Shown here: positions 1 through 64,000 of the stretch, one piece after another
Layout: every line of letters begins with the position of its first letter
Numbering within the stretch: the stretch's first letter is position 1
Assembly (NCBI RefSeq): GCF_013694365.1
Contig: NZ_CP059275.1
Location: 1,302,001-1,366,000 of the forward strand
DNA length: 64,000 nucleotides
Direction: 5' to 3'
From: Limosilactobacillus reuteri
GTDB taxonomy: Bacteria > Bacillota > Bacilli > Lactobacillales > Lactobacillaceae
Translations under genes and position numbers: made by a program
Notes under the pieces: model-generated
Seen by the model: the letters and a program-made list of their open reading frames with translations, nothing else
Told to the model about the DNA's origin: nothing
The model's database searches: none

Positions 1-46
1 TTATAATATTGCCATGGCCGTGAAAATGCTGATTGGCCGTGAGTAA
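1..46 (+). CDS. C-terminal end of an unidentified protein (partial)
   Basis: Only the last 14 codons and a TAA stop (44-46) are inside the window; the peptide ends in MAVKMLIGRE. This is too short to identify. The stop is followed immediately by the ATG of the EcfT gene. In a thiamine-type ECF locus a thiamine or hydroxymethylpyrimidine gene would be a reasonable neighbour, but that is a guess from context only. Confidence 0.5.
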   Translation, partial: YNIAMAVKMLIGRE

Positions 47-700
47 ATGAATCCTAGTTTAAAATTATTACTTGTTATTTTGCTTTCACTTGAGCTGACT
101 TTTGTAACTAAGCTGTGGATTAACCTGATTGTCATTGTAATGTGTTTGCTAATCCTTATTCATCAGCGATTTCACTGGCGACAATTTTGCTGGTTGGCTT
201 TTGTCCCCCTCTTTCCGGCACTAGCTATTTTTATTACAATTGTCTTCTTCAGTCCTAGTCACAGTTTTTTTGATGGAACTGCTCTTTTTAGTCGACTTTA
301 CGTTTATGTCTGCCTTGGAACGGCCTTTACATTTACAACCGATACCTTAACGCTTGCTCGCTCATTAGAACAAAATTGTCACCTTCCTAGCAAATACGCT
401 TATGGGGTGCTCGCCGCTCTTAATCTGATTCCGAAAATGAAACAAGCCGTTACAACTATTTATACGGCCGGACAAATGCGGGGTGTTAATTTACATTGGT
501 GGTCACCAACGCTCTACTTCAAAGCGATTCTGGTTGCTATTCAATGGTCGGATCAATTAGCACAAGCCATGGAATCACGCGGTTTCGTAGAAGGACAAGC
601 ACGAACAGCTACCGTAAATATCCCGATTACCAGCCACGATTGGCTTTCTTTTTTAAGTATTATTTGCCTTGTACAGATAATTGTAATTGCGTTCCCTTGA
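47..700 (+). CDS. ykoC: ECF transporter transmembrane subunit EcfT (YkoC-like)
   Basis: A 217-residue integral membrane protein with hydrophobic segments over about residues 5-38, 48-68, 83-98 and near the C terminus. Two short motifs, AGQMRG (141-146) and AMESRG (174-179), match the paired Ala-Arg-Gly motifs through which EcfT coupling helices contact the ATPases. It would join the fused ATPase and the YkoE-type S component into an uptake complex, probably for thiamine or its HMP precursor. Its first 11 bases (47-57) are identical to the last 11 bases of the ATPase gene (2064-2074). In the source genome the T subunit therefore overlapped and followed the ATPase, the reverse of the order seen here. 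The substrate is inferred from the S component. Confidence 0.8.
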   Translation: MNPSLKLLLVILLSLELTFVTKLWINLIVIVMCLLILIHQRFHWRQFCWLAFVPLFPALAIFITIVFFSPSHSFFDGTALFSRLYVYVCLGTAFTFTTDTLTLARSLEQNCHLPSKYAYGVLAALNLIPKMKQAVTTIYTAGQMRGVNLHWWSPTLYFKAILVAIQWSDQLAQAMESRGFVEGQARTATVNIPITSHDWLSFLSIICLVQIIVIAFP

Positions 701-2074
701 ATGCGATTTAATGATCTTTCATTTAATTTTGATCAGCAACCAATCCTTAAAAATATCACCGCTGAATTTACGGCCGGAAAGATTCACTTACTTACCGGGG
801 TTTCGGGGAGCGGTAAATCCACCATTCTCAAGTTAATCGCTGGTCTCCTGCCTAAATATGGTGGTGAAATAGTTGCGGGAGCAGTCGATGTACCAACAGA
901 TGCCCAAATTGGGATGGTATTTCAAGATCCGTTAATGCAATTTGCCCTTGATACGCCACGCCACGAATTAGAATTCACCCTAGAAAATTGCCAAGTACCA
1001 ACCGACAAAATCCCAGAACGTGTTAAAAAAGCTTTACGATTTGGTAAAGTTGATGATCTTGCTAATCGATTAATCACCACTCTTTCTGGTGGGCAACAGC
1101 AGCGCGTGGCTTTAGCAGCTGCTACGGCAATACAACCAAACGTGCTTTTATTAGACGAACCCTTTGCCAATATTGATGAAGAAAACCGCCAACTTATCCT
1201 TAAACAATTAGTCCGCCTCAGCAGTGACTATCACACAACAATTATCATTACTGACCACGATTTGCATGGTTACGAGCAACTACATCCACTGGTTTGGCAA
1301 TTAACTAAGGGACACCTTGCCCAGCTTTCCAGTAAAAATAGAAACCAACTTTTGACAGCGAGCGCTACTCCTCAAATTACCACTGTCCTTCCCCTGTCAA
1401 CATTGCCCGCGATTATCAAATTTGATGAATTAGCAATAAAACGAGATAATCATTCCTTACTTTTACCAACCAATTTAGGCATTGTTAAAAATAAAATAAC
1501 TTTATTAACGGGACCAAATGGGATTGGTAAATCTACCCTTCTAAAGGCAATTGCCCGGCTTTTGAAATATGAAGGAAAAATTGACTATGAGGGGGAAAAC
1601 ATTCAAAAAATATCACCTGGGAAATATTACAAGCATCTGGGACTAATTTTTCAACATGCAAACGATCAATTCCTAAATGTAACTGTTGGCGAAGAACTGG
1701 CATTAGGCTTTAAAACTTGCCAGAACCCCTATTTTAATCAACAACAAGTCAACGAAGCATTAGCAGCTCTTGGTCTGAACGGAAGAGAAGATCAAGTTGT
1801 TTATTCTTTGAGTGGTGGTCAAAAGAAAAAGCTGCAAATCCTGCTGATGTTAATGCGCGGACAAGAAACCTTATTGCTTGACGAACCATTTACTGGTTTA
1901 GATCCAACATCTTTAAAGACTGTCCTGCAACTAATCAAAGCATCCCAAAAAGAAAAGCCACAAACTTTGTTGATTGTTAGTCATCAATTAAGCGGACTTG
2001 ATGGTTTCATTGATTATCATCTTACAATGAATCATCAACGTCTTAATTATGTTGGAGGGAGTTATGAATCCTAG
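701..2074 (+). CDS. ykoD: ECF transporter fused double ATPase (YkoD-like)
   Basis: A 457-residue protein with two complete ABC ATPase domains. Domain 1 has Walker A GVSGSGKST (33-41), signature LSGGQ (128-132) and Walker B LLLDEP (149-154). Domain 2 has Walker A GPNGIGKST (271-279), LSGGQ (370-374) and LLLDEP (391-396). Fusion of both energising subunits in one chain is typical of the YkoEDC group, whereas most lactobacilli also use a separate EcfA1/EcfA2 pair. The 3' end carries a strong Shine-Dalgarno (GGAGGGAG, about 2054-2061) ahead of an ATG that belongs to the T subunit, now placed upstream at position 47. The protein works on the cytoplasmic face, driving transport with ATP. Confidence 0.87.
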   Translation: MRFNDLSFNFDQQPILKNITAEFTAGKIHLLTGVSGSGKSTILKLIAGLLPKYGGEIVAGAVDVPTDAQIGMVFQDPLMQFALDTPRHELEFTLENCQVPTDKIPERVKKALRFGKVDDLANRLITTLSGGQQQRVALAAATAIQPNVLLLDEPFANIDEENRQLILKQLVRLSSDYHTTIIITDHDLHGYEQLHPLVWQLTKGHLAQLSSKNRNQLLTASATPQITTVLPLSTLPAIIKFDELAIKRDNHSLLLPTNLGIVKNKITLLTGPNGIGKSTLLKAIARLLKYEGKIDYEGENIQKISPGKYYKHLGLIFQHANDQFLNVTVGEELALGFKTCQNPYFNQQQVNEALAALGLNGREDQVVYSLSGGQKKKLQILLMLMRGQETLLLDEPFTGLDPTSLKTVLQLIKASQKEKPQTLLIVSHQLSGLDGFIDYHLTMNHQRLNYVGGSYES

Positions 2075-2635
2075 ATGACTAAACGTTCATTACATTTGCG
2101 TGACATTATTTTGCTTGCCCTAATTGGAATTATTTTTGGTGTAATTTATTTTGCAGCCGGCTTTGTCTATAACGGGCTAACTGTTCTACTGACACCAATT
2201 GGTTATGGTCCAATGGCTAACGATTTAACAATGGGAATCTGGTGTATGGCTGGACCGCTTGCCGGCTTTTTGCTTCGGACACCGGGAGTGGCTTTCCTTG
2301 GTGAGTTTTTGGGAGCCGCCGTTGAAATGCTTCTCGGCGATCAGTGGGGAGCAGCCAACCTAATTTCTGGAGCAGTTCAAGGTATCGGGTCTGAGTTAGG
2401 TTTTACTTTTACGCTTTATAAAATGTATAACTGGTTGACCTTGCTCATCTCATCCCTCACCCTTACATTTGTTACCTTTGGCTGGGATTGGTTCCGCAAT
2501 GGTTATAATCACTTCAGCGGACAAATGCTAATCATTATGCTTATTGCACGCTTCATTTCAATGTTTGTCTTCTCTGGAATTCTGGTTAAATTGATTTCTA
2601 ACCTTCTCCAACGAGCCCACTTAATTAAACACTAA
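2075..2635 (+). CDS. ykoE: ECF transporter substrate-binding S component, YkoE family
   Basis: A 186-residue membrane protein with about five to six hydrophobic segments. It has the YkoE pattern of a conserved PG..FLGEF..A..E block (near residues 69-85) and a G..QGIGSE block (near 105-115). YkoE proteins bind thiamine or its hydroxymethylpyrimidine moiety, usually under thiamine riboswitch control. No riboswitch is visible because no leader sequence is left between this ATG and the previous stop. In the source the S component was probably the first gene of the three. Family assignment is fairly sure; the exact substrate is inferred. Confidence 0.75.
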   Translation: MTKRSLHLRDIILLALIGIIFGVIYFAAGFVYNGLTVLLTPIGYGPMANDLTMGIWCMAGPLAGFLLRTPGVAFLGEFLGAAVEMLLGDQWGAANLISGAVQGIGSELGFTFTLYKMYNWLTLLISSLTLTFVTFGWDWFRNGYNHFSGQMLIIMLIARFISMFVFSGILVKLISNLLQRAHLIKH

Positions 2636-3421
2636 ATGAGTGGAGTAGTTTTTGTTTTATTATTACTGGGAATTGGAATTCTTTCGGGGATTATTAGTGC
2701 AGCCGCTGGTTTAGCATCACTAGTCTCCTATCCTTCACTGCTTGCATTGGGGTTACCGCCAGTGATGGCAAACGTAACGAGTGCTTTTTCGACAGTCACT
2801 GGTAACTATAGTTCGGTCTTTTCATCGTTTAAGGAATTAGAGCATAATCGGCGACAATTATGGATTATTTTGCCATTGGTATTTGCTGGTTCCATTATTG
2901 GGGCTTTTTTGCTATTTGCTGTCCCCAGTAAGTGGTTTGCGGAACTGGTGCCATTATGCATTGCGTTAGCCGGAATTATCTTGTTGTTTCCCCATCATCC
3001 GAAGCAAAGTACAGGGACGATGGCAGGAAACAGTAAATTATTTGGTAAATCACGGATCGGCCAATTTTTATCAATCATTGGTATTTTTATTGTTGGGATT
3101 TATTCCGGCTTCTTTAATGCAGGTGCCGGAGTGTTAATGCTAACCTTGCTGACAGTGATCAATCGGCAAAAGAACTTTGCAGTTAATAATGCGCTAAAAA
3201 ATGTTGCGATGACTGTTACAAATACAACATCCTGGATAGTGTTCGCCCTTGAGACGACAATTTATTGGAATTATGTTATTCCGTTGATGATTGGAAATGT
3301 AATCGGGGGCTACTTAGGACCGATTATTGTTCGCCACCTGCCTGGCCGTCTTATGCAAATAATTGTCGGGATTGGATCATTGATTTTGGCAATTTCATTG
3401 GTAATTCGGAATTTAATGTGA
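2636..3421 (+). CDS. TauE/SafE (UPF0721) family membrane permease
   Basis: A 261-residue protein with about seven to eight predicted membrane helices. It contains the two internally related halves typical of TauE/SafE proteins: GIGILSGIISAAAGLASL near the N terminus and IVGIYSGFFNAGAGVLML in the middle. The glycine- and alanine-rich G.(I/F).G..(S/G)...G.G pattern repeats in each half. Members export or import sulfonates, sulfite or related anions, but the substrate here cannot be told from sequence. It sits between the ECF genes and a broken SDR gene with no obvious functional link. Confidence 0.75.
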   Translation: MSGVVFVLLLLGIGILSGIISAAAGLASLVSYPSLLALGLPPVMANVTSAFSTVTGNYSSVFSSFKELEHNRRQLWIILPLVFAGSIIGAFLLFAVPSKWFAELVPLCIALAGIILLFPHHPKQSTGTMAGNSKLFGKSRIGQFLSIIGIFIVGIYSGFFNAGAGVLMLTLLTVINRQKNFAVNNALKNVAMTVTNTTSWIVFALETTIYWNYVIPLMIGNVIGGYLGPIIVRHLPGRLMQIIVGIGSLILAISLVIRNLM

Positions 3422-3928
3422 GTGGTTAACAACGCGGTAATTGCCGAATACGCCGATGTTGAAAAGACACCTGCTGAAATTTGGGATAAAACAATTGCTG
3501 TTAACCTCACTGGTACAATGTGGGGCACTAAGCTTGGTATTGAAGCAATGAAGAACAACGGGGAAAAGAATTTGATCATCAATATGTCATCCATTGAAGG
3601 ACTAATTGGGGATCCTGATCTCTTTGCCTACAATGCTTCTAAGGGTGGTGTCCGCCTCTTAACTAAATCCGCTGCGCTTGATTGTGCCCGAAAAGGCTAT
3701 GACATCCGCGTAAATACAATTCATCCTGGTTATATCTCAACTCCACTAGTTGATAATTTGGTCAAGGATGATCCAAAAGCAGAAGGACACCTAGAAAGCC
3801 TTCATCCCCTTGGCCGTCTTGGAAAGCCAGAAGAGATTGCTAACCTCGCTTTATACCTTGCCTCAGATGAATCAAGCTTTAGTACTGGTTTGGAATTTGT
3901 CGCTGATGGTGGCTATACGGCTCAATAA
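3422..3928 (+). pseudogene. short-chain dehydrogenase/reductase, C-terminal fragment
   Basis: The 168-residue fragment begins at a GTG and covers the catalytic half of a classical SDR. It includes the NN.. strand (NNAV where NNAG is usual), the active-site Ser in INMSSIEG (about 54-61), the Tyr and Lys of YNASKGG (Y70, K74), and a C terminus ending DGGYTAQ like Lactobacillus R-specific alcohol dehydrogenases. The cofactor-binding N terminus is absent. It is found as a separate 34-codon piece directly downstream (3929-4033), which fits one minus-strand gene broken in the source genome and re-oriented piece by piece. About 45 residues between the pieces are missing. The fragment alone lacks the Rossmann glycine motif, so it should not be active. 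Confidence 0.8.
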
Positions 3929-4033
3929 ATGGGTCGTTTAGATAATAAAGTTGCAATTGTTACTGGTGGTTCTAAAGGAATTGGAGCTGCTGTCGCAAAA
4001 AAGTTTATTGAAGAAGGCGCAAAGGTTGTTTAA
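3929..4033 (+). pseudogene. short-chain dehydrogenase/reductase, N-terminal fragment
   Basis: A 34-codon reading frame carrying the start of a classical [17 protein letters not shown], then the TGGSKGIG cofactor-binding motif (TGxxxGxG, about 12-19), then EEGAKVV and a TAA stop. Right after the stop the sequence changes to an AT-rich stretch with hairpins like IS200/IS605 ends. The break is therefore plausibly an insertion in the SDR gene at codon 34. It pairs with the C-terminal fragment that now precedes it. Neither half is a functional protein as it stands. Confidence 0.8.
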
Positions 4034-4185
4034 ATTTTATCCATAAATTTGCGAGAATCCCCCACTTCTATAAGTAGGGGATGAATCGCTCTCTTAAAGC
4101 ACGTTAGTGCTTTTTCTTTTGTTCTATGATATATTTAGTATATATCTATAAAATGTGGTGATAACAATAGAATTAGATAGAAATC
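4034..4185. mobile_element. non-coding remnant resembling an IS200/IS605 element end
   Basis: A 152-bp non-coding stretch with two hairpins. The first (4059-4080) pairs a run of five C with AAG..GGGG across a CTAT loop, nine pairs with one mismatch. It sits in the context GCGAGAATC...GATGAATCGC, which I recognise from subterminal imperfect palindromes of lactobacillar IS200/IS605 elements. The second is terminator-like. The remainder (4121-4185) is very AT-rich with TATATC and TATAAA tracts. No transposase is present. The stretch starts at the point where the SDR gene breaks and ends where 16S rRNA begins. The family call is by recall of similar ends, not by a search. Confidence 0.5.
4096..4120 (+). 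terminator. Rho-independent terminator-like hairpin
   Basis: AAAGCAC and GTGCTTT form a perfect 7-bp stem around a GTTA loop (4096-4113), followed by a T-rich run to 4120. It lies inside the IS-like remnant and may be the element's own terminal structure instead of a terminator for a neighbouring gene. Confidence 0.5.
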
Positions 4186-5758
<1,573 letters not shown>

Positions 5759-6100
5759 GGCCGATCAGTCTCTCAACTCGGCTATGCATCATCGCCTTGG
5801 TAAGCCGTTACCTTACCAACTAGCTAATGCACCGCAGGTCCATCCCAGAGTGATAGCCAAAGCCATCTTTCAAACAAAAGCCATGTGGCTTTTGTTGTTA
5901 TGCGGTATTAGCATCTGTTTCCAAATGTTATCCCCCGCTCCGGGGCAGGTTACCTACGTGTTACTCACCCGTCCGCCACTCACTGGTAATCCATCGTCAA
6001 TCAGGTGCAAGCACCATCAATCAGTTGGGCCAGTGCGTACGACTTGCATGTATTAGGCACACCGCCGGCGTTCATCCTGAGCCAGGATCAAACTCTCATA
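5759..6100 (-). rRNA. rrs: second 16S rRNA copy, 5' part only, antisense
   Basis: This is the reverse complement of the first 342 bases of a 16S gene, joined tail to tail to the complete copy. By direct comparison it differs from 4186-4527 at four positions: G4283 to T, C4298 to T, T4398 to C and G4400 to A. All four lie in the variable V1/V2 part, so this is a genuine second rrn copy, not a duplicate of the first. It continues without a break past its 5' end into its own leader and promoters (6101-6497). A 99-codon reading frame from TTG at 5757 to 6056 is only the antisense of rRNA and is not a gene. Confidence 0.93.
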
Positions 6101-6280
6101 TAAAATATATAAGAACTTGAATAGCTCTCAATTATCTTTGTTATTAAGCGAATTGACTTCGCAAATGTTTTGCTTCAAATCACATCGTGATTGAAGACCC
6201 TACACATTTGATTCGTCGAAACTTTGTTCAGTTTTCAAAGGTCTACCTGTCGGCTAATTAAGTAGCCAATCAACATCTAC

Positions 6281-6310
6281 ATTATATCATGTATCAGATT
6301 AACTTGTCAA
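6281..6310 (-). promoter_or_regulatory. rrn promoter nearest the 16S gene
   Basis: On the minus strand there is a TTGACA -35 (6305-6310) and a perfect TATAAT -10 (6281-6286), separated by 18 bp. It lies about 180 bp upstream of the antisense 16S start, as expected for the proximal promoter of tandem rrn promoters. Confidence 0.85.
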
Positions 6311-6371
6311 GAAGAAATTTTAAATTATTTTTCAATTTCTTTTGATCGATAACTCAATCAGCAACTCTATT

Positions 6372-6400
6372 AATATATCATGTTGCCAAGTCGATGTCAA
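6372..6400 (-). promoter_or_regulatory. rrn promoter, middle
   Basis: On the minus strand there is a TTGACA -35 (6395-6400) and a TATATT -10 (6372-6377) with the ideal 17-bp spacer. It lies about 90 bp upstream of the proximal promoter. Confidence 0.8.
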
Positions 6401-6464
6401 CAATTATTTTAACTTTTTTATTAAACCATCTCAATAGCACTTAGCTGTTTTGACAACGATAACT

Positions 6465-6493
6465 ACTATACATGGATTTCATTCTTTCGTCAA
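6465..6493 (-). promoter_or_regulatory. rrn promoter, distal
   Basis: On the minus strand there is a TTGACG -35 (6488-6493) and a TATAGT -10 (6465-6470) with a 17-bp spacer. Spacing between the three promoters is regular, about 90 bp. This promoter occupies the stretch that a longer tyrS reading frame from TTG at 6450 would claim as coding, which argues against that longer start. Confidence 0.65.
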
Positions 6494-6497
6494 CACC

Positions 6498-7748
6498 ATG
6501 GATATTCTTAATGAACTAGAATGGCGTGGGGCTATTAACCAAGTTACAGACGAAGAAGGCCTACGCAAATTAACATCAGAAGATAAAATTGCTCTTTACT
6601 GTGGAACTGATCCAACCGGGGATAGTCTTCATATTGGACACTTAATTCCATTTATGATTTTGAAACGATTTCAATTAGCTGGCCACCATCCAGTAATTAT
6701 TATTGGGGGAGGAACTGGTGCAATTGGTGATCCATCCGGTCGAAAGTCAGAACGGCAACTTCAAACCATGGATCAAGTTCACCACAACGAAGAAGCATTA
6801 ACTGCTCAAATGAAGAAGTTGTTCGGCACTGAAAACTTCACGATTGTAAATAACTATGAATGGTTATCAAAGATCAGCTTGTTAGACTTTCTTCGTGACT
6901 ACGGTAAACTATTTAATATCAACACCATGTTAAATAAGGAAGTAGTAGCAAGCCGGTTAGATGCTGGTATTTCATTTACTGAGTTCACTTATCAAATTCT
7001 TCAATCAGTCGATTTCCTTCATCTTTACCGTCACAATGATGTGCAATTACAGATTGGCGGCTCCGATCAATGGGGAAATATCACTGCCGGAATTGATTTG
7101 ATTCATAAGGTTGAAGGACCAGATACTAAGGTTTACGGACTTACTATTCCATTAATGCTCAAAGCTGATGGAACTAAATTTGGAAAGACCGCGGGTGGTG
7201 CAATTTGGCTTGATCCAGAAAAGACCTCTCCATACGAATTTTATCAATTCTGGATTAACCAAGATGACCGTGACGTTATTAAATACTTGAAGTACTTCAC
7301 TTTCTTATCAAAGGAAGAAATTGATGACTTGGCAGAAAAAGTTGAGAAGGAACCATGGAAGCGAGAGGCTCAACGTCGCTTAGCCCAAGAAGTAACTAAA
7401 TTTGTTCATGGCCAAGAAGCAGTTGAAGAAGCAGAACGGATTAGTAAAGCATTGTTCTCTGGGGATGTTACTGACCTTTCTGTTGCAGAAATTGAACAAG
7501 GCTTTAAGAATATGCCTTCAGTAGATGTAGAAAATAAGAAAGAAAATATTGTTTTATGGTTAACCGATAATGGCATTGAATCTTCACGTCGCCAAGCTCG
7601 GCAAGATGTATCGAGTGGAGCTATCAGGATTAATGGGGAAAAAGTTGATGATGTTGACGCCGAGATTGATCCCCAAGCACATTTTGATGGTAAGTTTGTG
7701 ATTGTTCGCAAGGGTAAGAAGCACTATTACTTAGCTCGCGTAAAATAA
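6498..7748 (+). CDS. tyrS: tyrosyl-tRNA synthetase
   Basis: Class I aminoacyl-tRNA synthetase that charges tRNA-Tyr in the cytoplasm, 416 residues from the ATG at 6498. It has the HIGH motif in DSLHIGHLIPF (45-48), a KMSKS-like KFGKT loop (near residue 230) and a C-terminal S4 RNA-binding domain (about 350-416). The frame stays open upstream to a TTG at 6450, but those 16 extra codons lie in the distal rrn promoter and do not resemble TyrRS N termini, so 6498 is preferred. No Shine-Dalgarno precedes this ATG. No T-box leader is present, although tyrS in Firmicutes is often T-box controlled; it would have been lost. Confidence 0.95.
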   Translation: MDILNELEWRGAINQVTDEEGLRKLTSEDKIALYCGTDPTGDSLHIGHLIPFMILKRFQLAGHHPVIIIGGGTGAIGDPSGRKSERQLQTMDQVHHNEEALTAQMKKLFGTENFTIVNNYEWLSKISLLDFLRDYGKLFNINTMLNKEVVASRLDAGISFTEFTYQILQSVDFLHLYRHNDVQLQIGGSDQWGNITAGIDLIHKVEGPDTKVYGLTIPLMLKADGTKFGKTAGGAIWLDPEKTSPYEFYQFWINQDDRDVIKYLKYFTFLSKEEIDDLAEKVEKEPWKREAQRRLAQEVTKFVHGQEAVEEAERISKALFSGDVTDLSVAEIEQGFKNMPSVDVENKKENIVLWLTDNGIESSRRQARQDVSSGAIRINGEKVDDVDAEIDPQAHFDGKFVIVRKGKKHYYLARVK

Positions 7749-8798
7749 ATGAAAATGGAAAAACAACGAACACTCCCAATGAAGGAATTTTACCTTTCAT
7801 TGAAAGAACTGGTAAAGCCTAACTATTTAAAGGCAATGTGGCCAGTTGCAGGGGTATCAATTATTTTTATTGCTTTAGCAGCGATCTTAGCACTCCTTAA
7901 TTCAAACATTGCTGCCTCATTGAGTATGACGATGATGATGGTAATGTACGGGATGGCTTCCCCGGTTGCAATCTTGTTCTCATTATTAGAAATTGTAGGG
8001 ATTGTCGCAATTATTGCTGCGTTAGCCTTCTTCTATACTTTCTTTGCAGTTGCTACCCAATATACATATCAGGATAAGATGGCTCATCCAGAACAACCAG
8101 TTAGTGCTGGATCAATATGGATGCACTATAAGCACTTGCGAAAAAACCAAGTATGGCGGATTATTCTTTACATTGGATTGTTTACTTTCTTATGGAGTTT
8201 GCCCCTCAACATTGTTAACGCATTACTCTTGCCACATTTATCCGGAGTAGCCGCTGTTTATACGGGGTGGGCAATTCGCATCCTTAATGATATTGTCGTA
8301 TTATGGAAGAGTATTGAATATTCTCAATCATACTTCCTTTATCGTGAAAAGCAGCCACAATTCCTTAGCCAATCAATGCGTTATGCTTTAACTGCTAGTC
8401 GGCGGTTCATGACTGGTCGAAAGTGGAACTACTTTGCAATTCTGTTTGTTTTAGAATTCCTTCCAATGTTTATCTGGACTTTAATTTTTGGTGGATTGGC
8501 ATTTTACGGCGTTTATACGGCAACTTATGTCCTTACTTATATCGGAATCGTTTTAGTGGTTGTTGGTATTTCCTGCTACCTTCCAGTGGTATATGCAATT
8601 CTTGCTTTGTACTACAACAAGGCTCGAGCAGGAATGGAAATGGATGTGCTTTTTAAGGATACTTTTAAGCCAGTAGCCGAATTAACCGGTGAAGCTTATG
8701 TTCATGAAGTATATGTAGAAAAACAACCAAAAGAACAACCATCACCAACTGTTAAGCGTGATGATGAAAAGAAACACGAAGCAAAAAAAGATGAATAG
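7749..8798 (+). CDS. polytopic membrane protein of unknown function
   Basis: A 349-residue protein with about six hydrophobic segments (roughly 28-52, 58-80, 85-105, 140-165, 225-255 and 260-290). The amphipathic N terminus is charged. The hydrophilic C-terminal tail of about 50 residues is rich in Lys, Glu and Asp and ends EAKKDE. I do not recognise a named family. The overall shape recalls DUF975-like or other lactobacillar integral membrane proteins, but no motif decides this. It lies between tyrS and gpmA without functional clues. Confidence 0.7.
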   Translation: MKMEKQRTLPMKEFYLSLKELVKPNYLKAMWPVAGVSIIFIALAAILALLNSNIAASLSMTMMMVMYGMASPVAILFSLLEIVGIVAIIAALAFFYTFFAVATQYTYQDKMAHPEQPVSAGSIWMHYKHLRKNQVWRIILYIGLFTFLWSLPLNIVNALLLPHLSGVAAVYTGWAIRILNDIVVLWKSIEYSQSYFLYREKQPQFLSQSMRYALTASRRFMTGRKWNYFAILFVLEFLPMFIWTLIFGGLAFYGVYTATYVLTYIGIVLVVVGISCYLPVVYAILALYYNKARAGMEMDVLFKDTFKPVAELTGEAYVHEVYVEKQPKEQPSPTVKRDDEKKHEAKKDE

Positions 8799-9485
8799 AT
8801 GGCTAAATTAGTATTAATTCGTCACGGTCAAAGTGAATGGAACTTATCTAACCAATTTACTGGTTGGGTTGATGTTGATTTAAGTGAAAAGGGTGTTGAA
8901 CAAGCAAAGAATGCTGGTAAAGCCCTTAAGGAACACGGCATTGAATTTGACTACGCATACACTTCTGTTTTGAAGCGTGCTATCAAGACTTTGCACTATG
9001 CTCTTGAAGAATGTGACCAATTATGGATCCCTGAATACAAGACTTGGCGTTTAAACGAACGTCACTATGGTGCACTTCAAGGCCACAACAAGCAAAAGGC
9101 CGCTGAAAAGTACGGTGACGAACAAGTTCACATTTGGCGTCGTTCATACGATGTATTACCTCCATTGCTAAGTGCTGACGATGAAGGTTCTGCTGCAAAG
9201 GATCGTCGTTACGCTAACTTAGACCCACGTGCTATTCCTGGTGGTGAAAACTTAAAGGTTACTTTGGAACGTGTTATTCCATTATGGCAAGATGAAATTG
9301 CGCCAAAGCTTTTGGACAACAAGAACGTTATCATCGCTGCCCACGGTAACTCTCTCCGTGCATTGAGCAAGTACATCGAAAACATTTCTGATGAAGACAT
9401 CATGAACCTTGAAATGGCTACTGGTCAACCGGTTGTTTACGATTTTGATGACAAGCTTAACGTATTAAGCAAGGAAAAGTACTAA
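8799..9485 (+). CDS. gpmA: 2,3-bisphosphoglycerate-dependent phosphoglycerate mutase
   Basis: A 228-residue enzyme that interconverts 3- and 2-phosphoglycerate in glycolysis. The phosphohistidine motif [10 protein letters not shown] is at residues 6-15 (His9), and the second catalytic His lies in [10 protein letters not shown] near 181. The R...RR.YGALQG block around residues 87-96 ([10 protein letters not shown]) is typical of the cofactor-dependent family. Codon use is strongly biased to a few preferred codons, as expected for a highly expressed glycolytic gene. Length fits the family (about 227-250). Confidence 0.96.
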
Positions 9486-10745
9486 ATGGAAAAGCAGGTC
9501 AACGTATTAGTTGTAGGTGAAGGCGGTCGTGAATTTGCCGTGGCGAAAAAATTACAAGAAAGTCCCCGTGTTAAGCAAGTTTATTGTGCGCCAGGCAACG
9601 TGGGGATGTCGACTGTAGGAGTAGTTCCCATTGCAATTGCGGAAACTGACTTTGCTAAGCTGATTCAATTTGCTAAAGAACATAATGTTGCGTGGACATT
9701 CGTGGGCCCTGAGGATTGTTTGGTTGATGGGATTGTTGATGAATTTAAGGCCGCTGGATTAAAGGTTTTTGGTCCTGATGCGCGGGCTGCCCAATTAGAA
9801 GGCTCGAAAGACTATGCCCTTAATTTTATGAATAATTATCACGTTCCCACTGCCCGCCATGCGACATATCGGGATCAAACAGCAGCGATTAATAACGTTG
9901 GGCAATTTGGCTTTCCAGTAGTAATTAAAGAAAATGGTTTAGCTGGAGGAAAAGGGGTTGTCATTGCAAAAGATCGTGCAGAAGCAATTAAGACAATCAA
10001 AGAAATGTTTGTCAATGGTCAGGCGCGCCTTGTGATTGAAGAATGTCTATCAGGTCCTGAATATTCAATGTTTGTTTTGATTAGTAATGGCCACTACCGA
10101 ATTTTGCCCATGGCTCAAGACCACAAACGAGCATTTGATGACGATAAAGGTCCTAATACTGGGGGGATGGGGGCTTATAGTCCCTTGCCACAACTTTCCT
10201 CAGCCGTTCGTCAACAGATGATTGATGAAGTACTTAAGCCAACAATTGATGGTTTGGTGGCTGGCGAGTATCACTACCATGGGATTTTATATATTGGCCT
10301 TATTTTGACTGATAATGGTCCAAAAGTGATTGAATATAATGTTCGTCTAGGTGATCCAGAGACCCAGGTGATTTTGCCCCGCATGAAAACCGACTTGTTC
10401 GAACTTGTAGACGCAGCAATTAATGATCGACCATTACCAGAAGTTGAAGAAAATGAAGATGCTTGTTTTGGTGTTGTTTTGGCATCGAAAGGGTATCCAA
10501 CTAAGCCAATCCACGGCCAAAAGCTGGGAACATTTCCAGTTGATCCTAATGTTACTATTGATTACGCAAATGTTGCTGGAACAATTAATGACTTAAAAGG
10601 TGCAGGTGGACGTTTACTAATGGTGATCGGGAAAGATGATTCTCTTCAAAAAGCCCGCGATCACGTTTATGGCTACTTGCGCCAGCTTGATGAACCTGAA
10701 TGTTTTTATCGTCATGATATTGGTGCAAAAGCTGGACTGCAATAA
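9486..10745 (+). CDS. purD: phosphoribosylamine-glycine ligase (GAR synthetase)
   Basis: A 419-residue ATP-grasp ligase, step 2 of IMP synthesis, joining glycine to phosphoribosylamine. N-terminal Rossmann-like motif NVLVVGEGGREFAV; FVGPEDCLVDGI near 74-85; ATP-grasp glycine loop ENGLAGGKGVVI near 147-158; metal-binding RLGDPETQV near 287-295. It is normally the last gene of the lactobacillar pur operon, yet here it comes first, followed by purH. Confidence 0.96.
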   Translation: MEKQVNVLVVGEGGREFAVAKKLQESPRVKQVYCAPGNVGMSTVGVVPIAIAETDFAKLIQFAKEHNVAWTFVGPEDCLVDGIVDEFKAAGLKVFGPDARAAQLEGSKDYALNFMNNYHVPTARHATYRDQTAAINNVGQFGFPVVIKENGLAGGKGVVIAKDRAEAIKTIKEMFVNGQARLVIEECLSGPEYSMFVLISNGHYRILPMAQDHKRAFDDDKGPNTGGMGAYSPLPQLSSAVRQQMIDEVLKPTIDGLVAGEYHYHGILYIGLILTDNGPKVIEYNVRLGDPETQVILPRMKTDLFELVDAAINDRPLPEVEENEDACFGVVLASKGYPTKPIHGQKLGTFPVDPNVTIDYANVAGTINDLKGAGGRLLMVIGKDDSLQKARDHVYGYLRQLDEPECFYRHDIGAKAGLQ

Positions 10746-12284
10746 ATGAAAAGAGCATTAGTAAGCGTTTCTGATAAGCAAAACCTGGTCCCATTCGTTA
10801 AAGGATTAGTTGAAAATGGTTTTGAAATTATCTCGACTGGTGGGACGAAGCGGGTTTTAGATGAAGCGGGAATTGAAACAATTGGGATTGAGGATGTTAC
10901 TCATTTTCCGGAAATTCTTGATGGCCGCGTAAAGACTCTTAACCCATACGTCCATGGGGGACTATTGGCTCGCCGGGACTTACCAGAACACATGGCGACC
11001 CTCGAAAAACTTAATATTACGCCAATCGATTTAGTCTGTGTTAATCTTTATCCATTTAAAGAGACGATCGAAAAGCCGGGAGTGGAATTAGCCGATGCAA
11101 TTGAAAATATTGATATTGGTGGTCCTAGCATGGTCCGCTCAGCTGCTAAAAACTATCATGATGTAACAATCGTGGTGGACCAAGCCGATTACGATGAAGT
11201 CTTAGCCCAGATCAAAGAAGATGGTGAAACATCATTAGCAACTCGAGCACGCTTAGCAGCGAAAGCCTTTCGTCATACGGCAGCCTATGATTCCCTCATC
11301 TCTCAATACCTTACAAAACAGACAGGGCTTGAAGATCCAGAAAAATTAACTTTAAGCTGGGATTTAAAAGAAACAATGCGTTATGGTGAAAATAGTCACC
11401 AAAAGGCTTGGTTATATGAAGACGCGCTTCCTAAGGCTTTTTCAGTTTTACAGGCTAAACAATTACATGGTAAGAAGCTTTCCTACAATAATATTAAAGA
11501 TGCTGATGAAGCATTACGGTGCATTCGCGAATTTGATGAACCAACAGTTGTAGCGATGAAACATATGAACCCATGTGGCATTGGCCGAGGGGATAGTTTG
11601 GTTCAAGCTTGGGATCGTGCCTATGAAGCTGACCCTGTTTCTATTTTTGGGGGAGTGATTGCTCTTAATCGGCAAGTTGATTTAGCTACCGCCGAGAAAA
11701 TGCACAAAATCTTTTTAGAAATTGTCATTGCACCCGGCTTTGACGATGATGCATTTGAGTTATTGGCAAAGAAGAAAAATATTCGTTTGTTGAGTCTGGA
11801 CTTTAGTAAGAAGGATGAACCAACTAAACATGAAGTTGTTTCAGTGATGGGTGGAATGTTGTTGCAGGAACAAGACACGCTTAAGGAAGATTACCACGAC
11901 TGGCAATGTGTTACTGAAAAGCAACCAACAGAGGAACAGCTTAAGACATTAATGTTTGCCTGGAAAGCAGTTAAGCATGCCAAATCAAATGCGATTGTCT
12001 TAGCAAATGATGAGCGGACATTAGGGGTCGGAGAAGGTCAACCTAACCGAATTGATTCATTGAAAATTGCCGTAAAACATGCTGGCGAGGCGATTGATGA
12101 CCGGACAGTGATGGCATCGGATGCTTTCTTCCCATTTGGTGATTGTGTTGAATATGCGGGTCAAAATGGCATTAAGGCGATTGTTCAGCCAGGAGGATCA
12201 ATTCGCGATCAAGAATCAATTGAGATGGCAAATAAGTACGGAATTGCAATGGTCACAACAGGCATTCGTCATTTCCGCCATTAA
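10746..12284 (+). CDS. purH: bifunctional AICAR transformylase / IMP cyclohydrolase
   Basis: A 512-residue protein catalysing the last two steps to IMP. The N-terminal MGS-like cyclohydrolase domain (about 1-195) has [13 protein letters not shown] and DGRVKTLNP. The C-terminal transformylase domain has KHMNPCGIG near residue 265 and [10 protein letters not shown] near 480. It uses 10-formyl-THF, which the fhs product in this window can supply. Length matches the family (about 510). Confidence 0.97.
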
Positions 12285-12857
12285 ATGAGAGTCGCAATTT
12301 TAGCATCAGGAAACGGAACGAATTTTGAAGTCTTAGCACAGCACTTCAAAAATAATGATCTTCCTGGTGAATTAGCATTACTATTCTGTAATCATCCAGA
12401 TGCTCCGGTAATGAAAAGAGCTGCCCGACTGGGGATTCCGGCAGAAAGCTTTACGGTCAAATCTTGTGGGGGAAAACAGGAATACGAGGAAAAATTATTG
12501 GGAGTGTTGAAAAAGTATCAAATTGACTTTATTGCCCTTGCTGGTTATTTACGAGTAATTGGGCCCACTATTTTGGATCATTATGCTCACCAAATTATTA
12601 ACCTTCATCCAGCATGGTTGCCAGAATATCCGGGACTACATTCGATTGAACGGGCATTTGCTGATCAACAAGCCCAGACAGGCGTCACCGTACACTATAT
12701 TGATGCGGGACTCGATTCCGGCCCAATTATCGCCCAGGAACACGTCCCAATTTTACCAACTGATACTATTGAAACCTTAGAAGCACGGGTTCATGAAACT
12801 GAGCATCGGTTATATCCTGAAGCACTAAAGCAGGCATTAGAAAAGGAGCAACATTAA
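12285..12857 (+). CDS. purN: phosphoribosylglycinamide formyltransferase (GAR transformylase)
   Basis: A 190-residue folate-dependent formyltransferase, step 3 of IMP synthesis. Phosphate-binding ASGNGTNFE (7-15), catalytic His in INLHPAWLPEYPG near 105, catalytic Asp in DAGLDSGPIIAQE near 141-146. Its last codons contain AAAAGGAGCAAC, a Shine-Dalgarno that fits the purH start. PurH natively follows purN but stands before it here. Confidence 0.96.
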   Translation: MRVAILASGNGTNFEVLAQHFKNNDLPGELALLFCNHPDAPVMKRAARLGIPAESFTVKSCGGKQEYEEKLLGVLKKYQIDFIALAGYLRVIGPTILDHYAHQIINLHPAWLPEYPGLHSIERAFADQQAQTGVTVHYIDAGLDSGPIIAQEHVPILPTDTIETLEARVHETEHRLYPEALKQALEKEQH

Positions 12858-13895
12858 ATGAGTCGTTATCAAGATGCAGGGGTGGATGTAAATGCCGGGT
12901 ACGAACTTGTTCACCGTATTAAAGATGCAGTCAAATCAACTGATCGCCCAGGTGTGATTGGGGGAATTGGCAGCTTTGGGGGGATGTTTGACTTAGAAAA
13001 ATTACAGGTACGGCATCCGGTCCTTGTCTCTGGCACTGATGGTGTGGGAACGAAACTCTTAATTGCCCAACAAATGAATAAGCACGATACAATCGGGATC
13101 GATGTTGTCGCAATGTGCGTTAATGATGTCTTGGCGCAGGGAGCGGAACCAATAACATTTCTCGACTACATTGCGACCGGCCATAATGATCCGGCTAAGA
13201 TGGCAGCGATTGTTAGCGGAGTAGCGACTGGTTGCCGAGAAGCTGGAGCCACTTTAATTGGTGGAGAAACAGCAGAAATGCCAGATATGTATGCAGCCAA
13301 TGAGTATGACCTGGCAGGAACAGTAACAGGGATAGCAGAAAAAGAAGAACTTCTTACCGCTGCTGGACCGCAAAAAGGTGATATTTTACTTGGCCTCCCA
13401 TCAAGTGGCTTGCATTCCAATGGCTTTTCCCTTGTCCGGCAGATCTTATTTAAGGATAATCACGTCAAATTAACTGATCGCCCAGAAGCCTTGAGAGGAA
13501 AGACGGTAGGAGAAACGATTCTGACTCCTACTAGGATTTATGTTCAAGCGGTCTTGCCATTAGTCCATCGCAAATTGGTTCATGGGATTAGCCATATTAC
13601 TGGTGGAGGATTGATTGAAAATGTTCCCCGGATGTTAGGAGATAACTTGCAAGCGGTGATTGATCCTGGTCGGTGGCCACAGCTTCCGGTCTTTGACTAT
13701 TTGCGGGTGCTAGGAGGCCTTACTAAGGAAGATTGTTTCGAAGCATTTAACATGGGAATAGGAATGGTCTTAGCAGTAGCACCAGATCAAGTAGCACAAG
13801 TTCAAGAGATACTATCAAATAAAAACATGACAAGTTATCAAATTGGTTATCTTCGTCATTGTTTACCAGATACAAAAAAGATTGTTATCAAGTGA
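12858..13895 (+). CDS. purM: phosphoribosylformylglycinamidine cyclo-ligase (AIR synthetase)
   Basis: A 345-residue ATP-dependent ligase forming aminoimidazole ribotide, step 5. IGGIGSFGGMFD near 34-45, GTDGVGTKLLIA near 58-69, GGETAEMPDMYA near 136-147, and SGLHSNGFSL near 182-191 are all family hallmarks. It belongs to the same superfamily as PurL. The TGA stop abuts the GTG start of purF. Confidence 0.96.
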   Translation: MSRYQDAGVDVNAGYELVHRIKDAVKSTDRPGVIGGIGSFGGMFDLEKLQVRHPVLVSGTDGVGTKLLIAQQMNKHDTIGIDVVAMCVNDVLAQGAEPITFLDYIATGHNDPAKMAAIVSGVATGCREAGATLIGGETAEMPDMYAANEYDLAGTVTGIAEKEELLTAAGPQKGDILLGLPSSGLHSNGFSLVRQILFKDNHVKLTDRPEALRGKTVGETILTPTRIYVQAVLPLVHRKLVHGISHITGGGLIENVPRMLGDNLQAVIDPGRWPQLPVFDYLRVLGGLTKEDCFEAFNMGIGMVLAVAPDQVAQVQEILSNKNMTSYQIGYLRHCLPDTKKIVIK

Positions 13896-15350
13896 GTGCC
13901 AACTGAAATCAAAGGATTAAATGAAGAATGTGGGGTCTTTGGGGTTTTTGATGCGGCTAACGCTAGTCAATTAACCTATTACGGCCTGCATACTCTTCAG
14001 CACCGTGGCCAAGAAGGAGCCGGTATTGTCTCAACTGATGGAACGGAACTTTATCAGCACCGTGACCGAGGATTGTTGGCGAAAGTGTTTGCTGATCCGG
14101 CTGAGCTTAAACGATTAAAAGGAAACGCTGCGATTGGCCATGTTCGTTATGGGACAAGTGGACATAATTCGATTGCTAATGTTCAACCCTTCCTTTTTCA
14201 CTTTCATGATGGTGCTGTTGCCCTTGCCCACAATGGTAATTTAACTAATGCTGTTACCCTTCGTCGTGAATTGGAAAATGAAGGGGCAGTTTTCCAGTCA
14301 GATTCTGATACGGAAATTTTAATTCACCTTATCCGGAAATATATTAATGAAGGTTTTATTCCTGCTTTGAAGAAAAGCCTCAACCTTGTCCATGGTGGAT
14401 TTGCCTACCTATTACTGCAAAAAGATCGGTTGATTGCGGCTTTGGATCCTAATGGGATTCGTCCTTTATGTATTGGAAGGTTAGAAAATGGTGCTTATGT
14501 TGTTGCTAGTGAGACTTGTGCTTTAGATATTATTAGTGCTCAATTTGTGCGTGATGTTTTACCAGGAGAATTAATAGTTATTGATAAAAATGGGCTACAT
14601 ATTGACCATTACACTACCCAAACTCAGCTGGCAATTTGCTCAATGGAGTATATCTATTTTGCCCGTCCTGATTCTATTATTCATGGGGTAACGGTACATA
14701 ATGCGCGGAAACGAATGGGAAAGTTATTAGCAAAGGAACATCCGGTTGATGCTGATATGGTGATTGGAGTACCTAACTCATCGTTGTCTGCTGCTAGTGG
14801 ATATGCTGAAGAAAGTGGCCTTCCATATGAAATGGGGTTAATAAAGAGCCAATATGTTGCGCGAACGTTTATTCAACCAACTCAAGAGTTACGGGAGTTA
14901 GGCGTTCATATGAAACTGTCAGCTGTCCGCGGAGTTGTAAAAGGAAAAAGAGTGGTAGTAGTCGACGATTCGATTGTGCGCGGAACAACTTCTAAGCAGA
15001 TTGTCCAGATGCTAAAAAGAGCTGGGGCTAAAGAAGTTCATATGCTTATCTCCTCACCACCATTTAAGTTTCCGTGTTTCTATGGGATTGACGTATCAAC
15101 ACGTTCAGAACTGATGGCTGCTCATTACTCCATTGAAGAAATGCGGCAGTTAATTGGTGCAGATTCTCTTAATTTCTTGAGTATTGATAGTTTAATCAAA
15201 GCAATTAACGTACCAGATGCAGGAGATGCTCCTAATGGTGGACTTACCGTGGCTTATTTTGATGGGAAGTACCCAACGCCACTTTATGATTATGAAGAAG
15301 GGTACTTAAAGTCGTTAAGCGAACAAGAGCGATTAGCAAGAAAGGGGTAA
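13896..15350 (+). CDS. purF: amidophosphoribosyltransferase
   Basis: A 484-residue enzyme committing PRPP to purine synthesis by transferring glutamine ammonia. It starts at GTG and has a ten-residue propeptide before the catalytic Cys11 of CGVFGVF. Class II glutaminase domain to about residue 240. The PRPP-binding VVVVDDSIVRGTTSKQ lies near 349-364 in the phosphoribosyltransferase domain. The first 25 bases recur as the last 25 bases of purL (17555-17579). In the source, purL ran into purF with a 25-bp overlap. The 3' end AGAAAGGGGTAA carries a ribosome binding site for purM, now upstream. Confidence 0.97.
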   Translation: MPTEIKGLNEECGVFGVFDAANASQLTYYGLHTLQHRGQEGAGIVSTDGTELYQHRDRGLLAKVFADPAELKRLKGNAAIGHVRYGTSGHNSIANVQPFLFHFHDGAVALAHNGNLTNAVTLRRELENEGAVFQSDSDTEILIHLIRKYINEGFIPALKKSLNLVHGGFAYLLLQKDRLIAALDPNGIRPLCIGRLENGAYVVASETCALDIISAQFVRDVLPGELIVIDKNGLHIDHYTTQTQLAICSMEYIYFARPDSIIHGVTVHNARKRMGKLLAKEHPVDADMVIGVPNSSLSAASGYAEESGLPYEMGLIKSQYVARTFIQPTQELRELGVHMKLSAVRGVVKGKRVVVVDDSIVRGTTSKQIVQMLKRAGAKEVHMLISSPPFKFPCFYGIDVSTRSELMAAHYSIEEMRQLIGADSLNFLSIDSLIKAINVPDAGDAPNGGLTVAYFDGKYPTPLYDYEEGYLKSLSEQERLARKG

Positions 15351-17579
15351 ATGAAGCAAGCAATGACCCCGGAAGAGATTAAAGAAAAGAAACCATACTT
15401 AGATTGGAGCTTGACAGAAGCAGAATATGATTACATTCGTACCCAGCTCTTGGGGCGATTACCCAATTATACTGAAACTGGCTTGTTTTCTGCGATGTGG
15501 AGTGAGCACTGTTCATATAAAAAGTCAAAGCCGGTTCTGCGTCTCTTCCCTAATAAAAATGAGCGAGTATTGCAAGGTCCCGGAGAAGGAGCAGGGGTTG
15601 TTGATATTGATGATGGACAAGCGGTGGTATTCAAAGCTGAAAGTCACAATCATCCGACAACTGTTGAACCTTATCAAGGAGCAGCAACCGGTGTCGGTGG
15701 GATTCTACGGGACATTTTCAGCATGGGGGCACGACCAATCGCTTCCCTTGATTCCCTCCATTTCGGTGAATTAGATAATTCGACAACGCGGATGAAAGTA
15801 ACTAATACTGTTCGGGGAATTGGTGATTACGGTAATTGTATGGGAATTCCTACAATTGCGGGTGAAACAACATTTGATCCATGCTACCAGGGCAATATTC
15901 TGTGTAATGCAATGAGTGTTGGCTTAATGGACCAAAAAGATATCCAGCAGGGTCGCGCTGCCGGAATTGGAAATGCAGTGATGTATGTCGGCGCTAAAAC
16001 CGGCCGTGATGGAATTCATGGCGCCACCTTTGCTTCCGCAGACTTTAATGATGAAAATACGACGCAACGTTCGGCGGTTCAAGTTGGTAATCCTTTTATG
16101 GAAAAACTCTTATTAGAAGCCTGTCTTGACCTTATTAGAAATCATCCAGACTGGTTAGTAGGAATCCAAGATATGGGGGCAGCAGGGATTGTTTCTTCAA
16201 GTGCGGAAATGGCTTCCGAAGGTAAAAGTGGAATGGAGCTAAATTTGGATCTTGTTCCGCAACGTGAACCCGGGATGTCGGCTTATGAAATTATGCTTAG
16301 TGAATCCCAAGAACGGATGCTACTTTGCGTAAAAAAAGGTCATGAAGAAGATGTCAAAAAGATTTTTGATTTTTACGATCTTGAAGCGGTTACAATTGGC
16401 CGGATTACTGCGGGTCATGATTATGTTCTCTTTCATGATGGTGAAGAAGTATGTCATATCCCAGTGTCGAGTTTAACGGATGACGTACTAGAAGAAGAAA
16501 GCCTCGAAAAAAAGCCTGCGCGGATTGAATTAGCCGAACAGCAGCCAGCGTGGATTCCAGATGTTGATAACGTTGCTGAAGTTTTAACTGCCTTGCTTGC
16601 TCAGTCAACGATTGCGGATAAAAGTAGTCTTTATCAGCAATATGATTCTCAAGTACGGACAAACACAGTGGCTGGGCCCGGGAGTGATGCTGGGGTTCTG
16701 CGGATTCGTGGAACACATAAAGGGTTAGCGATGACAACTGATGGGAACGGTCGGTTTGTTTACCTTAGTCCAGAAGTTGGTGGACAAATTGCCTTAGTTG
16801 AAGCAGCTGCCAACATAATTGCCAGTGGAGCTGAGCCGTTAGCAATTACTGACTGCTTAAATTATGGTGACCCAACTGATCCAGAAATTTTCTGGGAACT
16901 TCATCAATCTGTTCAAGGGATGGCTGATGCTTGCCGTGAATTTAATACCCCGGTTATTTCTGGGAATGTTTCTTTATATAACGAAAACAATGGGCAAGCA
17001 ATTCATCCGACGCCGATGGTTGGAATGGTTGGTCTAATTAAAAATATTGATCGCGTAATTCCTTCGTTTGTCCAATACCCGGGAGATAAGGTTTATCTAG
17101 TGGGCCAAACTCGTGATGATTATGCGGGGTCTGAGTTGCAAAAAATGATGACCGGCGATATTAGCGGAATTGTTAAGTCATTTGACCTTCACCATGTTCA
17201 TCAATATATGCAACGTTTACTGACGACGATGGAGAACGGCCTTGTTTCCAGTGCCCATGATTTGAGTGAAGGTGGTCTCGGAGTAGCCTTAGCAGAAACG
17301 GTCTTCAAAACTGATTTAGGGTTGAAAGTTGACTTTGCTGATCAGCCAGCAGCTCGCCTGTTTAGTGAGACTCCTGGAAGATTTATCGTGACGGTTGCTC
17401 CTGAAAATGCAACCGAATTCGAACAGGCATTAGGAAAAGATGCACACCTAATTGGAGAAGTTACAAATAGCCACTGGTTAATGGTTAAACTGGCAAATGG
17501 TGAACTCAATGAAAGTGTTGCAAAATTACAAAAAACATGGGAGGAGGCAATTCCGTGCCAACTGAAATCAAAGGATTAA
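15351..17579 (+). CDS. purL: phosphoribosylformylglycinamidine synthase subunit PurL
   Basis: A 742-residue synthetase subunit of the three-part Firmicutes FGAM synthase (PurL, PurQ, PurS), step 4. It has [20 protein letters not shown] near 98-117, [10 protein letters not shown] near 271-280, and MPHP-less architecture typical of small PurL (about 740 residues, not the 1300-residue fused form). Near its end, GGGAGGAGGC is a strong Shine-Dalgarno placed 5 bp before a GTG that is the first codon of purF. The translated tail PCQLKSKD comes from that overlap. Confidence 0.96.
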
Positions 17580-18260
17580 ATGAAAATTGCGGTGGTTGTT
17601 TTTCCAGGATCCAATTGCGATGTGGATTTATATGAAGCCCTTCATTCCGTTTGCCATGCAGATGTGGAGTATGTTTCTCACCGGCAAAAAAGTTTAGCTG
17701 GTTTTGATGCTGTGATGTTACCAGGAGGATTTTCCTATGGTGATTATCTACGAGCTGGCGCAATTGCTCGGTTTACCAATATCATGCCTGCAATAATCAA
17801 GATGGCAAATGAGGGGAAACCAGTCTTTGGAACGTGTAACGGATTTCAAATTTTGACAGAAGCAGGTCTTTTGCCAGGCGGACTCAAACGCAATGATAGC
17901 CAACGCTTTGTTTGCAAAACTGTTCCTTTAGAAGTAGTGAACTCGCACACTCTTTTTACTAGTCATTACCAGGATCACGAACGAATCGCATTACCAATTG
18001 CGCATGCCGATGGTAGTTACTATGCAGATGAAAAAACATTAGATGAACTGGAAGCAAATAATCAAATTGTTTTTCGTTACGCGACTGAAAATCCAAATGG
18101 TAGTTTACGCAACATTGCTGGAATTACTAATAAGCACGGAAATGTCTTAGGCATGATGCCCCATCCTGAACGGGCAGTAGAAACTATTCTTGGCAGTACG
18201 GATGGCTTACGGTTATTTGAATCCTTGTTAGAAAACGGCAGAATTAAAGTGGAGGCATAG
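17580..18260 (+). CDS. purQ: phosphoribosylformylglycinamidine synthase subunit PurQ (glutaminase)
   Basis: A 226-residue class I glutamine amidotransferase supplying ammonia to PurL. N-terminal [17 protein letters not shown], nucleophile Cys in [10 protein letters not shown] near 86, and His/Glu of the triad in [10 protein letters not shown] near 192-201. Its 3' end AGTGGAGGCATAG holds a Shine-Dalgarno for purL, which natively follows. Confidence 0.96.
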
Positions 18261-18509
18261 ATGGTCAATGTTCGGATTTTCGTAACATATAAGCAATCAG
18301 TCTTTGATCCGCAGGGAGAAACAATTAAGGATGCGATCCATTCTCTAGGTCATGATGAAGTAACTGCCGTTAAAGTTGGAAAATTCTTTGACGTTACCTT
18401 GGATACAAATGAGGATGAGGTAGCAACGGCAGTAAAAGAAATTGCCGATCAGCTCCTTGTTAATTTCAATATGGAAACTTATACATACCAAGTTATGGAG
18501 GAAGCCTAG
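18261..18509 (+). CDS. purS: phosphoribosylformylglycinamidine synthase subunit PurS
   Basis: An 82-residue small subunit that bridges PurL and PurQ for ammonia transfer. It begins MVNVRIFVTYKQSVFDPQG and includes the family pattern DP.G.....A...LG near residues 15-32. Length is normal for the family (about 80-85). GTTATGGAGGAAGCC at the 3' end is a ribosome binding site for purQ. Confidence 0.95.
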   Translation: MVNVRIFVTYKQSVFDPQGETIKDAIHSLGHDEVTAVKVGKFFDVTLDTNEDEVATAVKEIADQLLVNFNMETYTYQVMEEA

Positions 18510-19229
18510 ATGGAGAAGTTATTGTATACCGGCAAGGCAAAGCAGATGTGGCAAACTGAGGATCCAGCGGTTTTACGAGTAGTTTATCTGGACCAAGCTA
18601 CCGCCCTCAACGGAAAAAAGAAGGATCACTTTACTGGTAAGGGTAAGGCTGCCAATGCTATTTCTTCCCTCGTTTTTGGTTACTTAATGAAGCAAGGAAT
18701 TGAGACCCACTTTATTAAGAAACTATCAACTAACGAAGACCTTGTAAAAAAATGTGAGATGTTCCCGCTTGAATTTGTAACGCGGAATGTAATTGCTGGC
18801 CATTTTGCAAGTCGGTATGGACTTTCAGAAGGGGAAGAGCTTCCTTCACCAGTTGAGGAAACGTTCTATAAAAGCGATGAGCTTAATGATCCCTTTATCA
18901 ATGAATCCGCAACGATTGCTCTTAAGATTGCCAGCAAAGAGGAGCTTGCGCAAATGTGGGGGATCTGTCGGAAGGTCAATAACTTACTTAAACCATTATT
19001 TGCTAAAGCTAATTTACGGTTGGTTGACTTCAAACTCGAATTTGGCCGTTTAAGTGATGGCAAGATTATTCTTGCAGATGAATTTTCGCCAGATAACTGT
19101 CGGTTATGGGATCTGACAACTAAGCAACATATGGATAAAGACGTATATCGACGCAAACTTGCTGATTTAACCCAAACATATGATGAGGTATTGGAACGAT
19201 TAGAAGCAGTGATGAAGGAGGAAGCATAA
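18510..19229 (+). CDS. purC: SAICAR synthetase
   Basis: A 239-residue ATP-dependent ligase adding aspartate to CAIR. YTGKAKQMW near 6-14, the EFVTRNVIAGHFASRYGLSEG stretch at about 88-108, and LADEFSPDNCRLWD near 191-204 match the family. Length is typical (about 235-240). GAAGGAGGAAGCATAA at the end is a Shine-Dalgarno serving purS. Confidence 0.96.
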   Translation: MEKLLYTGKAKQMWQTEDPAVLRVVYLDQATALNGKKKDHFTGKGKAANAISSLVFGYLMKQGIETHFIKKLSTNEDLVKKCEMFPLEFVTRNVIAGHFASRYGLSEGEELPSPVEETFYKSDELNDPFINESATIALKIASKEELAQMWGICRKVNNLLKPLFAKANLRLVDFKLEFGRLSDGKIILADEFSPDNCRLWDLTTKQHMDKDVYRRKLADLTQTYDEVLERLEAVMKEEA

Positions 19230-20525
19230 ATGATTGATCGTTATACCAGTCCAGAGATGAAAAAGATTTGGAGCTTAGAAACACAATACCAATGTTGGTT
19301 AGATGTTGAGATTGCTGCTGATGAAGCGTGGAGTAAGCTTGGGCATATTCCAGCAGAAGATGTGGAAAAGATTAAAAAGAATGCCAAGTTTTCTGTGGAG
19401 GGAATTGCAGAGATTGAAGCAGTGACTCATCATGATGTGATTGCTTTTACCCGTGATGTTTCTAAATCATTGGGGCCTGAACGAAAGTGGGTTCACTACG
19501 GAATGACGAGTACAGATGTAGTTGATACTGCACAAGGCTTGCGATTAAAAAAGGCGAACGATATCCTTCGTCAAGATATTGATAACTTTATGGATGTCCT
19601 TAAAGACTTAGCTAAAAAATATAAGTACACAGTTTGTATGGGACGAACACATGGTATCCATGCTGAACCAACAACTTTTGGCTTGAAAGCTGCTCGGTGG
19701 TATTCAGAAATGAAGCGTAATAAAAAACGTTTTGAACATGCTGCTAAGGGTGTCGAAGCGGGTAAAATTTCTGGTGCAGTAGGAACTTTTGCTGAAATTG
19801 ACCCATTTGTTGAGGAATATGTCTGCAAAAAACTTGGCTTACGTCCTCAAGAAATCTCCACACAAGTTCTTCCGCGAGATTTACATGCTGAATATATTGC
19901 TACCATTGCGCTTATTGGAACAAGTATGGAAGAAATGGCAACCGAGATTCGCTCTCTTCAACGAACAGAAATCCATGAAGTCGAAGAACACTTTGCCAAG
20001 GGACAAAAAGGATCTTCTGCTATGCCGCATAAGCGTAATCCAATTGGCTCAGAAAACATTACTGGTTGTGCGCGGATGCTCCGGGGCTTTATGGTACCTG
20101 CTTATGAAGATGTTTCGCTTTGGCATGAACGGGATATTTCTCATTCCAGTGCAGAGCGAATGATTTTACCAGATGCAACTTCATTACTTGATTACATGTT
20201 GCGGCGTTTTGGTCGAATTTTAAGGAATCTTGATGTATTCCCTGAAACAATGAAGAAGAATATGGATAAGACATTGGGCTTAATTTACAGTGGTCGGGTT
20301 CTTTTGAAGTTGGTTAACAGTGGGATGACTCGGGAAGCAGCTTATGATTTGATTCAACCATATACCGCTAAGTGCTGGGCAGAACAGATTCCATTCCGCC
20401 CACTATTGGAAGATGACCCAACAATTCAAAAGCAATTAACTAAAGAAGATCTTGATGATGCCTTTGATTACCACTGGCACCTCCGCCATGTTGATGACAT
20501 TTATAAACGATTGGGATTAGACTAA
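19230..20525 (+). CDS. purB: adenylosuccinate lyase
   Basis: A 431-residue fumarase/aspartase superfamily enzyme. It cleaves SAICAR to AICAR and adenylosuccinate to AMP. Catalytic His in [11 protein letters not shown] and [14 protein letters not shown] (near 140-155). The signature [15 protein letters not shown] (near 262-276) carries the flexible loop Ser. Length 431 is normal. Confidence 0.97.
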
Positions 20526-21650
20526 TTGAATAAATTTATTCCACAAGGCTCAACTATTGGCATTATTGGTGGTGGCCAATTGGGACAGATGATGGCATTG
20601 GATGCCAAACAGACGGGGATGAAGGTTATTATTTTAGATCCGACACCAAATTGTCCAGCGGGGCAGGTTGCTGATGAACAAATTGTTGCTCCTTATGCCG
20701 ATACTAAAGCGATTGAAAAGTTAGCTGATAAAGCGGATGTATTAACCTACGAATTTGAAAATGTTGATTTAAATGCTTTGGAAGATGTACAGGATCGCGT
20801 TTATCTTCCCCAGGGAACTAATTTGCTTTACACGACCAAAAATCGTTTACGGGAAAAGAATTTCTTACGTCAGGCAGGGGTAAAAACAGCACCTTTCATG
20901 GCAGTACATACTTCTGCTGAATTAAAAGATGCAGTAAAGAAAATCGGTTACCCAGCAGTTTTGAAAACTAGTGAAGGGGGATATGACGGACACGGTCAAG
21001 AAGTATTACGTAATAAGGATGACCTCGATAAGTGTGCGTCTATTTTAGCCACTGGCGACTGTATCTTAGAAGGCTGGGTTCCTTTTAACCGCGAATGTTC
21101 AGTAATGGTCGGACGTAATGAAGATGGAAAAATAACGGCTTTTCCTGTTTCAGAAAATATTCACCATGATGAAATTCTACATTTAAGCATTGTCCCAGCA
21201 AGAATCTCTTCTGAATTACAACAAAAGGCGCAAAAAATAGCGGTGCAGATTGCCCAAGCGATTAATTTGCGAGGGATTTTAGGGGTTGAAATGTTTGTAA
21301 CAGATGATGGAGAGATCTATATTAATGAGCTTGCTCCTCGTCCTCACAATTCTGGTCATTATTCAATTGAAGCTTGTAACTTCTCACAGTTCGCCATCCA
21401 TAATCGAGCAATTTGTAACTGGCCACTCCCGCAAGTAGAGTTATTAAAGCCGGTGGTAATGGTAAATGTTTTAGGTCAGCATGTTAATGGAGTCCGACAA
21501 CAGATTCAGAAAAAGGCAAATTGGCATTTTCATGATTATGGGAAAGCAGAAGTTCGTCATAACCGGAAAATGGGCCACGTTACAATCTTGACTGATGATA
21601 TTGAAGCTACTTTAGCAGAAATTGACAATACAGGTATCTGGGGTGCATAA
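20526..21650 (+). CDS. purK: N5-carboxyaminoimidazole ribonucleotide synthetase
   Basis: A 374-residue ATP-grasp enzyme converting AIR, bicarbonate and ATP to N5-CAIR. N-terminal IGIIGGGQLGQMMALDA (near 9-25), LKTSEGGYDGHGQ near 146-158, and EMFVTDDGEIYINELAPRPHNSG near 255-277 are diagnostic. It starts with TTG. The first eight bases (20526-20533) repeat the last eight bases of purE (22129-22136), so the native order was purE overlapping purK. Confidence 0.96.
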   Translation: MNKFIPQGSTIGIIGGGQLGQMMALDAKQTGMKVIILDPTPNCPAGQVADEQIVAPYADTKAIEKLADKADVLTYEFENVDLNALEDVQDRVYLPQGTNLLYTTKNRLREKNFLRQAGVKTAPFMAVHTSAELKDAVKKIGYPAVLKTSEGGYDGHGQEVLRNKDDLDKCASILATGDCILEGWVPFNRECSVMVGRNEDGKITAFPVSENIHHDEILHLSIVPARISSELQQKAQKIAVQIAQAINLRGILGVEMFVTDDGEIYINELAPRPHNSGHYSIEACNFSQFAIHNRAICNWPLPQVELLKPVVMVNVLGQHVNGVRQQIQKKANWHFHDYGKAEVRHNRKMGHVTILTDDIEATLAEIDNTGIWGA

Positions 21651-22136
21651 ATGAGTGATATTAGTGTAGTAATGGGCAGTAAATCAGACTGGCCAACTGT
21701 TAAAGAAACTTGTGATATTTTAGATGAATTTGGTGTTTCATATGAAAAGAACGTGATTTCTGCTCATCGGATGCCAAAAGAAATGTTCGCGTTTGCGCAA
21801 AATGCGGTTGATAATGGGGTCAAAGTAATAATTGCATGTGCCGGGGGAGCAGCCCATCTTCCCGGAATGATTGCGGCAAATACCCCCCTGCCAGTAATTG
21901 GGATCCCAGGACAGACAAAAGCTCTTGGTGGCATGGACTCGCTTTTATCAATTGTTCAAATGCCAGCGGGAATTCCGGTGGCAACCACTGCGATTGGAAA
22001 AGCAGGCGCTAAAAATGCAGCGTTATTAGCATTGCAAATTCTTGGGATCACAGATAAGCATATTCAACAACAAATCATCGAATATCGACAGGCGATGCAT
22101 GATCAAGCAAAAGAAAGTGGGCAGTATCTTGAATAA
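21651..22136 (+). CDS. purE: N5-carboxyaminoimidazole ribonucleotide mutase
   Basis: A 161-residue class I PurE. VVMGSKSDWPT (5-15), SAHRMPKE (near 41-48), CAGGAAHLPGM (near 68-78) form the substrate site. Together with PurK it makes CAIR. It is normally the first gene of the purine operon, where a guanine riboswitch or PurR sites would lie; none of that upstream sequence is present. Confidence 0.97.
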   Translation: MSDISVVMGSKSDWPTVKETCDILDEFGVSYEKNVISAHRMPKEMFAFAQNAVDNGVKVIIACAGGAAHLPGMIAANTPLPVIGIPGQTKALGGMDSLLSIVQMPAGIPVATTAIGKAGAKNAALLALQILGITDKHIQQQIIEYRQAMHDQAKESGQYLE

Positions 22137-22997
22137 ATGATTATTCAAGCACCTGCTTCCAGTGCTAATCTTGGTCCGGGATTTGACTCGATTGGGATTG
22201 CAGTCTCTTTGTATTTAAAATTAGAAGTCCTTGGTCCAAGCGATAACTGGCAAGTTGATCACCAGCTTGGGAAGCTCCCTCATGATGAGACGAATATGAT
22301 TGTAACAACGGCATTAAGTGTTGCACCGGATTTGCCGCCACAGCACCTGCGGGTAGTCAGTGAAATTCCGATAGCACATGGATTAGGAAGTAGTTCAAGC
22401 GCAATTGTTGCTGGAATCGAATTAGCAAATCAGCTTAAGAACCTGAACCTTAGCAAGGAAGAAAAAGTTGAGATTGCCAGCCAGATTGAAGGCCATCCTG
22501 ATAATGTCGCACCGACTATTCTAGGGGGATTAGTAGTGGGGACGCATATTAATGGGCATTTTTCTGCGATTGAAGCGCCCTTATTCCCCTATGCTTTTGC
22601 TGCATATATCCCGCCTTATAATCTAAAAACAGCTGATGCGCGAGCTGCCTTGCCATATCAACTGGAATATTCCCAAGCTGTTCATGCGAGCGCGGTTGCT
22701 AATACCTTTGTTGCTAGTTTGTTTGCTAAAAACTATGATGTAGCGTTTAAATTAATGGAGGCAGATCGCTTTCATGAACCATATCGCAAAGAGCTAGTTC
22801 CAGAATTAGATCAAATTCGTGAATTAGGAAAAAAACATGGAGCACTAGCAACATATTTAAGCGGCGCCGGACCAACAGTAATGACAGTTATCGATAATGA
22901 CGATTACGGATTATTTGAACAGGCAGTACATGCTGCGGGGCTAAAGGGAAAAGTAGTCCGTTTACACCCAGATGTTGAAGGAGTTAAACTAATATAA
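22137..22997 (+). CDS. thrB: homoserine kinase
   Basis: A 286-residue GHMP kinase, phosphorylating homoserine in threonine synthesis. N-terminal PASSANLGPGFDSIGIA (5-21), the ATP-binding PIAHGLGSSSSAIVAG (near 79-94), and C-terminal GALATYLSGAGPTVM (near 236-250) are the three GHMP motifs. It is followed by hom and thrC, giving the whole branch from aspartate semialdehyde to threonine. Confidence 0.95.
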   Translation: MIIQAPASSANLGPGFDSIGIAVSLYLKLEVLGPSDNWQVDHQLGKLPHDETNMIVTTALSVAPDLPPQHLRVVSEIPIAHGLGSSSSAIVAGIELANQLKNLNLSKEEKVEIASQIEGHPDNVAPTILGGLVVGTHINGHFSAIEAPLFPYAFAAYIPPYNLKTADARAALPYQLEYSQAVHASAVANTFVASLFAKNYDVAFKLMEADRFHEPYRKELVPELDQIRELGKKHGALATYLSGAGPTVMTVIDNDDYGLFEQAVHAAGLKGKVVRLHPDVEGVKLI

Positions 22998-24272
22998 ATG
23001 AAAAACATTAAACTGGGACTGCTCGGTCTGGGTACGGTCGGGTCAGGAGTCTTACAGATGGTTCAACAAAATGCGGATAAAATTCTCGATGTTACTGGGT
23101 GCAAGTTAACAGTTAAAACAGCTTTAGTTCGAAACCTTGGTAACTATAATAAGTATGCTGATGAAACTTCTTTAACAACTGATTTTGATGAAATCTTGAA
23201 TGATGATGAAATAAAAATTGTCGTTGAACTTATGGGTGGTATTCATCCGGCTAAAGAATATATTACAACCTTATTAAAAAATCATAAGAACGTGGTCACA
23301 GCGAACAAGGATTTGATTGCGTCTTATGGCCCAGAATTGATGACTGTCGCGCATGAAAATCACTGTGACTTAATGTTTGAAGCGAGTGTGGCTGGTGGGA
23401 TTCCTATTTTGCGGACGATTGCTAATAGCTTTACGGCAGATAAGGTTACTGAAGTAAAGGGAATTGTAAATGGAACAACGAATTACATCTTAACGCAAAT
23501 GAGCCAGCGGGGATGGTCATACCACCAAGCACTTGCCCAAGCACAACAGCTGGGATTTGCAGAGAGTGATCCAACCAATGACGTGACGGGTAAGGATGCG
23601 GCTTACAAGATGATTATATTAAGTCAATTTGCATTTGGAACTCAACTAGATATTAAGGACATTGCGGTAGAAGGGATTGACCGATTGAATGACGCTGATG
23701 TTCAACAAGCAGCGTCATTTGGATACGTAATTAAATTACTAGGGATTACCAAGCTGGTTAATAATGGAGTATTTGTCGAAGTTGGCCCAGTGTTAATCCC
23801 CCGTGATCATCCTTTAGCAACAATCAATAATGAATTTAATGCAGTAATGGTTACAGCCCAAGCGGTCGGTGATACGCTCTTCTATGGCCGCGGTGCAGGG
23901 GGCTTGCCAACTGCTAACAGTGTGTTAAGTGATATTACAACGGTAACGAAAAACATTATCCTGGGAACTAATGGAAATCTCTTTAATAATTACCAACAAC
24001 CTTATATTCCAGCAAAACTTGCTGATATAAAATATCCATATTATTTATCGTTAACCTTGCCGGATGTTCCTGGGCAAATGTTGAAGCTAACCCAGATGAT
24101 GACGGATATTAATGCTAGTTTTCGTGAAATAACCCAAACAAAAGATGGCAAAATTGCGCACATTGCAATCATTACTCACCGGATGAGCAAAGAACAATTA
24201 CAGACATTACTAACTAAAGTGGCTAATGATCAGTCAATTAACTTGTCGGCGGCTTATAAAGTGATGGGATAG
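22998..24272 (+). CDS. hom: homoserine dehydrogenase
   Basis: A 424-residue NAD(P)-dependent enzyme. Rossmann motif GLLGLGTVGSGV (near 7-18), VVTANKDLIASYG in the middle, FAESDPTNDVTGKDAAYK (near 192-209), and a C-terminal ACT domain (about 345-424) that usually binds threonine for feedback control. Length is typical of the Gram-positive ACT-containing form. Confidence 0.95.
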   Translation: MKNIKLGLLGLGTVGSGVLQMVQQNADKILDVTGCKLTVKTALVRNLGNYNKYADETSLTTDFDEILNDDEIKIVVELMGGIHPAKEYITTLLKNHKNVVTANKDLIASYGPELMTVAHENHCDLMFEASVAGGIPILRTIANSFTADKVTEVKGIVNGTTNYILTQMSQRGWSYHQALAQAQQLGFAESDPTNDVTGKDAAYKMIILSQFAFGTQLDIKDIAVEGIDRLNDADVQQAASFGYVIKLLGITKLVNNGVFVEVGPVLIPRDHPLATINNEFNAVMVTAQAVGDTLFYGRGAGGLPTANSVLSDITTVTKNIILGTNGNLFNNYQQPYIPAKLADIKYPYYLSLTLPDVPGQMLKLTQMMTDINASFREITQTKDGKIAHIAIITHRMSKEQLQTLLTKVANDQSINLSAAYKVMG

Positions 24273-25766
24273 ATGGACTACCGTAGCACTCAGGGAGACT
24301 TATCAACGATTTTAAAATCACCAACTGCTATCTTACAAGGACTTTCTCCAGACTGCGGTCTTTATGTACCGCTTCATTTTCCTCAACCAACTTATAACCT
24401 TGCAACCTTAATTTCGTTGCCGTACCAACAACTTGCTGCAACTATTCTTAACTGGTTTTTTGATGAATTTACGAGCGACCAACTACTGAAAAATGCAAAT
24501 ACCGCTTATGGTAGTCAGTGGGATAACCGTTTAATTGCCCCATTAACGCCCAAACACGCCAGCAATTATTATCTTGAGCTTTTTCACGGGCCGACACTGG
24601 CATTTAAGGATATCGCCTTACAAATGTTACCCCAATTAGTGTCACGTGCTGCACAAAACACCCAACTAGAAAAACAAATCGTTATCCTTACCGCAACTTC
24701 TGGTGATACTGGAACAGCCGCAATGCGAGGGTTTAGCAATCAAAAAGACACACAGGTAATCGTCTTCTACCCTGCTGGCGGGGTTAGTCCGGTTCAATTA
24801 CGCCAAATGCTGGGGCAGCCTGGATCAAACCTCCACGCAATCGCAATTAAGGGTAATTTTGATGATGCCCAAACAAGCGTTAAACATATTTTCAACGATC
24901 AAGCATTTAATGACCGCCTTGCGCAAAATAATAACTGCTTTTCCTCAGCTAATTCAATGAATATCGGGCGGCTTATCCCCCAAATTGTGTACTATTTTGC
25001 TGCATACGGACAGCTTGTTCATACAGGCGGGATCCAACTAGGGGAGAAAGTTAATTTCACCGTGCCGACTGGTAATTTTGGCGATATCCTCGCTGGTTAC
25101 TACGCTAAAAAATTAGGCTTACCAATTAACAAGCTCTTGTGTGCTTCTAATAAAAACAATGTATTGACCGACTTTTTCAAGAGCGGAAAATATGAGCGGC
25201 GACGCAACTTTTACCTAACTAACTCACCAGCAATGGATATTTTAGTATCAAGTAATCTTGAGCGGCTCCTCTTTGATCTTTATGATGAAAGCTGCGTAAC
25301 AGTTGCTAAATTAATGAAGCAATTAGCTACTGACGGTCACTACCAAGTAGATTCCACCGTATTAAATAAGCTTCAGGAGCAATTTGTGGCTGGTTTTGCG
25401 ACCCCAGATGAAGTTGAAGCCGAAATTAAACGAGTATATTTAAATGATGGATATGTTATTGACCCGCATACTGCAGTGGCATCACATGTAACACATCAAT
25501 ATCAGCAACAAAGCCATGACACAACTCCCACAGTTATCGTGTCAACTGCCAGTCCATATAAATTCCCTGAAACCGTCTACCACGCACTAACCAACCAAAA
25601 AGTTAATCAAATCGGGCTTCCTGCTCTTCAACAGTTACATGATCTTCTGGGAGATCAGCTTAGCGCTGGTGTCCAAGCGTTAGTAGACCAAACGCCGCGC
25701 CAAGAAAAAGTCATTAACCCAGCAGACATGGAAACATTGATAAGTAAAATTTTAAACTTAAAGTAA
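24273..25766 (+). CDS. thrC: threonine synthase
   Basis: A 497-residue fold type II PLP enzyme converting phosphohomoserine to threonine. PLP lysine in HGPTLAFKDIALQ (near 105-117), phosphate loop TATSGDTGTAAMRG (near 139-152) and VPTGNFGDILAGYYAKKLG near 266-284 are clear. Length near 500 places it in the longer bacterial/yeast-type class. The start MDYRSTQG.. matches the usual N terminus. Confidence 0.95.
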   Translation: MDYRSTQGDLSTILKSPTAILQGLSPDCGLYVPLHFPQPTYNLATLISLPYQQLAATILNWFFDEFTSDQLLKNANTAYGSQWDNRLIAPLTPKHASNYYLELFHGPTLAFKDIALQMLPQLVSRAAQNTQLEKQIVILTATSGDTGTAAMRGFSNQKDTQVIVFYPAGGVSPVQLRQMLGQPGSNLHAIAIKGNFDDAQTSVKHIFNDQAFNDRLAQNNNCFSSANSMNIGRLIPQIVYYFAAYGQLVHTGGIQLGEKVNFTVPTGNFGDILAGYYAKKLGLPINKLLCASNKNNVLTDFFKSGKYERRRNFYLTNSPAMDILVSSNLERLLFDLYDESCVTVAKLMKQLATDGHYQVDSTVLNKLQEQFVAGFATPDEVEAEIKRVYLNDGYVIDPHTAVASHVTHQYQQQSHDTTPTVIVSTASPYKFPETVYHALTNQKVNQIGLPALQQLHDLLGDQLSAGVQALVDQTPRQEKVINPADMETLISKILNLK

Positions 25767-26141
25767 TTGACACTAATTGCTGAAATTAAGTTTCAAGAAC
25801 AACACCAGCAATTGACGGTTATCCCACGTGAACGCAGCAAAAATATTTTAGCGTATTTGCACAAACACTATGCGGAAAAGGTAACAATTAATGATAGTGC
25901 AACTGCGGTCAATATTAGTCCCAAAGAATGTATTCGGTCATTTAAGAAAAACATTCACCAAACGCCAATTGAATACTTATTAAATTACCGGGTTGAGCAG
26001 GCAAAGAAAATATTGCGGCATTCGGAGCTTTCGATCACGGATATTGCTTTGCGGGCGGGATTTAGTACGAGTTATTTTAGTAAAATATTTAAGGAACGGG
26101 TAGGGATGACACTACGGGAATACCGGCAGCGTCAAGGGTAG
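25767..26141 (+). pseudogene. AraC-family regulator, C-terminal DNA-binding domain only
   Basis: The 124-residue frame starts at TTG and contains only the double helix-turn-helix of an AraC/XylS regulator. IEYLLNYRVEQAKKILRHS and the signature ITDIALRAGFSTSYFSKIFKERVGMTLREYR (positions about 89-119) are intact. A normal member is about 270-300 residues with an N-terminal cupin sensor, which is missing. It is most likely a 5'-truncated or frameshifted gene, or one whose first part was not carried into this sequence. A stand-alone MarA/SoxS-like regulator of this size is possible but less likely. Confidence 0.65.
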
Positions 26142-26462
26142 GTGTATTCCCGTAAGCTTAGCACCGCAGAAGCATTTGGCAATAAATATAGGCTTCGCGA
26201 CACGCTAATAATTGACAGTATTTTCGATACTAAGAAAGTGACTTATCTTAATAATCAGGGGAGTATTCAAGTTATCAATAACCACTACTTAGATAACACC
26301 ATGTTTGACGAGTTAAACGATTTTGCACAACTCTTTACTAACCCCGAATCGCCACAGCAGCAGGATAATTATCAACGATGGATTGAACTAGCTAAAATTG
26401 TTAATATGACTCTATACCGTCTCCGTAAATCTGCAAATATTATTTTTCCAAGCGACTACTAA
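26142..26462 (+). CDS. hypothetical protein
   Basis: A 106-residue, mostly polar protein starting at GTG, with no signal peptide, membrane segment or family motif that I recognise. It begins VYSRKLSTAEAFGNKYRL and has a helical, charged second half with a QQQDNYQRW stretch. It lies between the AraC remnant and budA. It may be a fragment of a larger gene. No function is proposed. Confidence 0.45.
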   Translation: MYSRKLSTAEAFGNKYRLRDTLIIDSIFDTKKVTYLNNQGSIQVINNHYLDNTMFDELNDFAQLFTNPESPQQQDNYQRWIELAKIVNMTLYRLRKSANIIFPSDY

Positions 26463-27179
26463 ATGACAACATTATATGAACACGGAACGTTAGCTGCGTT
26501 GATGGCAGGAAATTTTGATGGCACAATTACTGTCGGTAATTTGCTAAAACATGGTTCGATGGGAATCGGTACTTTTACTGGCTTAGACGGTGAGGTTGTT
26601 ATCCTGAATAACGAAGTGTACCAAGCGGTTTCAAGTGGTCAAGTTAACCGCATTACAGATATGGATGCTACAATGCCATTCGCCTCAGTCCATTTTCCTG
26701 CTGAGCAACAGGATATAACATTAAGAAATGTAAACTTTGCTAAACTTAATAATGATTTTGTTAAAGAACATAAGCTTGCTAATGTTTTTGCATTCTTACA
26801 ATTAAGCGATGAGTTTGAGCACGTTAAAATTCGAATTGCTCCGAAACAAGAAAAACCATACCCGACTTTACTCGATGTTGCGCAACACCAGCCTGAATTT
26901 ACGGCTGAAAATATTTCCGGAACCATTATCGGTTATTATGCCCCAGAAATTTTTGGCACAATTACGGCAGCGGGCTGGCATCTTCATTTTATTAGCGATG
27001 ATCGGCAATTTGCTGGTCACCTTCTGGCATTTGATGCTCCAGAATTAACAGGTAGCTTTGAAATTTTTGATAACCTGGAACAACATCTGCCGATTCATAA
27101 TCAAGAATTTCGGGAGAGTGAAGTTGATATGGCAACTTTACGTGATGGAATTGCTAAATCAGAAGGAAATGCAGACTAA
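26463..27179 (+). CDS. budA: alpha-acetolactate decarboxylase
   Basis: A 238-residue zinc enzyme converting alpha-acetolactate to acetoin. It begins TTLYEHGTLAALMAGNFDG. The zinc site is visible in GWHLHFISDDRQFAGHLL (near 175-192), with the HxH pair and a third His. Next to alsS it completes the pyruvate to acetoin branch used against pyruvate overflow and acid stress. The native order is usually alsS first. Confidence 0.95.
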   Translation: MTTLYEHGTLAALMAGNFDGTITVGNLLKHGSMGIGTFTGLDGEVVILNNEVYQAVSSGQVNRITDMDATMPFASVHFPAEQQDITLRNVNFAKLNNDFVKEHKLANVFAFLQLSDEFEHVKIRIAPKQEKPYPTLLDVAQHQPEFTAENISGTIIGYYAPEIFGTITAAGWHLHFISDDRQFAGHLLAFDAPELTGSFEIFDNLEQHLPIHNQEFRESEVDMATLRDGIAKSEGNAD

Positions 27180-28859
27180 ATGGAAGAGAAACTACATGGC
27201 GCAGATATTGTTATTGATAGTTTGAGAAAACACGGGGTTAATCTCGTCTTTGGTATTCCCGGAGCGAAGATTGATCGTTTGTTTGAAGGACTAGATGGTC
27301 AAGACAGTGAAGATGCACCTAAATTAATTGTTACCCGGCATGAGCAAAATGCGGCGTTTATGGCCCAAGCTTATGGTCGCTTAACCGGAAAAACAGGGGT
27401 CGCGATCACTACATCTGGCCCAGGAGTTGGTAATTTAGCAACTGGGATCATGACAGCCAACGCAGAAGGAGATCCAATGTTAGCGATTGGGGGACAAGTA
27501 CAACGGAAAGACCTTCACCGCGCAACCCACCAAAGCACGCCTTCAACTGAAATTATGGCACCGATTACGCAATATAGCGCTGAAATTCAAGACCCAAATA
27601 ATATTTCAGAAATTATGGCCAATGCATTTGAAGCGAGTCAGGATGCACGTAAGGGAGCAGCTTTCGTTAGTCTTCCACAAGACGTTGATGATGCTGAGGT
27701 AACTGAAAAGCCATTGCCAATTTATGAAACACCTAAGATGGGTCCTGCTGATCCAAATGACTTACAAAAACTAGTCGAACTAATTAAAAATAGTAAAATG
27801 CCGGTTATCTTAGTCGGTCAACGGGGCGCGGATGAAGAAATTACGACTGCTCTCCGCAAATTATTAGGTGATTATTCATTGCCTGTTGTTGAAACATATC
27901 AAGCGGCTGGAGTAGTGTCACGTGACTTAGAACAACAGTCATACTTTGGACGGATTGGCCTTTTCCGTAATCAAGTAGGAGATCAGCTTCTTCAACAAAG
28001 CGACCTTGTTATTGCTGTTGGTTATGATCCGATTGAATATGAACCACGGAACTGGAACAAGGAGGGGAATCTGCGAATTGTAAACCTTGATACCTTGCCA
28101 GCGCAAATTGATAACCACTATACGCCAATCATGCAACTAGTTGGTAATATTGCTATAAGCTTAACGGAGCTTGATAAGTTACTAAAAGGGTATGAATATC
28201 CTGTTGCAGCCACTGAGCAACTCGCTAAGTATAAGCAAGAACTTGACCAAGATAAAAAGATTCAAGTACCAACAAGCAATGATGCCAGCCATCCGTTAGC
28301 AGTTGTGCATGCAATTCAAGAAAATGTTACTGATGATATGCACGTTGCGCTCGATGTGGGTTCCCACTATATCTGGATGGCACGACATTTCCGCTGCTAC
28401 CAGCCACGACACTTGTTAATCAGTAACGGGATGCAAACACTAGGCGTTGGCTTGCCATGGGCGATGGTTGCAGCGATGCTTTATCCCGAATATAAATCAG
28501 TGGCAGTTTGCGGGGATGGAGGCTTCCTCTTCTCTGGGGCGGAATTAGCGACAGCCGTTCAACACCATCTTAATGTTGTAACGATTGTATGGAATGATGG
28601 CGGTCATTACGACATGGTTAAGTTCCAGGAAGAGATGAAGTATTCGCAAGCAGCTGGTGTTAAATTTGGAAATGTTGATATCGTTAAGTATGCTGAGAGT
28701 TTTGGTGCAACTGGACTGCGAGTAAATAAGCCGGCTGACCTTACTAAGGTACTCAGTCAAGCGTTTAATATTGACGGCCCAGTTGTGGTAGATGTGCCAG
28801 TTGATTACAGTAACAATAAAGAATTAGCTGCCAACTTGATTGATTCACAACTTGGCTAA
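27180..28859 (+). CDS. alsS: catabolic acetolactate synthase
   Basis: A 559-residue ThDP enzyme condensing two pyruvates to acetolactate. The catalytic Glu is in VTRHEQNAAFMAQAYG (near 50-65). The ThDP-binding GDGGFLFSGAELATAVQH (near 446-463) ends in a WNDGGH segment. Its partner is the adjacent decarboxylase and no ilvN regulatory subunit is present. This points to the FAD-independent catabolic AlsS type, not to branched-chain amino acid synthesis. Confidence 0.94.
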   Translation: MEEKLHGADIVIDSLRKHGVNLVFGIPGAKIDRLFEGLDGQDSEDAPKLIVTRHEQNAAFMAQAYGRLTGKTGVAITTSGPGVGNLATGIMTANAEGDPMLAIGGQVQRKDLHRATHQSTPSTEIMAPITQYSAEIQDPNNISEIMANAFEASQDARKGAAFVSLPQDVDDAEVTEKPLPIYETPKMGPADPNDLQKLVELIKNSKMPVILVGQRGADEEITTALRKLLGDYSLPVVETYQAAGVVSRDLEQQSYFGRIGLFRNQVGDQLLQQSDLVIAVGYDPIEYEPRNWNKEGNLRIVNLDTLPAQIDNHYTPIMQLVGNIAISLTELDKLLKGYEYPVAATEQLAKYKQELDQDKKIQVPTSNDASHPLAVVHAIQENVTDDMHVALDVGSHYIWMARHFRCYQPRHLLISNGMQTLGVGLPWAMVAAMLYPEYKSVAVCGDGGFLFSGAELATAVQHHLNVVTIVWNDGGHYDMVKFQEEMKYSQAAGVKFGNVDIVKYAESFGATGLRVNKPADLTKVLSQAFNIDGPVVVDVPVDYSNNKELAANLIDSQLG

Positions 28860-30521
28860 ATGACAGACATCGAGATTGCAGACCAAGCGACACTGGAACC
28901 AATTACAGAAATTGCCGAGAAACTCGGACTTTCAGAAGACGAAATCGAACAATATGGTAAGTATAAAGCCAAAATTGATTTAAATGTAAAGCCTTTACCT
29001 GATAAAAAACATAAACTAATTTTAGTTACGTCCATCAACCCTACTCCTGCTGGTGAAGGGAAGTCGACTGTCCTCATTGGCTTAGGGGATGCATTAAATC
29101 AGTTAAATTATCAGACAACGATTGCAATGCGTGAACCATCGATGGGGCCTGTTTTTGGAATCAAAGGTGGTGCAACTGGTGGTGGATATAGTCAGGTTGT
29201 TCCAATGGAAGATATTAACCTGAACTTTACCGGTGACTTGCATGCTCTTACAAGTGCTAATAATACTTTGGCCGCTTTAATTGATAACTATATTATGCGT
29301 GATAATGCAATGAACCTTGATCCGCGGCGAATTATCTGGAAACGGGTAGAAGACGTTAATGATCGTGCTCTCCGAAATGTAGTTACCGGTCTTGGCGGTC
29401 CAATGGCTGGTGTTCCACGTGAAACAGGCTTTGACATCACAGCTGCTTCCGAGCTGATGGCAATTTTATGTCTATCAACTAGTCTTCATGACTTGAAAGA
29501 ACGGATTAGTCGAATTGTAGTAGGATATACATACGATAAAGAACCGGTCACAGTTGGCCAGCTTAATTTTCAGGATGCAATTACAATTATCTTGAAAGAT
29601 GCATTAAAGCCTAACCTTGTCCAAACTTTAGACCATACGCCAACAATCGTACATGGGGGACCATTTGCCAACATTGCCCATGGGTGTAATAGCGTTTTGG
29701 CGACGCAAACTGCCCTTAACCTTTCTGACTATACTGTGACGGAAGCTGGCTTTGGGGCTGACCTTGGTGGGGAAAAATTCCTTGATATTAAACAACGTGT
29801 TCTTGGTAAGCATCCAGATGCAATTGTCATCGTAGCGACTGTTCGAGCGCTAGAATACAATGGCGGTGCCAAACTTGCAGACTTAAATGATGAAAATCTT
29901 GATGCGCTGAAAAAAGGAATGGCAAACCTTAATCGTCACATTAAGAATATGCAATTATATGGGTTACCAATCGTAGTTGCAATCAACCATTTTGTCAGTG
30001 ATACCGATAAAGAAATTCAAATGATTAAGGATGACTGTGCTAAGCAAAATGTTGAAGCAATTTTGACTGATGCTTGGGCTAAGGGCGGTAAAGGTACCCA
30101 TGATTTGGCTAATAAAGTAGTCGAACTTGCTGATAGTCCAAGTGAATTTACTCATATCTATGACGTTCAAGTTGATGACCTTCAAACTAAGTTAGAGAAG
30201 ATTGCTAAGCAGATTTATGGTGCTAAAGAAGTATCATTTAGCCGTAAAGCACAAAATCAATTGAAGCGATTTGCTAAGTATGGATGGAATGACTTGCCAG
30301 TATGTATTGCTAAGACCCAGTACTCATTTACAGATGACCAAAAACAACTCGGTGCCCCAACTGACTTTACTTTCCATATTCGGGAATTGGTACCAAAGAT
30401 CGGTGCCGGCTTTGTCGTGGCATTAGCTGGTAATATGATGACAATGCCAGGCCTCCCTAAAGAACCAGCGGCTGTAAACATGACGATTGACGATAATGGT
30501 AAAATTACCGGATTATTCTAA
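28860..30521 (+). CDS. fhs: formate-tetrahydrofolate ligase
   Basis: A 553-residue ATP-dependent enzyme making 10-formyl-THF from formate and THF. P-loop [12 protein letters not shown] (near 60-71), [24 protein letters not shown] (about 91-114) and [12 protein letters not shown] near the C terminus are diagnostic. Its product feeds PurN and PurH. Length (about 555) is normal. It is followed by a stretch holding a terminator hairpin. Confidence 0.96.
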
Positions 30522-30650
30522 ATGGAAACAGTTAAGGCTGGGAGAAAAAGTTTTCTCCCATTTTTTGTTATCCGAACAATTTATGTTAATTTATTGGATA
30601 AAGTTAATGAAAATCGAACTTATTTTGCAAAATTGCTGAAAAAGTCTTGA
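30522..30650 (+). other. non-coding stretch readable as a 42-codon frame; holds the fhs-side terminator
   Basis: An ATG-to-TGA frame of 43 codons fills the space between fhs and the next permease gene. It includes a perfect terminator hairpin (30539-30567) near its 5' end and shows no protein-like features. It is best read as ordinary intergenic DNA that survived because a short open frame runs through it. The rest (30568-30650) is AT-rich with no clear promoter. Confidence 0.7.
30539..30567 (+). terminator. Rho-independent terminator
   Basis: TGGGAGAAAA and TTTTCTCCCA form a perfect 10-bp stem (30539-30548 with 30551-30560) followed by TTTTTT (30561-30566). The A tract on the left arm lets it work in either direction. 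Placed 18 bp after the fhs stop, it most likely ends fhs transcription. Confidence 0.88.
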
Positions 30651-31685
30651 ATGACGAATGCCTGGAAGCATTTTATTGAGAATGTAAAACTACGGCGTTT
30701 CACTGTCTTATTATTAATCATTGTCGTACTCTGGCTAATGAGATCAATGATGAATTTAATTTTATTTACATTTATTCTTACTTATCTTGTTGTTAGTTGG
30801 GTAAGACTTGTCCAGCGATGGTTACCACGAATGTCGACAAGTTTAATTGTAATCGTTACCTATGTATTGTTAATTGTTCTCTTATACTTAGGGGTGACCC
30901 GCTATTTACCAGTTTTATCTCGGCAAGTTGTTAAAATGGTCAATTCAGTAGTTCATTTCTATAGTACTCATCAAGCGACGATGATATATCGTTATGTCAG
31001 CCATTACATAAGTACCGCCACTATTATGAGTCAGGTTCGGCATGGGATAACAATCGCGGTTAGCACTTTGACAAGTATTGGTGCAATTACCGTTTCATTT
31101 GTAATGTCTTTAATCTTGAGCTTTTTCTATACGCTTGAATTAAAACAAATGAATGAATTTTCTCATAGCTTTTTAGATAGTGATTTTGGCTGTTTTTTCC
31201 AGGATATTGATTATTTTGGTAAAAAATTTGTCAATACTTTTGGGGTAGTATTAGAGGCCCAATTTTTTATTGCTATTTGCAATACAGTGATTACCACGAT
31301 TGGCCTATTATTTATGCGGATGCCGCAGATTTTTGCCCTATCGTTAATTGTGTTTATCTTTAGTTTGGTTCCGGTTGCTGGAGTAATTATTTCAACAATC
31401 CCATTGGCGATGGTTGGTTACTCAGTCGGTGGAATTCGCGATGTGGTTTACATTATCATCATGATTATCATCATCCATACTTTGGAGGCCTACGTCTTAA
31501 ATCCTAAGTTTATGTCTAGCCGGACAGATCTACCAATCTTTTATACTTTTATCGTATTACTGATTGGTGAACATCTTTTTGGTACATGGGGATTGATTGT
31601 GGGGGTACCAATCTTTACCTTCTTACTTGATGTATTAGGCGTAAAGCCCATTCGCGGTGCAAAAAGAATAAAAAAAGAAGTGTGA
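30651..31685 (+). CDS. AI-2E family (PerM/YdiK-like) membrane protein
   Basis: A 344-residue protein with about seven to eight membrane segments. It has the AI-2E pattern: an N-terminal helical pair after a short charged segment, a long central region (about 95-165) with few helices, and the conserved C-terminal block LFGTWGLIVGVPIFTFLLDV (near 306-325). Members have been linked to autoinducer-2 export or to Na+/H+ exchange, so the substrate is open. No partner gene is nearby. Confidence 0.82.
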   Translation: MTNAWKHFIENVKLRRFTVLLLIIVVLWLMRSMMNLILFTFILTYLVVSWVRLVQRWLPRMSTSLIVIVTYVLLIVLLYLGVTRYLPVLSRQVVKMVNSVVHFYSTHQATMIYRYVSHYISTATIMSQVRHGITIAVSTLTSIGAITVSFVMSLILSFFYTLELKQMNEFSHSFLDSDFGCFFQDIDYFGKKFVNTFGVVLEAQFFIAICNTVITTIGLLFMRMPQIFALSLIVFIFSLVPVAGVIISTIPLAMVGYSVGGIRDVVYIIIMIIIIHTLEAYVLNPKFMSSRTDLPIFYTFIVLLIGEHLFGTWGLIVGVPIFTFLLDVLGVKPIRGAKRIKKEV

Positions 31686-32861
31686 ATGTTAGAAAAGACG
31701 TTCTACAAGTCACTACTAAAGCACTCATTTAACATTCCCGTAAAGATCGTATTTTGGGATGGATCAAGTGTTATCTATGGTGACGGAACTCCTGAGGTAA
31801 CTATCACCTTTAATGAGAAAATTCCAATGCGTGATATTACCAAGAACGCCTCAATTGCACTTGGGGAAGCCTACATGGATAAGAAAATCGAGATCCAGGG
31901 TAGCATTCAAGAATTGATCGAATCAGCATATGAAAGTGCCGATAGTTTTATGCGGAGTTCTAAGTTCCGCAAATTTTTGCCTAAACAAGGCCACTCAGAA
32001 AAAGAGAGCGAAAATGATGTCCAAAGTCATTATGATGTTGGGAACGACTTCTACAAGTTATGGCTTGATGATACGCTAACTTACTCATGTGCTTATTTTA
32101 CTGATGGCAACCATGATGATCTTACAAAAGCACAAGTTGATAAGGTTCATCACATCTTAAAGAAGCTTGATCCAAAGCCTGGCAAAACATTGCTTGATAT
32201 TGGATGTGGTTGGGGAACATTAATGTTAACTGCTGCAAAAGAATATGGCTTAAAAGTTACTGGGGTTACTTTAAGCGAAGAACAATATCGCTTTGTTAAG
32301 GAACGGATTGAAAAAGAAGGTTTGCAAGACGTTGCCGAAGTTAAACCTGTTGATTACCGTGAACTTGGTGACCAAAAGTGGGATTATATTACATCCGTTG
32401 GTATGTTTGAACACGTTGGAAAAGAAAATCTAGGTTTTTACTTTAAAGATATCCAAGGTTGCCTTGCTGATGATGGTGTTGCCTTGATTCATGGTATCAC
32501 TCGTCAACAAGGCGGTGCATATAATGGGTGGATTAACAAGTATATCTTCCCTGGCGGTTATGTACCTGGTCTCGAAGAAATGATCGGTCACATTGAAGAA
32601 AATCATATGCAAATCGCTGATATCGAAATGCTTCGCCGTCACTATCAACGCACCCTCGAAATTTGGGACATGAACTTTAATGAACATCGTGCTCAAATCC
32701 TTGATATGATGGGTGAACGTTTTACACGGATGTGGGATTTATATCTTCAAACATGTGCTGCATCATTTGAATCTGGAAATATTGATGTTATTCAATACTT
32801 GATAACTAAGGGTCCTTCAGGTAAAAACTTACCAATGACTCGTGATTACATGACAAAATAG
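31686..32861 (+). CDS. cfa: cyclopropane-fatty-acyl-phospholipid synthase
   Basis: A 391-residue SAM-dependent methyltransferase adding a methylene bridge to unsaturated acyl chains in membrane lipids. In lactobacilli it produces lactobacillic acid and helps acid tolerance. SAM motif I is [13 protein letters not shown] (near 164-176). The preceding [26 protein letters not shown] segment (about 114-139) is the family fingerprint with its active-site Cys. [13 protein letters not shown] near 238-250 is also conserved. Length is typical. Confidence 0.96.
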
Positions 32862-33524
32862 ATGCAAAGTCAATTTTCAACTGTTGAAGAAGCATTAAAC
32901 CAATTAGTAAATGGTGGTTATATTATCTTAGCCGATAATGAAGATCGTGAAAACGAAGGTGATTTAGTAGCTTTAGGTGAAAATGTCAACGCTGATACTA
33001 TCTATGAAATGTTGAACGAGGCAAATGGTTTAATGTGTGTACCAGTAAGCGAAGATATTGCTAAACATTTAGCGTTTAAGCCCATGGTAGAACATAGCAC
33101 TGACCCACACCAAACACCATTTATGGTTACTACTGATGGTACCTTAGAAGCAACCGGTGTTACTACTGGTGTTTCTGCTTTTGACCGCGCAGCAACGATT
33201 CGGCAAATTGCCAAGCCAACTGCCCAAGCATCTGACTTTAATCATCCCGGCCACATTCAACCTCTTTACGCTCAACCTCATGGATTAAGAGACCGAATTG
33301 GTCACACCGAAGCAGCTATTGATCTTGCCTATTTAGCAGGAAAGGCACCAGTTGCTGTTATTATTGAAGTGTTAAAGCGTGACGGCACGATGGCTCGTCG
33401 TGATAGTCTGTCAGTCCTTGCTAACCGAGTTCATGTACCATTTATTACAATCAATCAAATTATTGAGTATTTAGATGTAAAGGGAATCGATTATGCCGCT
33501 GACCTCGCTAAAGTAAATGCTTAA
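32862..33524 (+). CDS. ribB: 3,4-dihydroxy-2-butanone-4-phosphate synthase (stand-alone RibB)
   Basis: A 220-residue protein of the RibB fold, making the four-carbon precursor of riboflavin from ribulose 5-phosphate. The acidic loop ADNEDRENEGD (near 24-34) and RIGHTEAAIDLAYLAG (near 147-162) are intact. The PGH segment reads FNHPGHIQPLYA where RPGH.FPL is usual, and the following GG is PHG. No GTP cyclohydrolase II domain follows, although Firmicutes generally carry a fused RibBA in the rib operon. It could be active, or a diverged paralogue. Confidence 0.82.
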   Translation: MQSQFSTVEEALNQLVNGGYIILADNEDRENEGDLVALGENVNADTIYEMLNEANGLMCVPVSEDIAKHLAFKPMVEHSTDPHQTPFMVTTDGTLEATGVTTGVSAFDRAATIRQIAKPTAQASDFNHPGHIQPLYAQPHGLRDRIGHTEAAIDLAYLAGKAPVAVIIEVLKRDGTMARRDSLSVLANRVHVPFITINQIIEYLDVKGIDYAADLAKVNA

Positions 33525-34166
33525 ATGGATGGTGCGATTTTTTCGTTTAATAATATCTTTGTTAATACAAATAAGTTATCCTTTACTGCATGGCAACGTT
33601 TTGCAATGTATGAATTTGGGATGGGATTACCTGGAAAATTAGCTTCCCAATTCGATAACCTTACTCCTTCGCAAGGGCTCTCCCTAGTCTTAGCACATTT
33701 TAATGCTAATCCTGCCCCAAGCGAAAAGGCTTCAATGATTGCAGAATGGCAAAAATTCCTTAACGAAGAAGCGGATAGCCTAAGTGAAAAGGATCAACTT
33801 CCAGGGATTAAGCGTCTTTTACTAAATCTCTATGATCATTACGTTAAAATTGCCGTGTTAGATGCTAATGGAGATGTACAAAATGTCCTTAAACAAATTG
33901 GCCTTGATAATTATGTCGATAGTATCGTTAGGACTAATGATAAAGAAAGCCCATATCTAACTGCTGTTAATCAATTAAATCTTATCGGAGCTAATTGCAT
34001 TGGAGTTGGAACGACAGCTCATGATATTGAAAATATTCACCATATAAATGCAATTGCAATTGGCGTTGGTGATGCTACAACATTAGCAAATGCAGATTAT
34101 CAAGTAGTACAAGTTGGTGACTTACGCTACCCAATGCTCCAAAAGATTTGGGAAGATAAACAATAA
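33525..34166 (+). CDS. HAD-superfamily protein related to beta-phosphoglucomutase, catalytic residues lost
   Basis: A 213-residue protein whose length and order of elements follow beta-phosphoglucomutase-type HAD enzymes, including the cap start TAWQRFAMYEFGM. The nucleophile motif, normally FDLDGV(I/V).DT, reads FSFNNIFVNT (6-15). Both catalytic Asp are replaced, by Ser and Asn. Motif II, normally LASAS, reads VLDAN (near 115-119), and the ED pair of motif IV is replaced in GVGTTAHD (near 161-168). A Lys is kept in NDKESPYL. The reading frame is intact, so it appears to be a maintained pseudoenzyme, possibly a sugar-phosphate sensor. The role is unknown. Confidence 0.72.
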   Translation: MDGAIFSFNNIFVNTNKLSFTAWQRFAMYEFGMGLPGKLASQFDNLTPSQGLSLVLAHFNANPAPSEKASMIAEWQKFLNEEADSLSEKDQLPGIKRLLLNLYDHYVKIAVLDANGDVQNVLKQIGLDNYVDSIVRTNDKESPYLTAVNQLNLIGANCIGVGTTAHDIENIHHINAIAIGVGDATTLANADYQVVQVGDLRYPMLQKIWEDKQ

Positions 34167-34808
34167 ATGACATATTCACAACGCGTTGCAAAAGCATTAT
34201 TAGATATTCATGCTGTTACCCTTAGCCCAGACCAACCATTTACCTGGGCGAGCGGTCTAAAATCTCCAATCTATACCGATAATCGATTGACGATTTCTTA
34301 TCCAGAAGTTCGGCAAGCAATTTTTAATGGGATGGTTGAACAAATTAAACTTCATTTTAGTGGGGCCGATGTTATTGCCGGGACAGCAACTGCTGGAATT
34401 CCTCATGCGGCATGGGTTGCCCAGAATATGGAATTACCGATGATTTATGTTCGGACTAAGCCGAAAGATCATGGTCAAGGCAAGCAAATTGAAGGGGTGC
34501 TTAAAGAAGGACAAAAAGTCGTCGTGATTGATGACCTTATTTCAACTGGTGGTAGTGTATTAAACGCTGTGCGGGCGGTTAACAATGCAGGCGGAAAAGT
34601 AATTGGCGTTGTTTCTGTCTTTACTTATGATTTGCCAGCTGCTGAACAAAACTTTATGGCAAATGGACTAAAATACTATTCAGTAACGGATTATATGACT
34701 TTGATTAAGGTCGCAAAGGAAAATGACCAAATTAGTGCGGACCACCTCAAGTCTCTTCAAGAATGGCGGAAAGACCCGTTAAGCTGGAGTAAAGAGCAAG
34801 CATCATAA
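34167..34808 (+). CDS. pyrE: orotate phosphoribosyltransferase
   Basis: A 213-residue enzyme joining orotate to PRPP to give OMP. FTWASGLKSPIYTDNR near 22-37, MIYVRTKPKDHGQGKQIEG near 91-109 and the PRPP loop VVVIDDLISTGGSVLNA near 119-135. The start ATGA equals the last four bases of pyrF (35537-35540), so natively pyrE followed pyrF with an ATGA overlap. Confidence 0.96.
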   Translation: MTYSQRVAKALLDIHAVTLSPDQPFTWASGLKSPIYTDNRLTISYPEVRQAIFNGMVEQIKLHFSGADVIAGTATAGIPHAAWVAQNMELPMIYVRTKPKDHGQGKQIEGVLKEGQKVVVIDDLISTGGSVLNAVRAVNNAGGKVIGVVSVFTYDLPAAEQNFMANGLKYYSVTDYMTLIKVAKENDQISADHLKSLQEWRKDPLSWSKEQAS

Positions 34809-35540
34809 TTGAAACGCTTCGTACCGATGGTGGCTATCGATGTTGCAACTAAGCAGGAAGCAATTGACCTATTTGATAAATTAATGGTAAAACCGCAGCC
34901 GATCGTAAAAATTGGAATGGAATTATATTATGGCCTGGGACAAGTAATTGTTAAAGAGGCAAAAAAGCGGGGATTTAAGGTATTCCTTGATTTGAAATTA
35001 TACGATATTCCGAATACTGTTCATCGCGCAATGGCAGCTATTGGCCGATTGGGAATTGATTTTACGACAATTCACGCAGCTGGAGGCAGTGAAATGTTGA
35101 TTGCCGGATTAGCCGGTCTAGAAGAAGGAGCTAAGGAAGCAGGCGTTGAACCAGCAAAGTTATTAGCAATTACCCAACTTACTTCGATTGATGAAAAAAT
35201 TCTCCATGAACAACAGCATGTTGATTTGTCGTTGATTGAGTCAGTCCAAAGTTACGCGCGCTTAGCAGAAAAAGTAGGATTGGCCGGCGTGGTTTGCTCA
35301 GCCCATGAAATCAAGGCGATTCGTGAAGTGACGGGGGATAATTTCCTATGTGTAACGCCAGGAATCCGCCCGACTCATGCAATAAAAGATGATCAAAAGC
35401 GAGTGGTTACACCAGCACAAGCAAGAATAGATGGGAGCAATGCGATCGTAGTTGGACGGCCAATCACTCAGAGCTTTGACCCAGTTGCTGCTTATCAAGA
35501 AGTCCAAAAAGCATTCTTAAATGAGGAGGAAGAAAAATGA
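34809..35540 (+). CDS. pyrF: orotidine-5'-phosphate decarboxylase
   Basis: A 243-residue TIM-barrel enzyme making UMP. It starts with TTG. Catalytic DLKLYDIPNTVHRA motif (near 58-71) has the Asp/Lys pair of the DxKxxDI signature; TPGIRP near 190-195 and VVGRPIT near 213-219 bind phosphate. Its end, GAGGAGGAAGAAAAATGA, contains the Shine-Dalgarno and first bases of pyrE. Its first four bases TTGA recur as the last four of pyrD. Confidence 0.96.
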   Translation: MKRFVPMVAIDVATKQEAIDLFDKLMVKPQPIVKIGMELYYGLGQVIVKEAKKRGFKVFLDLKLYDIPNTVHRAMAAIGRLGIDFTTIHAAGGSEMLIAGLAGLEEGAKEAGVEPAKLLAITQLTSIDEKILHEQQHVDLSLIESVQSYARLAEKVGLAGVVCSAHEIKAIREVTGDNFLCVTPGIRPTHAIKDDQKRVVTPAQARIDGSNAIVVGRPITQSFDPVAAYQEVQKAFLNEEEEK

Positions 35541-36467
<927 letters not shown>

Positions 36468-37760
36468 ATGAGTAAGGCAGTTTTACTAACGAATGGCCGA
36501 CGAATTTATAATGATGAATTGGTTAAGACTGAAGTTTTGATTGTAGATGGCAAGATTAAGGCAATTGGCGAGCATATCCAGGCACCAAGTGATGCAGAAA
36601 AAGTCGACCTGGATAATGGATTGATTACACCAGGACTAATTGATGTTCATGTCCATCTTCGCGAACCAGGCTATACCAATAAAGAAACGATTGCTACAGG
36701 AAGTAAAGCCGCTGCACATGGTGGTTTTACGACAATTGCTGCAATGGCCAACCTTAATCCGACATGTGACACACCAGAAAAATTTAAAGAACAGGTTGAT
36801 CGGAACGAGAAAGCTGGACTGGTAAAAATCCTCCAATATTCACCAGTTACAGTTGGTCGGGCTGGAAAACAAGCAGTTAATGTTGCTGAGCAGTATGCTG
36901 CAGGTGCCCGTCTTTTTAGCGATGATGGTGCGGGAATTCAAGATGCTGGAGTTGTATACCAAGCAATGCAACAACTAGCGAAAGTTAACGCTCCGTTATG
37001 TGATCATGCACAAGATAATCAACTTGCACAAAATGGGGTAATTAATGATGGGGCAACTATTGCTAAAAAACTAGCACTACCAGGAATGCCAGCGATTAGT
37101 GAAACAGCGCAAATTGCTCGGAATTTGGTGATTGCTCAGGCAACTGGGGTCCATTATCATGTTTGCCATGTTTCAACTAAAGAAAGTATTGACCTGATTC
37201 GTCATGCTAAACAACAAGGAATTAACGTTACATGTGAAGTGACTCCCCATCATTTACTTTTAGCCGATGCTGATATTAAAGAGGATGATGCTGAATTTAA
37301 GATGAATCCACCTCTTCGGCAGCGTCTTGACCAACAGGCTTGCTTAATTGGGCTATTGGATGGCACGATTGATTGTATTGCTACTGATCATGCGCCACAT
37401 ACCGATGCGGAGAAGCAGCAAGGATTTCTTAAATCACCAAATGGTATTGTTGGCTCAGAAACAGCTTTTGCCTTACTCTATACCCACTTTGTTAAAACGG
37501 GTATCTTTACGCTTGCCCAATTGATTGACTGGATGGCCGTTAAACCGCAAGCGATTTTTAACCTTGATAACGCTGGATTATTAAAGGTAGGGGACCCAGC
37601 AGATATTGCTGTATTTGATATCGATCATCAAGATGTAATTCAACCAGACCAGTTTTTCTCTAAGGGTCACAATACTCCATTTGTTGGTGAACAAGTATAC
37701 GGAATGACTAAGCGAACTTATGTCGATGGAAAACTCGTATATCTGGAGGGAGAAGGATAA
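36468..37760 (+). CDS. pyrC: dihydroorotase
   Basis: A 430-residue amidohydrolase cyclising carbamoyl-aspartate. Zinc-binding DVHVHLREPG (near 58-67), later His in HYHVCHVST (near 225-233) and CIATDHAPHT near 302-311. Type I dihydroorotase of the Gram-positive kind, normal length. The end CTGGAGGGAGAAGGATAA carries a Shine-Dalgarno suitable for pyrD, the native next gene. Confidence 0.96.
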   Translation: MSKAVLLTNGRRIYNDELVKTEVLIVDGKIKAIGEHIQAPSDAEKVDLDNGLITPGLIDVHVHLREPGYTNKETIATGSKAAAHGGFTTIAAMANLNPTCDTPEKFKEQVDRNEKAGLVKILQYSPVTVGRAGKQAVNVAEQYAAGARLFSDDGAGIQDAGVVYQAMQQLAKVNAPLCDHAQDNQLAQNGVINDGATIAKKLALPGMPAISETAQIARNLVIAQATGVHYHVCHVSTKESIDLIRHAKQQGINVTCEVTPHHLLLADADIKEDDAEFKMNPPLRQRLDQQACLIGLLDGTIDCIATDHAPHTDAEKQQGFLKSPNGIVGSETAFALLYTHFVKTGIFTLAQLIDWMAVKPQAIFNLDNAGLLKVGDPADIAVFDIDHQDVIQPDQFFSKGHNTPFVGEQVYGMTKRTYVDGKLVYLEGEG

Positions 37761-38690
37761 ATGATTAGTACAGAAAGAATTCAACCAAATTTAGTAACAG
37801 TTGCCGACATGGATGCAGCAGATGCAATTGATTTAATTCATGAAGCCCAAGCATATAAAGCTGGAAAGCAAGCGGTTCTCACTGCACCGGCATACGCGGT
37901 TAACCTCTTCTTTGAAAACTCAACCCGAACAAAGACTAGTTTCCAAATGGCACAAATGAAGTTGGGGATGAATGTACTAGAATTCGAAGCGGGCACGAGT
38001 TCAGTGAAAAAAGGGGAAAGCCTCTATGACACTGTTAAGACAATGGAATCAATCGGTGTAAATGTTGCGGTAATCCGTCATCCTGAAAATGAATATTACA
38101 ACCAATTGATTAATCATTCAGACCTTAAGATCGGAATTGTAAATGGTGGTGATGGTAGCGGCCAACATCCATCGCAATGTTTACTTGATATGATGACAAT
38201 TAATGAAGAATTTGGCGATTTTAAGGGGTTAAAAGTACTAATTATTGGTGATCTTAGTCACTCCCGAGTAGCGCACTCAAATGCAATGATGCTTAATCGT
38301 CTAGGAGCAGAGGTTTATTTTGCTGGCCCAGAAAAATGGTATGATCCTACGCTGGAACAATATGGAACTTTTGGTGACTTTGACGAATTGCTTCCTCAAA
38401 TGGATGTAGTTAATTTACTACGAGTTCAAAATGAACGGCTAACGACTGCTGACGGTCAAGCTTTTGACGCTAATCAATATCACCAAGCTTATGGTTTAAC
38501 TTTAGAGCGAGCCGCAAAGATGAAGCAGGGGGCAATCATTATGCATCCGGCACCGGTTAACCGGGGTGTTGAAATCGATAGCTCTCTTGTAGAAGCGCCT
38601 AATTCCCGCATTTTCCAACAAATGACAAACGGCGTATATACCCGGATGGCAATTCTTAGTCGAATTCTTCGTTACCAAGGATTGATGTAA
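37761..38690 (+). CDS. pyrB: aspartate carbamoyltransferase catalytic subunit
   Basis: A 309-residue enzyme condensing carbamoyl phosphate with aspartate. [16 protein letters not shown] (near 50-65) is the carbamoyl-phosphate signature; [11 protein letters not shown] near 133-143 and [13 protein letters not shown] near 260-272 are typical. No regulatory subunit PyrI is present, as usual in Firmicutes. It is natively near the head of the operon behind pyrR and a PyrR-binding attenuator; neither is present here, nor are the carbamoyl phosphate synthase genes. Confidence 0.96.
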
Positions 38691-39518
38691 TTGGATTATC
38701 AATATGCAGCAAAAAAATCAGGGATAACGGTTGATGAATTGGTTCGCACAATTAAGGCGCTTGAAGAAGAGCTTAACATCAAGCTTATTAGACCTAAAGG
38801 CGGCGTAGTTGAATTAACTGAAATCGGGGCAAAAGTTTTACCGTTGATCACTGAGATTGCTCAAAAACATGCTAAATTATTATCGGTAGTTACGGATTAT
38901 CGAAAAAAGGAAGCAGAAGAAGCGATCAAAGTTACTGTCGTCCCAGACTTTGCCAATTATCAAGCAGCCCCGGTTGTTAAAAAATTAGCCCAGCAACATA
39001 AAATGAATATTGTTGAAGATGTTGATCCAATGGCACAGCTACAACAAGGGGAAAGCGAGCTGGCATTTATTAGTTATGCCGGCAAACTTCCCGATGATTT
39101 TGAGGTGCTTTCAGTGGGAACTGATGACTTAGTAGCTTATATCCCAGCGCGGAACCCACTTTCTAAACAAAAGAAATTAACGCTTACTGATCTAAAAGCA
39201 GAAAAATTTTTAACACTAAACCATCAAAATCCATTTGCAGTCTTTGTTCAACAGGTTTGTGCTGCGGCTGGGTTTGAACTATATTCTATTTTTGAAGGAG
39301 AAAAAGGAAGAATATTAGTAAATATGGTTGCTTTAGGGATGGGGATAACCTTGTTGATGGAACAATCAATAAGTGAAAACTTAGATAGTAAAGTGGTTAA
39401 AGTGCCGATTGTTCCCCAAGTTACTCAAAACCTTGCATTTGTTCGTCGTAAAAATGTAGAACACACGGCAGAGCAAGAAGAGTTATGGCAAGCTCTAAAA
39501 GAATCCTTTGAAAAATAG
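38691..39518 (+). CDS. LysR-family transcriptional regulator
   Basis: A 275-residue protein starting at TTG. The N-terminal helix-turn-helix (about 1-60) has the AAKKSGITVDELVRTIKALEEEL...L pattern of LysR proteins, but the start is short by roughly 10 residues. The usual N terminus (M...L..F..V) is lost or begins earlier. The periplasmic-binding-like effector domain (about 85-270) contains VALGMGITLLMEQ near 223-235, typical of the family. Its position next to azlD/azlC suggests a role in amino acid export control, by analogy only. Confidence 0.75.
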   Translation: MDYQYAAKKSGITVDELVRTIKALEEELNIKLIRPKGGVVELTEIGAKVLPLITEIAQKHAKLLSVVTDYRKKEAEEAIKVTVVPDFANYQAAPVVKKLAQQHKMNIVEDVDPMAQLQQGESELAFISYAGKLPDDFEVLSVGTDDLVAYIPARNPLSKQKKLTLTDLKAEKFLTLNHQNPFAVFVQQVCAAAGFELYSIFEGEKGRILVNMVALGMGITLLMEQSISENLDSKVVKVPIVPQVTQNLAFVRRKNVEHTAEQEELWQALKESFEK

Positions 39519-39863
39519 ATGGAACAACTATTAAGTAATAAAATCGTTTACCATATTATAGTGATTATCTTGGCAGCTTTAGCGGCATTTATTCCCCGTT
39601 ATCTACCAGTATTATTCTTCTCAACGCGAAAAATCCCAGAATGGTTTAATGAATGGATGAAATATGTCCCAGTTAGTTTATTTGCGACCCTGGTTGTAAA
39701 AGGGATCTTCTTAACTGGCTCTTATCATTTTACTCTATTCGGTTATCCAGAACGGATTATTGCAGCATTGATCGTGATTGTGATTGCGTACTTTACTCGA
39801 TCAATGTCGATTTCAGTAATTGCTGGATTGGTTGCTGTTTGGCTTCTGAGCTTAGCGTTATAA
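39519..39863 (+). CDS. azlD: branched-chain amino acid exporter small subunit AzlD
   Basis: A 114-residue membrane protein with four hydrophobic segments. The AzlD core is visible in AAFIPRYLPVLFFSTRKIPEW (positions about 22-42) and YVPVSLFATLVVKGIF. Together with AzlC it forms a two-component exporter for branched-chain amino acids or their analogues. AzlC usually precedes AzlD; here the order is swapped. Confidence 0.88.
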   Translation: MEQLLSNKIVYHIIVIILAALAAFIPRYLPVLFFSTRKIPEWFNEWMKYVPVSLFATLVVKGIFLTGSYHFTLFGYPERIIAALIVIVIAYFTRSMSISVIAGLVAVWLLSLAL

Positions 39864-40772
39864 GTGGCTAAAGCACAAATAAATCCAGAAAGGACACGCT
39901 GGCTTGAGGTGCTTGGTGTCTCAATGCCATTATGTCTTAGTTATATTCCGATTGGATTGGCCTGTGGAATCTTACTACACGCAGCAGGTTTAAACTTTAT
40001 AATGATTTTATTGGTGTCGGTATTAGTGTTCTCTGGTGGGGCACAATTTATTCTGGCATCGTTATTAGCAAGTAACGCTCCATTAGGGACTATCTTTATC
40101 TCACTTTTCTTCTTAGAGTTACGATATGCATTGTTAGGATCGAGTTTATCTAAATATATTAAGGATAAATCAGCACGTTTCATCCTCATCTTTTCTGCAT
40201 CAATGAACGATGAAAATTATGCTGTTAACTATATGAAGTTTGCAACTGATAAGAAATGGGATCCCGATGACGCGTTGTTAGTGGAGTATTATTCACTTGC
40301 AGCATGGTCGACTTCAAACATGGTTGGTGGTTTGATCGGTGGTGCAATTTCGATTGACCTTGAAGTGGTTGATTTTGCATTAACGGCCTTATTCTTATAT
40401 ATGATCGTAATGCAGGTTCAAAACCACTTGACCCTAGTTATTGGCATCTTGGCAGCTGTTCTTGGTGCATACTTCCAGGCATTGACTAAAAGTACACTTG
40501 GGATTATTATTGCAACCTTAATTGCTTCCTTTGTTGGATTCTTGATTGAAAATACAGTTCGTCACCATAGTAAGCATCCAAACTCGAACTGGTTCTTGAC
40601 AAAAATGTTTAGGCCGAAGATCACAAAGACTACGATCGAGGATAAACAAGCTCAACAAAAAGAAGTTAAGGAAGTTGAAAAACTGGAAACTAAGATTGAA
40701 GATGTTGTTGAACACCATGATGAGAAACATGAAGAGAAAAAACATGATGATCAACATCCTGATGAGGGCTAG
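39864..40772 (+). CDS. azlC: branched-chain amino acid exporter large subunit AzlC
   Basis: A 302-residue membrane protein of the AzlC family starting at GTG. LGVSMPLCLSYIPIGLACGIL near 17-37 and the conserved FSGGAQFILASLLASNAPLGTIFISLFFLELRYALLGSSLS stretch (about 57-97) are diagnostic. The C terminus (about 246-302) is an unusual hydrophilic tail rich in Lys, Glu, Asp and His, ending in repeated HxEK/HDxxH patterns. That is not part of the core family and could bind metal or a partner. Confidence 0.9.
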   Translation: MAKAQINPERTRWLEVLGVSMPLCLSYIPIGLACGILLHAAGLNFIMILLVSVLVFSGGAQFILASLLASNAPLGTIFISLFFLELRYALLGSSLSKYIKDKSARFILIFSASMNDENYAVNYMKFATDKKWDPDDALLVEYYSLAAWSTSNMVGGLIGGAISIDLEVVDFALTALFLYMIVMQVQNHLTLVIGILAAVLGAYFQALTKSTLGIIIATLIASFVGFLIENTVRHHSKHPNSNWFLTKMFRPKITKTTIEDKQAQQKEVKEVEKLETKIEDVVEHHDEKHEEKKHDDQHPDEG

Positions 40773-40909
40773 ATGTGCGCCCGGCATGGGTATTAGCTAG
40801 GCGGTGAGAGTCCGCTATGGGCCGTAGTAGTCGGAACCATGAGCTGAGGACAAGGGTGTCCACTGCGAGGTGGAATCTGAAGGAAGTCTAAGGCAAAGTA
40901 CTGCACCGA
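40773..40909 (+). ncRNA. group II intron-like 5' fragment
   Basis: After the azlC stop the sequence runs GTGCGCCCGGCATGGGT (from 40775), then GGCGGTGAGAGTCCGCTATG, GTAGTCGGAACC and AAGTCTAAGGCAAAGTAC. This resembles the start of domain I of bacterial group II introns, whose RNA begins GUGCG and keeps a similar order of blocks. Only about 135 bases are present. No reverse transcriptase, domain V or domain VI follows; instead the sequence jumps at 40910 into an inverted block of the repeat gene. The family call is from recall of intron 5' ends. Confidence 0.65.
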
Positions 40910-41093
40910 GCTTGTCGCCGCTCGTCACCGGCGTATCCGTTCCGGATGTTGGCGTTTCGCCCGCTGCGCCACTAGCTGACGTGGCTGGTGCTTCCCCGCC
41001 TAGCGTTGCACTGGACGTTGGCTTGTCGCCGCTCGTTACCGGCGTATCCGTTCCGGATGTTGGCGTTTCGCTCGCTGAGCCACTAGCTGACGT
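40910..41093 (-). repeat. 184-bp inverted copy of the Thr/Ser repeat, left
   Basis: This block is, base for base as far as I compared, the reverse complement of 41706-41889 inside the LysM repeat gene, and is identical to 42999-43182. It carries about one and two thirds of the 111-bp repeat unit in antisense and ends immediately before the ATG of the LysM gene. It is not an independent gene. It probably derives from an assembly or contig end inside the repeat array. Confidence 0.88.
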
Positions 41094-42998
41094 ATGGAAC
41101 ATAAATATCAAATGATTGCTGACCGGCTGTACCGGGTCAAGTTAGTTAAGAAAGGAAACCATTGGATTGCGATTGGCTTAACCGCGTTTACCTTAACCGC
41201 ATTTACCTTAGGCTTAGGCCCAACCACGATTGATGCGGCGAGCTTGTTACCATGGCGAGCGACGACGCCGGCGGAGATCGCGCCCCGCATTGCGCCAACG
41301 GATCAAACCTATACTTTCCGGGCGGGTGACACTTTGTGGGCCTTGGCGCAAGTTTTGGGGATTGATTACCATACTTTGATGGAGTGGAATGGTTTGCACG
41401 AAGGAGATCAGTACCACATTCCGGTGGGAACGGTCGTAAAGATTCGCGGCAACCACGTGACGATGACTACGCCGGATGGTCGGAAACTGATTGATCGAAA
41501 CTTGCCACCGCAAGCCTGGCGGACCCAAATCGGAACGACCAATACGATCCTGTGGCCGCAAGTCAGTTCAGGCCGGAGCAGTGAGCCGATCGGGACTTTT
41601 GGTGGCCTGGGAACGGCGGCCACCCCGCTTGATCAAGGGAGTCAGCCAACCACGAAGGGTGACAAGCCAACGGTCAGTGTAACGCCAGGTGGGGAAGTAC
41701 CCGCTACGTCAGCTAGTGGCTCAGCGAGCGAAACGCCAACATCCGGAACGGATACGCCGGTAACGAGCGGCGACAAGCCAACGTCCAGTGCAACGCTAGG
41801 CGGGGAAGCACCAGCCACGTCAGCTAGTGGCGCAGCGGGCGAAACGCCAACATCCGGAACGGATACGCCGGTGACGAGCGGCGACAAGCCAACGTCCAGT
41901 GCAACGCTAGGCGGGGAAGCACCAGCCACGTCGGATAGTGGTACAGCCAGCGAAACACCAACGTCCGGAACGGACACACCGGTAACGAGCGGTGACAACC
42001 CAACGTCAAGTGCAACGCCAGGTGGGAAAACACCAGCCACGTCGGATAGTGGTACAGCCAGCGAAACGCCAACATCCGGAACGGACACACCGGTAACGAG
42101 CGGCGACAACCCAACGACCAGTGTAACGCCAGGTAGGGAAGCACCGGCAACGTCGGACAGTAGCACAGCCAGCGAAACGCCAACATCCGGAACGGAAACG
42201 CCGGTAACGAGCGGCGACAACCCAACGTCAAGTGTAACGCCAGGTAGGGAAACACCGGCAACGTCGGACAGTAGCACAGCCAGCGAAACGCCAACGTCCG
42301 GGACGGACACACCGGTAACGAGCGGTGACAACCCAACGACCAGTGTAACGCCAGGCAGGGAAGCACCGGCAACGTCCGGCAGTGCCTCAGCGGGTGAAAC
42401 GCCAAGCTCCGGGACGGAAACGCCGGCCACGAGCGGTGACAACCCAACGACCAGTGTAACGCCAGGCAGGGAAGCACCGACAACGTCGGACAGTAGCACA
42501 ACCAGCGAAACGCCAACATCCGGGACGGACACACCGGTAACGAGCGGCGACAATCCAACGACCAGTGCAACGTCAGGCGGGAAAGCACCGGCAACGTCAG
42601 CTAGTGGCTCAGCGAGCGAAACGCCAACATCCGGAACGGATACGCCGGTAACGAGCGGCGACAAGCCAACGTCCAGTGCAACGCTAGGCGGGGAAGTACC
42701 CGCCACGTCAGCTAGTGGCGCAGCCGGTGAAACACCAACGTCCGGGACGGACACGCCGGCCACGAGTGGTAACAACTCAACGACCAGTGTAACGCCAGGT
42801 GGGGAAGTACCCGCTACGTCAGCTAGTGGCTCAGCGAGCGAAACGCCAACATCCGGAACGGATACGCCGGTAACGAGCGGCGACAAGCCAACGTCCAGTG
42901 CAACGCTAGGCGGGGAAGCACCAGCCACGTCAGCTAGTGGCGCAGCGGGCGAAACGCCAACATCCGGAACGGATACGCCGGTGACGAGCGGCGACAAG
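41094..42998 (+). CDS. LysM-domain surface protein with Thr/Ser-rich 37-residue repeats (3' end missing)
   Basis: The N terminus (1-48) has a long signal peptide with YRVKLVKKGNHW, resembling the KxYKxGKxW motif of lactobacillar surface proteins. It is followed by one LysM domain (about 72-118, YTFRAGDTLW to GTVVKIRG) that would bind peptidoglycan. From about residue 185 come about 12 tandem 37-residue repeats of the type SETPTSGTDTPVTSGDKPTSSAT, exactly 111 bp apart, first unit mark at 41731 and last at 42952. The gene is visibly richer in G and C than its neighbours, suggesting transfer. No anchor or natural stop is present: at 42998/42999 it joins an inverted copy of its own repeat. The open frame to 43064 past that point is an artefact. 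Confidence 0.8.
41706..42998 (+). repeat. tandem array of 111-bp repeats
   Basis: About 12 units with a strict 111-bp period (the AAACGCCAAC or variant mark at 41731, 41842, 41953, 42064 and so on to 42952). Units differ by scattered substitutions, for example TSDSGTAS, TSDSSTAS and TSGSASAG versions. The first two units (41706-41888) and the last two (42816-42998) are identical, which points to recombination or assembly copying. The whole array is also open on the antisense strand because of its composition. Confidence 0.92.
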
Positions 42999-43182
42999 GC
43001 TTGTCGCCGCTCGTCACCGGCGTATCCGTTCCGGATGTTGGCGTTTCGCCCGCTGCGCCACTAGCTGACGTGGCTGGTGCTTCCCCGCCTAGCGTTGCAC
43101 TGGACGTTGGCTTGTCGCCGCTCGTTACCGGCGTATCCGTTCCGGATGTTGGCGTTTCGCTCGCTGAGCCACTAGCTGACGT
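42999..43182 (-). repeat. 184-bp inverted copy of the Thr/Ser repeat, right
   Basis: Identical to 40910-41093 and to the reverse complement of 41706-41889. With the sense repeats just before it, it creates a near-perfect palindrome centred at 42998/42999 with arms of about 183 bp. Such a long palindrome without a spacer is unstable in bacteria, so an assembly or joining artefact is the likely explanation. Confidence 0.88.
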
Positions 43183-44016
43183 ATGGATTTCCAAGCCCGT
43201 TTTGATCATCAAAGGGCTCAATTTAAAATACTAATTGATTGGTTCGTTCCTTGTTGGTTCACCGATCGTCGTAACGGCAATAACACGAAGCTTGCCGATG
43301 AAGACTTATTGGCCCTCATGTGCCTAAAAGTTCACTATCAACTTACCACTTGGATGGCCCTCTATCGTTTGGTTAAGCATGCTTTGCCTGAATTAGCGAT
43401 GATTGAGTATTCTCGTTTTACTCGGCGCATCAAGCAACTGGGACCGGTATTACAGGCTATTCGTCAGGGGTTATTATCTTGGACAACCCCCGGATCAATC
43501 GCCATCATTGACAGTTATCCTTTACCGTTATGCCAATATGTGCGCAACTTTCATGCCTGTGCGTTTGCCGGCTATGCTGACATAGGTTACAACGCTACAA
43601 AGAAACAACATTTTTATGGGTTTAAGGTCCATATGGCAGTGACGCCATCCGGACTAATCCTCAATTATGTTGTAACTCCCGCCTCGTTGTCAGATGTTAA
43701 AGTAGCTTTAACGGTAACGCAAGGTTGCCCTTACCCAAATATTCTGGCTGATGTAGATCTTCGGGCTAAATTTGCGCGACGAGGTTATAACTTCTGGACG
43801 CCATATCGATCAAATATGAAAGGGGCTAAGGAACACAATAATCCAACTTTAAAGCGGACTAGACGTCTGATCGAGACAACCTTTGCCAAGCTTACTGCAG
43901 TAGGAAGCGAACAAACTTGTACTCGGAGCTTAGCCGGTTTACGAGCGCAAATTGAATCAATCATCTTGGCCCATAATCTGGAAATTTTAGGCAACGGCAT
44001 AGCAATTCGCGTATAA
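43183..44016 (+). mobile_element. IS982-like transposase
   Basis: A 277-residue DDE transposase. NNTKLADEDLLALMCLKVHYQLT (about 34-56), YSRFTRRIKQL near 79-89, catalytic Asp in AIIDSYPLPLC (near 107-117), GYNATKKQHFYGFKVH near 133-148, second Asp in ILADVDL near 187-193, and Glu in RRLIETTFAKL near 226-236 resemble IS982 family enzymes of lactobacilli. The distance between the second Asp and Glu looks slightly short, so an internal deletion is possible. It is placed between the repeat protein and a broken GNAT gene. Its 3' end shares 14 bases, inverted, with the end of the GNAT fragment. Confidence 0.75.
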
Positions 44017-44154
44017 ATGCAGTTTGACAATACTCATCCAATCTGGGTTGCAACAATGGATGACCAAGTAATCGCCTGGTATGCTCTTGAGTATTTTTAT
44101 CCGCATCCCGCCTATGATCATTCGGCACAGATAGCTATTTACGCGAATTGCTAG
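44017..44154 (+). pseudogene. GNAT acetyltransferase (phosphinothricin-type), middle fragment
   Basis: A 45-codon frame with HPIWVATMDDQVIAWYALEYF and RPAY-like HPAYDHSAQIAIYA, the central strands of phosphinothricin N-acetyltransferase-like GNAT proteins. It ends in ANC and TAG within 14 bases (44140-44153) that are the reverse complement of the transposase 3' end (44000-44013). The gene therefore probably ran into an IS982-type element. The acetyl-CoA binding part is absent, so it cannot be functional. Confidence 0.7.
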
Positions 44155-44283
44155 ATGGATTACCAAATTAGGTTAGCAACAATAAATGATCTACCAGCGA
44201 TTGTCGATATATTTAATCAAGCAATTCCGCTGCAAGTCAACGGTGAGAGTGCACCGATCAAAGTTGCTGATCGACGTGAATGA
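44155..44283 (+). pseudogene. GNAT acetyltransferase (phosphinothricin-type), N-terminal fragment
   Basis: A 42-codon frame beginning MDYQIRLATINDLPAIVDIF, the classic first strand and helix of a GNAT protein, and ending VADRRE then TGA. The family normally continues from this point into the segment found in the fragment that now precedes it. The two pieces are one gene broken by a frameshift or stop at codon 43, shown in reversed order. Confidence 0.72.
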
Positions 44284-44889
44284 ATGAAAGCATTTCGTGA
44301 AGCAATGAGTTGGATTATTCCCATTCTAATCGGGTTAATAATCGCATTAGTAATTAAGCAGTTTTTCTTCCAAATTGTTCGGGTTGATGGACCATCCATG
44401 CAACCAAACTTACAAAATAATGAACGAGTATTTTGTTTGAAAACTGCCAAAATCCATCATGGAAGTGTCGTTGTATTTGATGCTAATGGCATTGATCCGC
44501 AAGTATCAGTTAAAACCGATTATGTTAAGCGAGTAATTGGACTCCCTGGTGATACTGTTAGCTCTAAGAATGGAAACATTTATGTTAACGGCAAAAAGAT
44601 TAATCAAGACTACATTAGCAAGAGTCAACGAACAACCGGAACTGGAAACTGGACACTGCGTAGTATCTCAGTTCAGAACAGTTGGTTAAAGAATAATGGT
44701 GCCACAAAAGTTCCGAAAGGTGAATACTTTGTTCTTGGGGATCACCGGAGCGTTTCAAACGATGGTCGTTACTGGGGATTTGTACCTAAGAGTAAGATTG
44801 ATGGGGTTGTAAAAGTTCCATCATGGACTGGGACAAAGACGACTCGCGAAAACGTTAATAAAGAATGGCAGCACTTCTATGATAAGTAA
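44284..44889 (+). CDS. lepB: signal peptidase I
   Basis: A 201-residue membrane protease that removes signal peptides from exported proteins. One N-terminal transmembrane helix (about 10-30), catalytic Ser in VDGPSMQPNL (Ser38), catalytic Lys in DYVKRVIGLPGDTV (near 79-92), and the conserved GDHRSVSNDGRYWGFV block near 150-165. Length is normal for Gram-positive type I peptidases. A 17-bp perfect inverted repeat follows the stop. Confidence 0.95.
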   Translation: MKAFREAMSWIIPILIGLIIALVIKQFFFQIVRVDGPSMQPNLQNNERVFCLKTAKIHHGSVVVFDANGIDPQVSVKTDYVKRVIGLPGDTVSSKNGNIYVNGKKINQDYISKSQRTTGTGNWTLRSISVQNSWLKNNGATKVPKGEYFVLGDHRSVSNDGRYWGFVPKSKIDGVVKVPSWTGTKTTRENVNKEWQHFYDK

Positions 44890-44898
44890 CCCCTCAAG

Positions 44899-44951
44899 CA
44901 ACAATAGGCCTCTAAGGTTCGTTTTTGCCGGACGTTAGAGGCCTATTGTTG
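44899..44951. terminator. 17-bp perfect inverted repeat, probable terminator
   Basis: Arms 44899-44915 and 44935-44951 are perfectly complementary across a 19-base loop. They start 10 bp after the lepB stop, in a retained intergenic stretch (44890-45005). There is no immediate T run on the + strand. It may be a terminator, a protein site or a mobile repeat remnant. It also falls inside the upstream extension of the next reading frame, which argues that this extension is not coding. Confidence 0.6.
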
Positions 44952-45005
44952 TACTGCGTATTTGCTTTTTATGAAAGTAACTTAACTTATGTCACAGTCC
45001 CTTTT

Positions 45006-46250
45006 ATGAGTGAACAACCTTTTGTTCCATTGATTCTAGGTAGTGATTTCAATGCTTACGGAATGGCGCGGTCGATGTATGAAAAATATGGGATTAAGTC
45101 GCAATTATATGCTCGCCAACCATTGGCACCAACCCGTTATTCAAAAATTGTCGAGTTGCATTATAATGAACAATTACAATCACCGGAAGTGTTTACGAAG
45201 GTATTAATTGAAGCGGCAGATGAGTTTGCTAAGCAAGGCAAGAAGACCGTTTTAATTAGTTGTGGGGATGACTATACTGAATTAGTTGCGAAAAATCGTA
45301 AAGAACTTTCGCAGCACATGTTCTGCCCGTATGCTGATTATGATGAAGTAGCAACATTAACGGATAAAGAGAAGTTCTACAATGTCTGCGAAAAGTATGG
45401 TTTGCCTTACCCTAAAACCGATATTTTAAAACCAGACCTTGATTATAAGAACTATAAATCACCATTTGAATTTCCAATTGCTTTGAAGGCTGCTGATGCG
45501 GTGCAATGGCATAAGGGAAACTTTGAAGGGTATGAAAAGGCTTATATTATTAAGACACCAGAAAGATTAGCGGAAGTTCTTGAGATTATCTATGAGCATA
45601 GTCCATACAATGGCGACCTCGTTTTACAAGAATTTATCCCTGGTGATGATAGTAATATGCGGACCATCAATTGTTACGTTGATAAAGATCATAAGGTAAA
45701 GATGATGTGTCTCGGTCACCCGCTACTTGAAGATTGCAATCCAGCAAATGTTGGTAATTACGTTGCGATTATGCCAGCATATGATCAACAAATTTATGAC
45801 AATATCAAGAATTTCCTTGAAAGTATTGAATTTACTGGATTTGTTAACTTTGATTTGAAATATGACCGTCGTGATGGCCAATTCAAGGTATTTGACCTCA
45901 ATCCTCGCCAAGGTCGTAGTAGTTTCTTCGTTTCATTAAATGGCTATCAACTTGCTACTTTCCCCGTTGAAGATTACGTTTTTGATAGCTTAAAAGATCA
46001 AGAGACGATTTATGGAAACAAAGATGAAAGCAACTATAAGTTATGGCTGGGGGTTTCAAAAAAGACCTTCCTTCAGTATGCTAAAAATAATGAAATTAAA
46101 AAGCAGGCTGAGAAGCTTATTAAAGAAGGCCGCTATGGAACAACTTTCCATTATAACAAGGACATGAATTTCATGCGGTGGTTAATGGAACAACGGATTA
46201 ATCATAACTATCAAAAGAACTTCGAAAAGTACTTTGTCGAAAAGAAATAA
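45006..46250 (+). CDS. aslA: D-aspartate ligase (ATP-grasp)
   Basis: A 414-residue ATP-grasp ligase from ATG 45006. The frame is open up to TTG 44925, but that part is the arm of an inverted repeat. [65 protein letters not shown] and [22 protein letters not shown] closely resemble the Enterococcus faecium enzyme Asl(fm). That enzyme attaches D-aspartate to the lysine side chain of the peptidoglycan precursor. With the adjacent murE and asnB-type genes it fits the D-Asp/D-Asn cross-bridge of lactobacilli. It acts in the cytoplasm on UDP-MurNAc-pentapeptide. Confidence 0.88.
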
Positions 46251-47801
46251 ATGGAATTGCATATTACACCTGCTTTAGCATTATTGTGCGAGCACCATTT
46301 ATTGAATCATGTTAGTAATTTGACTGATTTTACCGCAACTAGCGTGTCCTATGATTCACGGAAGGTAAAATCAGGAACTTTGTTCTTTTGTAAAGGAAAT
46401 TTTTTGCCTAAATACCTAGCATCCGCTAAAGAAAAAGGTGCGATTGCGTATGTGGCTGAAAAAGAATATCCAGAAGGCGAAGGATTGCCAGCTATTATCG
46501 TGAACGACGAACAAAAAGCAATGTCTTTACTGGGGGCAGCATTTTATGACTATCCACAAAATGATTTGTTCATTATTGCAATTACAGGAACAAAAGGCAA
46601 AACAACAACGGCTTATTTTGCTGACCATATTTTAGCCCAAAGTACTGCTAATCATATTGCCCTTTTTTCAACGCTTGATCGGATTTTAGGCAATAAGCCG
46701 GAAGATAAATTTAAATCTGATTTGACTACTCCTGAATCTTTAGACCTTTTCCATGATATGCGCGCTGCCGTTGATAATGGAATGACGCACTTAGTAATGG
46801 AAGTATCATCGCAAGCATACAAGAAAAACCGGATTTATGGTTTAAAGTATGATGTTGGAATTTTCTTAAACATCTCGCCAGACCATATCGGACGAAATGA
46901 GCACCCAACTTTTGCTGATTATCTTCACTGTAAGGAACAATTATTAGTAAATTCTGCTAAATGCTTAATCAATGCAGAAACTGAAAAGTTTACTGATGTT
47001 TATTACACTGCTAAGGCAACCACACAACCAGAAGACATTTTCTTATTTGCACGGCGGGGAGCAAACATCGAATTACCTGACAATGCCCAAATAGATTTTG
47101 AATATCGAAATGATTTAGAAGATCTTCATGAAAGTGAATTTGAGTTGACCGCCTTAACTGAGAAAGCAAAGCAGTTGAACTTAGATGGCCGTTATAAAAC
47201 GAGTGTCCCTGGAGATTATAATGAAGGAAATGCGGTCGCTGCAATCATTGCCAGTGGGTTAGCTGGGGCGAGTGCTAACGATGCCGTAGAAACATTGAAT
47301 CATGTTCACATCCGTGGTCGAATGGAAATGATTAACAGTAATACTCATGGAACAATTTATGTTGATTATGCCCATAATTACGCTAGCTTGAAGCGACTCT
47401 TGGCATTCTTAAAACGACAAACTAATGCTGGTAAAGTAACAGTTGTCTTAGGAGCAACCGGTGATAAAGGCATTTCGCGCCGTCCAGGGTTTGGAAAAGC
47501 TTTAACTGAAGAACAACCAGATGAGGTAATTTTGACGACTGATGATCCCGGGTTTGAAGATCCGATGACTATTGCCCGGGAAATAGATTCTTATATTGAT
47601 CATGATAAGGTTAAACATATTCAATTTGAAATGGACCGCGAAACGGCGATCAAAAAGGCAATTGACGGTAGTGGAAATGATGATATTGTAGTCCTTGCAG
47701 GGAAGGGTGAAGATCCTTACCAGAAGATTAATGGTGAAGATGTCCCTTACCTAACTGATGTGAAGATTGCACGTGATTATATTAATGATTTAGAAAGATA
47801 A
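46251..47801 (+). CDS. murE: UDP-N-acetylmuramyl tripeptide synthase MurE, lysine type likely
   Basis: A 516-residue Mur ligase adding the third amino acid of the peptidoglycan stem. ATP loop AITGTKGKTTTAYF (near 109-122), VSYDSRKVKSGTLFF near the N terminus, MEVSSQAYKKNR near 183-194, and the C-terminal specificity region DDPGFEDPMTIAREI where DAP-adding enzymes have DNPR. Absence of DNPR and the neighbouring D-aspartate ligase support L-lysine as substrate. Confidence 0.88.
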   Translation: MELHITPALALLCEHHLLNHVSNLTDFTATSVSYDSRKVKSGTLFFCKGNFLPKYLASAKEKGAIAYVAEKEYPEGEGLPAIIVNDEQKAMSLLGAAFYDYPQNDLFIIAITGTKGKTTTAYFADHILAQSTANHIALFSTLDRILGNKPEDKFKSDLTTPESLDLFHDMRAAVDNGMTHLVMEVSSQAYKKNRIYGLKYDVGIFLNISPDHIGRNEHPTFADYLHCKEQLLVNSAKCLINAETEKFTDVYYTAKATTQPEDIFLFARRGANIELPDNAQIDFEYRNDLEDLHESEFELTALTEKAKQLNLDGRYKTSVPGDYNEGNAVAAIIASGLAGASANDAVETLNHVHIRGRMEMINSNTHGTIYVDYAHNYASLKRLLAFLKRQTNAGKVTVVLGATGDKGISRRPGFGKALTEEQPDEVILTTDDPGFEDPMTIAREIDSYIDHDKVKHIQFEMDRETAIKKAIDGSGNDDIVVLAGKGEDPYQKINGEDVPYLTDVKIARDYINDLER

Positions 47802-49721
47802 ATGTGTGGGATTGTTGCATTTGTTGATAATGAAAAACCACAAATTAAAGACCAATTAATCAAAAAAATGAAGGACCGGATTATTCACCGGGGACCTGAT
47901 GCGGAAGGTCAATATGTGGATGATGATGTAGCACTTGGCTTCCGGCGCTTGAGTTTTATTGATGTTAAGTCTGGTAATCAACCAATCTTTAATGAAGATA
48001 GCTCAAAAGCCATTGAATTCAACGGTGAAATTTACAATTTTGAAGAATTACGTGAAGAATTAATCAGTAAGGGTCACACATTTAAGACACATGCCGATAC
48101 TGAAGTAATCTTGCACGGATATGAAGAATGGGGCAAGGATGTTGTTAACAAGCTGCGCGGAATGTTTGGCTTTGTTATCTGGGATTTTAAGACTAAAGAA
48201 ATGTTCGGTGCCCGTGACCATTTTGGAATTAAACCATTGTATTACGCTAAAATGAACGGTACTTTCTTTGTTGGGTCTGAAATTAAGGCATTTCTTGATC
48301 ATCCTAACTTTAAGAAGGAACTTAATAAAGAAGCGCTTAAACCATACATGACATTCCAATACCCAGTTACTCAAGAAACTTTCTTTAAGGGTGTTTACCG
48401 TCTTCCAGAAGGGCATTACTTCACTTATAAAGACGGTCAGTTTGAAATGACCCAATACTGGGACGAAAACTTTGAGCCAGAAGACGAGACGTTTGATGAA
48501 GCTGTTAACAAGATTGACGAAGTTGTTAAGAATTCTGTTAAGGCACATACCTTTGCAGATAAAGGAATTAAGGTTGGCTCATTCCTTTCCGCAGGGGTTG
48601 ATTCAAGTTTAGTAACGGCTTTGATGCGTCCAGATAATACGTTCTCAATCGGATTTGATAGTACTTACGATGAGACCAAACAAGCACGTGAATTAGCAGC
48701 TAAGATGGGCTTGAAGAATACTGATGAAAAGTTGACTAACGAAGAAGCTTTCCACGCATTCCCAATGATTCAATACTACCTAGATGAACCCGATTCTAAC
48801 CCATCTGTTGTTCCTTTATACTTCTTGAACAAGTTAGCAAAGGATAACGGCTACAAGGCCCTTCTTTCAGGTGAAGGTGCCGATGAATTGTTTGCGGGAT
48901 ACATTGATTATGGTTTTAATACGAAAGTTAAATTTATCCGTTGGGTAACTGATCAATTAAAGAAGATGCCTCGTGAACGTCGGTATAAGTTTGCTAAGTG
49001 GTTAGATGGGAAACACTTCCACGGCCAAGAGCATATGTATCGCAACTTAGCGCCAGCACGGGATACTTTTATTGGTCAAGCATACATCTTTAGTCCTGAA
49101 GAAGCCGCTGACTACTTGCAACCAGAATTTGATTGCGGACCAAGTATTGCCGACATTCTTAATCCACTTTTTGATAAGATGGAAGATAAAGATATCGATG
49201 AAGTCGCAAAGAAGCAATATGTTGACTTACACCGTTTCATGCCTGGCGATATTTGTTTAAAGGCAGATAAGATGAGTATGGCTAACTCTGTTGAAATCCG
49301 GGTACCACTTCTTGACAAAGAGGTAATGAAAGTAGCTGAAACGACACCAACTAAGTACCTCTTTAACTATAAGGATACAAAGTGGGCATTCCGGATGGCT
49401 GCTAATCGGCATTTACCGGAAGAATGGGCTACGCGGCCTAAGATGGGCTTCCCAACTCCAGTCCGTGCATGGCTTCGAGAAAAGAAGTATTACCAAGAAG
49501 TACGTGAATTATTTGAACAAGACTTCGTAAAAGAGTTCTTTGATCAAGAAAAGCTTCTAAAACTTGCCGATGATAACTTCGAAGGCAAGGTGGATGGTCG
49601 TCGTAAGATTTGGACAATCTACACCTTCTTAACGTGGTATAAGTTATATTTCATTGATAACTTCAAACCTGATGAATCGAGAATTGACCGCGCACAAAAA
49701 GCGGCTACAACAGAAGTATAG
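47802..49721 (+). CDS. asnB: asparagine synthetase, glutamine-hydrolysing (AsnB/AsnH)
   Basis: A 639-residue class II amidotransferase. Nucleophile Cys2 in MCGIVAFVDN, glutaminase signature GFRRLSFID and EFNGEIYNFEELR, synthetase P-loop SFLSAGVDSSLV (near 262-273, with SAG in place of the usual SGG), and RPKMGFPTPVRAWL near 545-558. In this context it may amidate D-aspartate of the peptidoglycan cross-bridge like L. lactis AsnH, not only make free asparagine. That role is inferred from the neighbours. Confidence 0.92.
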   Translation: MCGIVAFVDNEKPQIKDQLIKKMKDRIIHRGPDAEGQYVDDDVALGFRRLSFIDVKSGNQPIFNEDSSKAIEFNGEIYNFEELREELISKGHTFKTHADTEVILHGYEEWGKDVVNKLRGMFGFVIWDFKTKEMFGARDHFGIKPLYYAKMNGTFFVGSEIKAFLDHPNFKKELNKEALKPYMTFQYPVTQETFFKGVYRLPEGHYFTYKDGQFEMTQYWDENFEPEDETFDEAVNKIDEVVKNSVKAHTFADKGIKVGSFLSAGVDSSLVTALMRPDNTFSIGFDSTYDETKQARELAAKMGLKNTDEKLTNEEAFHAFPMIQYYLDEPDSNPSVVPLYFLNKLAKDNGYKALLSGEGADELFAGYIDYGFNTKVKFIRWVTDQLKKMPRERRYKFAKWLDGKHFHGQEHMYRNLAPARDTFIGQAYIFSPEEAADYLQPEFDCGPSIADILNPLFDKMEDKDIDEVAKKQYVDLHRFMPGDICLKADKMSMANSVEIRVPLLDKEVMKVAETTPTKYLFNYKDTKWAFRMAANRHLPEEWATRPKMGFPTPVRAWLREKKYYQEVRELFEQDFVKEFFDQEKLLKLADDNFEGKVDGRRKIWTIYTFLTWYKLYFIDNFKPDESRIDRAQKAATTEV

Positions 49722-51665
49722 ATGAAGAGTTCAGAAGCATTGCAAACATCTGATGCCGTTCAATACGAAGCGGGATCATACGATGTAATTGTTGTCGGGG
49801 CGGGTCATGCCGGAAGCGAGGCCGCCCTTGCCGCAGCCCGGATGGGAAATAAGACCTTGTTGGTAACAATTAATCTTGAAATGGTTGCTTTTATGCCATG
49901 TAACCCCTCTGTTGGTGGTCCGGCAAAAGGAATCGTGGTCCGCGAAATTGATGCTCTTGGTGGTGAAATGGGCCATAACATTGATAAGACCTATGTTCAA
50001 ATGCGGATGTTAAATACCGGTAAGGGTCCCGCTGTCCGTGCATTACGAGCTCAAGCAGATAAACATGCTTATCACCGTGCAATGAAGCAGACAATTGAGG
50101 AAGAACCTAACCTTACTCTCCGTCAAGCAACTGTTGACCAGTTAATTGTTGAAGATGGTGTCTGCAAAGGTGTTATTACTAATACAGGAGCTCGTTACCA
50201 CGCTAAGACGGTTGTACTAACTGTTGGAACTGCAGCGCGCGGAAAGATCATTATTGGTGAATTACAGTATGAATCTGGTCCAAATAACTCTAAGTCAGCG
50301 GTAAAACTTTCGGAAAACCTTGAAGAACTTGGCTTTGATCTTGAGCGTTTTAAGACGGGAACGCCACCACGGGTTAATGGAAAGACAATCGACTATAGTG
50401 TAACGGAAGAACAACCCGGGGATGAGGAACCACATCACTTTAGTTTTGATACTCCTGATAGTGCCTATATTCCAATTAGCGAACAATTATCTTGTTGGTT
50501 AACTTATACAAATGAAGGGACCCATGCCATTATTCGGGAAAATCTTAGCCGGGCTCCAATGTTCTCTGGTGTTATCAAGGGTGTTGGGCCACGCTACTGT
50601 CCTTCAATTGAAGATAAGATTGTTCGTTTTGCTGATAAACCGCGGCACCAAGTTTTCCTTGAACCAGAAGGCCGGGATACGGATGAATATTACCTTGACG
50701 GAATTTCGACATCAATGCCAGAAGAAATCCAACAAAAGATTGTGCACTCAATTAAGGGGTTAGAAAATGCAGAAATGATGCGTCCTGGATATGCAATTGA
50801 ATACGATGTAGTTGCGCCGTACCAACTTCACCCAACCTTGGAAACCAAGATCATTAAGAATCTCTATACTGCAGGCCAAACAAACGGTTCTTCAGGTTAT
50901 GAAGAAGCAGCGGGGCAAGGATTAATTGCAGGGATTAATGCAGGATTACGGGCACAAGGCAAGGAACCATTTGTCCTTAAGCGTTCGGATGCATATATTG
51001 GTGTGATGATCGACGACCTAGTAACAAAGGGAACGAAAGAACCTTACCGTTTACTTACAAGTCGGGCAGAATATCGGCTAATTTTACGTCATGATAATGC
51101 TGATTTCCGGTTAATGGAAATGGGTCATAATGTTGGCTTAGTTAGTGATGAGCGGCTTGCTAAAATGGAAGAGAAGAAGCGCCAAGTCGCAGCTGAAATC
51201 AAACGATTAGAAGAAATTAAGCTCAAGCCAAGCGATGATAAGGTTAACGAATTTATTGAAGCGCACGGGGATAATCGCTTAAAAGATGGAATTGCGGCAG
51301 CTGACCTCTTGAAGCGACCATACTTCGATTATCAAACGTTGGCCGAATTCATTCCAGCACCAGAACAGGAACTTGATCGTCATGTGATTGAGCAGGTTGA
51401 AATTCAATTGAAATATGCTGGTTACATCAAGAAAGAGGAAGTTAAGGTTGAACGGATGAAACGGATGGAAGCTAAACGGATTCCAGATGATATCGATTAT
51501 GGTGATATTGATGGTCTAGCAACTGAAGGACGTCAAAAGCTTGAAAAGATTCGTCCAGAAACTTTAGCCCAAGCTTCACGAATTAGTGGAGTTAACCCCG
51601 CTGATATTGCAATCTTGAGTGTTTACGTCCGTCAGGGGAAGTTTTCCAAGAAGGATCGTAAATAA
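49722..51665 (+). CDS. mnmG: tRNA uridine 5-carboxymethylaminomethyl modification enzyme MnmG (GidA)
   Basis: A 647-residue FAD protein which with MnmE modifies the wobble uridine of some tRNAs. FAD motif [23 protein letters not shown] (about 20-42), [21 protein letters not shown] near 61-81, and [10 protein letters not shown] near 216-225. The first 17 residues before the core are longer than usual, so an internal start is possible. Natively it is transcribed after mnmE. Confidence 0.95.
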
Positions 51666-53054
51666 ATGGCAAATAGCGAGAATGATACGATTGCAGCAAT
51701 TTCGACACCGGTTGGTGAAGGTGGAATTTCCATTATCCGAATTAGTGGGGATGATGCGGTGAAAGTTGCTCAACGGATCTACAAAGGAAAAGATCTCGCC
51801 AAAGTAGCAACTCATACCATTAACTATGGTCATATTGTTGACCCTGATACGGATCAGGAAGTTGATGAAGTGATGGTTTCAGTAATGCGCGCGCCTCACA
51901 CTTATACGCGTGAAGACGTGATTGAAATTAACTGTCACGGGGGATTGTTAGCAACTAACCGTATTCTGCAATTGGTACTGAGCTTTGGCGCCCGGATGGC
52001 AGAACCAGGTGAATTTACTAAACGAGCCTTCTTAAATGGTCGTCTCGATTTATCCCAATCAGAAGCAGTAATGGATCTAATTCGTGCAAAGACAGATAAG
52101 TCGATGAAGGTTGCATTAAACCAACTTGATGGTGATTTGTCGCGGTTAATTCGTAATTTACGACAAGACATTTTGGATGTATTAGCACAGGTAGAGGTTA
52201 ATATTGATTATCCAGAATATGATGCTGTTGAAGAAATGACGACGAAACTCTTAAAAGAAAAAGCAGAGGACATTCAACAACGAATCCAAGGCCTTCTTAA
52301 AACAGCTAAGCAAGGAAAGGTTTTGCGAGATGGTTTAGCAACGGCTATCATCGGGCAGCCAAATGTTGGTAAATCAAGCTTATTGAATTCCTTACTTCAC
52401 GAAGACAAGGCAATCGTTACAAACGTTGCTGGGACAACCCGGGACGTAATTGAAGAATATGTCAATGTCAACGGGGTGCCATTGAAGTTAATTGATACAG
52501 CAGGAATCCGCGATACAAATGACCAAGTTGAAAAGATCGGGGTAGAGCGGAGTCGCAAAGCTTTGGGCGCCGCTGACTTAGTACTTCTCTTGATTGATAG
52601 TTCAAATGAATTAACTGACGAGGATCGCCAATTACTTGAAGCAACCAAGGATAAGCAGCGGATCATCATCTTAAATAAGACGGATCTTCCACGCAAGGTT
52701 GATTTAGAGGAATTGAAATCACTAGCTGGCAAGAGTGCTGTTATTGAAACTTCAATCGTTAATCATGAAGGAATGGATCAACTTGGTGAACAGATTGGTC
52801 ACATGTTCTTCAACAAGGGGATTGAAAGCAACCAGAATAATGTAATGGTTACAAATGCTCGGCACATTGGCTTACTTCACCAAGCTAATGATGCTTTAAG
52901 CGATGTCTTAAAAGGAATTAATGATGGAATGCCGGTAGACCTGGTTCAAATTGATATGACCCGGTGTTGGGAATTATTAGGTGAAATTACTGGGGATAGT
53001 TACCAAGATGAGTTGCTTGACCAGTTATTTAGTCAATTCTGTTTAGGAAAGTAG
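51666..53054 (+). CDS. mnmE: tRNA modification GTPase MnmE (TrmE)
   Basis: A 462-residue partner of MnmG. N-terminal folate-binding domain with [20 protein letters not shown], central G domain with P-loop [14 protein letters not shown] (near 228-241), G2/G3 as [11 protein letters not shown] and [12 protein letters not shown] near 336, and the C-terminal C-(I/L)-G-K motif as FCLGK at the very end. Confidence 0.96.
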
Positions 53055-53822
53055 ATGGCAGTTTTTACTGGAACAACAATTGAAGAAGCAAAAGAAAAGG
53101 CCCGTACACAATTGAAGCCAACTGTTAATCAAACGATTGAATTTGCGGTTCTTCAACAGCCGCAGCACGGTTTTCTGGGAATTGGACGACGCCAAGCGCA
53201 AGTGGATGCAGTAATAAAAGATAAAGAAATTGCGATGCTCTCACTGGAAGAGAAAGATGAGCAACCGGCAAAAGAGCCAGAACAAAAGCCTGCAAGCTTA
53301 AATTCCGCTGAAGATGAGCTCGATCCTGCTGAAATCAAGCGGCGGCAACAAGCCAATCTTAAAAAGGTTCAAGTAACTAGTAAAGAATTGGTTGAGTATC
53401 TAAGGACAGTATTTAAGGAATTAGGTATTGCTGTTGAACCGCGGATTATTAATTTAGAAGCTCATGATCTCAAAATTAATCTCCAAACTGAGGAAAATGG
53501 ACGGGTGATCGGTAAGCACGGTTGCCGGATCAACGCGATGGAACAGCTTAGTAATATATTCATGGATTATCATGGAGCGGCAAAAGTAAATGTTGAACTT
53601 GATACTTCCAATTATCGTGAACGGCGTCAAGAAGCAGTTCACAACCTAGCGCAAAAGGCGGCGATGGAAGTAGTTGCAAGTGGGAAAGCAGTTTTTATGG
53701 ACCCGATGCCCGCCCGCGAACGGAAACAAATTCACCATGAACTTGAGAATAATCACCACGTAAAAACATACTCCCACGGTCGGGAACCTTACCGGAGTAT
53801 CGTGATTGCGCCTAAGGACTAA
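53055..53822 (+). CDS. jag: KhpB/Jag RNA-binding protein
   Basis: A 255-residue protein with three parts: a Jag-N domain (1-55) starting VFTGTTIEEAKEKA, a charged linker rich in Glu and Lys (60-110), and KH plus R3H RNA-binding domains. The KH loop reads NGRVIGKHGCRINAMEQL (near 151-168). The R3H motif is RERRQEAVHNLAQKAA near 192-207. It influences cell elongation and division in Gram-positives. It lies next to yidC, as usual. Confidence 0.94.
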   Translation: MAVFTGTTIEEAKEKARTQLKPTVNQTIEFAVLQQPQHGFLGIGRRQAQVDAVIKDKEIAMLSLEEKDEQPAKEPEQKPASLNSAEDELDPAEIKRRQQANLKKVQVTSKELVEYLRTVFKELGIAVEPRIINLEAHDLKINLQTEENGRVIGKHGCRINAMEQLSNIFMDYHGAAKVNVELDTSNYRERRQEAVHNLAQKAAMEVVASGKAVFMDPMPARERKQIHHELENNHHVKTYSHGREPYRSIVIAPKD

Positions 53823-54614
53823 ATGAGCTTGACCCTATTTTTAGCTGCTTGCTCCAATAAGCCAATTACTAGTCATAGTACTGGTATCTGGGACCACTAC
53901 ATTATCTATAACTGTTCACAATTTATCATTTGGTTATCAAAGCACTTTGGCGGATATGGAATGGGGATCATTATCTTTACGATCATCATCCGGATCATCT
54001 TACTGCCATTGATGTTCTACCAAACAAAGACCATGATGAAGACGCAAGAACTTGCTCCTCAATTAAAGGCAATTCAGAAAAAGTACTCATCACGTGATCG
54101 CGAGTCAATGCAAAAGATGCAAATGGAGACGCAGAAGCTCTATAAAGAAGCAGGAGTTAATCCATGGGCTTCGATGCTTCCGTTACTGGTTCAGTTACCA
54201 GTTATGTGGGCTCTTTATCAAGCAATCTGGCGGACCTCAGCCTTACGGAATGGAACTTTCTTGTGGCTTCAGTTAGGTCACCCGGACCCATACTACATTA
54301 TGCCTATTCTAGCGGCATTATTTACATTTATTAGTTCATGGTTATCCATGGCTTCAATGCCCGAAAAAAACTCAATGACAACTACAATGACGTGGTTTAT
54401 GCCGATTATGGTATTCTTCATGGCATTAGGATTCTCTTCAGCTATTACCTTATACTGGGTAGTAACAAATGCCTTCCAAGTTGTCCAAACGCTTATCATC
54501 CAGAATCCATTTAAGATTCGTCGTGAACGTGAAGAAAAGCAACGGGCTGAGAAAGCAAAACGTCGCAAGATTGAAAAAGCAAAACGTCGCGCTTACCAAA
54601 GTCGGCGGAAATAA
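53823..54614 (+). CDS. yidC: membrane protein insertase YidC (lipoprotein type), N terminus truncated
   Basis: A 263-residue YidC1/SpoIIIJ-like insertase with five conserved membrane segments, including GGYGMGIIIFTIIIRIILLPLMFYQ (about 43-67) and NPWASMLPLLVQLPVMWALYQA (about 112-133), and a basic C-terminal tail. The conserved hydrophilic-groove Arg is in IRIILLP. The first residues read MSLTLFLAACSN: a lipobox (LAAC) but no basic n-region or full hydrophobic stretch. The real start is probably about 10-20 codons further upstream, and that DNA is missing. Confidence 0.9.
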   Translation: MSLTLFLAACSNKPITSHSTGIWDHYIIYNCSQFIIWLSKHFGGYGMGIIIFTIIIRIILLPLMFYQTKTMMKTQELAPQLKAIQKKYSSRDRESMQKMQMETQKLYKEAGVNPWASMLPLLVQLPVMWALYQAIWRTSALRNGTFLWLQLGHPDPYYIMPILAALFTFISSWLSMASMPEKNSMTTTMTWFMPIMVFFMALGFSSAITLYWVVTNAFQVVQTLIIQNPFKIRREREEKQRAEKAKRRKIEKAKRRAYQSRRK

Positions 54615-54968
54615 ATGAGAAAATCATATCGCGTAAAAAAGGAAAGTGAGTTTCAACGGGTTTTTGAAACCCATAATTCCGTGGCCAACCACAAATTTGT
54701 CGTATATCAAATGGAAAAACCAGGACAAAAACATTTTCGTGTCGGTATTTCTGTTGGAAAAAAGATTGGAAATGCTGTGCATCGTAATTGGGTTAAGCGG
54801 CGTATTCGTCAAACATTATTAGAGGTGAAACCGCAATTACGGTCTGATGTTGATTTCTTGGTTATTGCTCGGTCAGCGGCAGATGGTTTATCAATGGCAG
54901 AAACAAAGAAAAACCTAGTGCACGTTTTAAAGCGAGCACATTTGTTAGATGAAAAAAGTGAGGATTAG
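54615..54968 (+). CDS. rnpA: ribonuclease P protein component
   Basis: A 117-residue basic protein that assists the RNA subunit of RNase P in tRNA 5' maturation. [38 protein letters not shown] (about 51-70, the RNR-type central motif) are diagnostic. GAAAAAAGTGAGGATTAG at its 3' end holds a weak Shine-Dalgarno likely meant for yidC, the native next gene. Confidence 0.96.
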
Positions 54969-55103
54969 ATGAAGCGCACGTTTCAACCAAAGAAGCGTCA
55001 CCGTGCACGTGTCCATGGCTTCCGTAAGCGCATGAGCACCAGTAACGGCCGTAAGGTATTAGCACGTCGGCGTCAAAAGGGCAGAAAAGTATTATCTGCA
55101 TAA
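54969..55103 (+). CDS. rpmH: ribosomal protein L34
   Basis: A 44-residue protein, [20 protein letters not shown], then [20 protein letters not shown] and LSA. Sequence and length are exactly typical of bL34. It lies between rnpA and dnaA as in all Firmicutes, where it is natively transcribed away from dnaA. Here it reads toward dnaA. Confidence 0.97.
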
Positions 55104-55120
55104 ATGAATTTACACAACGC

Positions 55121-55129
55121 TGTGGATTA
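55121..55129 (-). promoter_or_regulatory. DnaA-box-like 9-mer
   Basis: The minus strand reads TAATCCACA, one mismatch from the consensus TTATCCACA. It is a single box, so it is not an origin by itself, but its location beside rpmH and dnaA fits a remnant of oriC. Confidence 0.5.
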
Positions 55130-55198
55130 TTTTGCTAATTTTGTTAATAATCAAAAAAATTTAAATAAAAATTCGCCGTTTATTAATTTCGGTAAGTG

Positions 55199-55207
55199 TG
55201 TTATACT
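55199..55207 (+). promoter_or_regulatory. extended -10 promoter element before dnaA
   Basis: TGTTATACT contains TGn followed by TATACT, a good extended -10. The -35 position (about 55179-55184, TTTATT) is weak, as is common for extended -10 promoters. It faces dnaA, but only 16 bp separate it from the TTG start with no ribosome binding site, so sequence between them has probably been lost. Confidence 0.5.
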
Positions 55208-55223
55208 ACCAAAGTATGTTTGA

Positions 55224-56546
55224 TTGACTGAGCTCGATTCTCTGTGGGAAGCGATCCAAAATTCATTTCGTCAGGATACCACTCCGGTTACCTTTGACAC
55301 TTTGATTGCTCCGGCAAAAGCAATTTCTCTCTCTCAAAATCAACTGGAAATCGAGGTGCCCACTCCGGTGCACCGCGATTTTTGGCGCAAAAATTTAAAT
55401 ACACAGCTTAAAGAATTCGCTCAACATGAATTGGGACGTAATATTGAGCCGCATTATATTTTAGAGGGAGAATTTACCTATACAAATAAAAAAACAGAAG
55501 ATGATCCAACTCCTTCTTTTGAGATGGACACTCCTCTTAATCCTCATTACAACTTTGGAACATTCGTTGTTGGAGAAGGAAATAAAATGGCACACGCTGC
55601 AGCATTTGCCGTTGCCGAAAGTCCGGGCAGCCTTTACAACCCGCTCTTTATTTATGGGGGGGTTGGTTTAGGAAAAACCCACTTAATGGAAGCGATCGGT
55701 AACCATATGCTTCAAGTTAATCCAAATTCGCGTGTCAAATATGTGACGAGTGAGGATTTTACCAACGATTATATTAATGCTATTCGTAATAATACGACTG
55801 AACAATTAAGAGAAGAATATCGTAACCTTGATCTCCTATTAATTGATGATATTCAATTTTTAGCCAACAAAGAGGGAACACAGCTAGAATTTTTCAATAC
55901 TTTTAATGCCCTTCATGATCGCAAAAAACAAATTGTTATGACATCTGATCGGATTCCAAATGAGATTCCCGAACTGCAAGACCGGCTTGTATCACGTTTC
56001 AGATGGGGACTTACTGTCGAAATTACTCCTCCTGACTTAGAGACGAGAATTGCCATCTTGCGGAGTAAAGTTGAGGAAGATCATATTGATATTGGAAACG
56101 ACACCCTTAATTATATCGCTGGCCAAATCGATACAAACATTCGTGAACTAGAAGGAGCCTTAACAAAGGTTCAAGCATTTGCTAATTTAAGCGGTGAGCG
56201 AATCACGCCAAGCTTAGCATCTCAAGCATTAAAGGGACTTCACCGCATAGCCAAAAACGAAATATCAATCGCTACAATTCAAAAACAAGTCGCTGATTTT
56301 TATAATATAACTCAAGGAGATATCCTTGGTAAAAAGCGAGTTAAACAAATTGTTATGCCTCGCCAAATCGCTATGTATCTTTCTCGAGAACTCACCGATT
56401 CCTCGTTGCCAAAAATCGGCAACGAATTCGGCGGCAAAGACCATACCACCGTTTTACATGCTATCGATAAAATCGAGGCAGAACTAAAAAAGGATACTGA
56501 CTTACAAAACGATATTACAAAATTAAAAGCTAAACTACGATCATAA
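55224..56546 (+). CDS. dnaA: chromosomal replication initiator DnaA
   Basis: A 440-residue AAA+ initiator starting at TTG. N-terminal DnaB/SirA-interacting domain (1-80), Walker A GGVGLGKTHL (near 147-156), Walker B LLLIDDIQFL near 208-217, and the C-terminal DNA-binding signature GKDHTTVLHAIDKI (near 407-420) in domain IV. It is the first gene of the native forward set dnaA-dnaN-yaaA-recF-gyrB-gyrA-rpsF-ssb. Confidence 0.97.
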   Translation: MTELDSLWEAIQNSFRQDTTPVTFDTLIAPAKAISLSQNQLEIEVPTPVHRDFWRKNLNTQLKEFAQHELGRNIEPHYILEGEFTYTNKKTEDDPTPSFEMDTPLNPHYNFGTFVVGEGNKMAHAAAFAVAESPGSLYNPLFIYGGVGLGKTHLMEAIGNHMLQVNPNSRVKYVTSEDFTNDYINAIRNNTTEQLREEYRNLDLLLIDDIQFLANKEGTQLEFFNTFNALHDRKKQIVMTSDRIPNEIPELQDRLVSRFRWGLTVEITPPDLETRIAILRSKVEEDHIDIGNDTLNYIAGQIDTNIRELEGALTKVQAFANLSGERITPSLASQALKGLHRIAKNEISIATIQKQVADFYNITQGDILGKKRVKQIVMPRQIAMYLSRELTDSSLPKIGNEFGGKDHTTVLHAIDKIEAELKKDTDLQNDITKLKAKLRS

Positions 56547-57689
56547 ATGAATTTTACAATTAACCGATCTGCATTCATTAGTCAACTAAATAATGTCTTA
56601 CGTGCCATTTCATCTAAAACCACAATTCCAATTCTTACTGGATTAAAGATGGTCATAAACGAAGACAACATTGTGTTAACTGGTAGCAATTCTGACATCA
56701 CTATTGAAAGTGTTATTAATGCTAATGATGCTGAGAACGATTTAACAATTGAAGCCACTGGCGCTATTGTATTACCAGCCCGCTTCTTCAGTGATATTGT
56801 TAAAAAGCTGCCAGACAAAAAAGTAACTATTGAAGTTACAAGTGGTTTTCAAGCAGATATTACTTCCGGTTCAGCTAAGTTTCAAATTAATGGCCAAGAT
56901 GCTGAAAACTTTCCTCATTTACCAGAAATTGAAACTAACAAATCAGTAACCCTTCCTAACGACATCCTTAAAGAAGTAATTCGTCAAACTGTTATTGCGG
57001 TATCTAAGCAAGAAAGTCGCCCAATCCTTGCCGGGGTGCATATGACGTTAAAAGATGGCGTCCTAACAGCTGTTGCAACAGATAGTCATCGACTTGCACA
57101 ACGGAAAGTGGTCCTCGAAAACATCGATAACAGCATAGATTTTGATGTGATTATTCCTGGAAAGAGCATGGAAGAACTTTCTGGAATGATTAGCGATGTC
57201 CATGAAGATGTACAAATGCAAGTAACCGAAAATCAAGTATTGTTTATTTTTGGTAATACTCATTTCTATTCGCGATTACTAGAAGGGAACTATCCTGAAA
57301 CAAGCCAGTTAATTCCACAAACTGCTGATACAACAGTTGAACTAGAAGCTGGGACATTTCTATCATCAATTGAGCGTGCTTCGCTTTTATCTCATGAAAG
57401 CCGTAATGATGTGGTTAAGTTAAGTCTAAAGCCATCAGAAAGTCTTGTCCGAATTAGTGGTGATTCTCCAGATATCGGTACCGTTGAAGAAAAGGTAGTC
57501 ACGTCTGCTCTTGATGGTAATGATCTTGAAATCTCGTTCAATCCTAACTACATGAAAGATGCTTTGCGTTCTTTTGGTCAGGCAACGATCAAGATTTCAT
57601 TTACTTCACCATTGCGACCATTTACCTTGGTGCCAACAGAAGATCAAGAAAACTTTGTCCACTTAATTACACCAGTACGGACATTCTAA
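56547..57689 (+). CDS. dnaN: DNA polymerase III beta subunit (sliding clamp)
   Basis: A 380-residue protein with the three-domain clamp pattern: MNFTINRSAFISQLNNVLRAIS start, TTIPILTGLKM near 28-38, ESRPILAGVHM near 156-166, and SFTSPLRPFTLVPTEDQENFVHLITPVR at the C terminus. The dnaA-dnaN spacer, normally over 100 bp with DnaA boxes in this group, is zero bases here. Confidence 0.97.
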   Translation: MNFTINRSAFISQLNNVLRAISSKTTIPILTGLKMVINEDNIVLTGSNSDITIESVINANDAENDLTIEATGAIVLPARFFSDIVKKLPDKKVTIEVTSGFQADITSGSAKFQINGQDAENFPHLPEIETNKSVTLPNDILKEVIRQTVIAVSKQESRPILAGVHMTLKDGVLTAVATDSHRLAQRKVVLENIDNSIDFDVIIPGKSMEELSGMISDVHEDVQMQVTENQVLFIFGNTHFYSRLLEGNYPETSQLIPQTADTTVELEAGTFLSSIERASLLSHESRNDVVKLSLKPSESLVRISGDSPDIGTVEEKVVTSALDGNDLEISFNPNYMKDALRSFGQATIKISFTSPLRPFTLVPTEDQENFVHLITPVRTF

Positions 57690-57911
57690 ATGGAAGAAAA
57701 GTCAGTGTTGATTGATAGTCCATTTATTACACTCGGCCAGTTACTCAAAGAAGAGGGGATTATTCCTACTGGCGGAGCAGCTAAATGGTTTCTAAAAGAA
57801 AATACTGTATTAGTAAATGATGAGCCAGATGATCGGCGAGGACGCAAATTATATCCCGAAGATAAGATTCAAATTCCTGACCACCAATTACTTGTTATTA
57901 AGAGTAAGTAG
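57690..57911 (+). CDS. yaaA: S4-domain RNA-binding protein YaaA
   Basis: A 73-residue single S4 domain: TLGQLLKEEGIIPTGGAAKWFL (about 12-33) followed by VNDEPDDRRGRKLYPED. It is conserved between dnaN and recF throughout Firmicutes and is thought to act in ribosome assembly. Size and position leave little doubt. Confidence 0.93.
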   Translation: MEEKSVLIDSPFITLGQLLKEEGIIPTGGAAKWFLKENTVLVNDEPDDRRGRKLYPEDKIQIPDHQLLVIKSK

Positions 57912-59036
57912 ATGATTCTGACGGAATTGCATTTACATCACTTTCGAAATTATCAGGATCTAACCGTTCACTTCAACCCTGGAGTGAACGTTTTAATTGG
58001 TCATAATGCACAGGGTAAAACGAATATGCTAGAGGCAATCTATGTTCTTTCCCTGACCAAGAGTCATCGAACAAGTAATGACCATGAACTTATTAATTGG
58101 CAAGAAAAATCAGCTCTAATAAGTGGCACAGTAGAGAAAAGTATTGGCAAGATTCCACTTGAATTACAATTCTCAAGTAAAGGAAAAAAGGCAAAGGTAA
58201 ATCATTTAGAACAAGCGCGATTATCACAGTATGTTGGTCAACTAAATGCAATATTATTTGCTCCTGAGGACTTGTCGTTGGTAAAAGGGTCCCCAGCTTT
58301 ACGGCGCCACTTTATGGATCGAGAATTTAGCCAGATGAGTAGCAAGTATCTCTACAATGCAGGCCAATACCGCACACTCTTACGACAAAAAAACAAATAT
58401 TTAAAGCAACTAAAATATAAGCAACAAACTGATCGCGTCCTTTTAGGAGTCCTATCTGATCAGCTTGCTGCTTTTGGTGCGGAAGTAATTATTGCCCGTC
58501 AACATTTTTTAAAGCACCTTGAAGGATGGGCAGCTGATTTACATCAAGAGATTTCACTGAATAAGGAATCATTACAGCTTGAATACGTTAATCAATTAAA
58601 GGTTAATGATGAGACTACTGCTGAAGAGGCTTATCAGGCCCTTTTTAAATTATATCAAGACAACGAACAGCGTGAAATTGAGCAGGGGACAACAATTTAC
58701 GGCCCCCATCGTGATGATATCCGCTTTCTGGTAAATGATAAAAATGTACAGGCTTTTGGATCGCAAGGACAACAGCGAACGACAGCACTATCAGTAAAGC
58801 TAGCAGAGATTGATTTGATGAAAGAGCAAACAGGCGAGTATCCATTATTATTATTGGACGATGTGTTATCGGAACTAGATACAATTCGACAAACACACCT
58901 GTTAACAGCCATTCAGAATAAAGTTCAAACATTTTTGACGACAACTAGTTTGAGTGATGTTGCTCGCCAGCTAATTAATGAACCCACGATTTTTGAAATT
59001 GAGCACGGCACTTTGAATAAGGAGGAAGTAAAGTGA
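57912..59036 (+). CDS. recF: DNA replication and repair protein RecF
   Basis: A 374-residue SMC-like ATPase that helps load RecA at gaps. Walker A IGHNAQGKTNMLEAI (near 31-45), signature FGSQGQQRTTALSVKLAE near 282-299, Walker B LLLLDDVLSELD near 314-325. The 3' end AAGGAGGAAGTAAAGTGA contains a strong Shine-Dalgarno. The last four bases GTGA are repeated as the first four of gyrB, showing the native 4-bp overlap written twice. Confidence 0.96.
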   Translation: MILTELHLHHFRNYQDLTVHFNPGVNVLIGHNAQGKTNMLEAIYVLSLTKSHRTSNDHELINWQEKSALISGTVEKSIGKIPLELQFSSKGKKAKVNHLEQARLSQYVGQLNAILFAPEDLSLVKGSPALRRHFMDREFSQMSSKYLYNAGQYRTLLRQKNKYLKQLKYKQQTDRVLLGVLSDQLAAFGAEVIIARQHFLKHLEGWAADLHQEISLNKESLQLEYVNQLKVNDETTAEEAYQALFKLYQDNEQREIEQGTTIYGPHRDDIRFLVNDKNVQAFGSQGQQRTTALSVKLAEIDLMKEQTGEYPLLLLDDVLSELDTIRQTHLLTAIQNKVQTFLTTTSLSDVARQLINEPTIFEIEHGTLNKEEVK

Positions 59037-60986
59037 GTGAGCAACGAACAACAAAAAGAAACCAAGATGGAATTGGCTAGCGAATACGATGCTAGTCAAA
59101 TTCAGGTTTTAAAGGGATTGGATGCAGTTCGAAAGCGTCCCGGAATGTACATTGGTTCCACTTCAGCCCAGGGACTTCATCACCTTGTTTGGGAAATTGT
59201 CGATAACGGAATTGATGAAGCCTTAGCAGGATTCTGTGATGAAATTAATGTTGTAGTTAATCCAGATAACAGTATTACTGTTAAGGATAATGGTCGTGGA
59301 ATTCCAGTTGATACGCAAAAAGAAACTGGAAAGTCAGCCTTAGAAACGGTCTTTACTGTTCTGCACGCCGGAGGAAAATTTGGCGGCGGCGGATATAAGG
59401 TTTCTGGAGGTCTTCACGGGGTAGGGGCTTCTGTTGTAAATGCCTTATCTACTGAATTAGATGTTAAAGTTGCTCGTCAAGGTAAACGTTACTACATGGA
59501 TTTTGATCATGGTCATGTTAAGTCTGCAATGAAGGTAATTGAAGAAGGACTTCCAGAAACTGAGCATGGTACAACCGTTCACTTTAAGCCGGATCCAGAA
59601 ATTTTCCGTGAAACAACGACTTACAATATTAAAACTTTAACTGATCGTTTAAGAGAGTTAGCTTTCTTAAATAAGGGACTTAAAATCACGATCGAAGACT
59701 TACGAGAAATAGATCATGAACGGAAAGAATTCCATTATGAAGGTGGTATTCGTCATTATGTTGAATACCTTAATGAAGATCAAAATGTTTTATTTGATCC
59801 ACCAATTTACGTGGAAGGTAAAGAAAATGATATTACTGTTGAAGTTTCCTTACAATATACAGATTCATATCGTAGCAACTTACTAACTTTTACTAACAAT
59901 ATTCATACTTATGAAGGTGGAACTCATGAGACCGGATTTAAGATGGCTCTTACACGCGTTATTAATGACTACGGCCACAAAGCAGGTATTTTAAAGTCGA
60001 ATGAGACCTTATCAGGAGATGACGTACGGGAAGGTTTAACTGCTGTTGTCTCCATTAAGCACCCTGATCCGCAATTCGAGGGACAGACTAAGACTAAGTT
60101 AGGAAATTCAGATGCACGAACAGCGACTGACCATGTCTTTGCGGCAACATTTAACCGGTTCTTATTAGAACACCCAGACGAAGCGCGGCAAATTATTGAA
60201 AAAGGTCAACTCGCTTCCAAAGCAAGAGTGGCTGCTAAACGGGCACGGGAAGTTACTCGTAAAAAGAGTGGTCTTGAAATTAGCAATTTGCCAGGTAAGT
60301 TAGCTGATAACACGAGTAAGGATCCTGAAATTTCAGAATTATTTATTGTCGAAGGGGATTCTGCCGGTGGATCAGCAAAGCAGGGACGTTCGCGACTCAC
60401 CCAGGCAATCCTTCCAATTCGAGGAAAGATCTTGAATGTTGAAAAAGCAACCCTTGATCGAGTTCTAGCTAATGACGAAATTCGTTCTCTATTTACCGCT
60501 CTTGGAACAGGTTTTGGAGATGACTTTGATATTACAAAGGCTAATTACCATAAATTGATTATCATGACTGATGCGGATGTCGATGGTGCCCACATTCGGA
60601 CATTACTGTTAACCTTGTTCTACCGCTTTATGAAACCAATGATTACGCATGGGTATGTTTATATTGCCCAACCGCCGCTATATCAAGTTCGGCAAGGTAA
60701 ATTTGTAAAATACATTGACTCTGATGAAGAACTAGAGCAGGTTGTAAGCTCACTGCAGCCAAGTCCTAAGCCAGTTATTCAACGTTACAAAGGGCTAGGT
60801 GAAATGGATGCTGAGCAATTATGGGAAACAACAATGGACCCAGAAAATCGGCACCTATTACGAGTAAAACTAGACGACGCAGAACAGGCTGATAAGATTT
60901 TCCCAATGCTAATGGGAACCAAGGTCGGACCACGGCGCGACTTTATTGAGCAAAATGCTAAGTTCGTTGAAAACCTTGACCTGTAA
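59037..60986 (+). CDS. gyrB: DNA gyrase subunit B
   Basis: A 649-residue GHKL ATPase/TOPRIM protein starting at [23 protein letters not shown] near 31-50, [10 protein letters not shown] near 53-62, [26 protein letters not shown] (about 111-136), [19 protein letters not shown] near 440-452 and [15 protein letters not shown] near 513-527. Length is normal. Confidence 0.97.
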
Positions 60987-63476
60987 TTGGCTGAACAAGA
61001 TATGCCTAATCGGATCACGGATGTAAATCTTACGAGTCAGATGAAAAACTCATTCTTGGATTATGCAATGAGTGTTATTGTTTCACGTGCGCTTCCAGAC
61101 GTCCGTGATGGATTAAAACCGGTACAACGCCGGATTCTATATGGAATGAATGAATTAGGGGTTACTCCCGATAAGCCTTACAAGAAGTCAGCCCGGATTG
61201 TCGGGGATGTAATGGGTAAGTTCCACCCACATGGTGACTCTTCAATTTATGAAGGACTTGTGCGGATGGCTCAAGACTTTAGTTATCGTTACATGCTTGT
61301 TGATGGTCACGGTAACTTCGGGTCAGTTGATGGTGATGGAGCGGCCGCCATGCGTTATACCGAAGCAAAGATGAGCAAAATTGCAGTTGAAATGCTTCGG
61401 GATATCAATAAAAATACCGTTGATTTCCATGATAACTATGATGGTACTGAAAAAGAACCGGATGTATTACCAGCTCGTTTTCCTAATTTATTAGTTAACG
61501 GTGCCTCAGGGATTGCCGTGGGGATGGCTACTAATATTCCAACCCATAATTTAGGTGAGGTTATTAATGGCCTGCATATGTTAATGAATAACCCTGATAT
61601 TACAACGGAAGGACTAATGAAGGCTATTCCTGGTCCCGACTTTCCAACTGGTGGAGTAGTAATGGGTAAGTCCGGTATTCGTAAAGCTTATGAAACCGGT
61701 CGGGGAACTATTATTGTTCGAGCAAAAGTTGATATTGAAGAACAGAAGAATGGTAAGCAACGGATCATTGTTCACGAAATTCCATACATGGTTAATAAGG
61801 CAAAGTTAATTGAACGAATTGCTGAATTAGCTCGGAATAAAGATATTGATGGAATTACTGATGTTAACGATGAAACTGACCGTGACGGAATGCGAATCGT
61901 AATTGATGTTCGTCGTGATGCCAGTGCTGAAGTTATCTTGAATAATCTTTACAAGATGACCTTGATGCAAACAACTTTTAACTTCAATATGCTAGCAATT
62001 GTTAATGGGGCTCCAAAGATTTTAAGCTTGAAACAAATCTTGCAATATTATCTGGAACACCAGGAATCAGTTGTACGGCGGCGAACGGAATTTGAATTAA
62101 AGAAAGCCCAGAATCGTGCGCACATTGTTGCCGGATTGCGGATCGCTTTAGACCATATTGATGAGATAATTAATATTATTCGTAATTCACAAACAAGTGA
62201 AGTAGCGAAAAATGAGTTGATGAATAATTATGGTTTATCAGATCGACAGGCTCAAGCTATCCTCGATATGCGGTTAGTTCGGTTGACCGGTCTAGAACGG
62301 GAAAAGATAGAGGATGAATACCAAAAATTAATGGCAGCAATTGCTGATTACAAGGATATTCTTGCTCATCGTGAACGGATCAATCAAATCATTTATGACG
62401 AATTGATGGAAATTCAAAAACGTTTTGGAGATGAACGGCGGACTGAACTTCAAGTTGGTGATATTACCAATATTGAAGATGAAGACTTAATTGAAGAAGA
62501 AGATATTATCGTTGCCTTGACCCACAATGGATACATTAAACGTCTTCCAGTTGATGAATTTAAGTCTCAGCATCGTGGGGGTCGTGGTGTTAAGGGAATG
62601 GGAGTTCATAAAGATGATTTTATTGAACAACTAATTTCTAGCTCAACTCATGATATGTTGCTCTTCTTTACTAATTCAGGAAAAGTATACTCAATGAAAG
62701 GGTATGAAGTTCCTGAATATGGTCGGGCTGCGCAGGGAATTCCAATTATTAACCTGCTTGGAATTAATAATAAAGAGAAGATTAGCGCTGTTATCAATGT
62801 TTCACATGAAACTAACGATGATGATAAATACCTCTTCTTTATTACTAAGCTAGGAACAGTTAAACGGACAGCAGTAACAGAGTTTAAGAATATTCGAAGT
62901 AATGGATTAAAGGCGCTTAATCTCCATGAAAACGATGAATTGATTGATGTAGAAGTTATTAGTGAAGATCAGCCAATGATTATTGGTACTCATAATGGAT
63001 ATGCTCTTAGCTTTAAATCATCAGTTGTTCGGTCAATGGGGCGAAGCGCGGCTGGAGTTCGTGGGATTCGTTTACGAGATGAAGACTACGTAATTGGCGC
63101 TGCCCCTCTTAATTCTGATAGCAAGGTACTTGTAATTAGTGAAAATGGTTTTGGAAAGCAAACTCCTGCTTCTGAATACCCAATCAAAGGCCGGGGCGGA
63201 TTAGGAGTTAAGACAGTTAATGTTACTGTAAAGAATGGCCCGCTGGTTGGTTTAACGACTGTCAATGGTGATGAAGATATCATGTTAGTGACCGACCAGG
63301 GAGTAATTATTCGTTTTGGCATTGAAAGTGTATCGCAAACTGGACGATCTGCGGTTGGTGTTCACTTAATTAAGATGGATAATGGTGCCCGTGTTGCTAC
63401 GATTGCAAAGGTGGATAAAGAAGTCGATGAGGAGACTGAAGAAGTAACTAATAATTCCTCACAAGAAGAAAATTAA
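60987..63476 (+). CDS. gyrA: DNA gyrase subunit A
   Basis: An 829-residue breakage-reunion subunit starting at TTG. The active-site Tyr is in [10 protein letters not shown] near 118-127. The quinolone region reads [17 protein letters not shown], with the usual Ser and Glu at the two resistance-linked positions, so no known resistance change is seen. The C-terminal beta-pinwheel has the GyrA-box-type [11 protein letters not shown] near 531-541. An acidic tail closes the protein. Confidence 0.97.
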
Positions 63477-63773
63477 ATGGAAACACGCAAATATGAAATT
63501 ACTTACATCATTCGTCCTGATATCGAAGAATCTGCAAAGAGCGAATTGGTAGACCGATTCGACAAGATCTTGGCGGACAATGGTGCAACTATCGCTGACT
63601 CAAAGGATTGGTCAACTCGTCGTTTTGCTTACCCAATCGCTAAGTACACTGAAGGTACTTACCACGTGGTAAACTTAACTACTGATTCAGACCAAGCTTT
63701 AAACGAATTTGATCGTTTAGCTAAGTTCAGTGATGATATCCTACGTCACATGATTGTTAAGCTTGATGCTTAA
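63477..63773 (+). CDS. rpsF: ribosomal protein S6
   Basis: A 98-residue protein, [19 protein letters not shown] start, [20 protein letters not shown] near 43-62, and [12 protein letters not shown] at the end. Length and sequence are normal for bS6. The usual ribosomal operon continues with ssb and rpsR. Confidence 0.96.
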
Positions 63774-64000
63774 ATGCTTAATCGTGCAGTCTTAACTGGG
63801 CGTTTAACAAGAGATCCCGAGTTGCGGTACACAACCAGCGGGACGGCTGTTGTTTCATTTACGTTAGCTGTTGATCGGCAATTCCGAAACCAAAATGGTG
63901 ATCGTGATGCTGACTTTATCAATTGCGTTATTTGGCGTAAATCCGCTGAAAACTTTAGTAACTTTACGCATAAGGGTTCACTTGTTGGAATTGAAGGGCG
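63774..64000 (+). CDS. ssb: single-stranded DNA-binding protein, N-terminal part (cut by window end)
   Basis: The first 75 codons of an [35 protein letters not shown] near 27-38, [16 protein letters not shown] near 46-61 and [10 protein letters not shown] at the edge. This is the OB-fold that coats single-stranded DNA in replication. The acidic C-terminal tail lies beyond the window. Confidence 0.95.

Follow-up and report, generated by a model that had tools for sequence, protein, structure and literature searches.

The reference relative for this locus is Limosilactobacillus reuteri WF-AA1-C (assembly G037, which contains locus L017; three contig stretches were used), in which neighbouring genes are spaced in the mixed fashion that the original prediction, made from the letters alone, had named as natural. 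Spacings were obtained for 52 neighbouring pairs; after the two pairs of a dispersed repeat had been dropped, the remaining 50 ranged from -25 to +520 bp (median 43.5) and comprised 2 zero spacings, 8 overlaps and 40 gaps (24 of them of at least 50 bp), with 5 changes of strand. In WF-AA1-C, dnaA diverges from the genes on its rpmH side, again as had been supposed. A known system of a different kind is the feature export of the RAST/RASTtk type, which we take to emit repeat regions longer than 100 bp and not to emit RNase P RNA or tmRNA, a behaviour that fits the record considered here.

The window, i.e., the whole stretch of 64,000 nt that was analysed, is G000:C1:1302001-1366000 of a single-contig record of 2,085,667 bp with a completeness of 100%. 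Neither the mixed spacing nor the mixed strands of close relatives were found in it. We hold, with a probability of about 0.985, that the record is a computer-made string of joined annotated features, a data artefact and no real chromosome. The joining itself is demonstrated by several observations: zero spacing, a single strand, normal spacing in relatives, overlaps and repeats written twice, and the loss of intergenic RNAs and origin boxes. The layout of the window says nothing about biology, and the genes that we looked at are in no way out of the ordinary for the genus.

Table. Units of the window discussed in the text. Protein gene names are putative, being our reading of the translations; the names of 16S, 5S, tRNA and group II intron features come from searches.
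Feature	Position	Strand	Remark
Joined chain of annotated features without intergenic DNA	1..64000	+	
EcfT-like	47..700	+	first 11 bases are the last 11 of 701-2074 (native overlap in both genes)
EcfA-like ATPase	701..2074	+	neighbour order reversed relative to native
EcfS-like	2075..2635	+	native gap 13 bp
Exporter-like membrane protein	2636..3421	+	natively on opposite strand, gaps 264 bp and 62 bp
SDR-like gene in two pieces, 3' piece first, then 5' piece	3422..4033	+	144 bp apart in relative
147-bp repeat piece	4034..4180	.	copies in L104 and, partly, L110
16S rRNA gene	4181..5756 (boundary +/-2; match 4183-5758)	+	next unit adjoins directly
741-bp unit: inverted 16S 5' end and leader	5757..6497	+	boundary putative
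tyrS-like	6498..7748	+	
pur genes D, H, N, M, F, L, Q, S, C, B, K, native order reversed, each in sense	9486..21650	+	native spacing 225 to -25 bp
First 25 bases of purF	13896..13920	+	identical to last 25 of purL
Last 25 bases of purL	17555..17579	+	second copy of native overlap
cfa-like gene	31686..32861	+	natively on strand opposite to preceding gene
pyrE, F, D, C, B, order reversed	34167..38690	+	4, 4 and 1 natively overlapping bases stand in both neighbours
Group II intron 5' fragment, 137 bp	40773..40909	.	copy in L102
184-bp repeat unit	40910..41093	.	identical to 42999-43182; inverted inside 41094-42998
Surface-protein-like gene	41094..42998	+	boundary inferred from repeat
184-bp repeat unit, second emission	42999..43182	.	
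116-bp dispersed repeat as own unit	44890..45005	.	
rnpA, rpmH and 39-codon frame	54615..55223	+	natively on strand opposite to dnaA
dnaA and dnaN	55224..57689	+	
recF and gyrB	57912..60986	+	native 4-bp overlap GTGA written twice

All nine junctions at which a stop codon had been reported to run directly into the next start proved to be boundaries of consecutive plus-strand frames in a list of 145 open reading frames of the window. From this list, 59 long frames were picked by hand as the main plus-strand chain, and 51 of its 58 junctions have a spacing of 0 bp. The claim of zero spacing at practically all junctions stands for these 51, but the other seven stretches (35-2521 bp) are occupied by small frames, by 16S rRNA or by pieces of repeats, with no ordinary spacer among them; the complete small frames include 30522-30650 and rpmH at 54969-55103. 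These stretches were split by hand, with putative limits for the non-coding units, after which 57,486 of the 64,000 bases fall in 62 frames that are complete from start to stop. Scored as other than complete frames were 11 units: two cut by the window ends, the 16S gene, six repeat-type pieces, a partial CDS, and tyrS, the last only through a boundary set one base off (its ATG is at 6498).

The density of zero-spaced junctions exceeds chance. Counting, on both strands, stop codons followed directly by a start codon where both open frames had 40 codons or more gave 57 on the plus and 1 on the minus strand in the window, as against 3 and 1 in 62 kb of natural WF-AA1-C. The corresponding counts were 37 and 8 in 299 kb of loci L001-L018 (Limosilactobacillus/Lactobacillus), 44 and 56 in 994 kb of L019-L080, and, for another four genomes of the genus, 4 and 6 in 80 kb. 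Loci L001-L018 were fetched by a pur gene, so that natural zero gaps of the pur operon may raise their count, and they are not fully independent of WF-AA1-C, in that L017 is part of it. The idea that so uniform a zero spacing is unnatural is thus upheld by the natural counts, with the reservation that purQ/purS and purS/purC have zero spacing in nature too.

If the record is a joined set of features, its units should align singly to a natural genome, and this is what the proposed alignment to L. reuteri returned: 57 of 72 units were placed one by one in the three stretches of one assembly, WF-AA1-C, at 88-100% nucleotide identity, and where the record joins them the relative shows gaps, overlaps and strand flips. 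Order is kept within three blocks, which correspond to contigs C16 (window 1-4033, reversed), C27 (6498-40772, reversed) and C32 (44017-64000, forward); the dispersed repeat at 44890 is an exception, having its best match elsewhere. The 15 units without a match in the fetched stretches are 4034-4180, the 16S gene, its inverted copy, thrB, hom, thrC, two AraC-like pieces, budA, alsS, ribB, and four units in 40773-44016. The segment 22137-26462, between purE and fhs, contains thrB-hom-thrC and the two AraC-like pieces, to which no match was listed in WF-AA1-C (best 40 of 47 candidates) or in genome G038 (best 40 of 61); it is perhaps a strain-specific insertion. The adjoining budA and alsS occur, among the matches listed, in G038 and not in WF-AA1-C.

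A further mark of separately extracted units is that native overlaps are written in both neighbours, as was observed for 7 of the 8 tested: 25 bases for purL/purF, 11 for ecfA/ecfT, 8 for purE/purK, 4 each for pyrF/pyrE, pyrD/pyrF and recF/gyrB, and 1 for pyrC/pyrD, the short ones being weak evidence when taken singly. Double writing did not occur in the eighth, orf42/AI2E, whose native coordinate had been extrapolated from a match covering 70%. Whole units also recur. In L111 (G000:C1:2015800-2018400) a tRNA-Gly/tRNA-Leu pair appears first with 16 nt between the genes and, a short way on, with a spacer of 0, both copies of each tRNA being letter-identical; identical copies, one inverted and one in sense, also exist for two tRNAs in L112 and for two tRNAs plus a 5S gene in L113. 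The two 184-bp units of the window are identical as well, with an inverted occurrence inside the gene between them. The inverted 16S 5' end (match 5737-6050 on the minus strand) is 98.8% like 4186-4528, and the final portion of the unit that contains it corresponds to the sequence past tyrS with which natural contig C27 ends. This unit also carries an apparent rRNA leader beside the 16S 5' end and is among the few natural non-coding pieces left in the window.

Unannotated elements that lie between genes are absent from the whole record. No match to RNase P RNA (RF00011) was found in it, all 29 candidates having been scored, while the RNA is present in 8 of 8 other genome handles (7 distinct genomes, since G020 = G038) and in 294 of 295 genomes sampled from the order (completeness of at least 98, stricter filters), the sole miss being this record. 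T-boxes are represented by one match, below the cut-off, vs. 26-32 per other genome. There was no tmRNA match over the cut-off in the record, a weaker item, because natural genome G008 has none either; the other seven handles each have one. Searching for the DnaA box pattern TTWTNCACA gave 4 boxes in the 494 bp between rpmH and dnaA and 3 in the 175-bp dnaA-dnaN gap of WF-AA1-C, and 0 in the window from rpmH to yaaA.

Sites for ribosome binding are depleted: an SD-like match of at least 4 bases precedes 18 of 44 starts in the window vs. 39 of 44 in WF-AA1-C, and one of at least 5 bases precedes 11 vs. 29, with a background at random window positions of 18% and 4%, respectively. The 44 starts are the 57 placed units minus 13 whose starts were incomplete or doubtful (tail, two SDR pieces, tyrS, orf42, AI2E, pyrD, lysR, two GNAT pieces, dispersed repeat, unit at 45006, and 39-codon frame); ecfA was kept, although in the relative ATA aligns with its start. 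At least part of the surplus over background arises because gene tails carry the native SD of another gene: the 20 nt preceding purC in the window are those preceding purQ in WF-AA1-C.

The arrangement extends over the record, of which about 197 kb beside the window were fetched and the remainder was covered by searches. Fifteen stretches of 12 kb spread along it contain 164 zero junctions on the plus and 10 on the minus strand in 180 kb, and the two 6-kb flanks of the window contain 15 and 0; features abut on one strand in the window and in these stretches alike. The fewest among the 15 stretches, 2, occur in the last 12 kb (L110, G000:C1:2073668-2085667). Numerous short fragments are repeated in that terminal region, some in one direction and some in the other; they are of mobile-element, surface-repeat and group II intron types. 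In other parts of the record the chain also includes tRNAs and 5S genes, and at least 81 tRNA matches, inverted copies among them, were obtained from the best 150 of 180 candidates. The dispersed repeat at 44890-45005 is about 116 bp long and partly self-complementary; it has at least 27 matches in the record, eight of which are short and lie on the other strand of copies already listed, and more than 30 among the matches listed in WF-AA1-C.

A synthetic compact genome, with spacers removed by design, could in principle follow a rule of single strand and uniform zero spacing. A working design would, however, keep origin boxes, ribosome binding sites and essential RNAs, and the record has neither RNase P RNA nor DnaA boxes at dnaA; moreover, no design is served by inverted copies of 16S, tRNA and 5S genes, by broken genes whose pieces form units of their own, or by a 12-kb tail of short fragments that recur. 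For lack of RNase P RNA and origin boxes we agree with the original prediction in ranking a designed genome lower, and we consider it extremely unlikely, as we do a deliberately spacer-free genome that was designed as an exercise on the computer and then stored as a chromosome. That a natural genome has undergone extreme loss of intergenic DNA would suit a single contig of 100% completeness, but is extremely improbable: the mapped genes are 88-100% identical to those of a normally spaced relative, overlaps are written twice, RNase P RNA is missing, and one tRNA pair stands with and without its spacer in one place.

There is also the question of what was joined. The original prediction spoke of coding sequences, extracted, turned to sense and concatenated in map order. 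Extraction and joining are borne out by the twice-written overlaps, the zero-spaced tRNA pair beside its spaced copy, and the fact that RNase P RNA, T-boxes and DnaA boxes have been lost; the restriction to coding sequences is not, because tRNAs, rRNAs and repeat pieces were joined too. Complete frames do make up most of the window, as a concatenation of CDSs alone or a pan-genome gene list would have it, but the tRNA matches in the record, the 16S and repeat units in the chain and the map order kept over three blocks speak against this version, which we regard as very unlikely.

A joined string of all annotated features accordingly remains our reading of the record. What had been annotated in the genome of a gut Lactobacillus of L. 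reuteri type, namely CDSs, tRNAs, rRNAs and repeat regions, was cut out in map order, the genes were turned to their coding strand, and the whole was joined without separator and stored as one chromosome-like contig, whereby intergenic DNA was lost. The source was probably a multi-contig draft, because two units look like contig ends: the inverted 16S end, and the surface-protein-like unit 41094-42998, which has no stop codon if its inferred boundary is right (the frame continues to 43064). Three genes, SDR-like (3422-4033), AraC-like (25767-26462) and GNAT-like (44017-44283), each seem to be divided into two units, as if pieces of pseudogenes had been annotated separately. Because repeat pieces of more than 100 bp were emitted (147, 741, 137, 184, 184 and 116 bp) while RNase P RNA and tmRNA are absent, the exporter may have been of the RAST type.

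The importance of these results is one of data hygiene. The record stands in a one-genome-per-species collection with full completeness despite its lost RNase P RNA and origin boxes, presumably because completeness scores rest on genes and are blind to the loss of intergenic DNA. Analyses of operons, promoters, ribosome binding sites, riboswitches or origins that use the record will be wrong. A missing RNase P RNA, which singled out this record among 295 genomes, may serve as a simple screen.

Set beside known systems, the record and natural WF-AA1-C are alike in 57 of 72 units and in their order inside the three blocks, whereas natural spacers, overlaps, strand changes, RNase P RNA, T-boxes and tmRNA belong to WF-AA1-C only. 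Unlike a feature-FASTA export, the record has no headers left and forms a single contig. With a concatenated export of presumed RAST/RASTtk type the record nevertheless shares the lack of RNase P RNA and tmRNA, separate entries for repeats of more than 100 bp, the inclusion of tRNAs and rRNAs, map order, sense orientation, and overlaps that are repeated.
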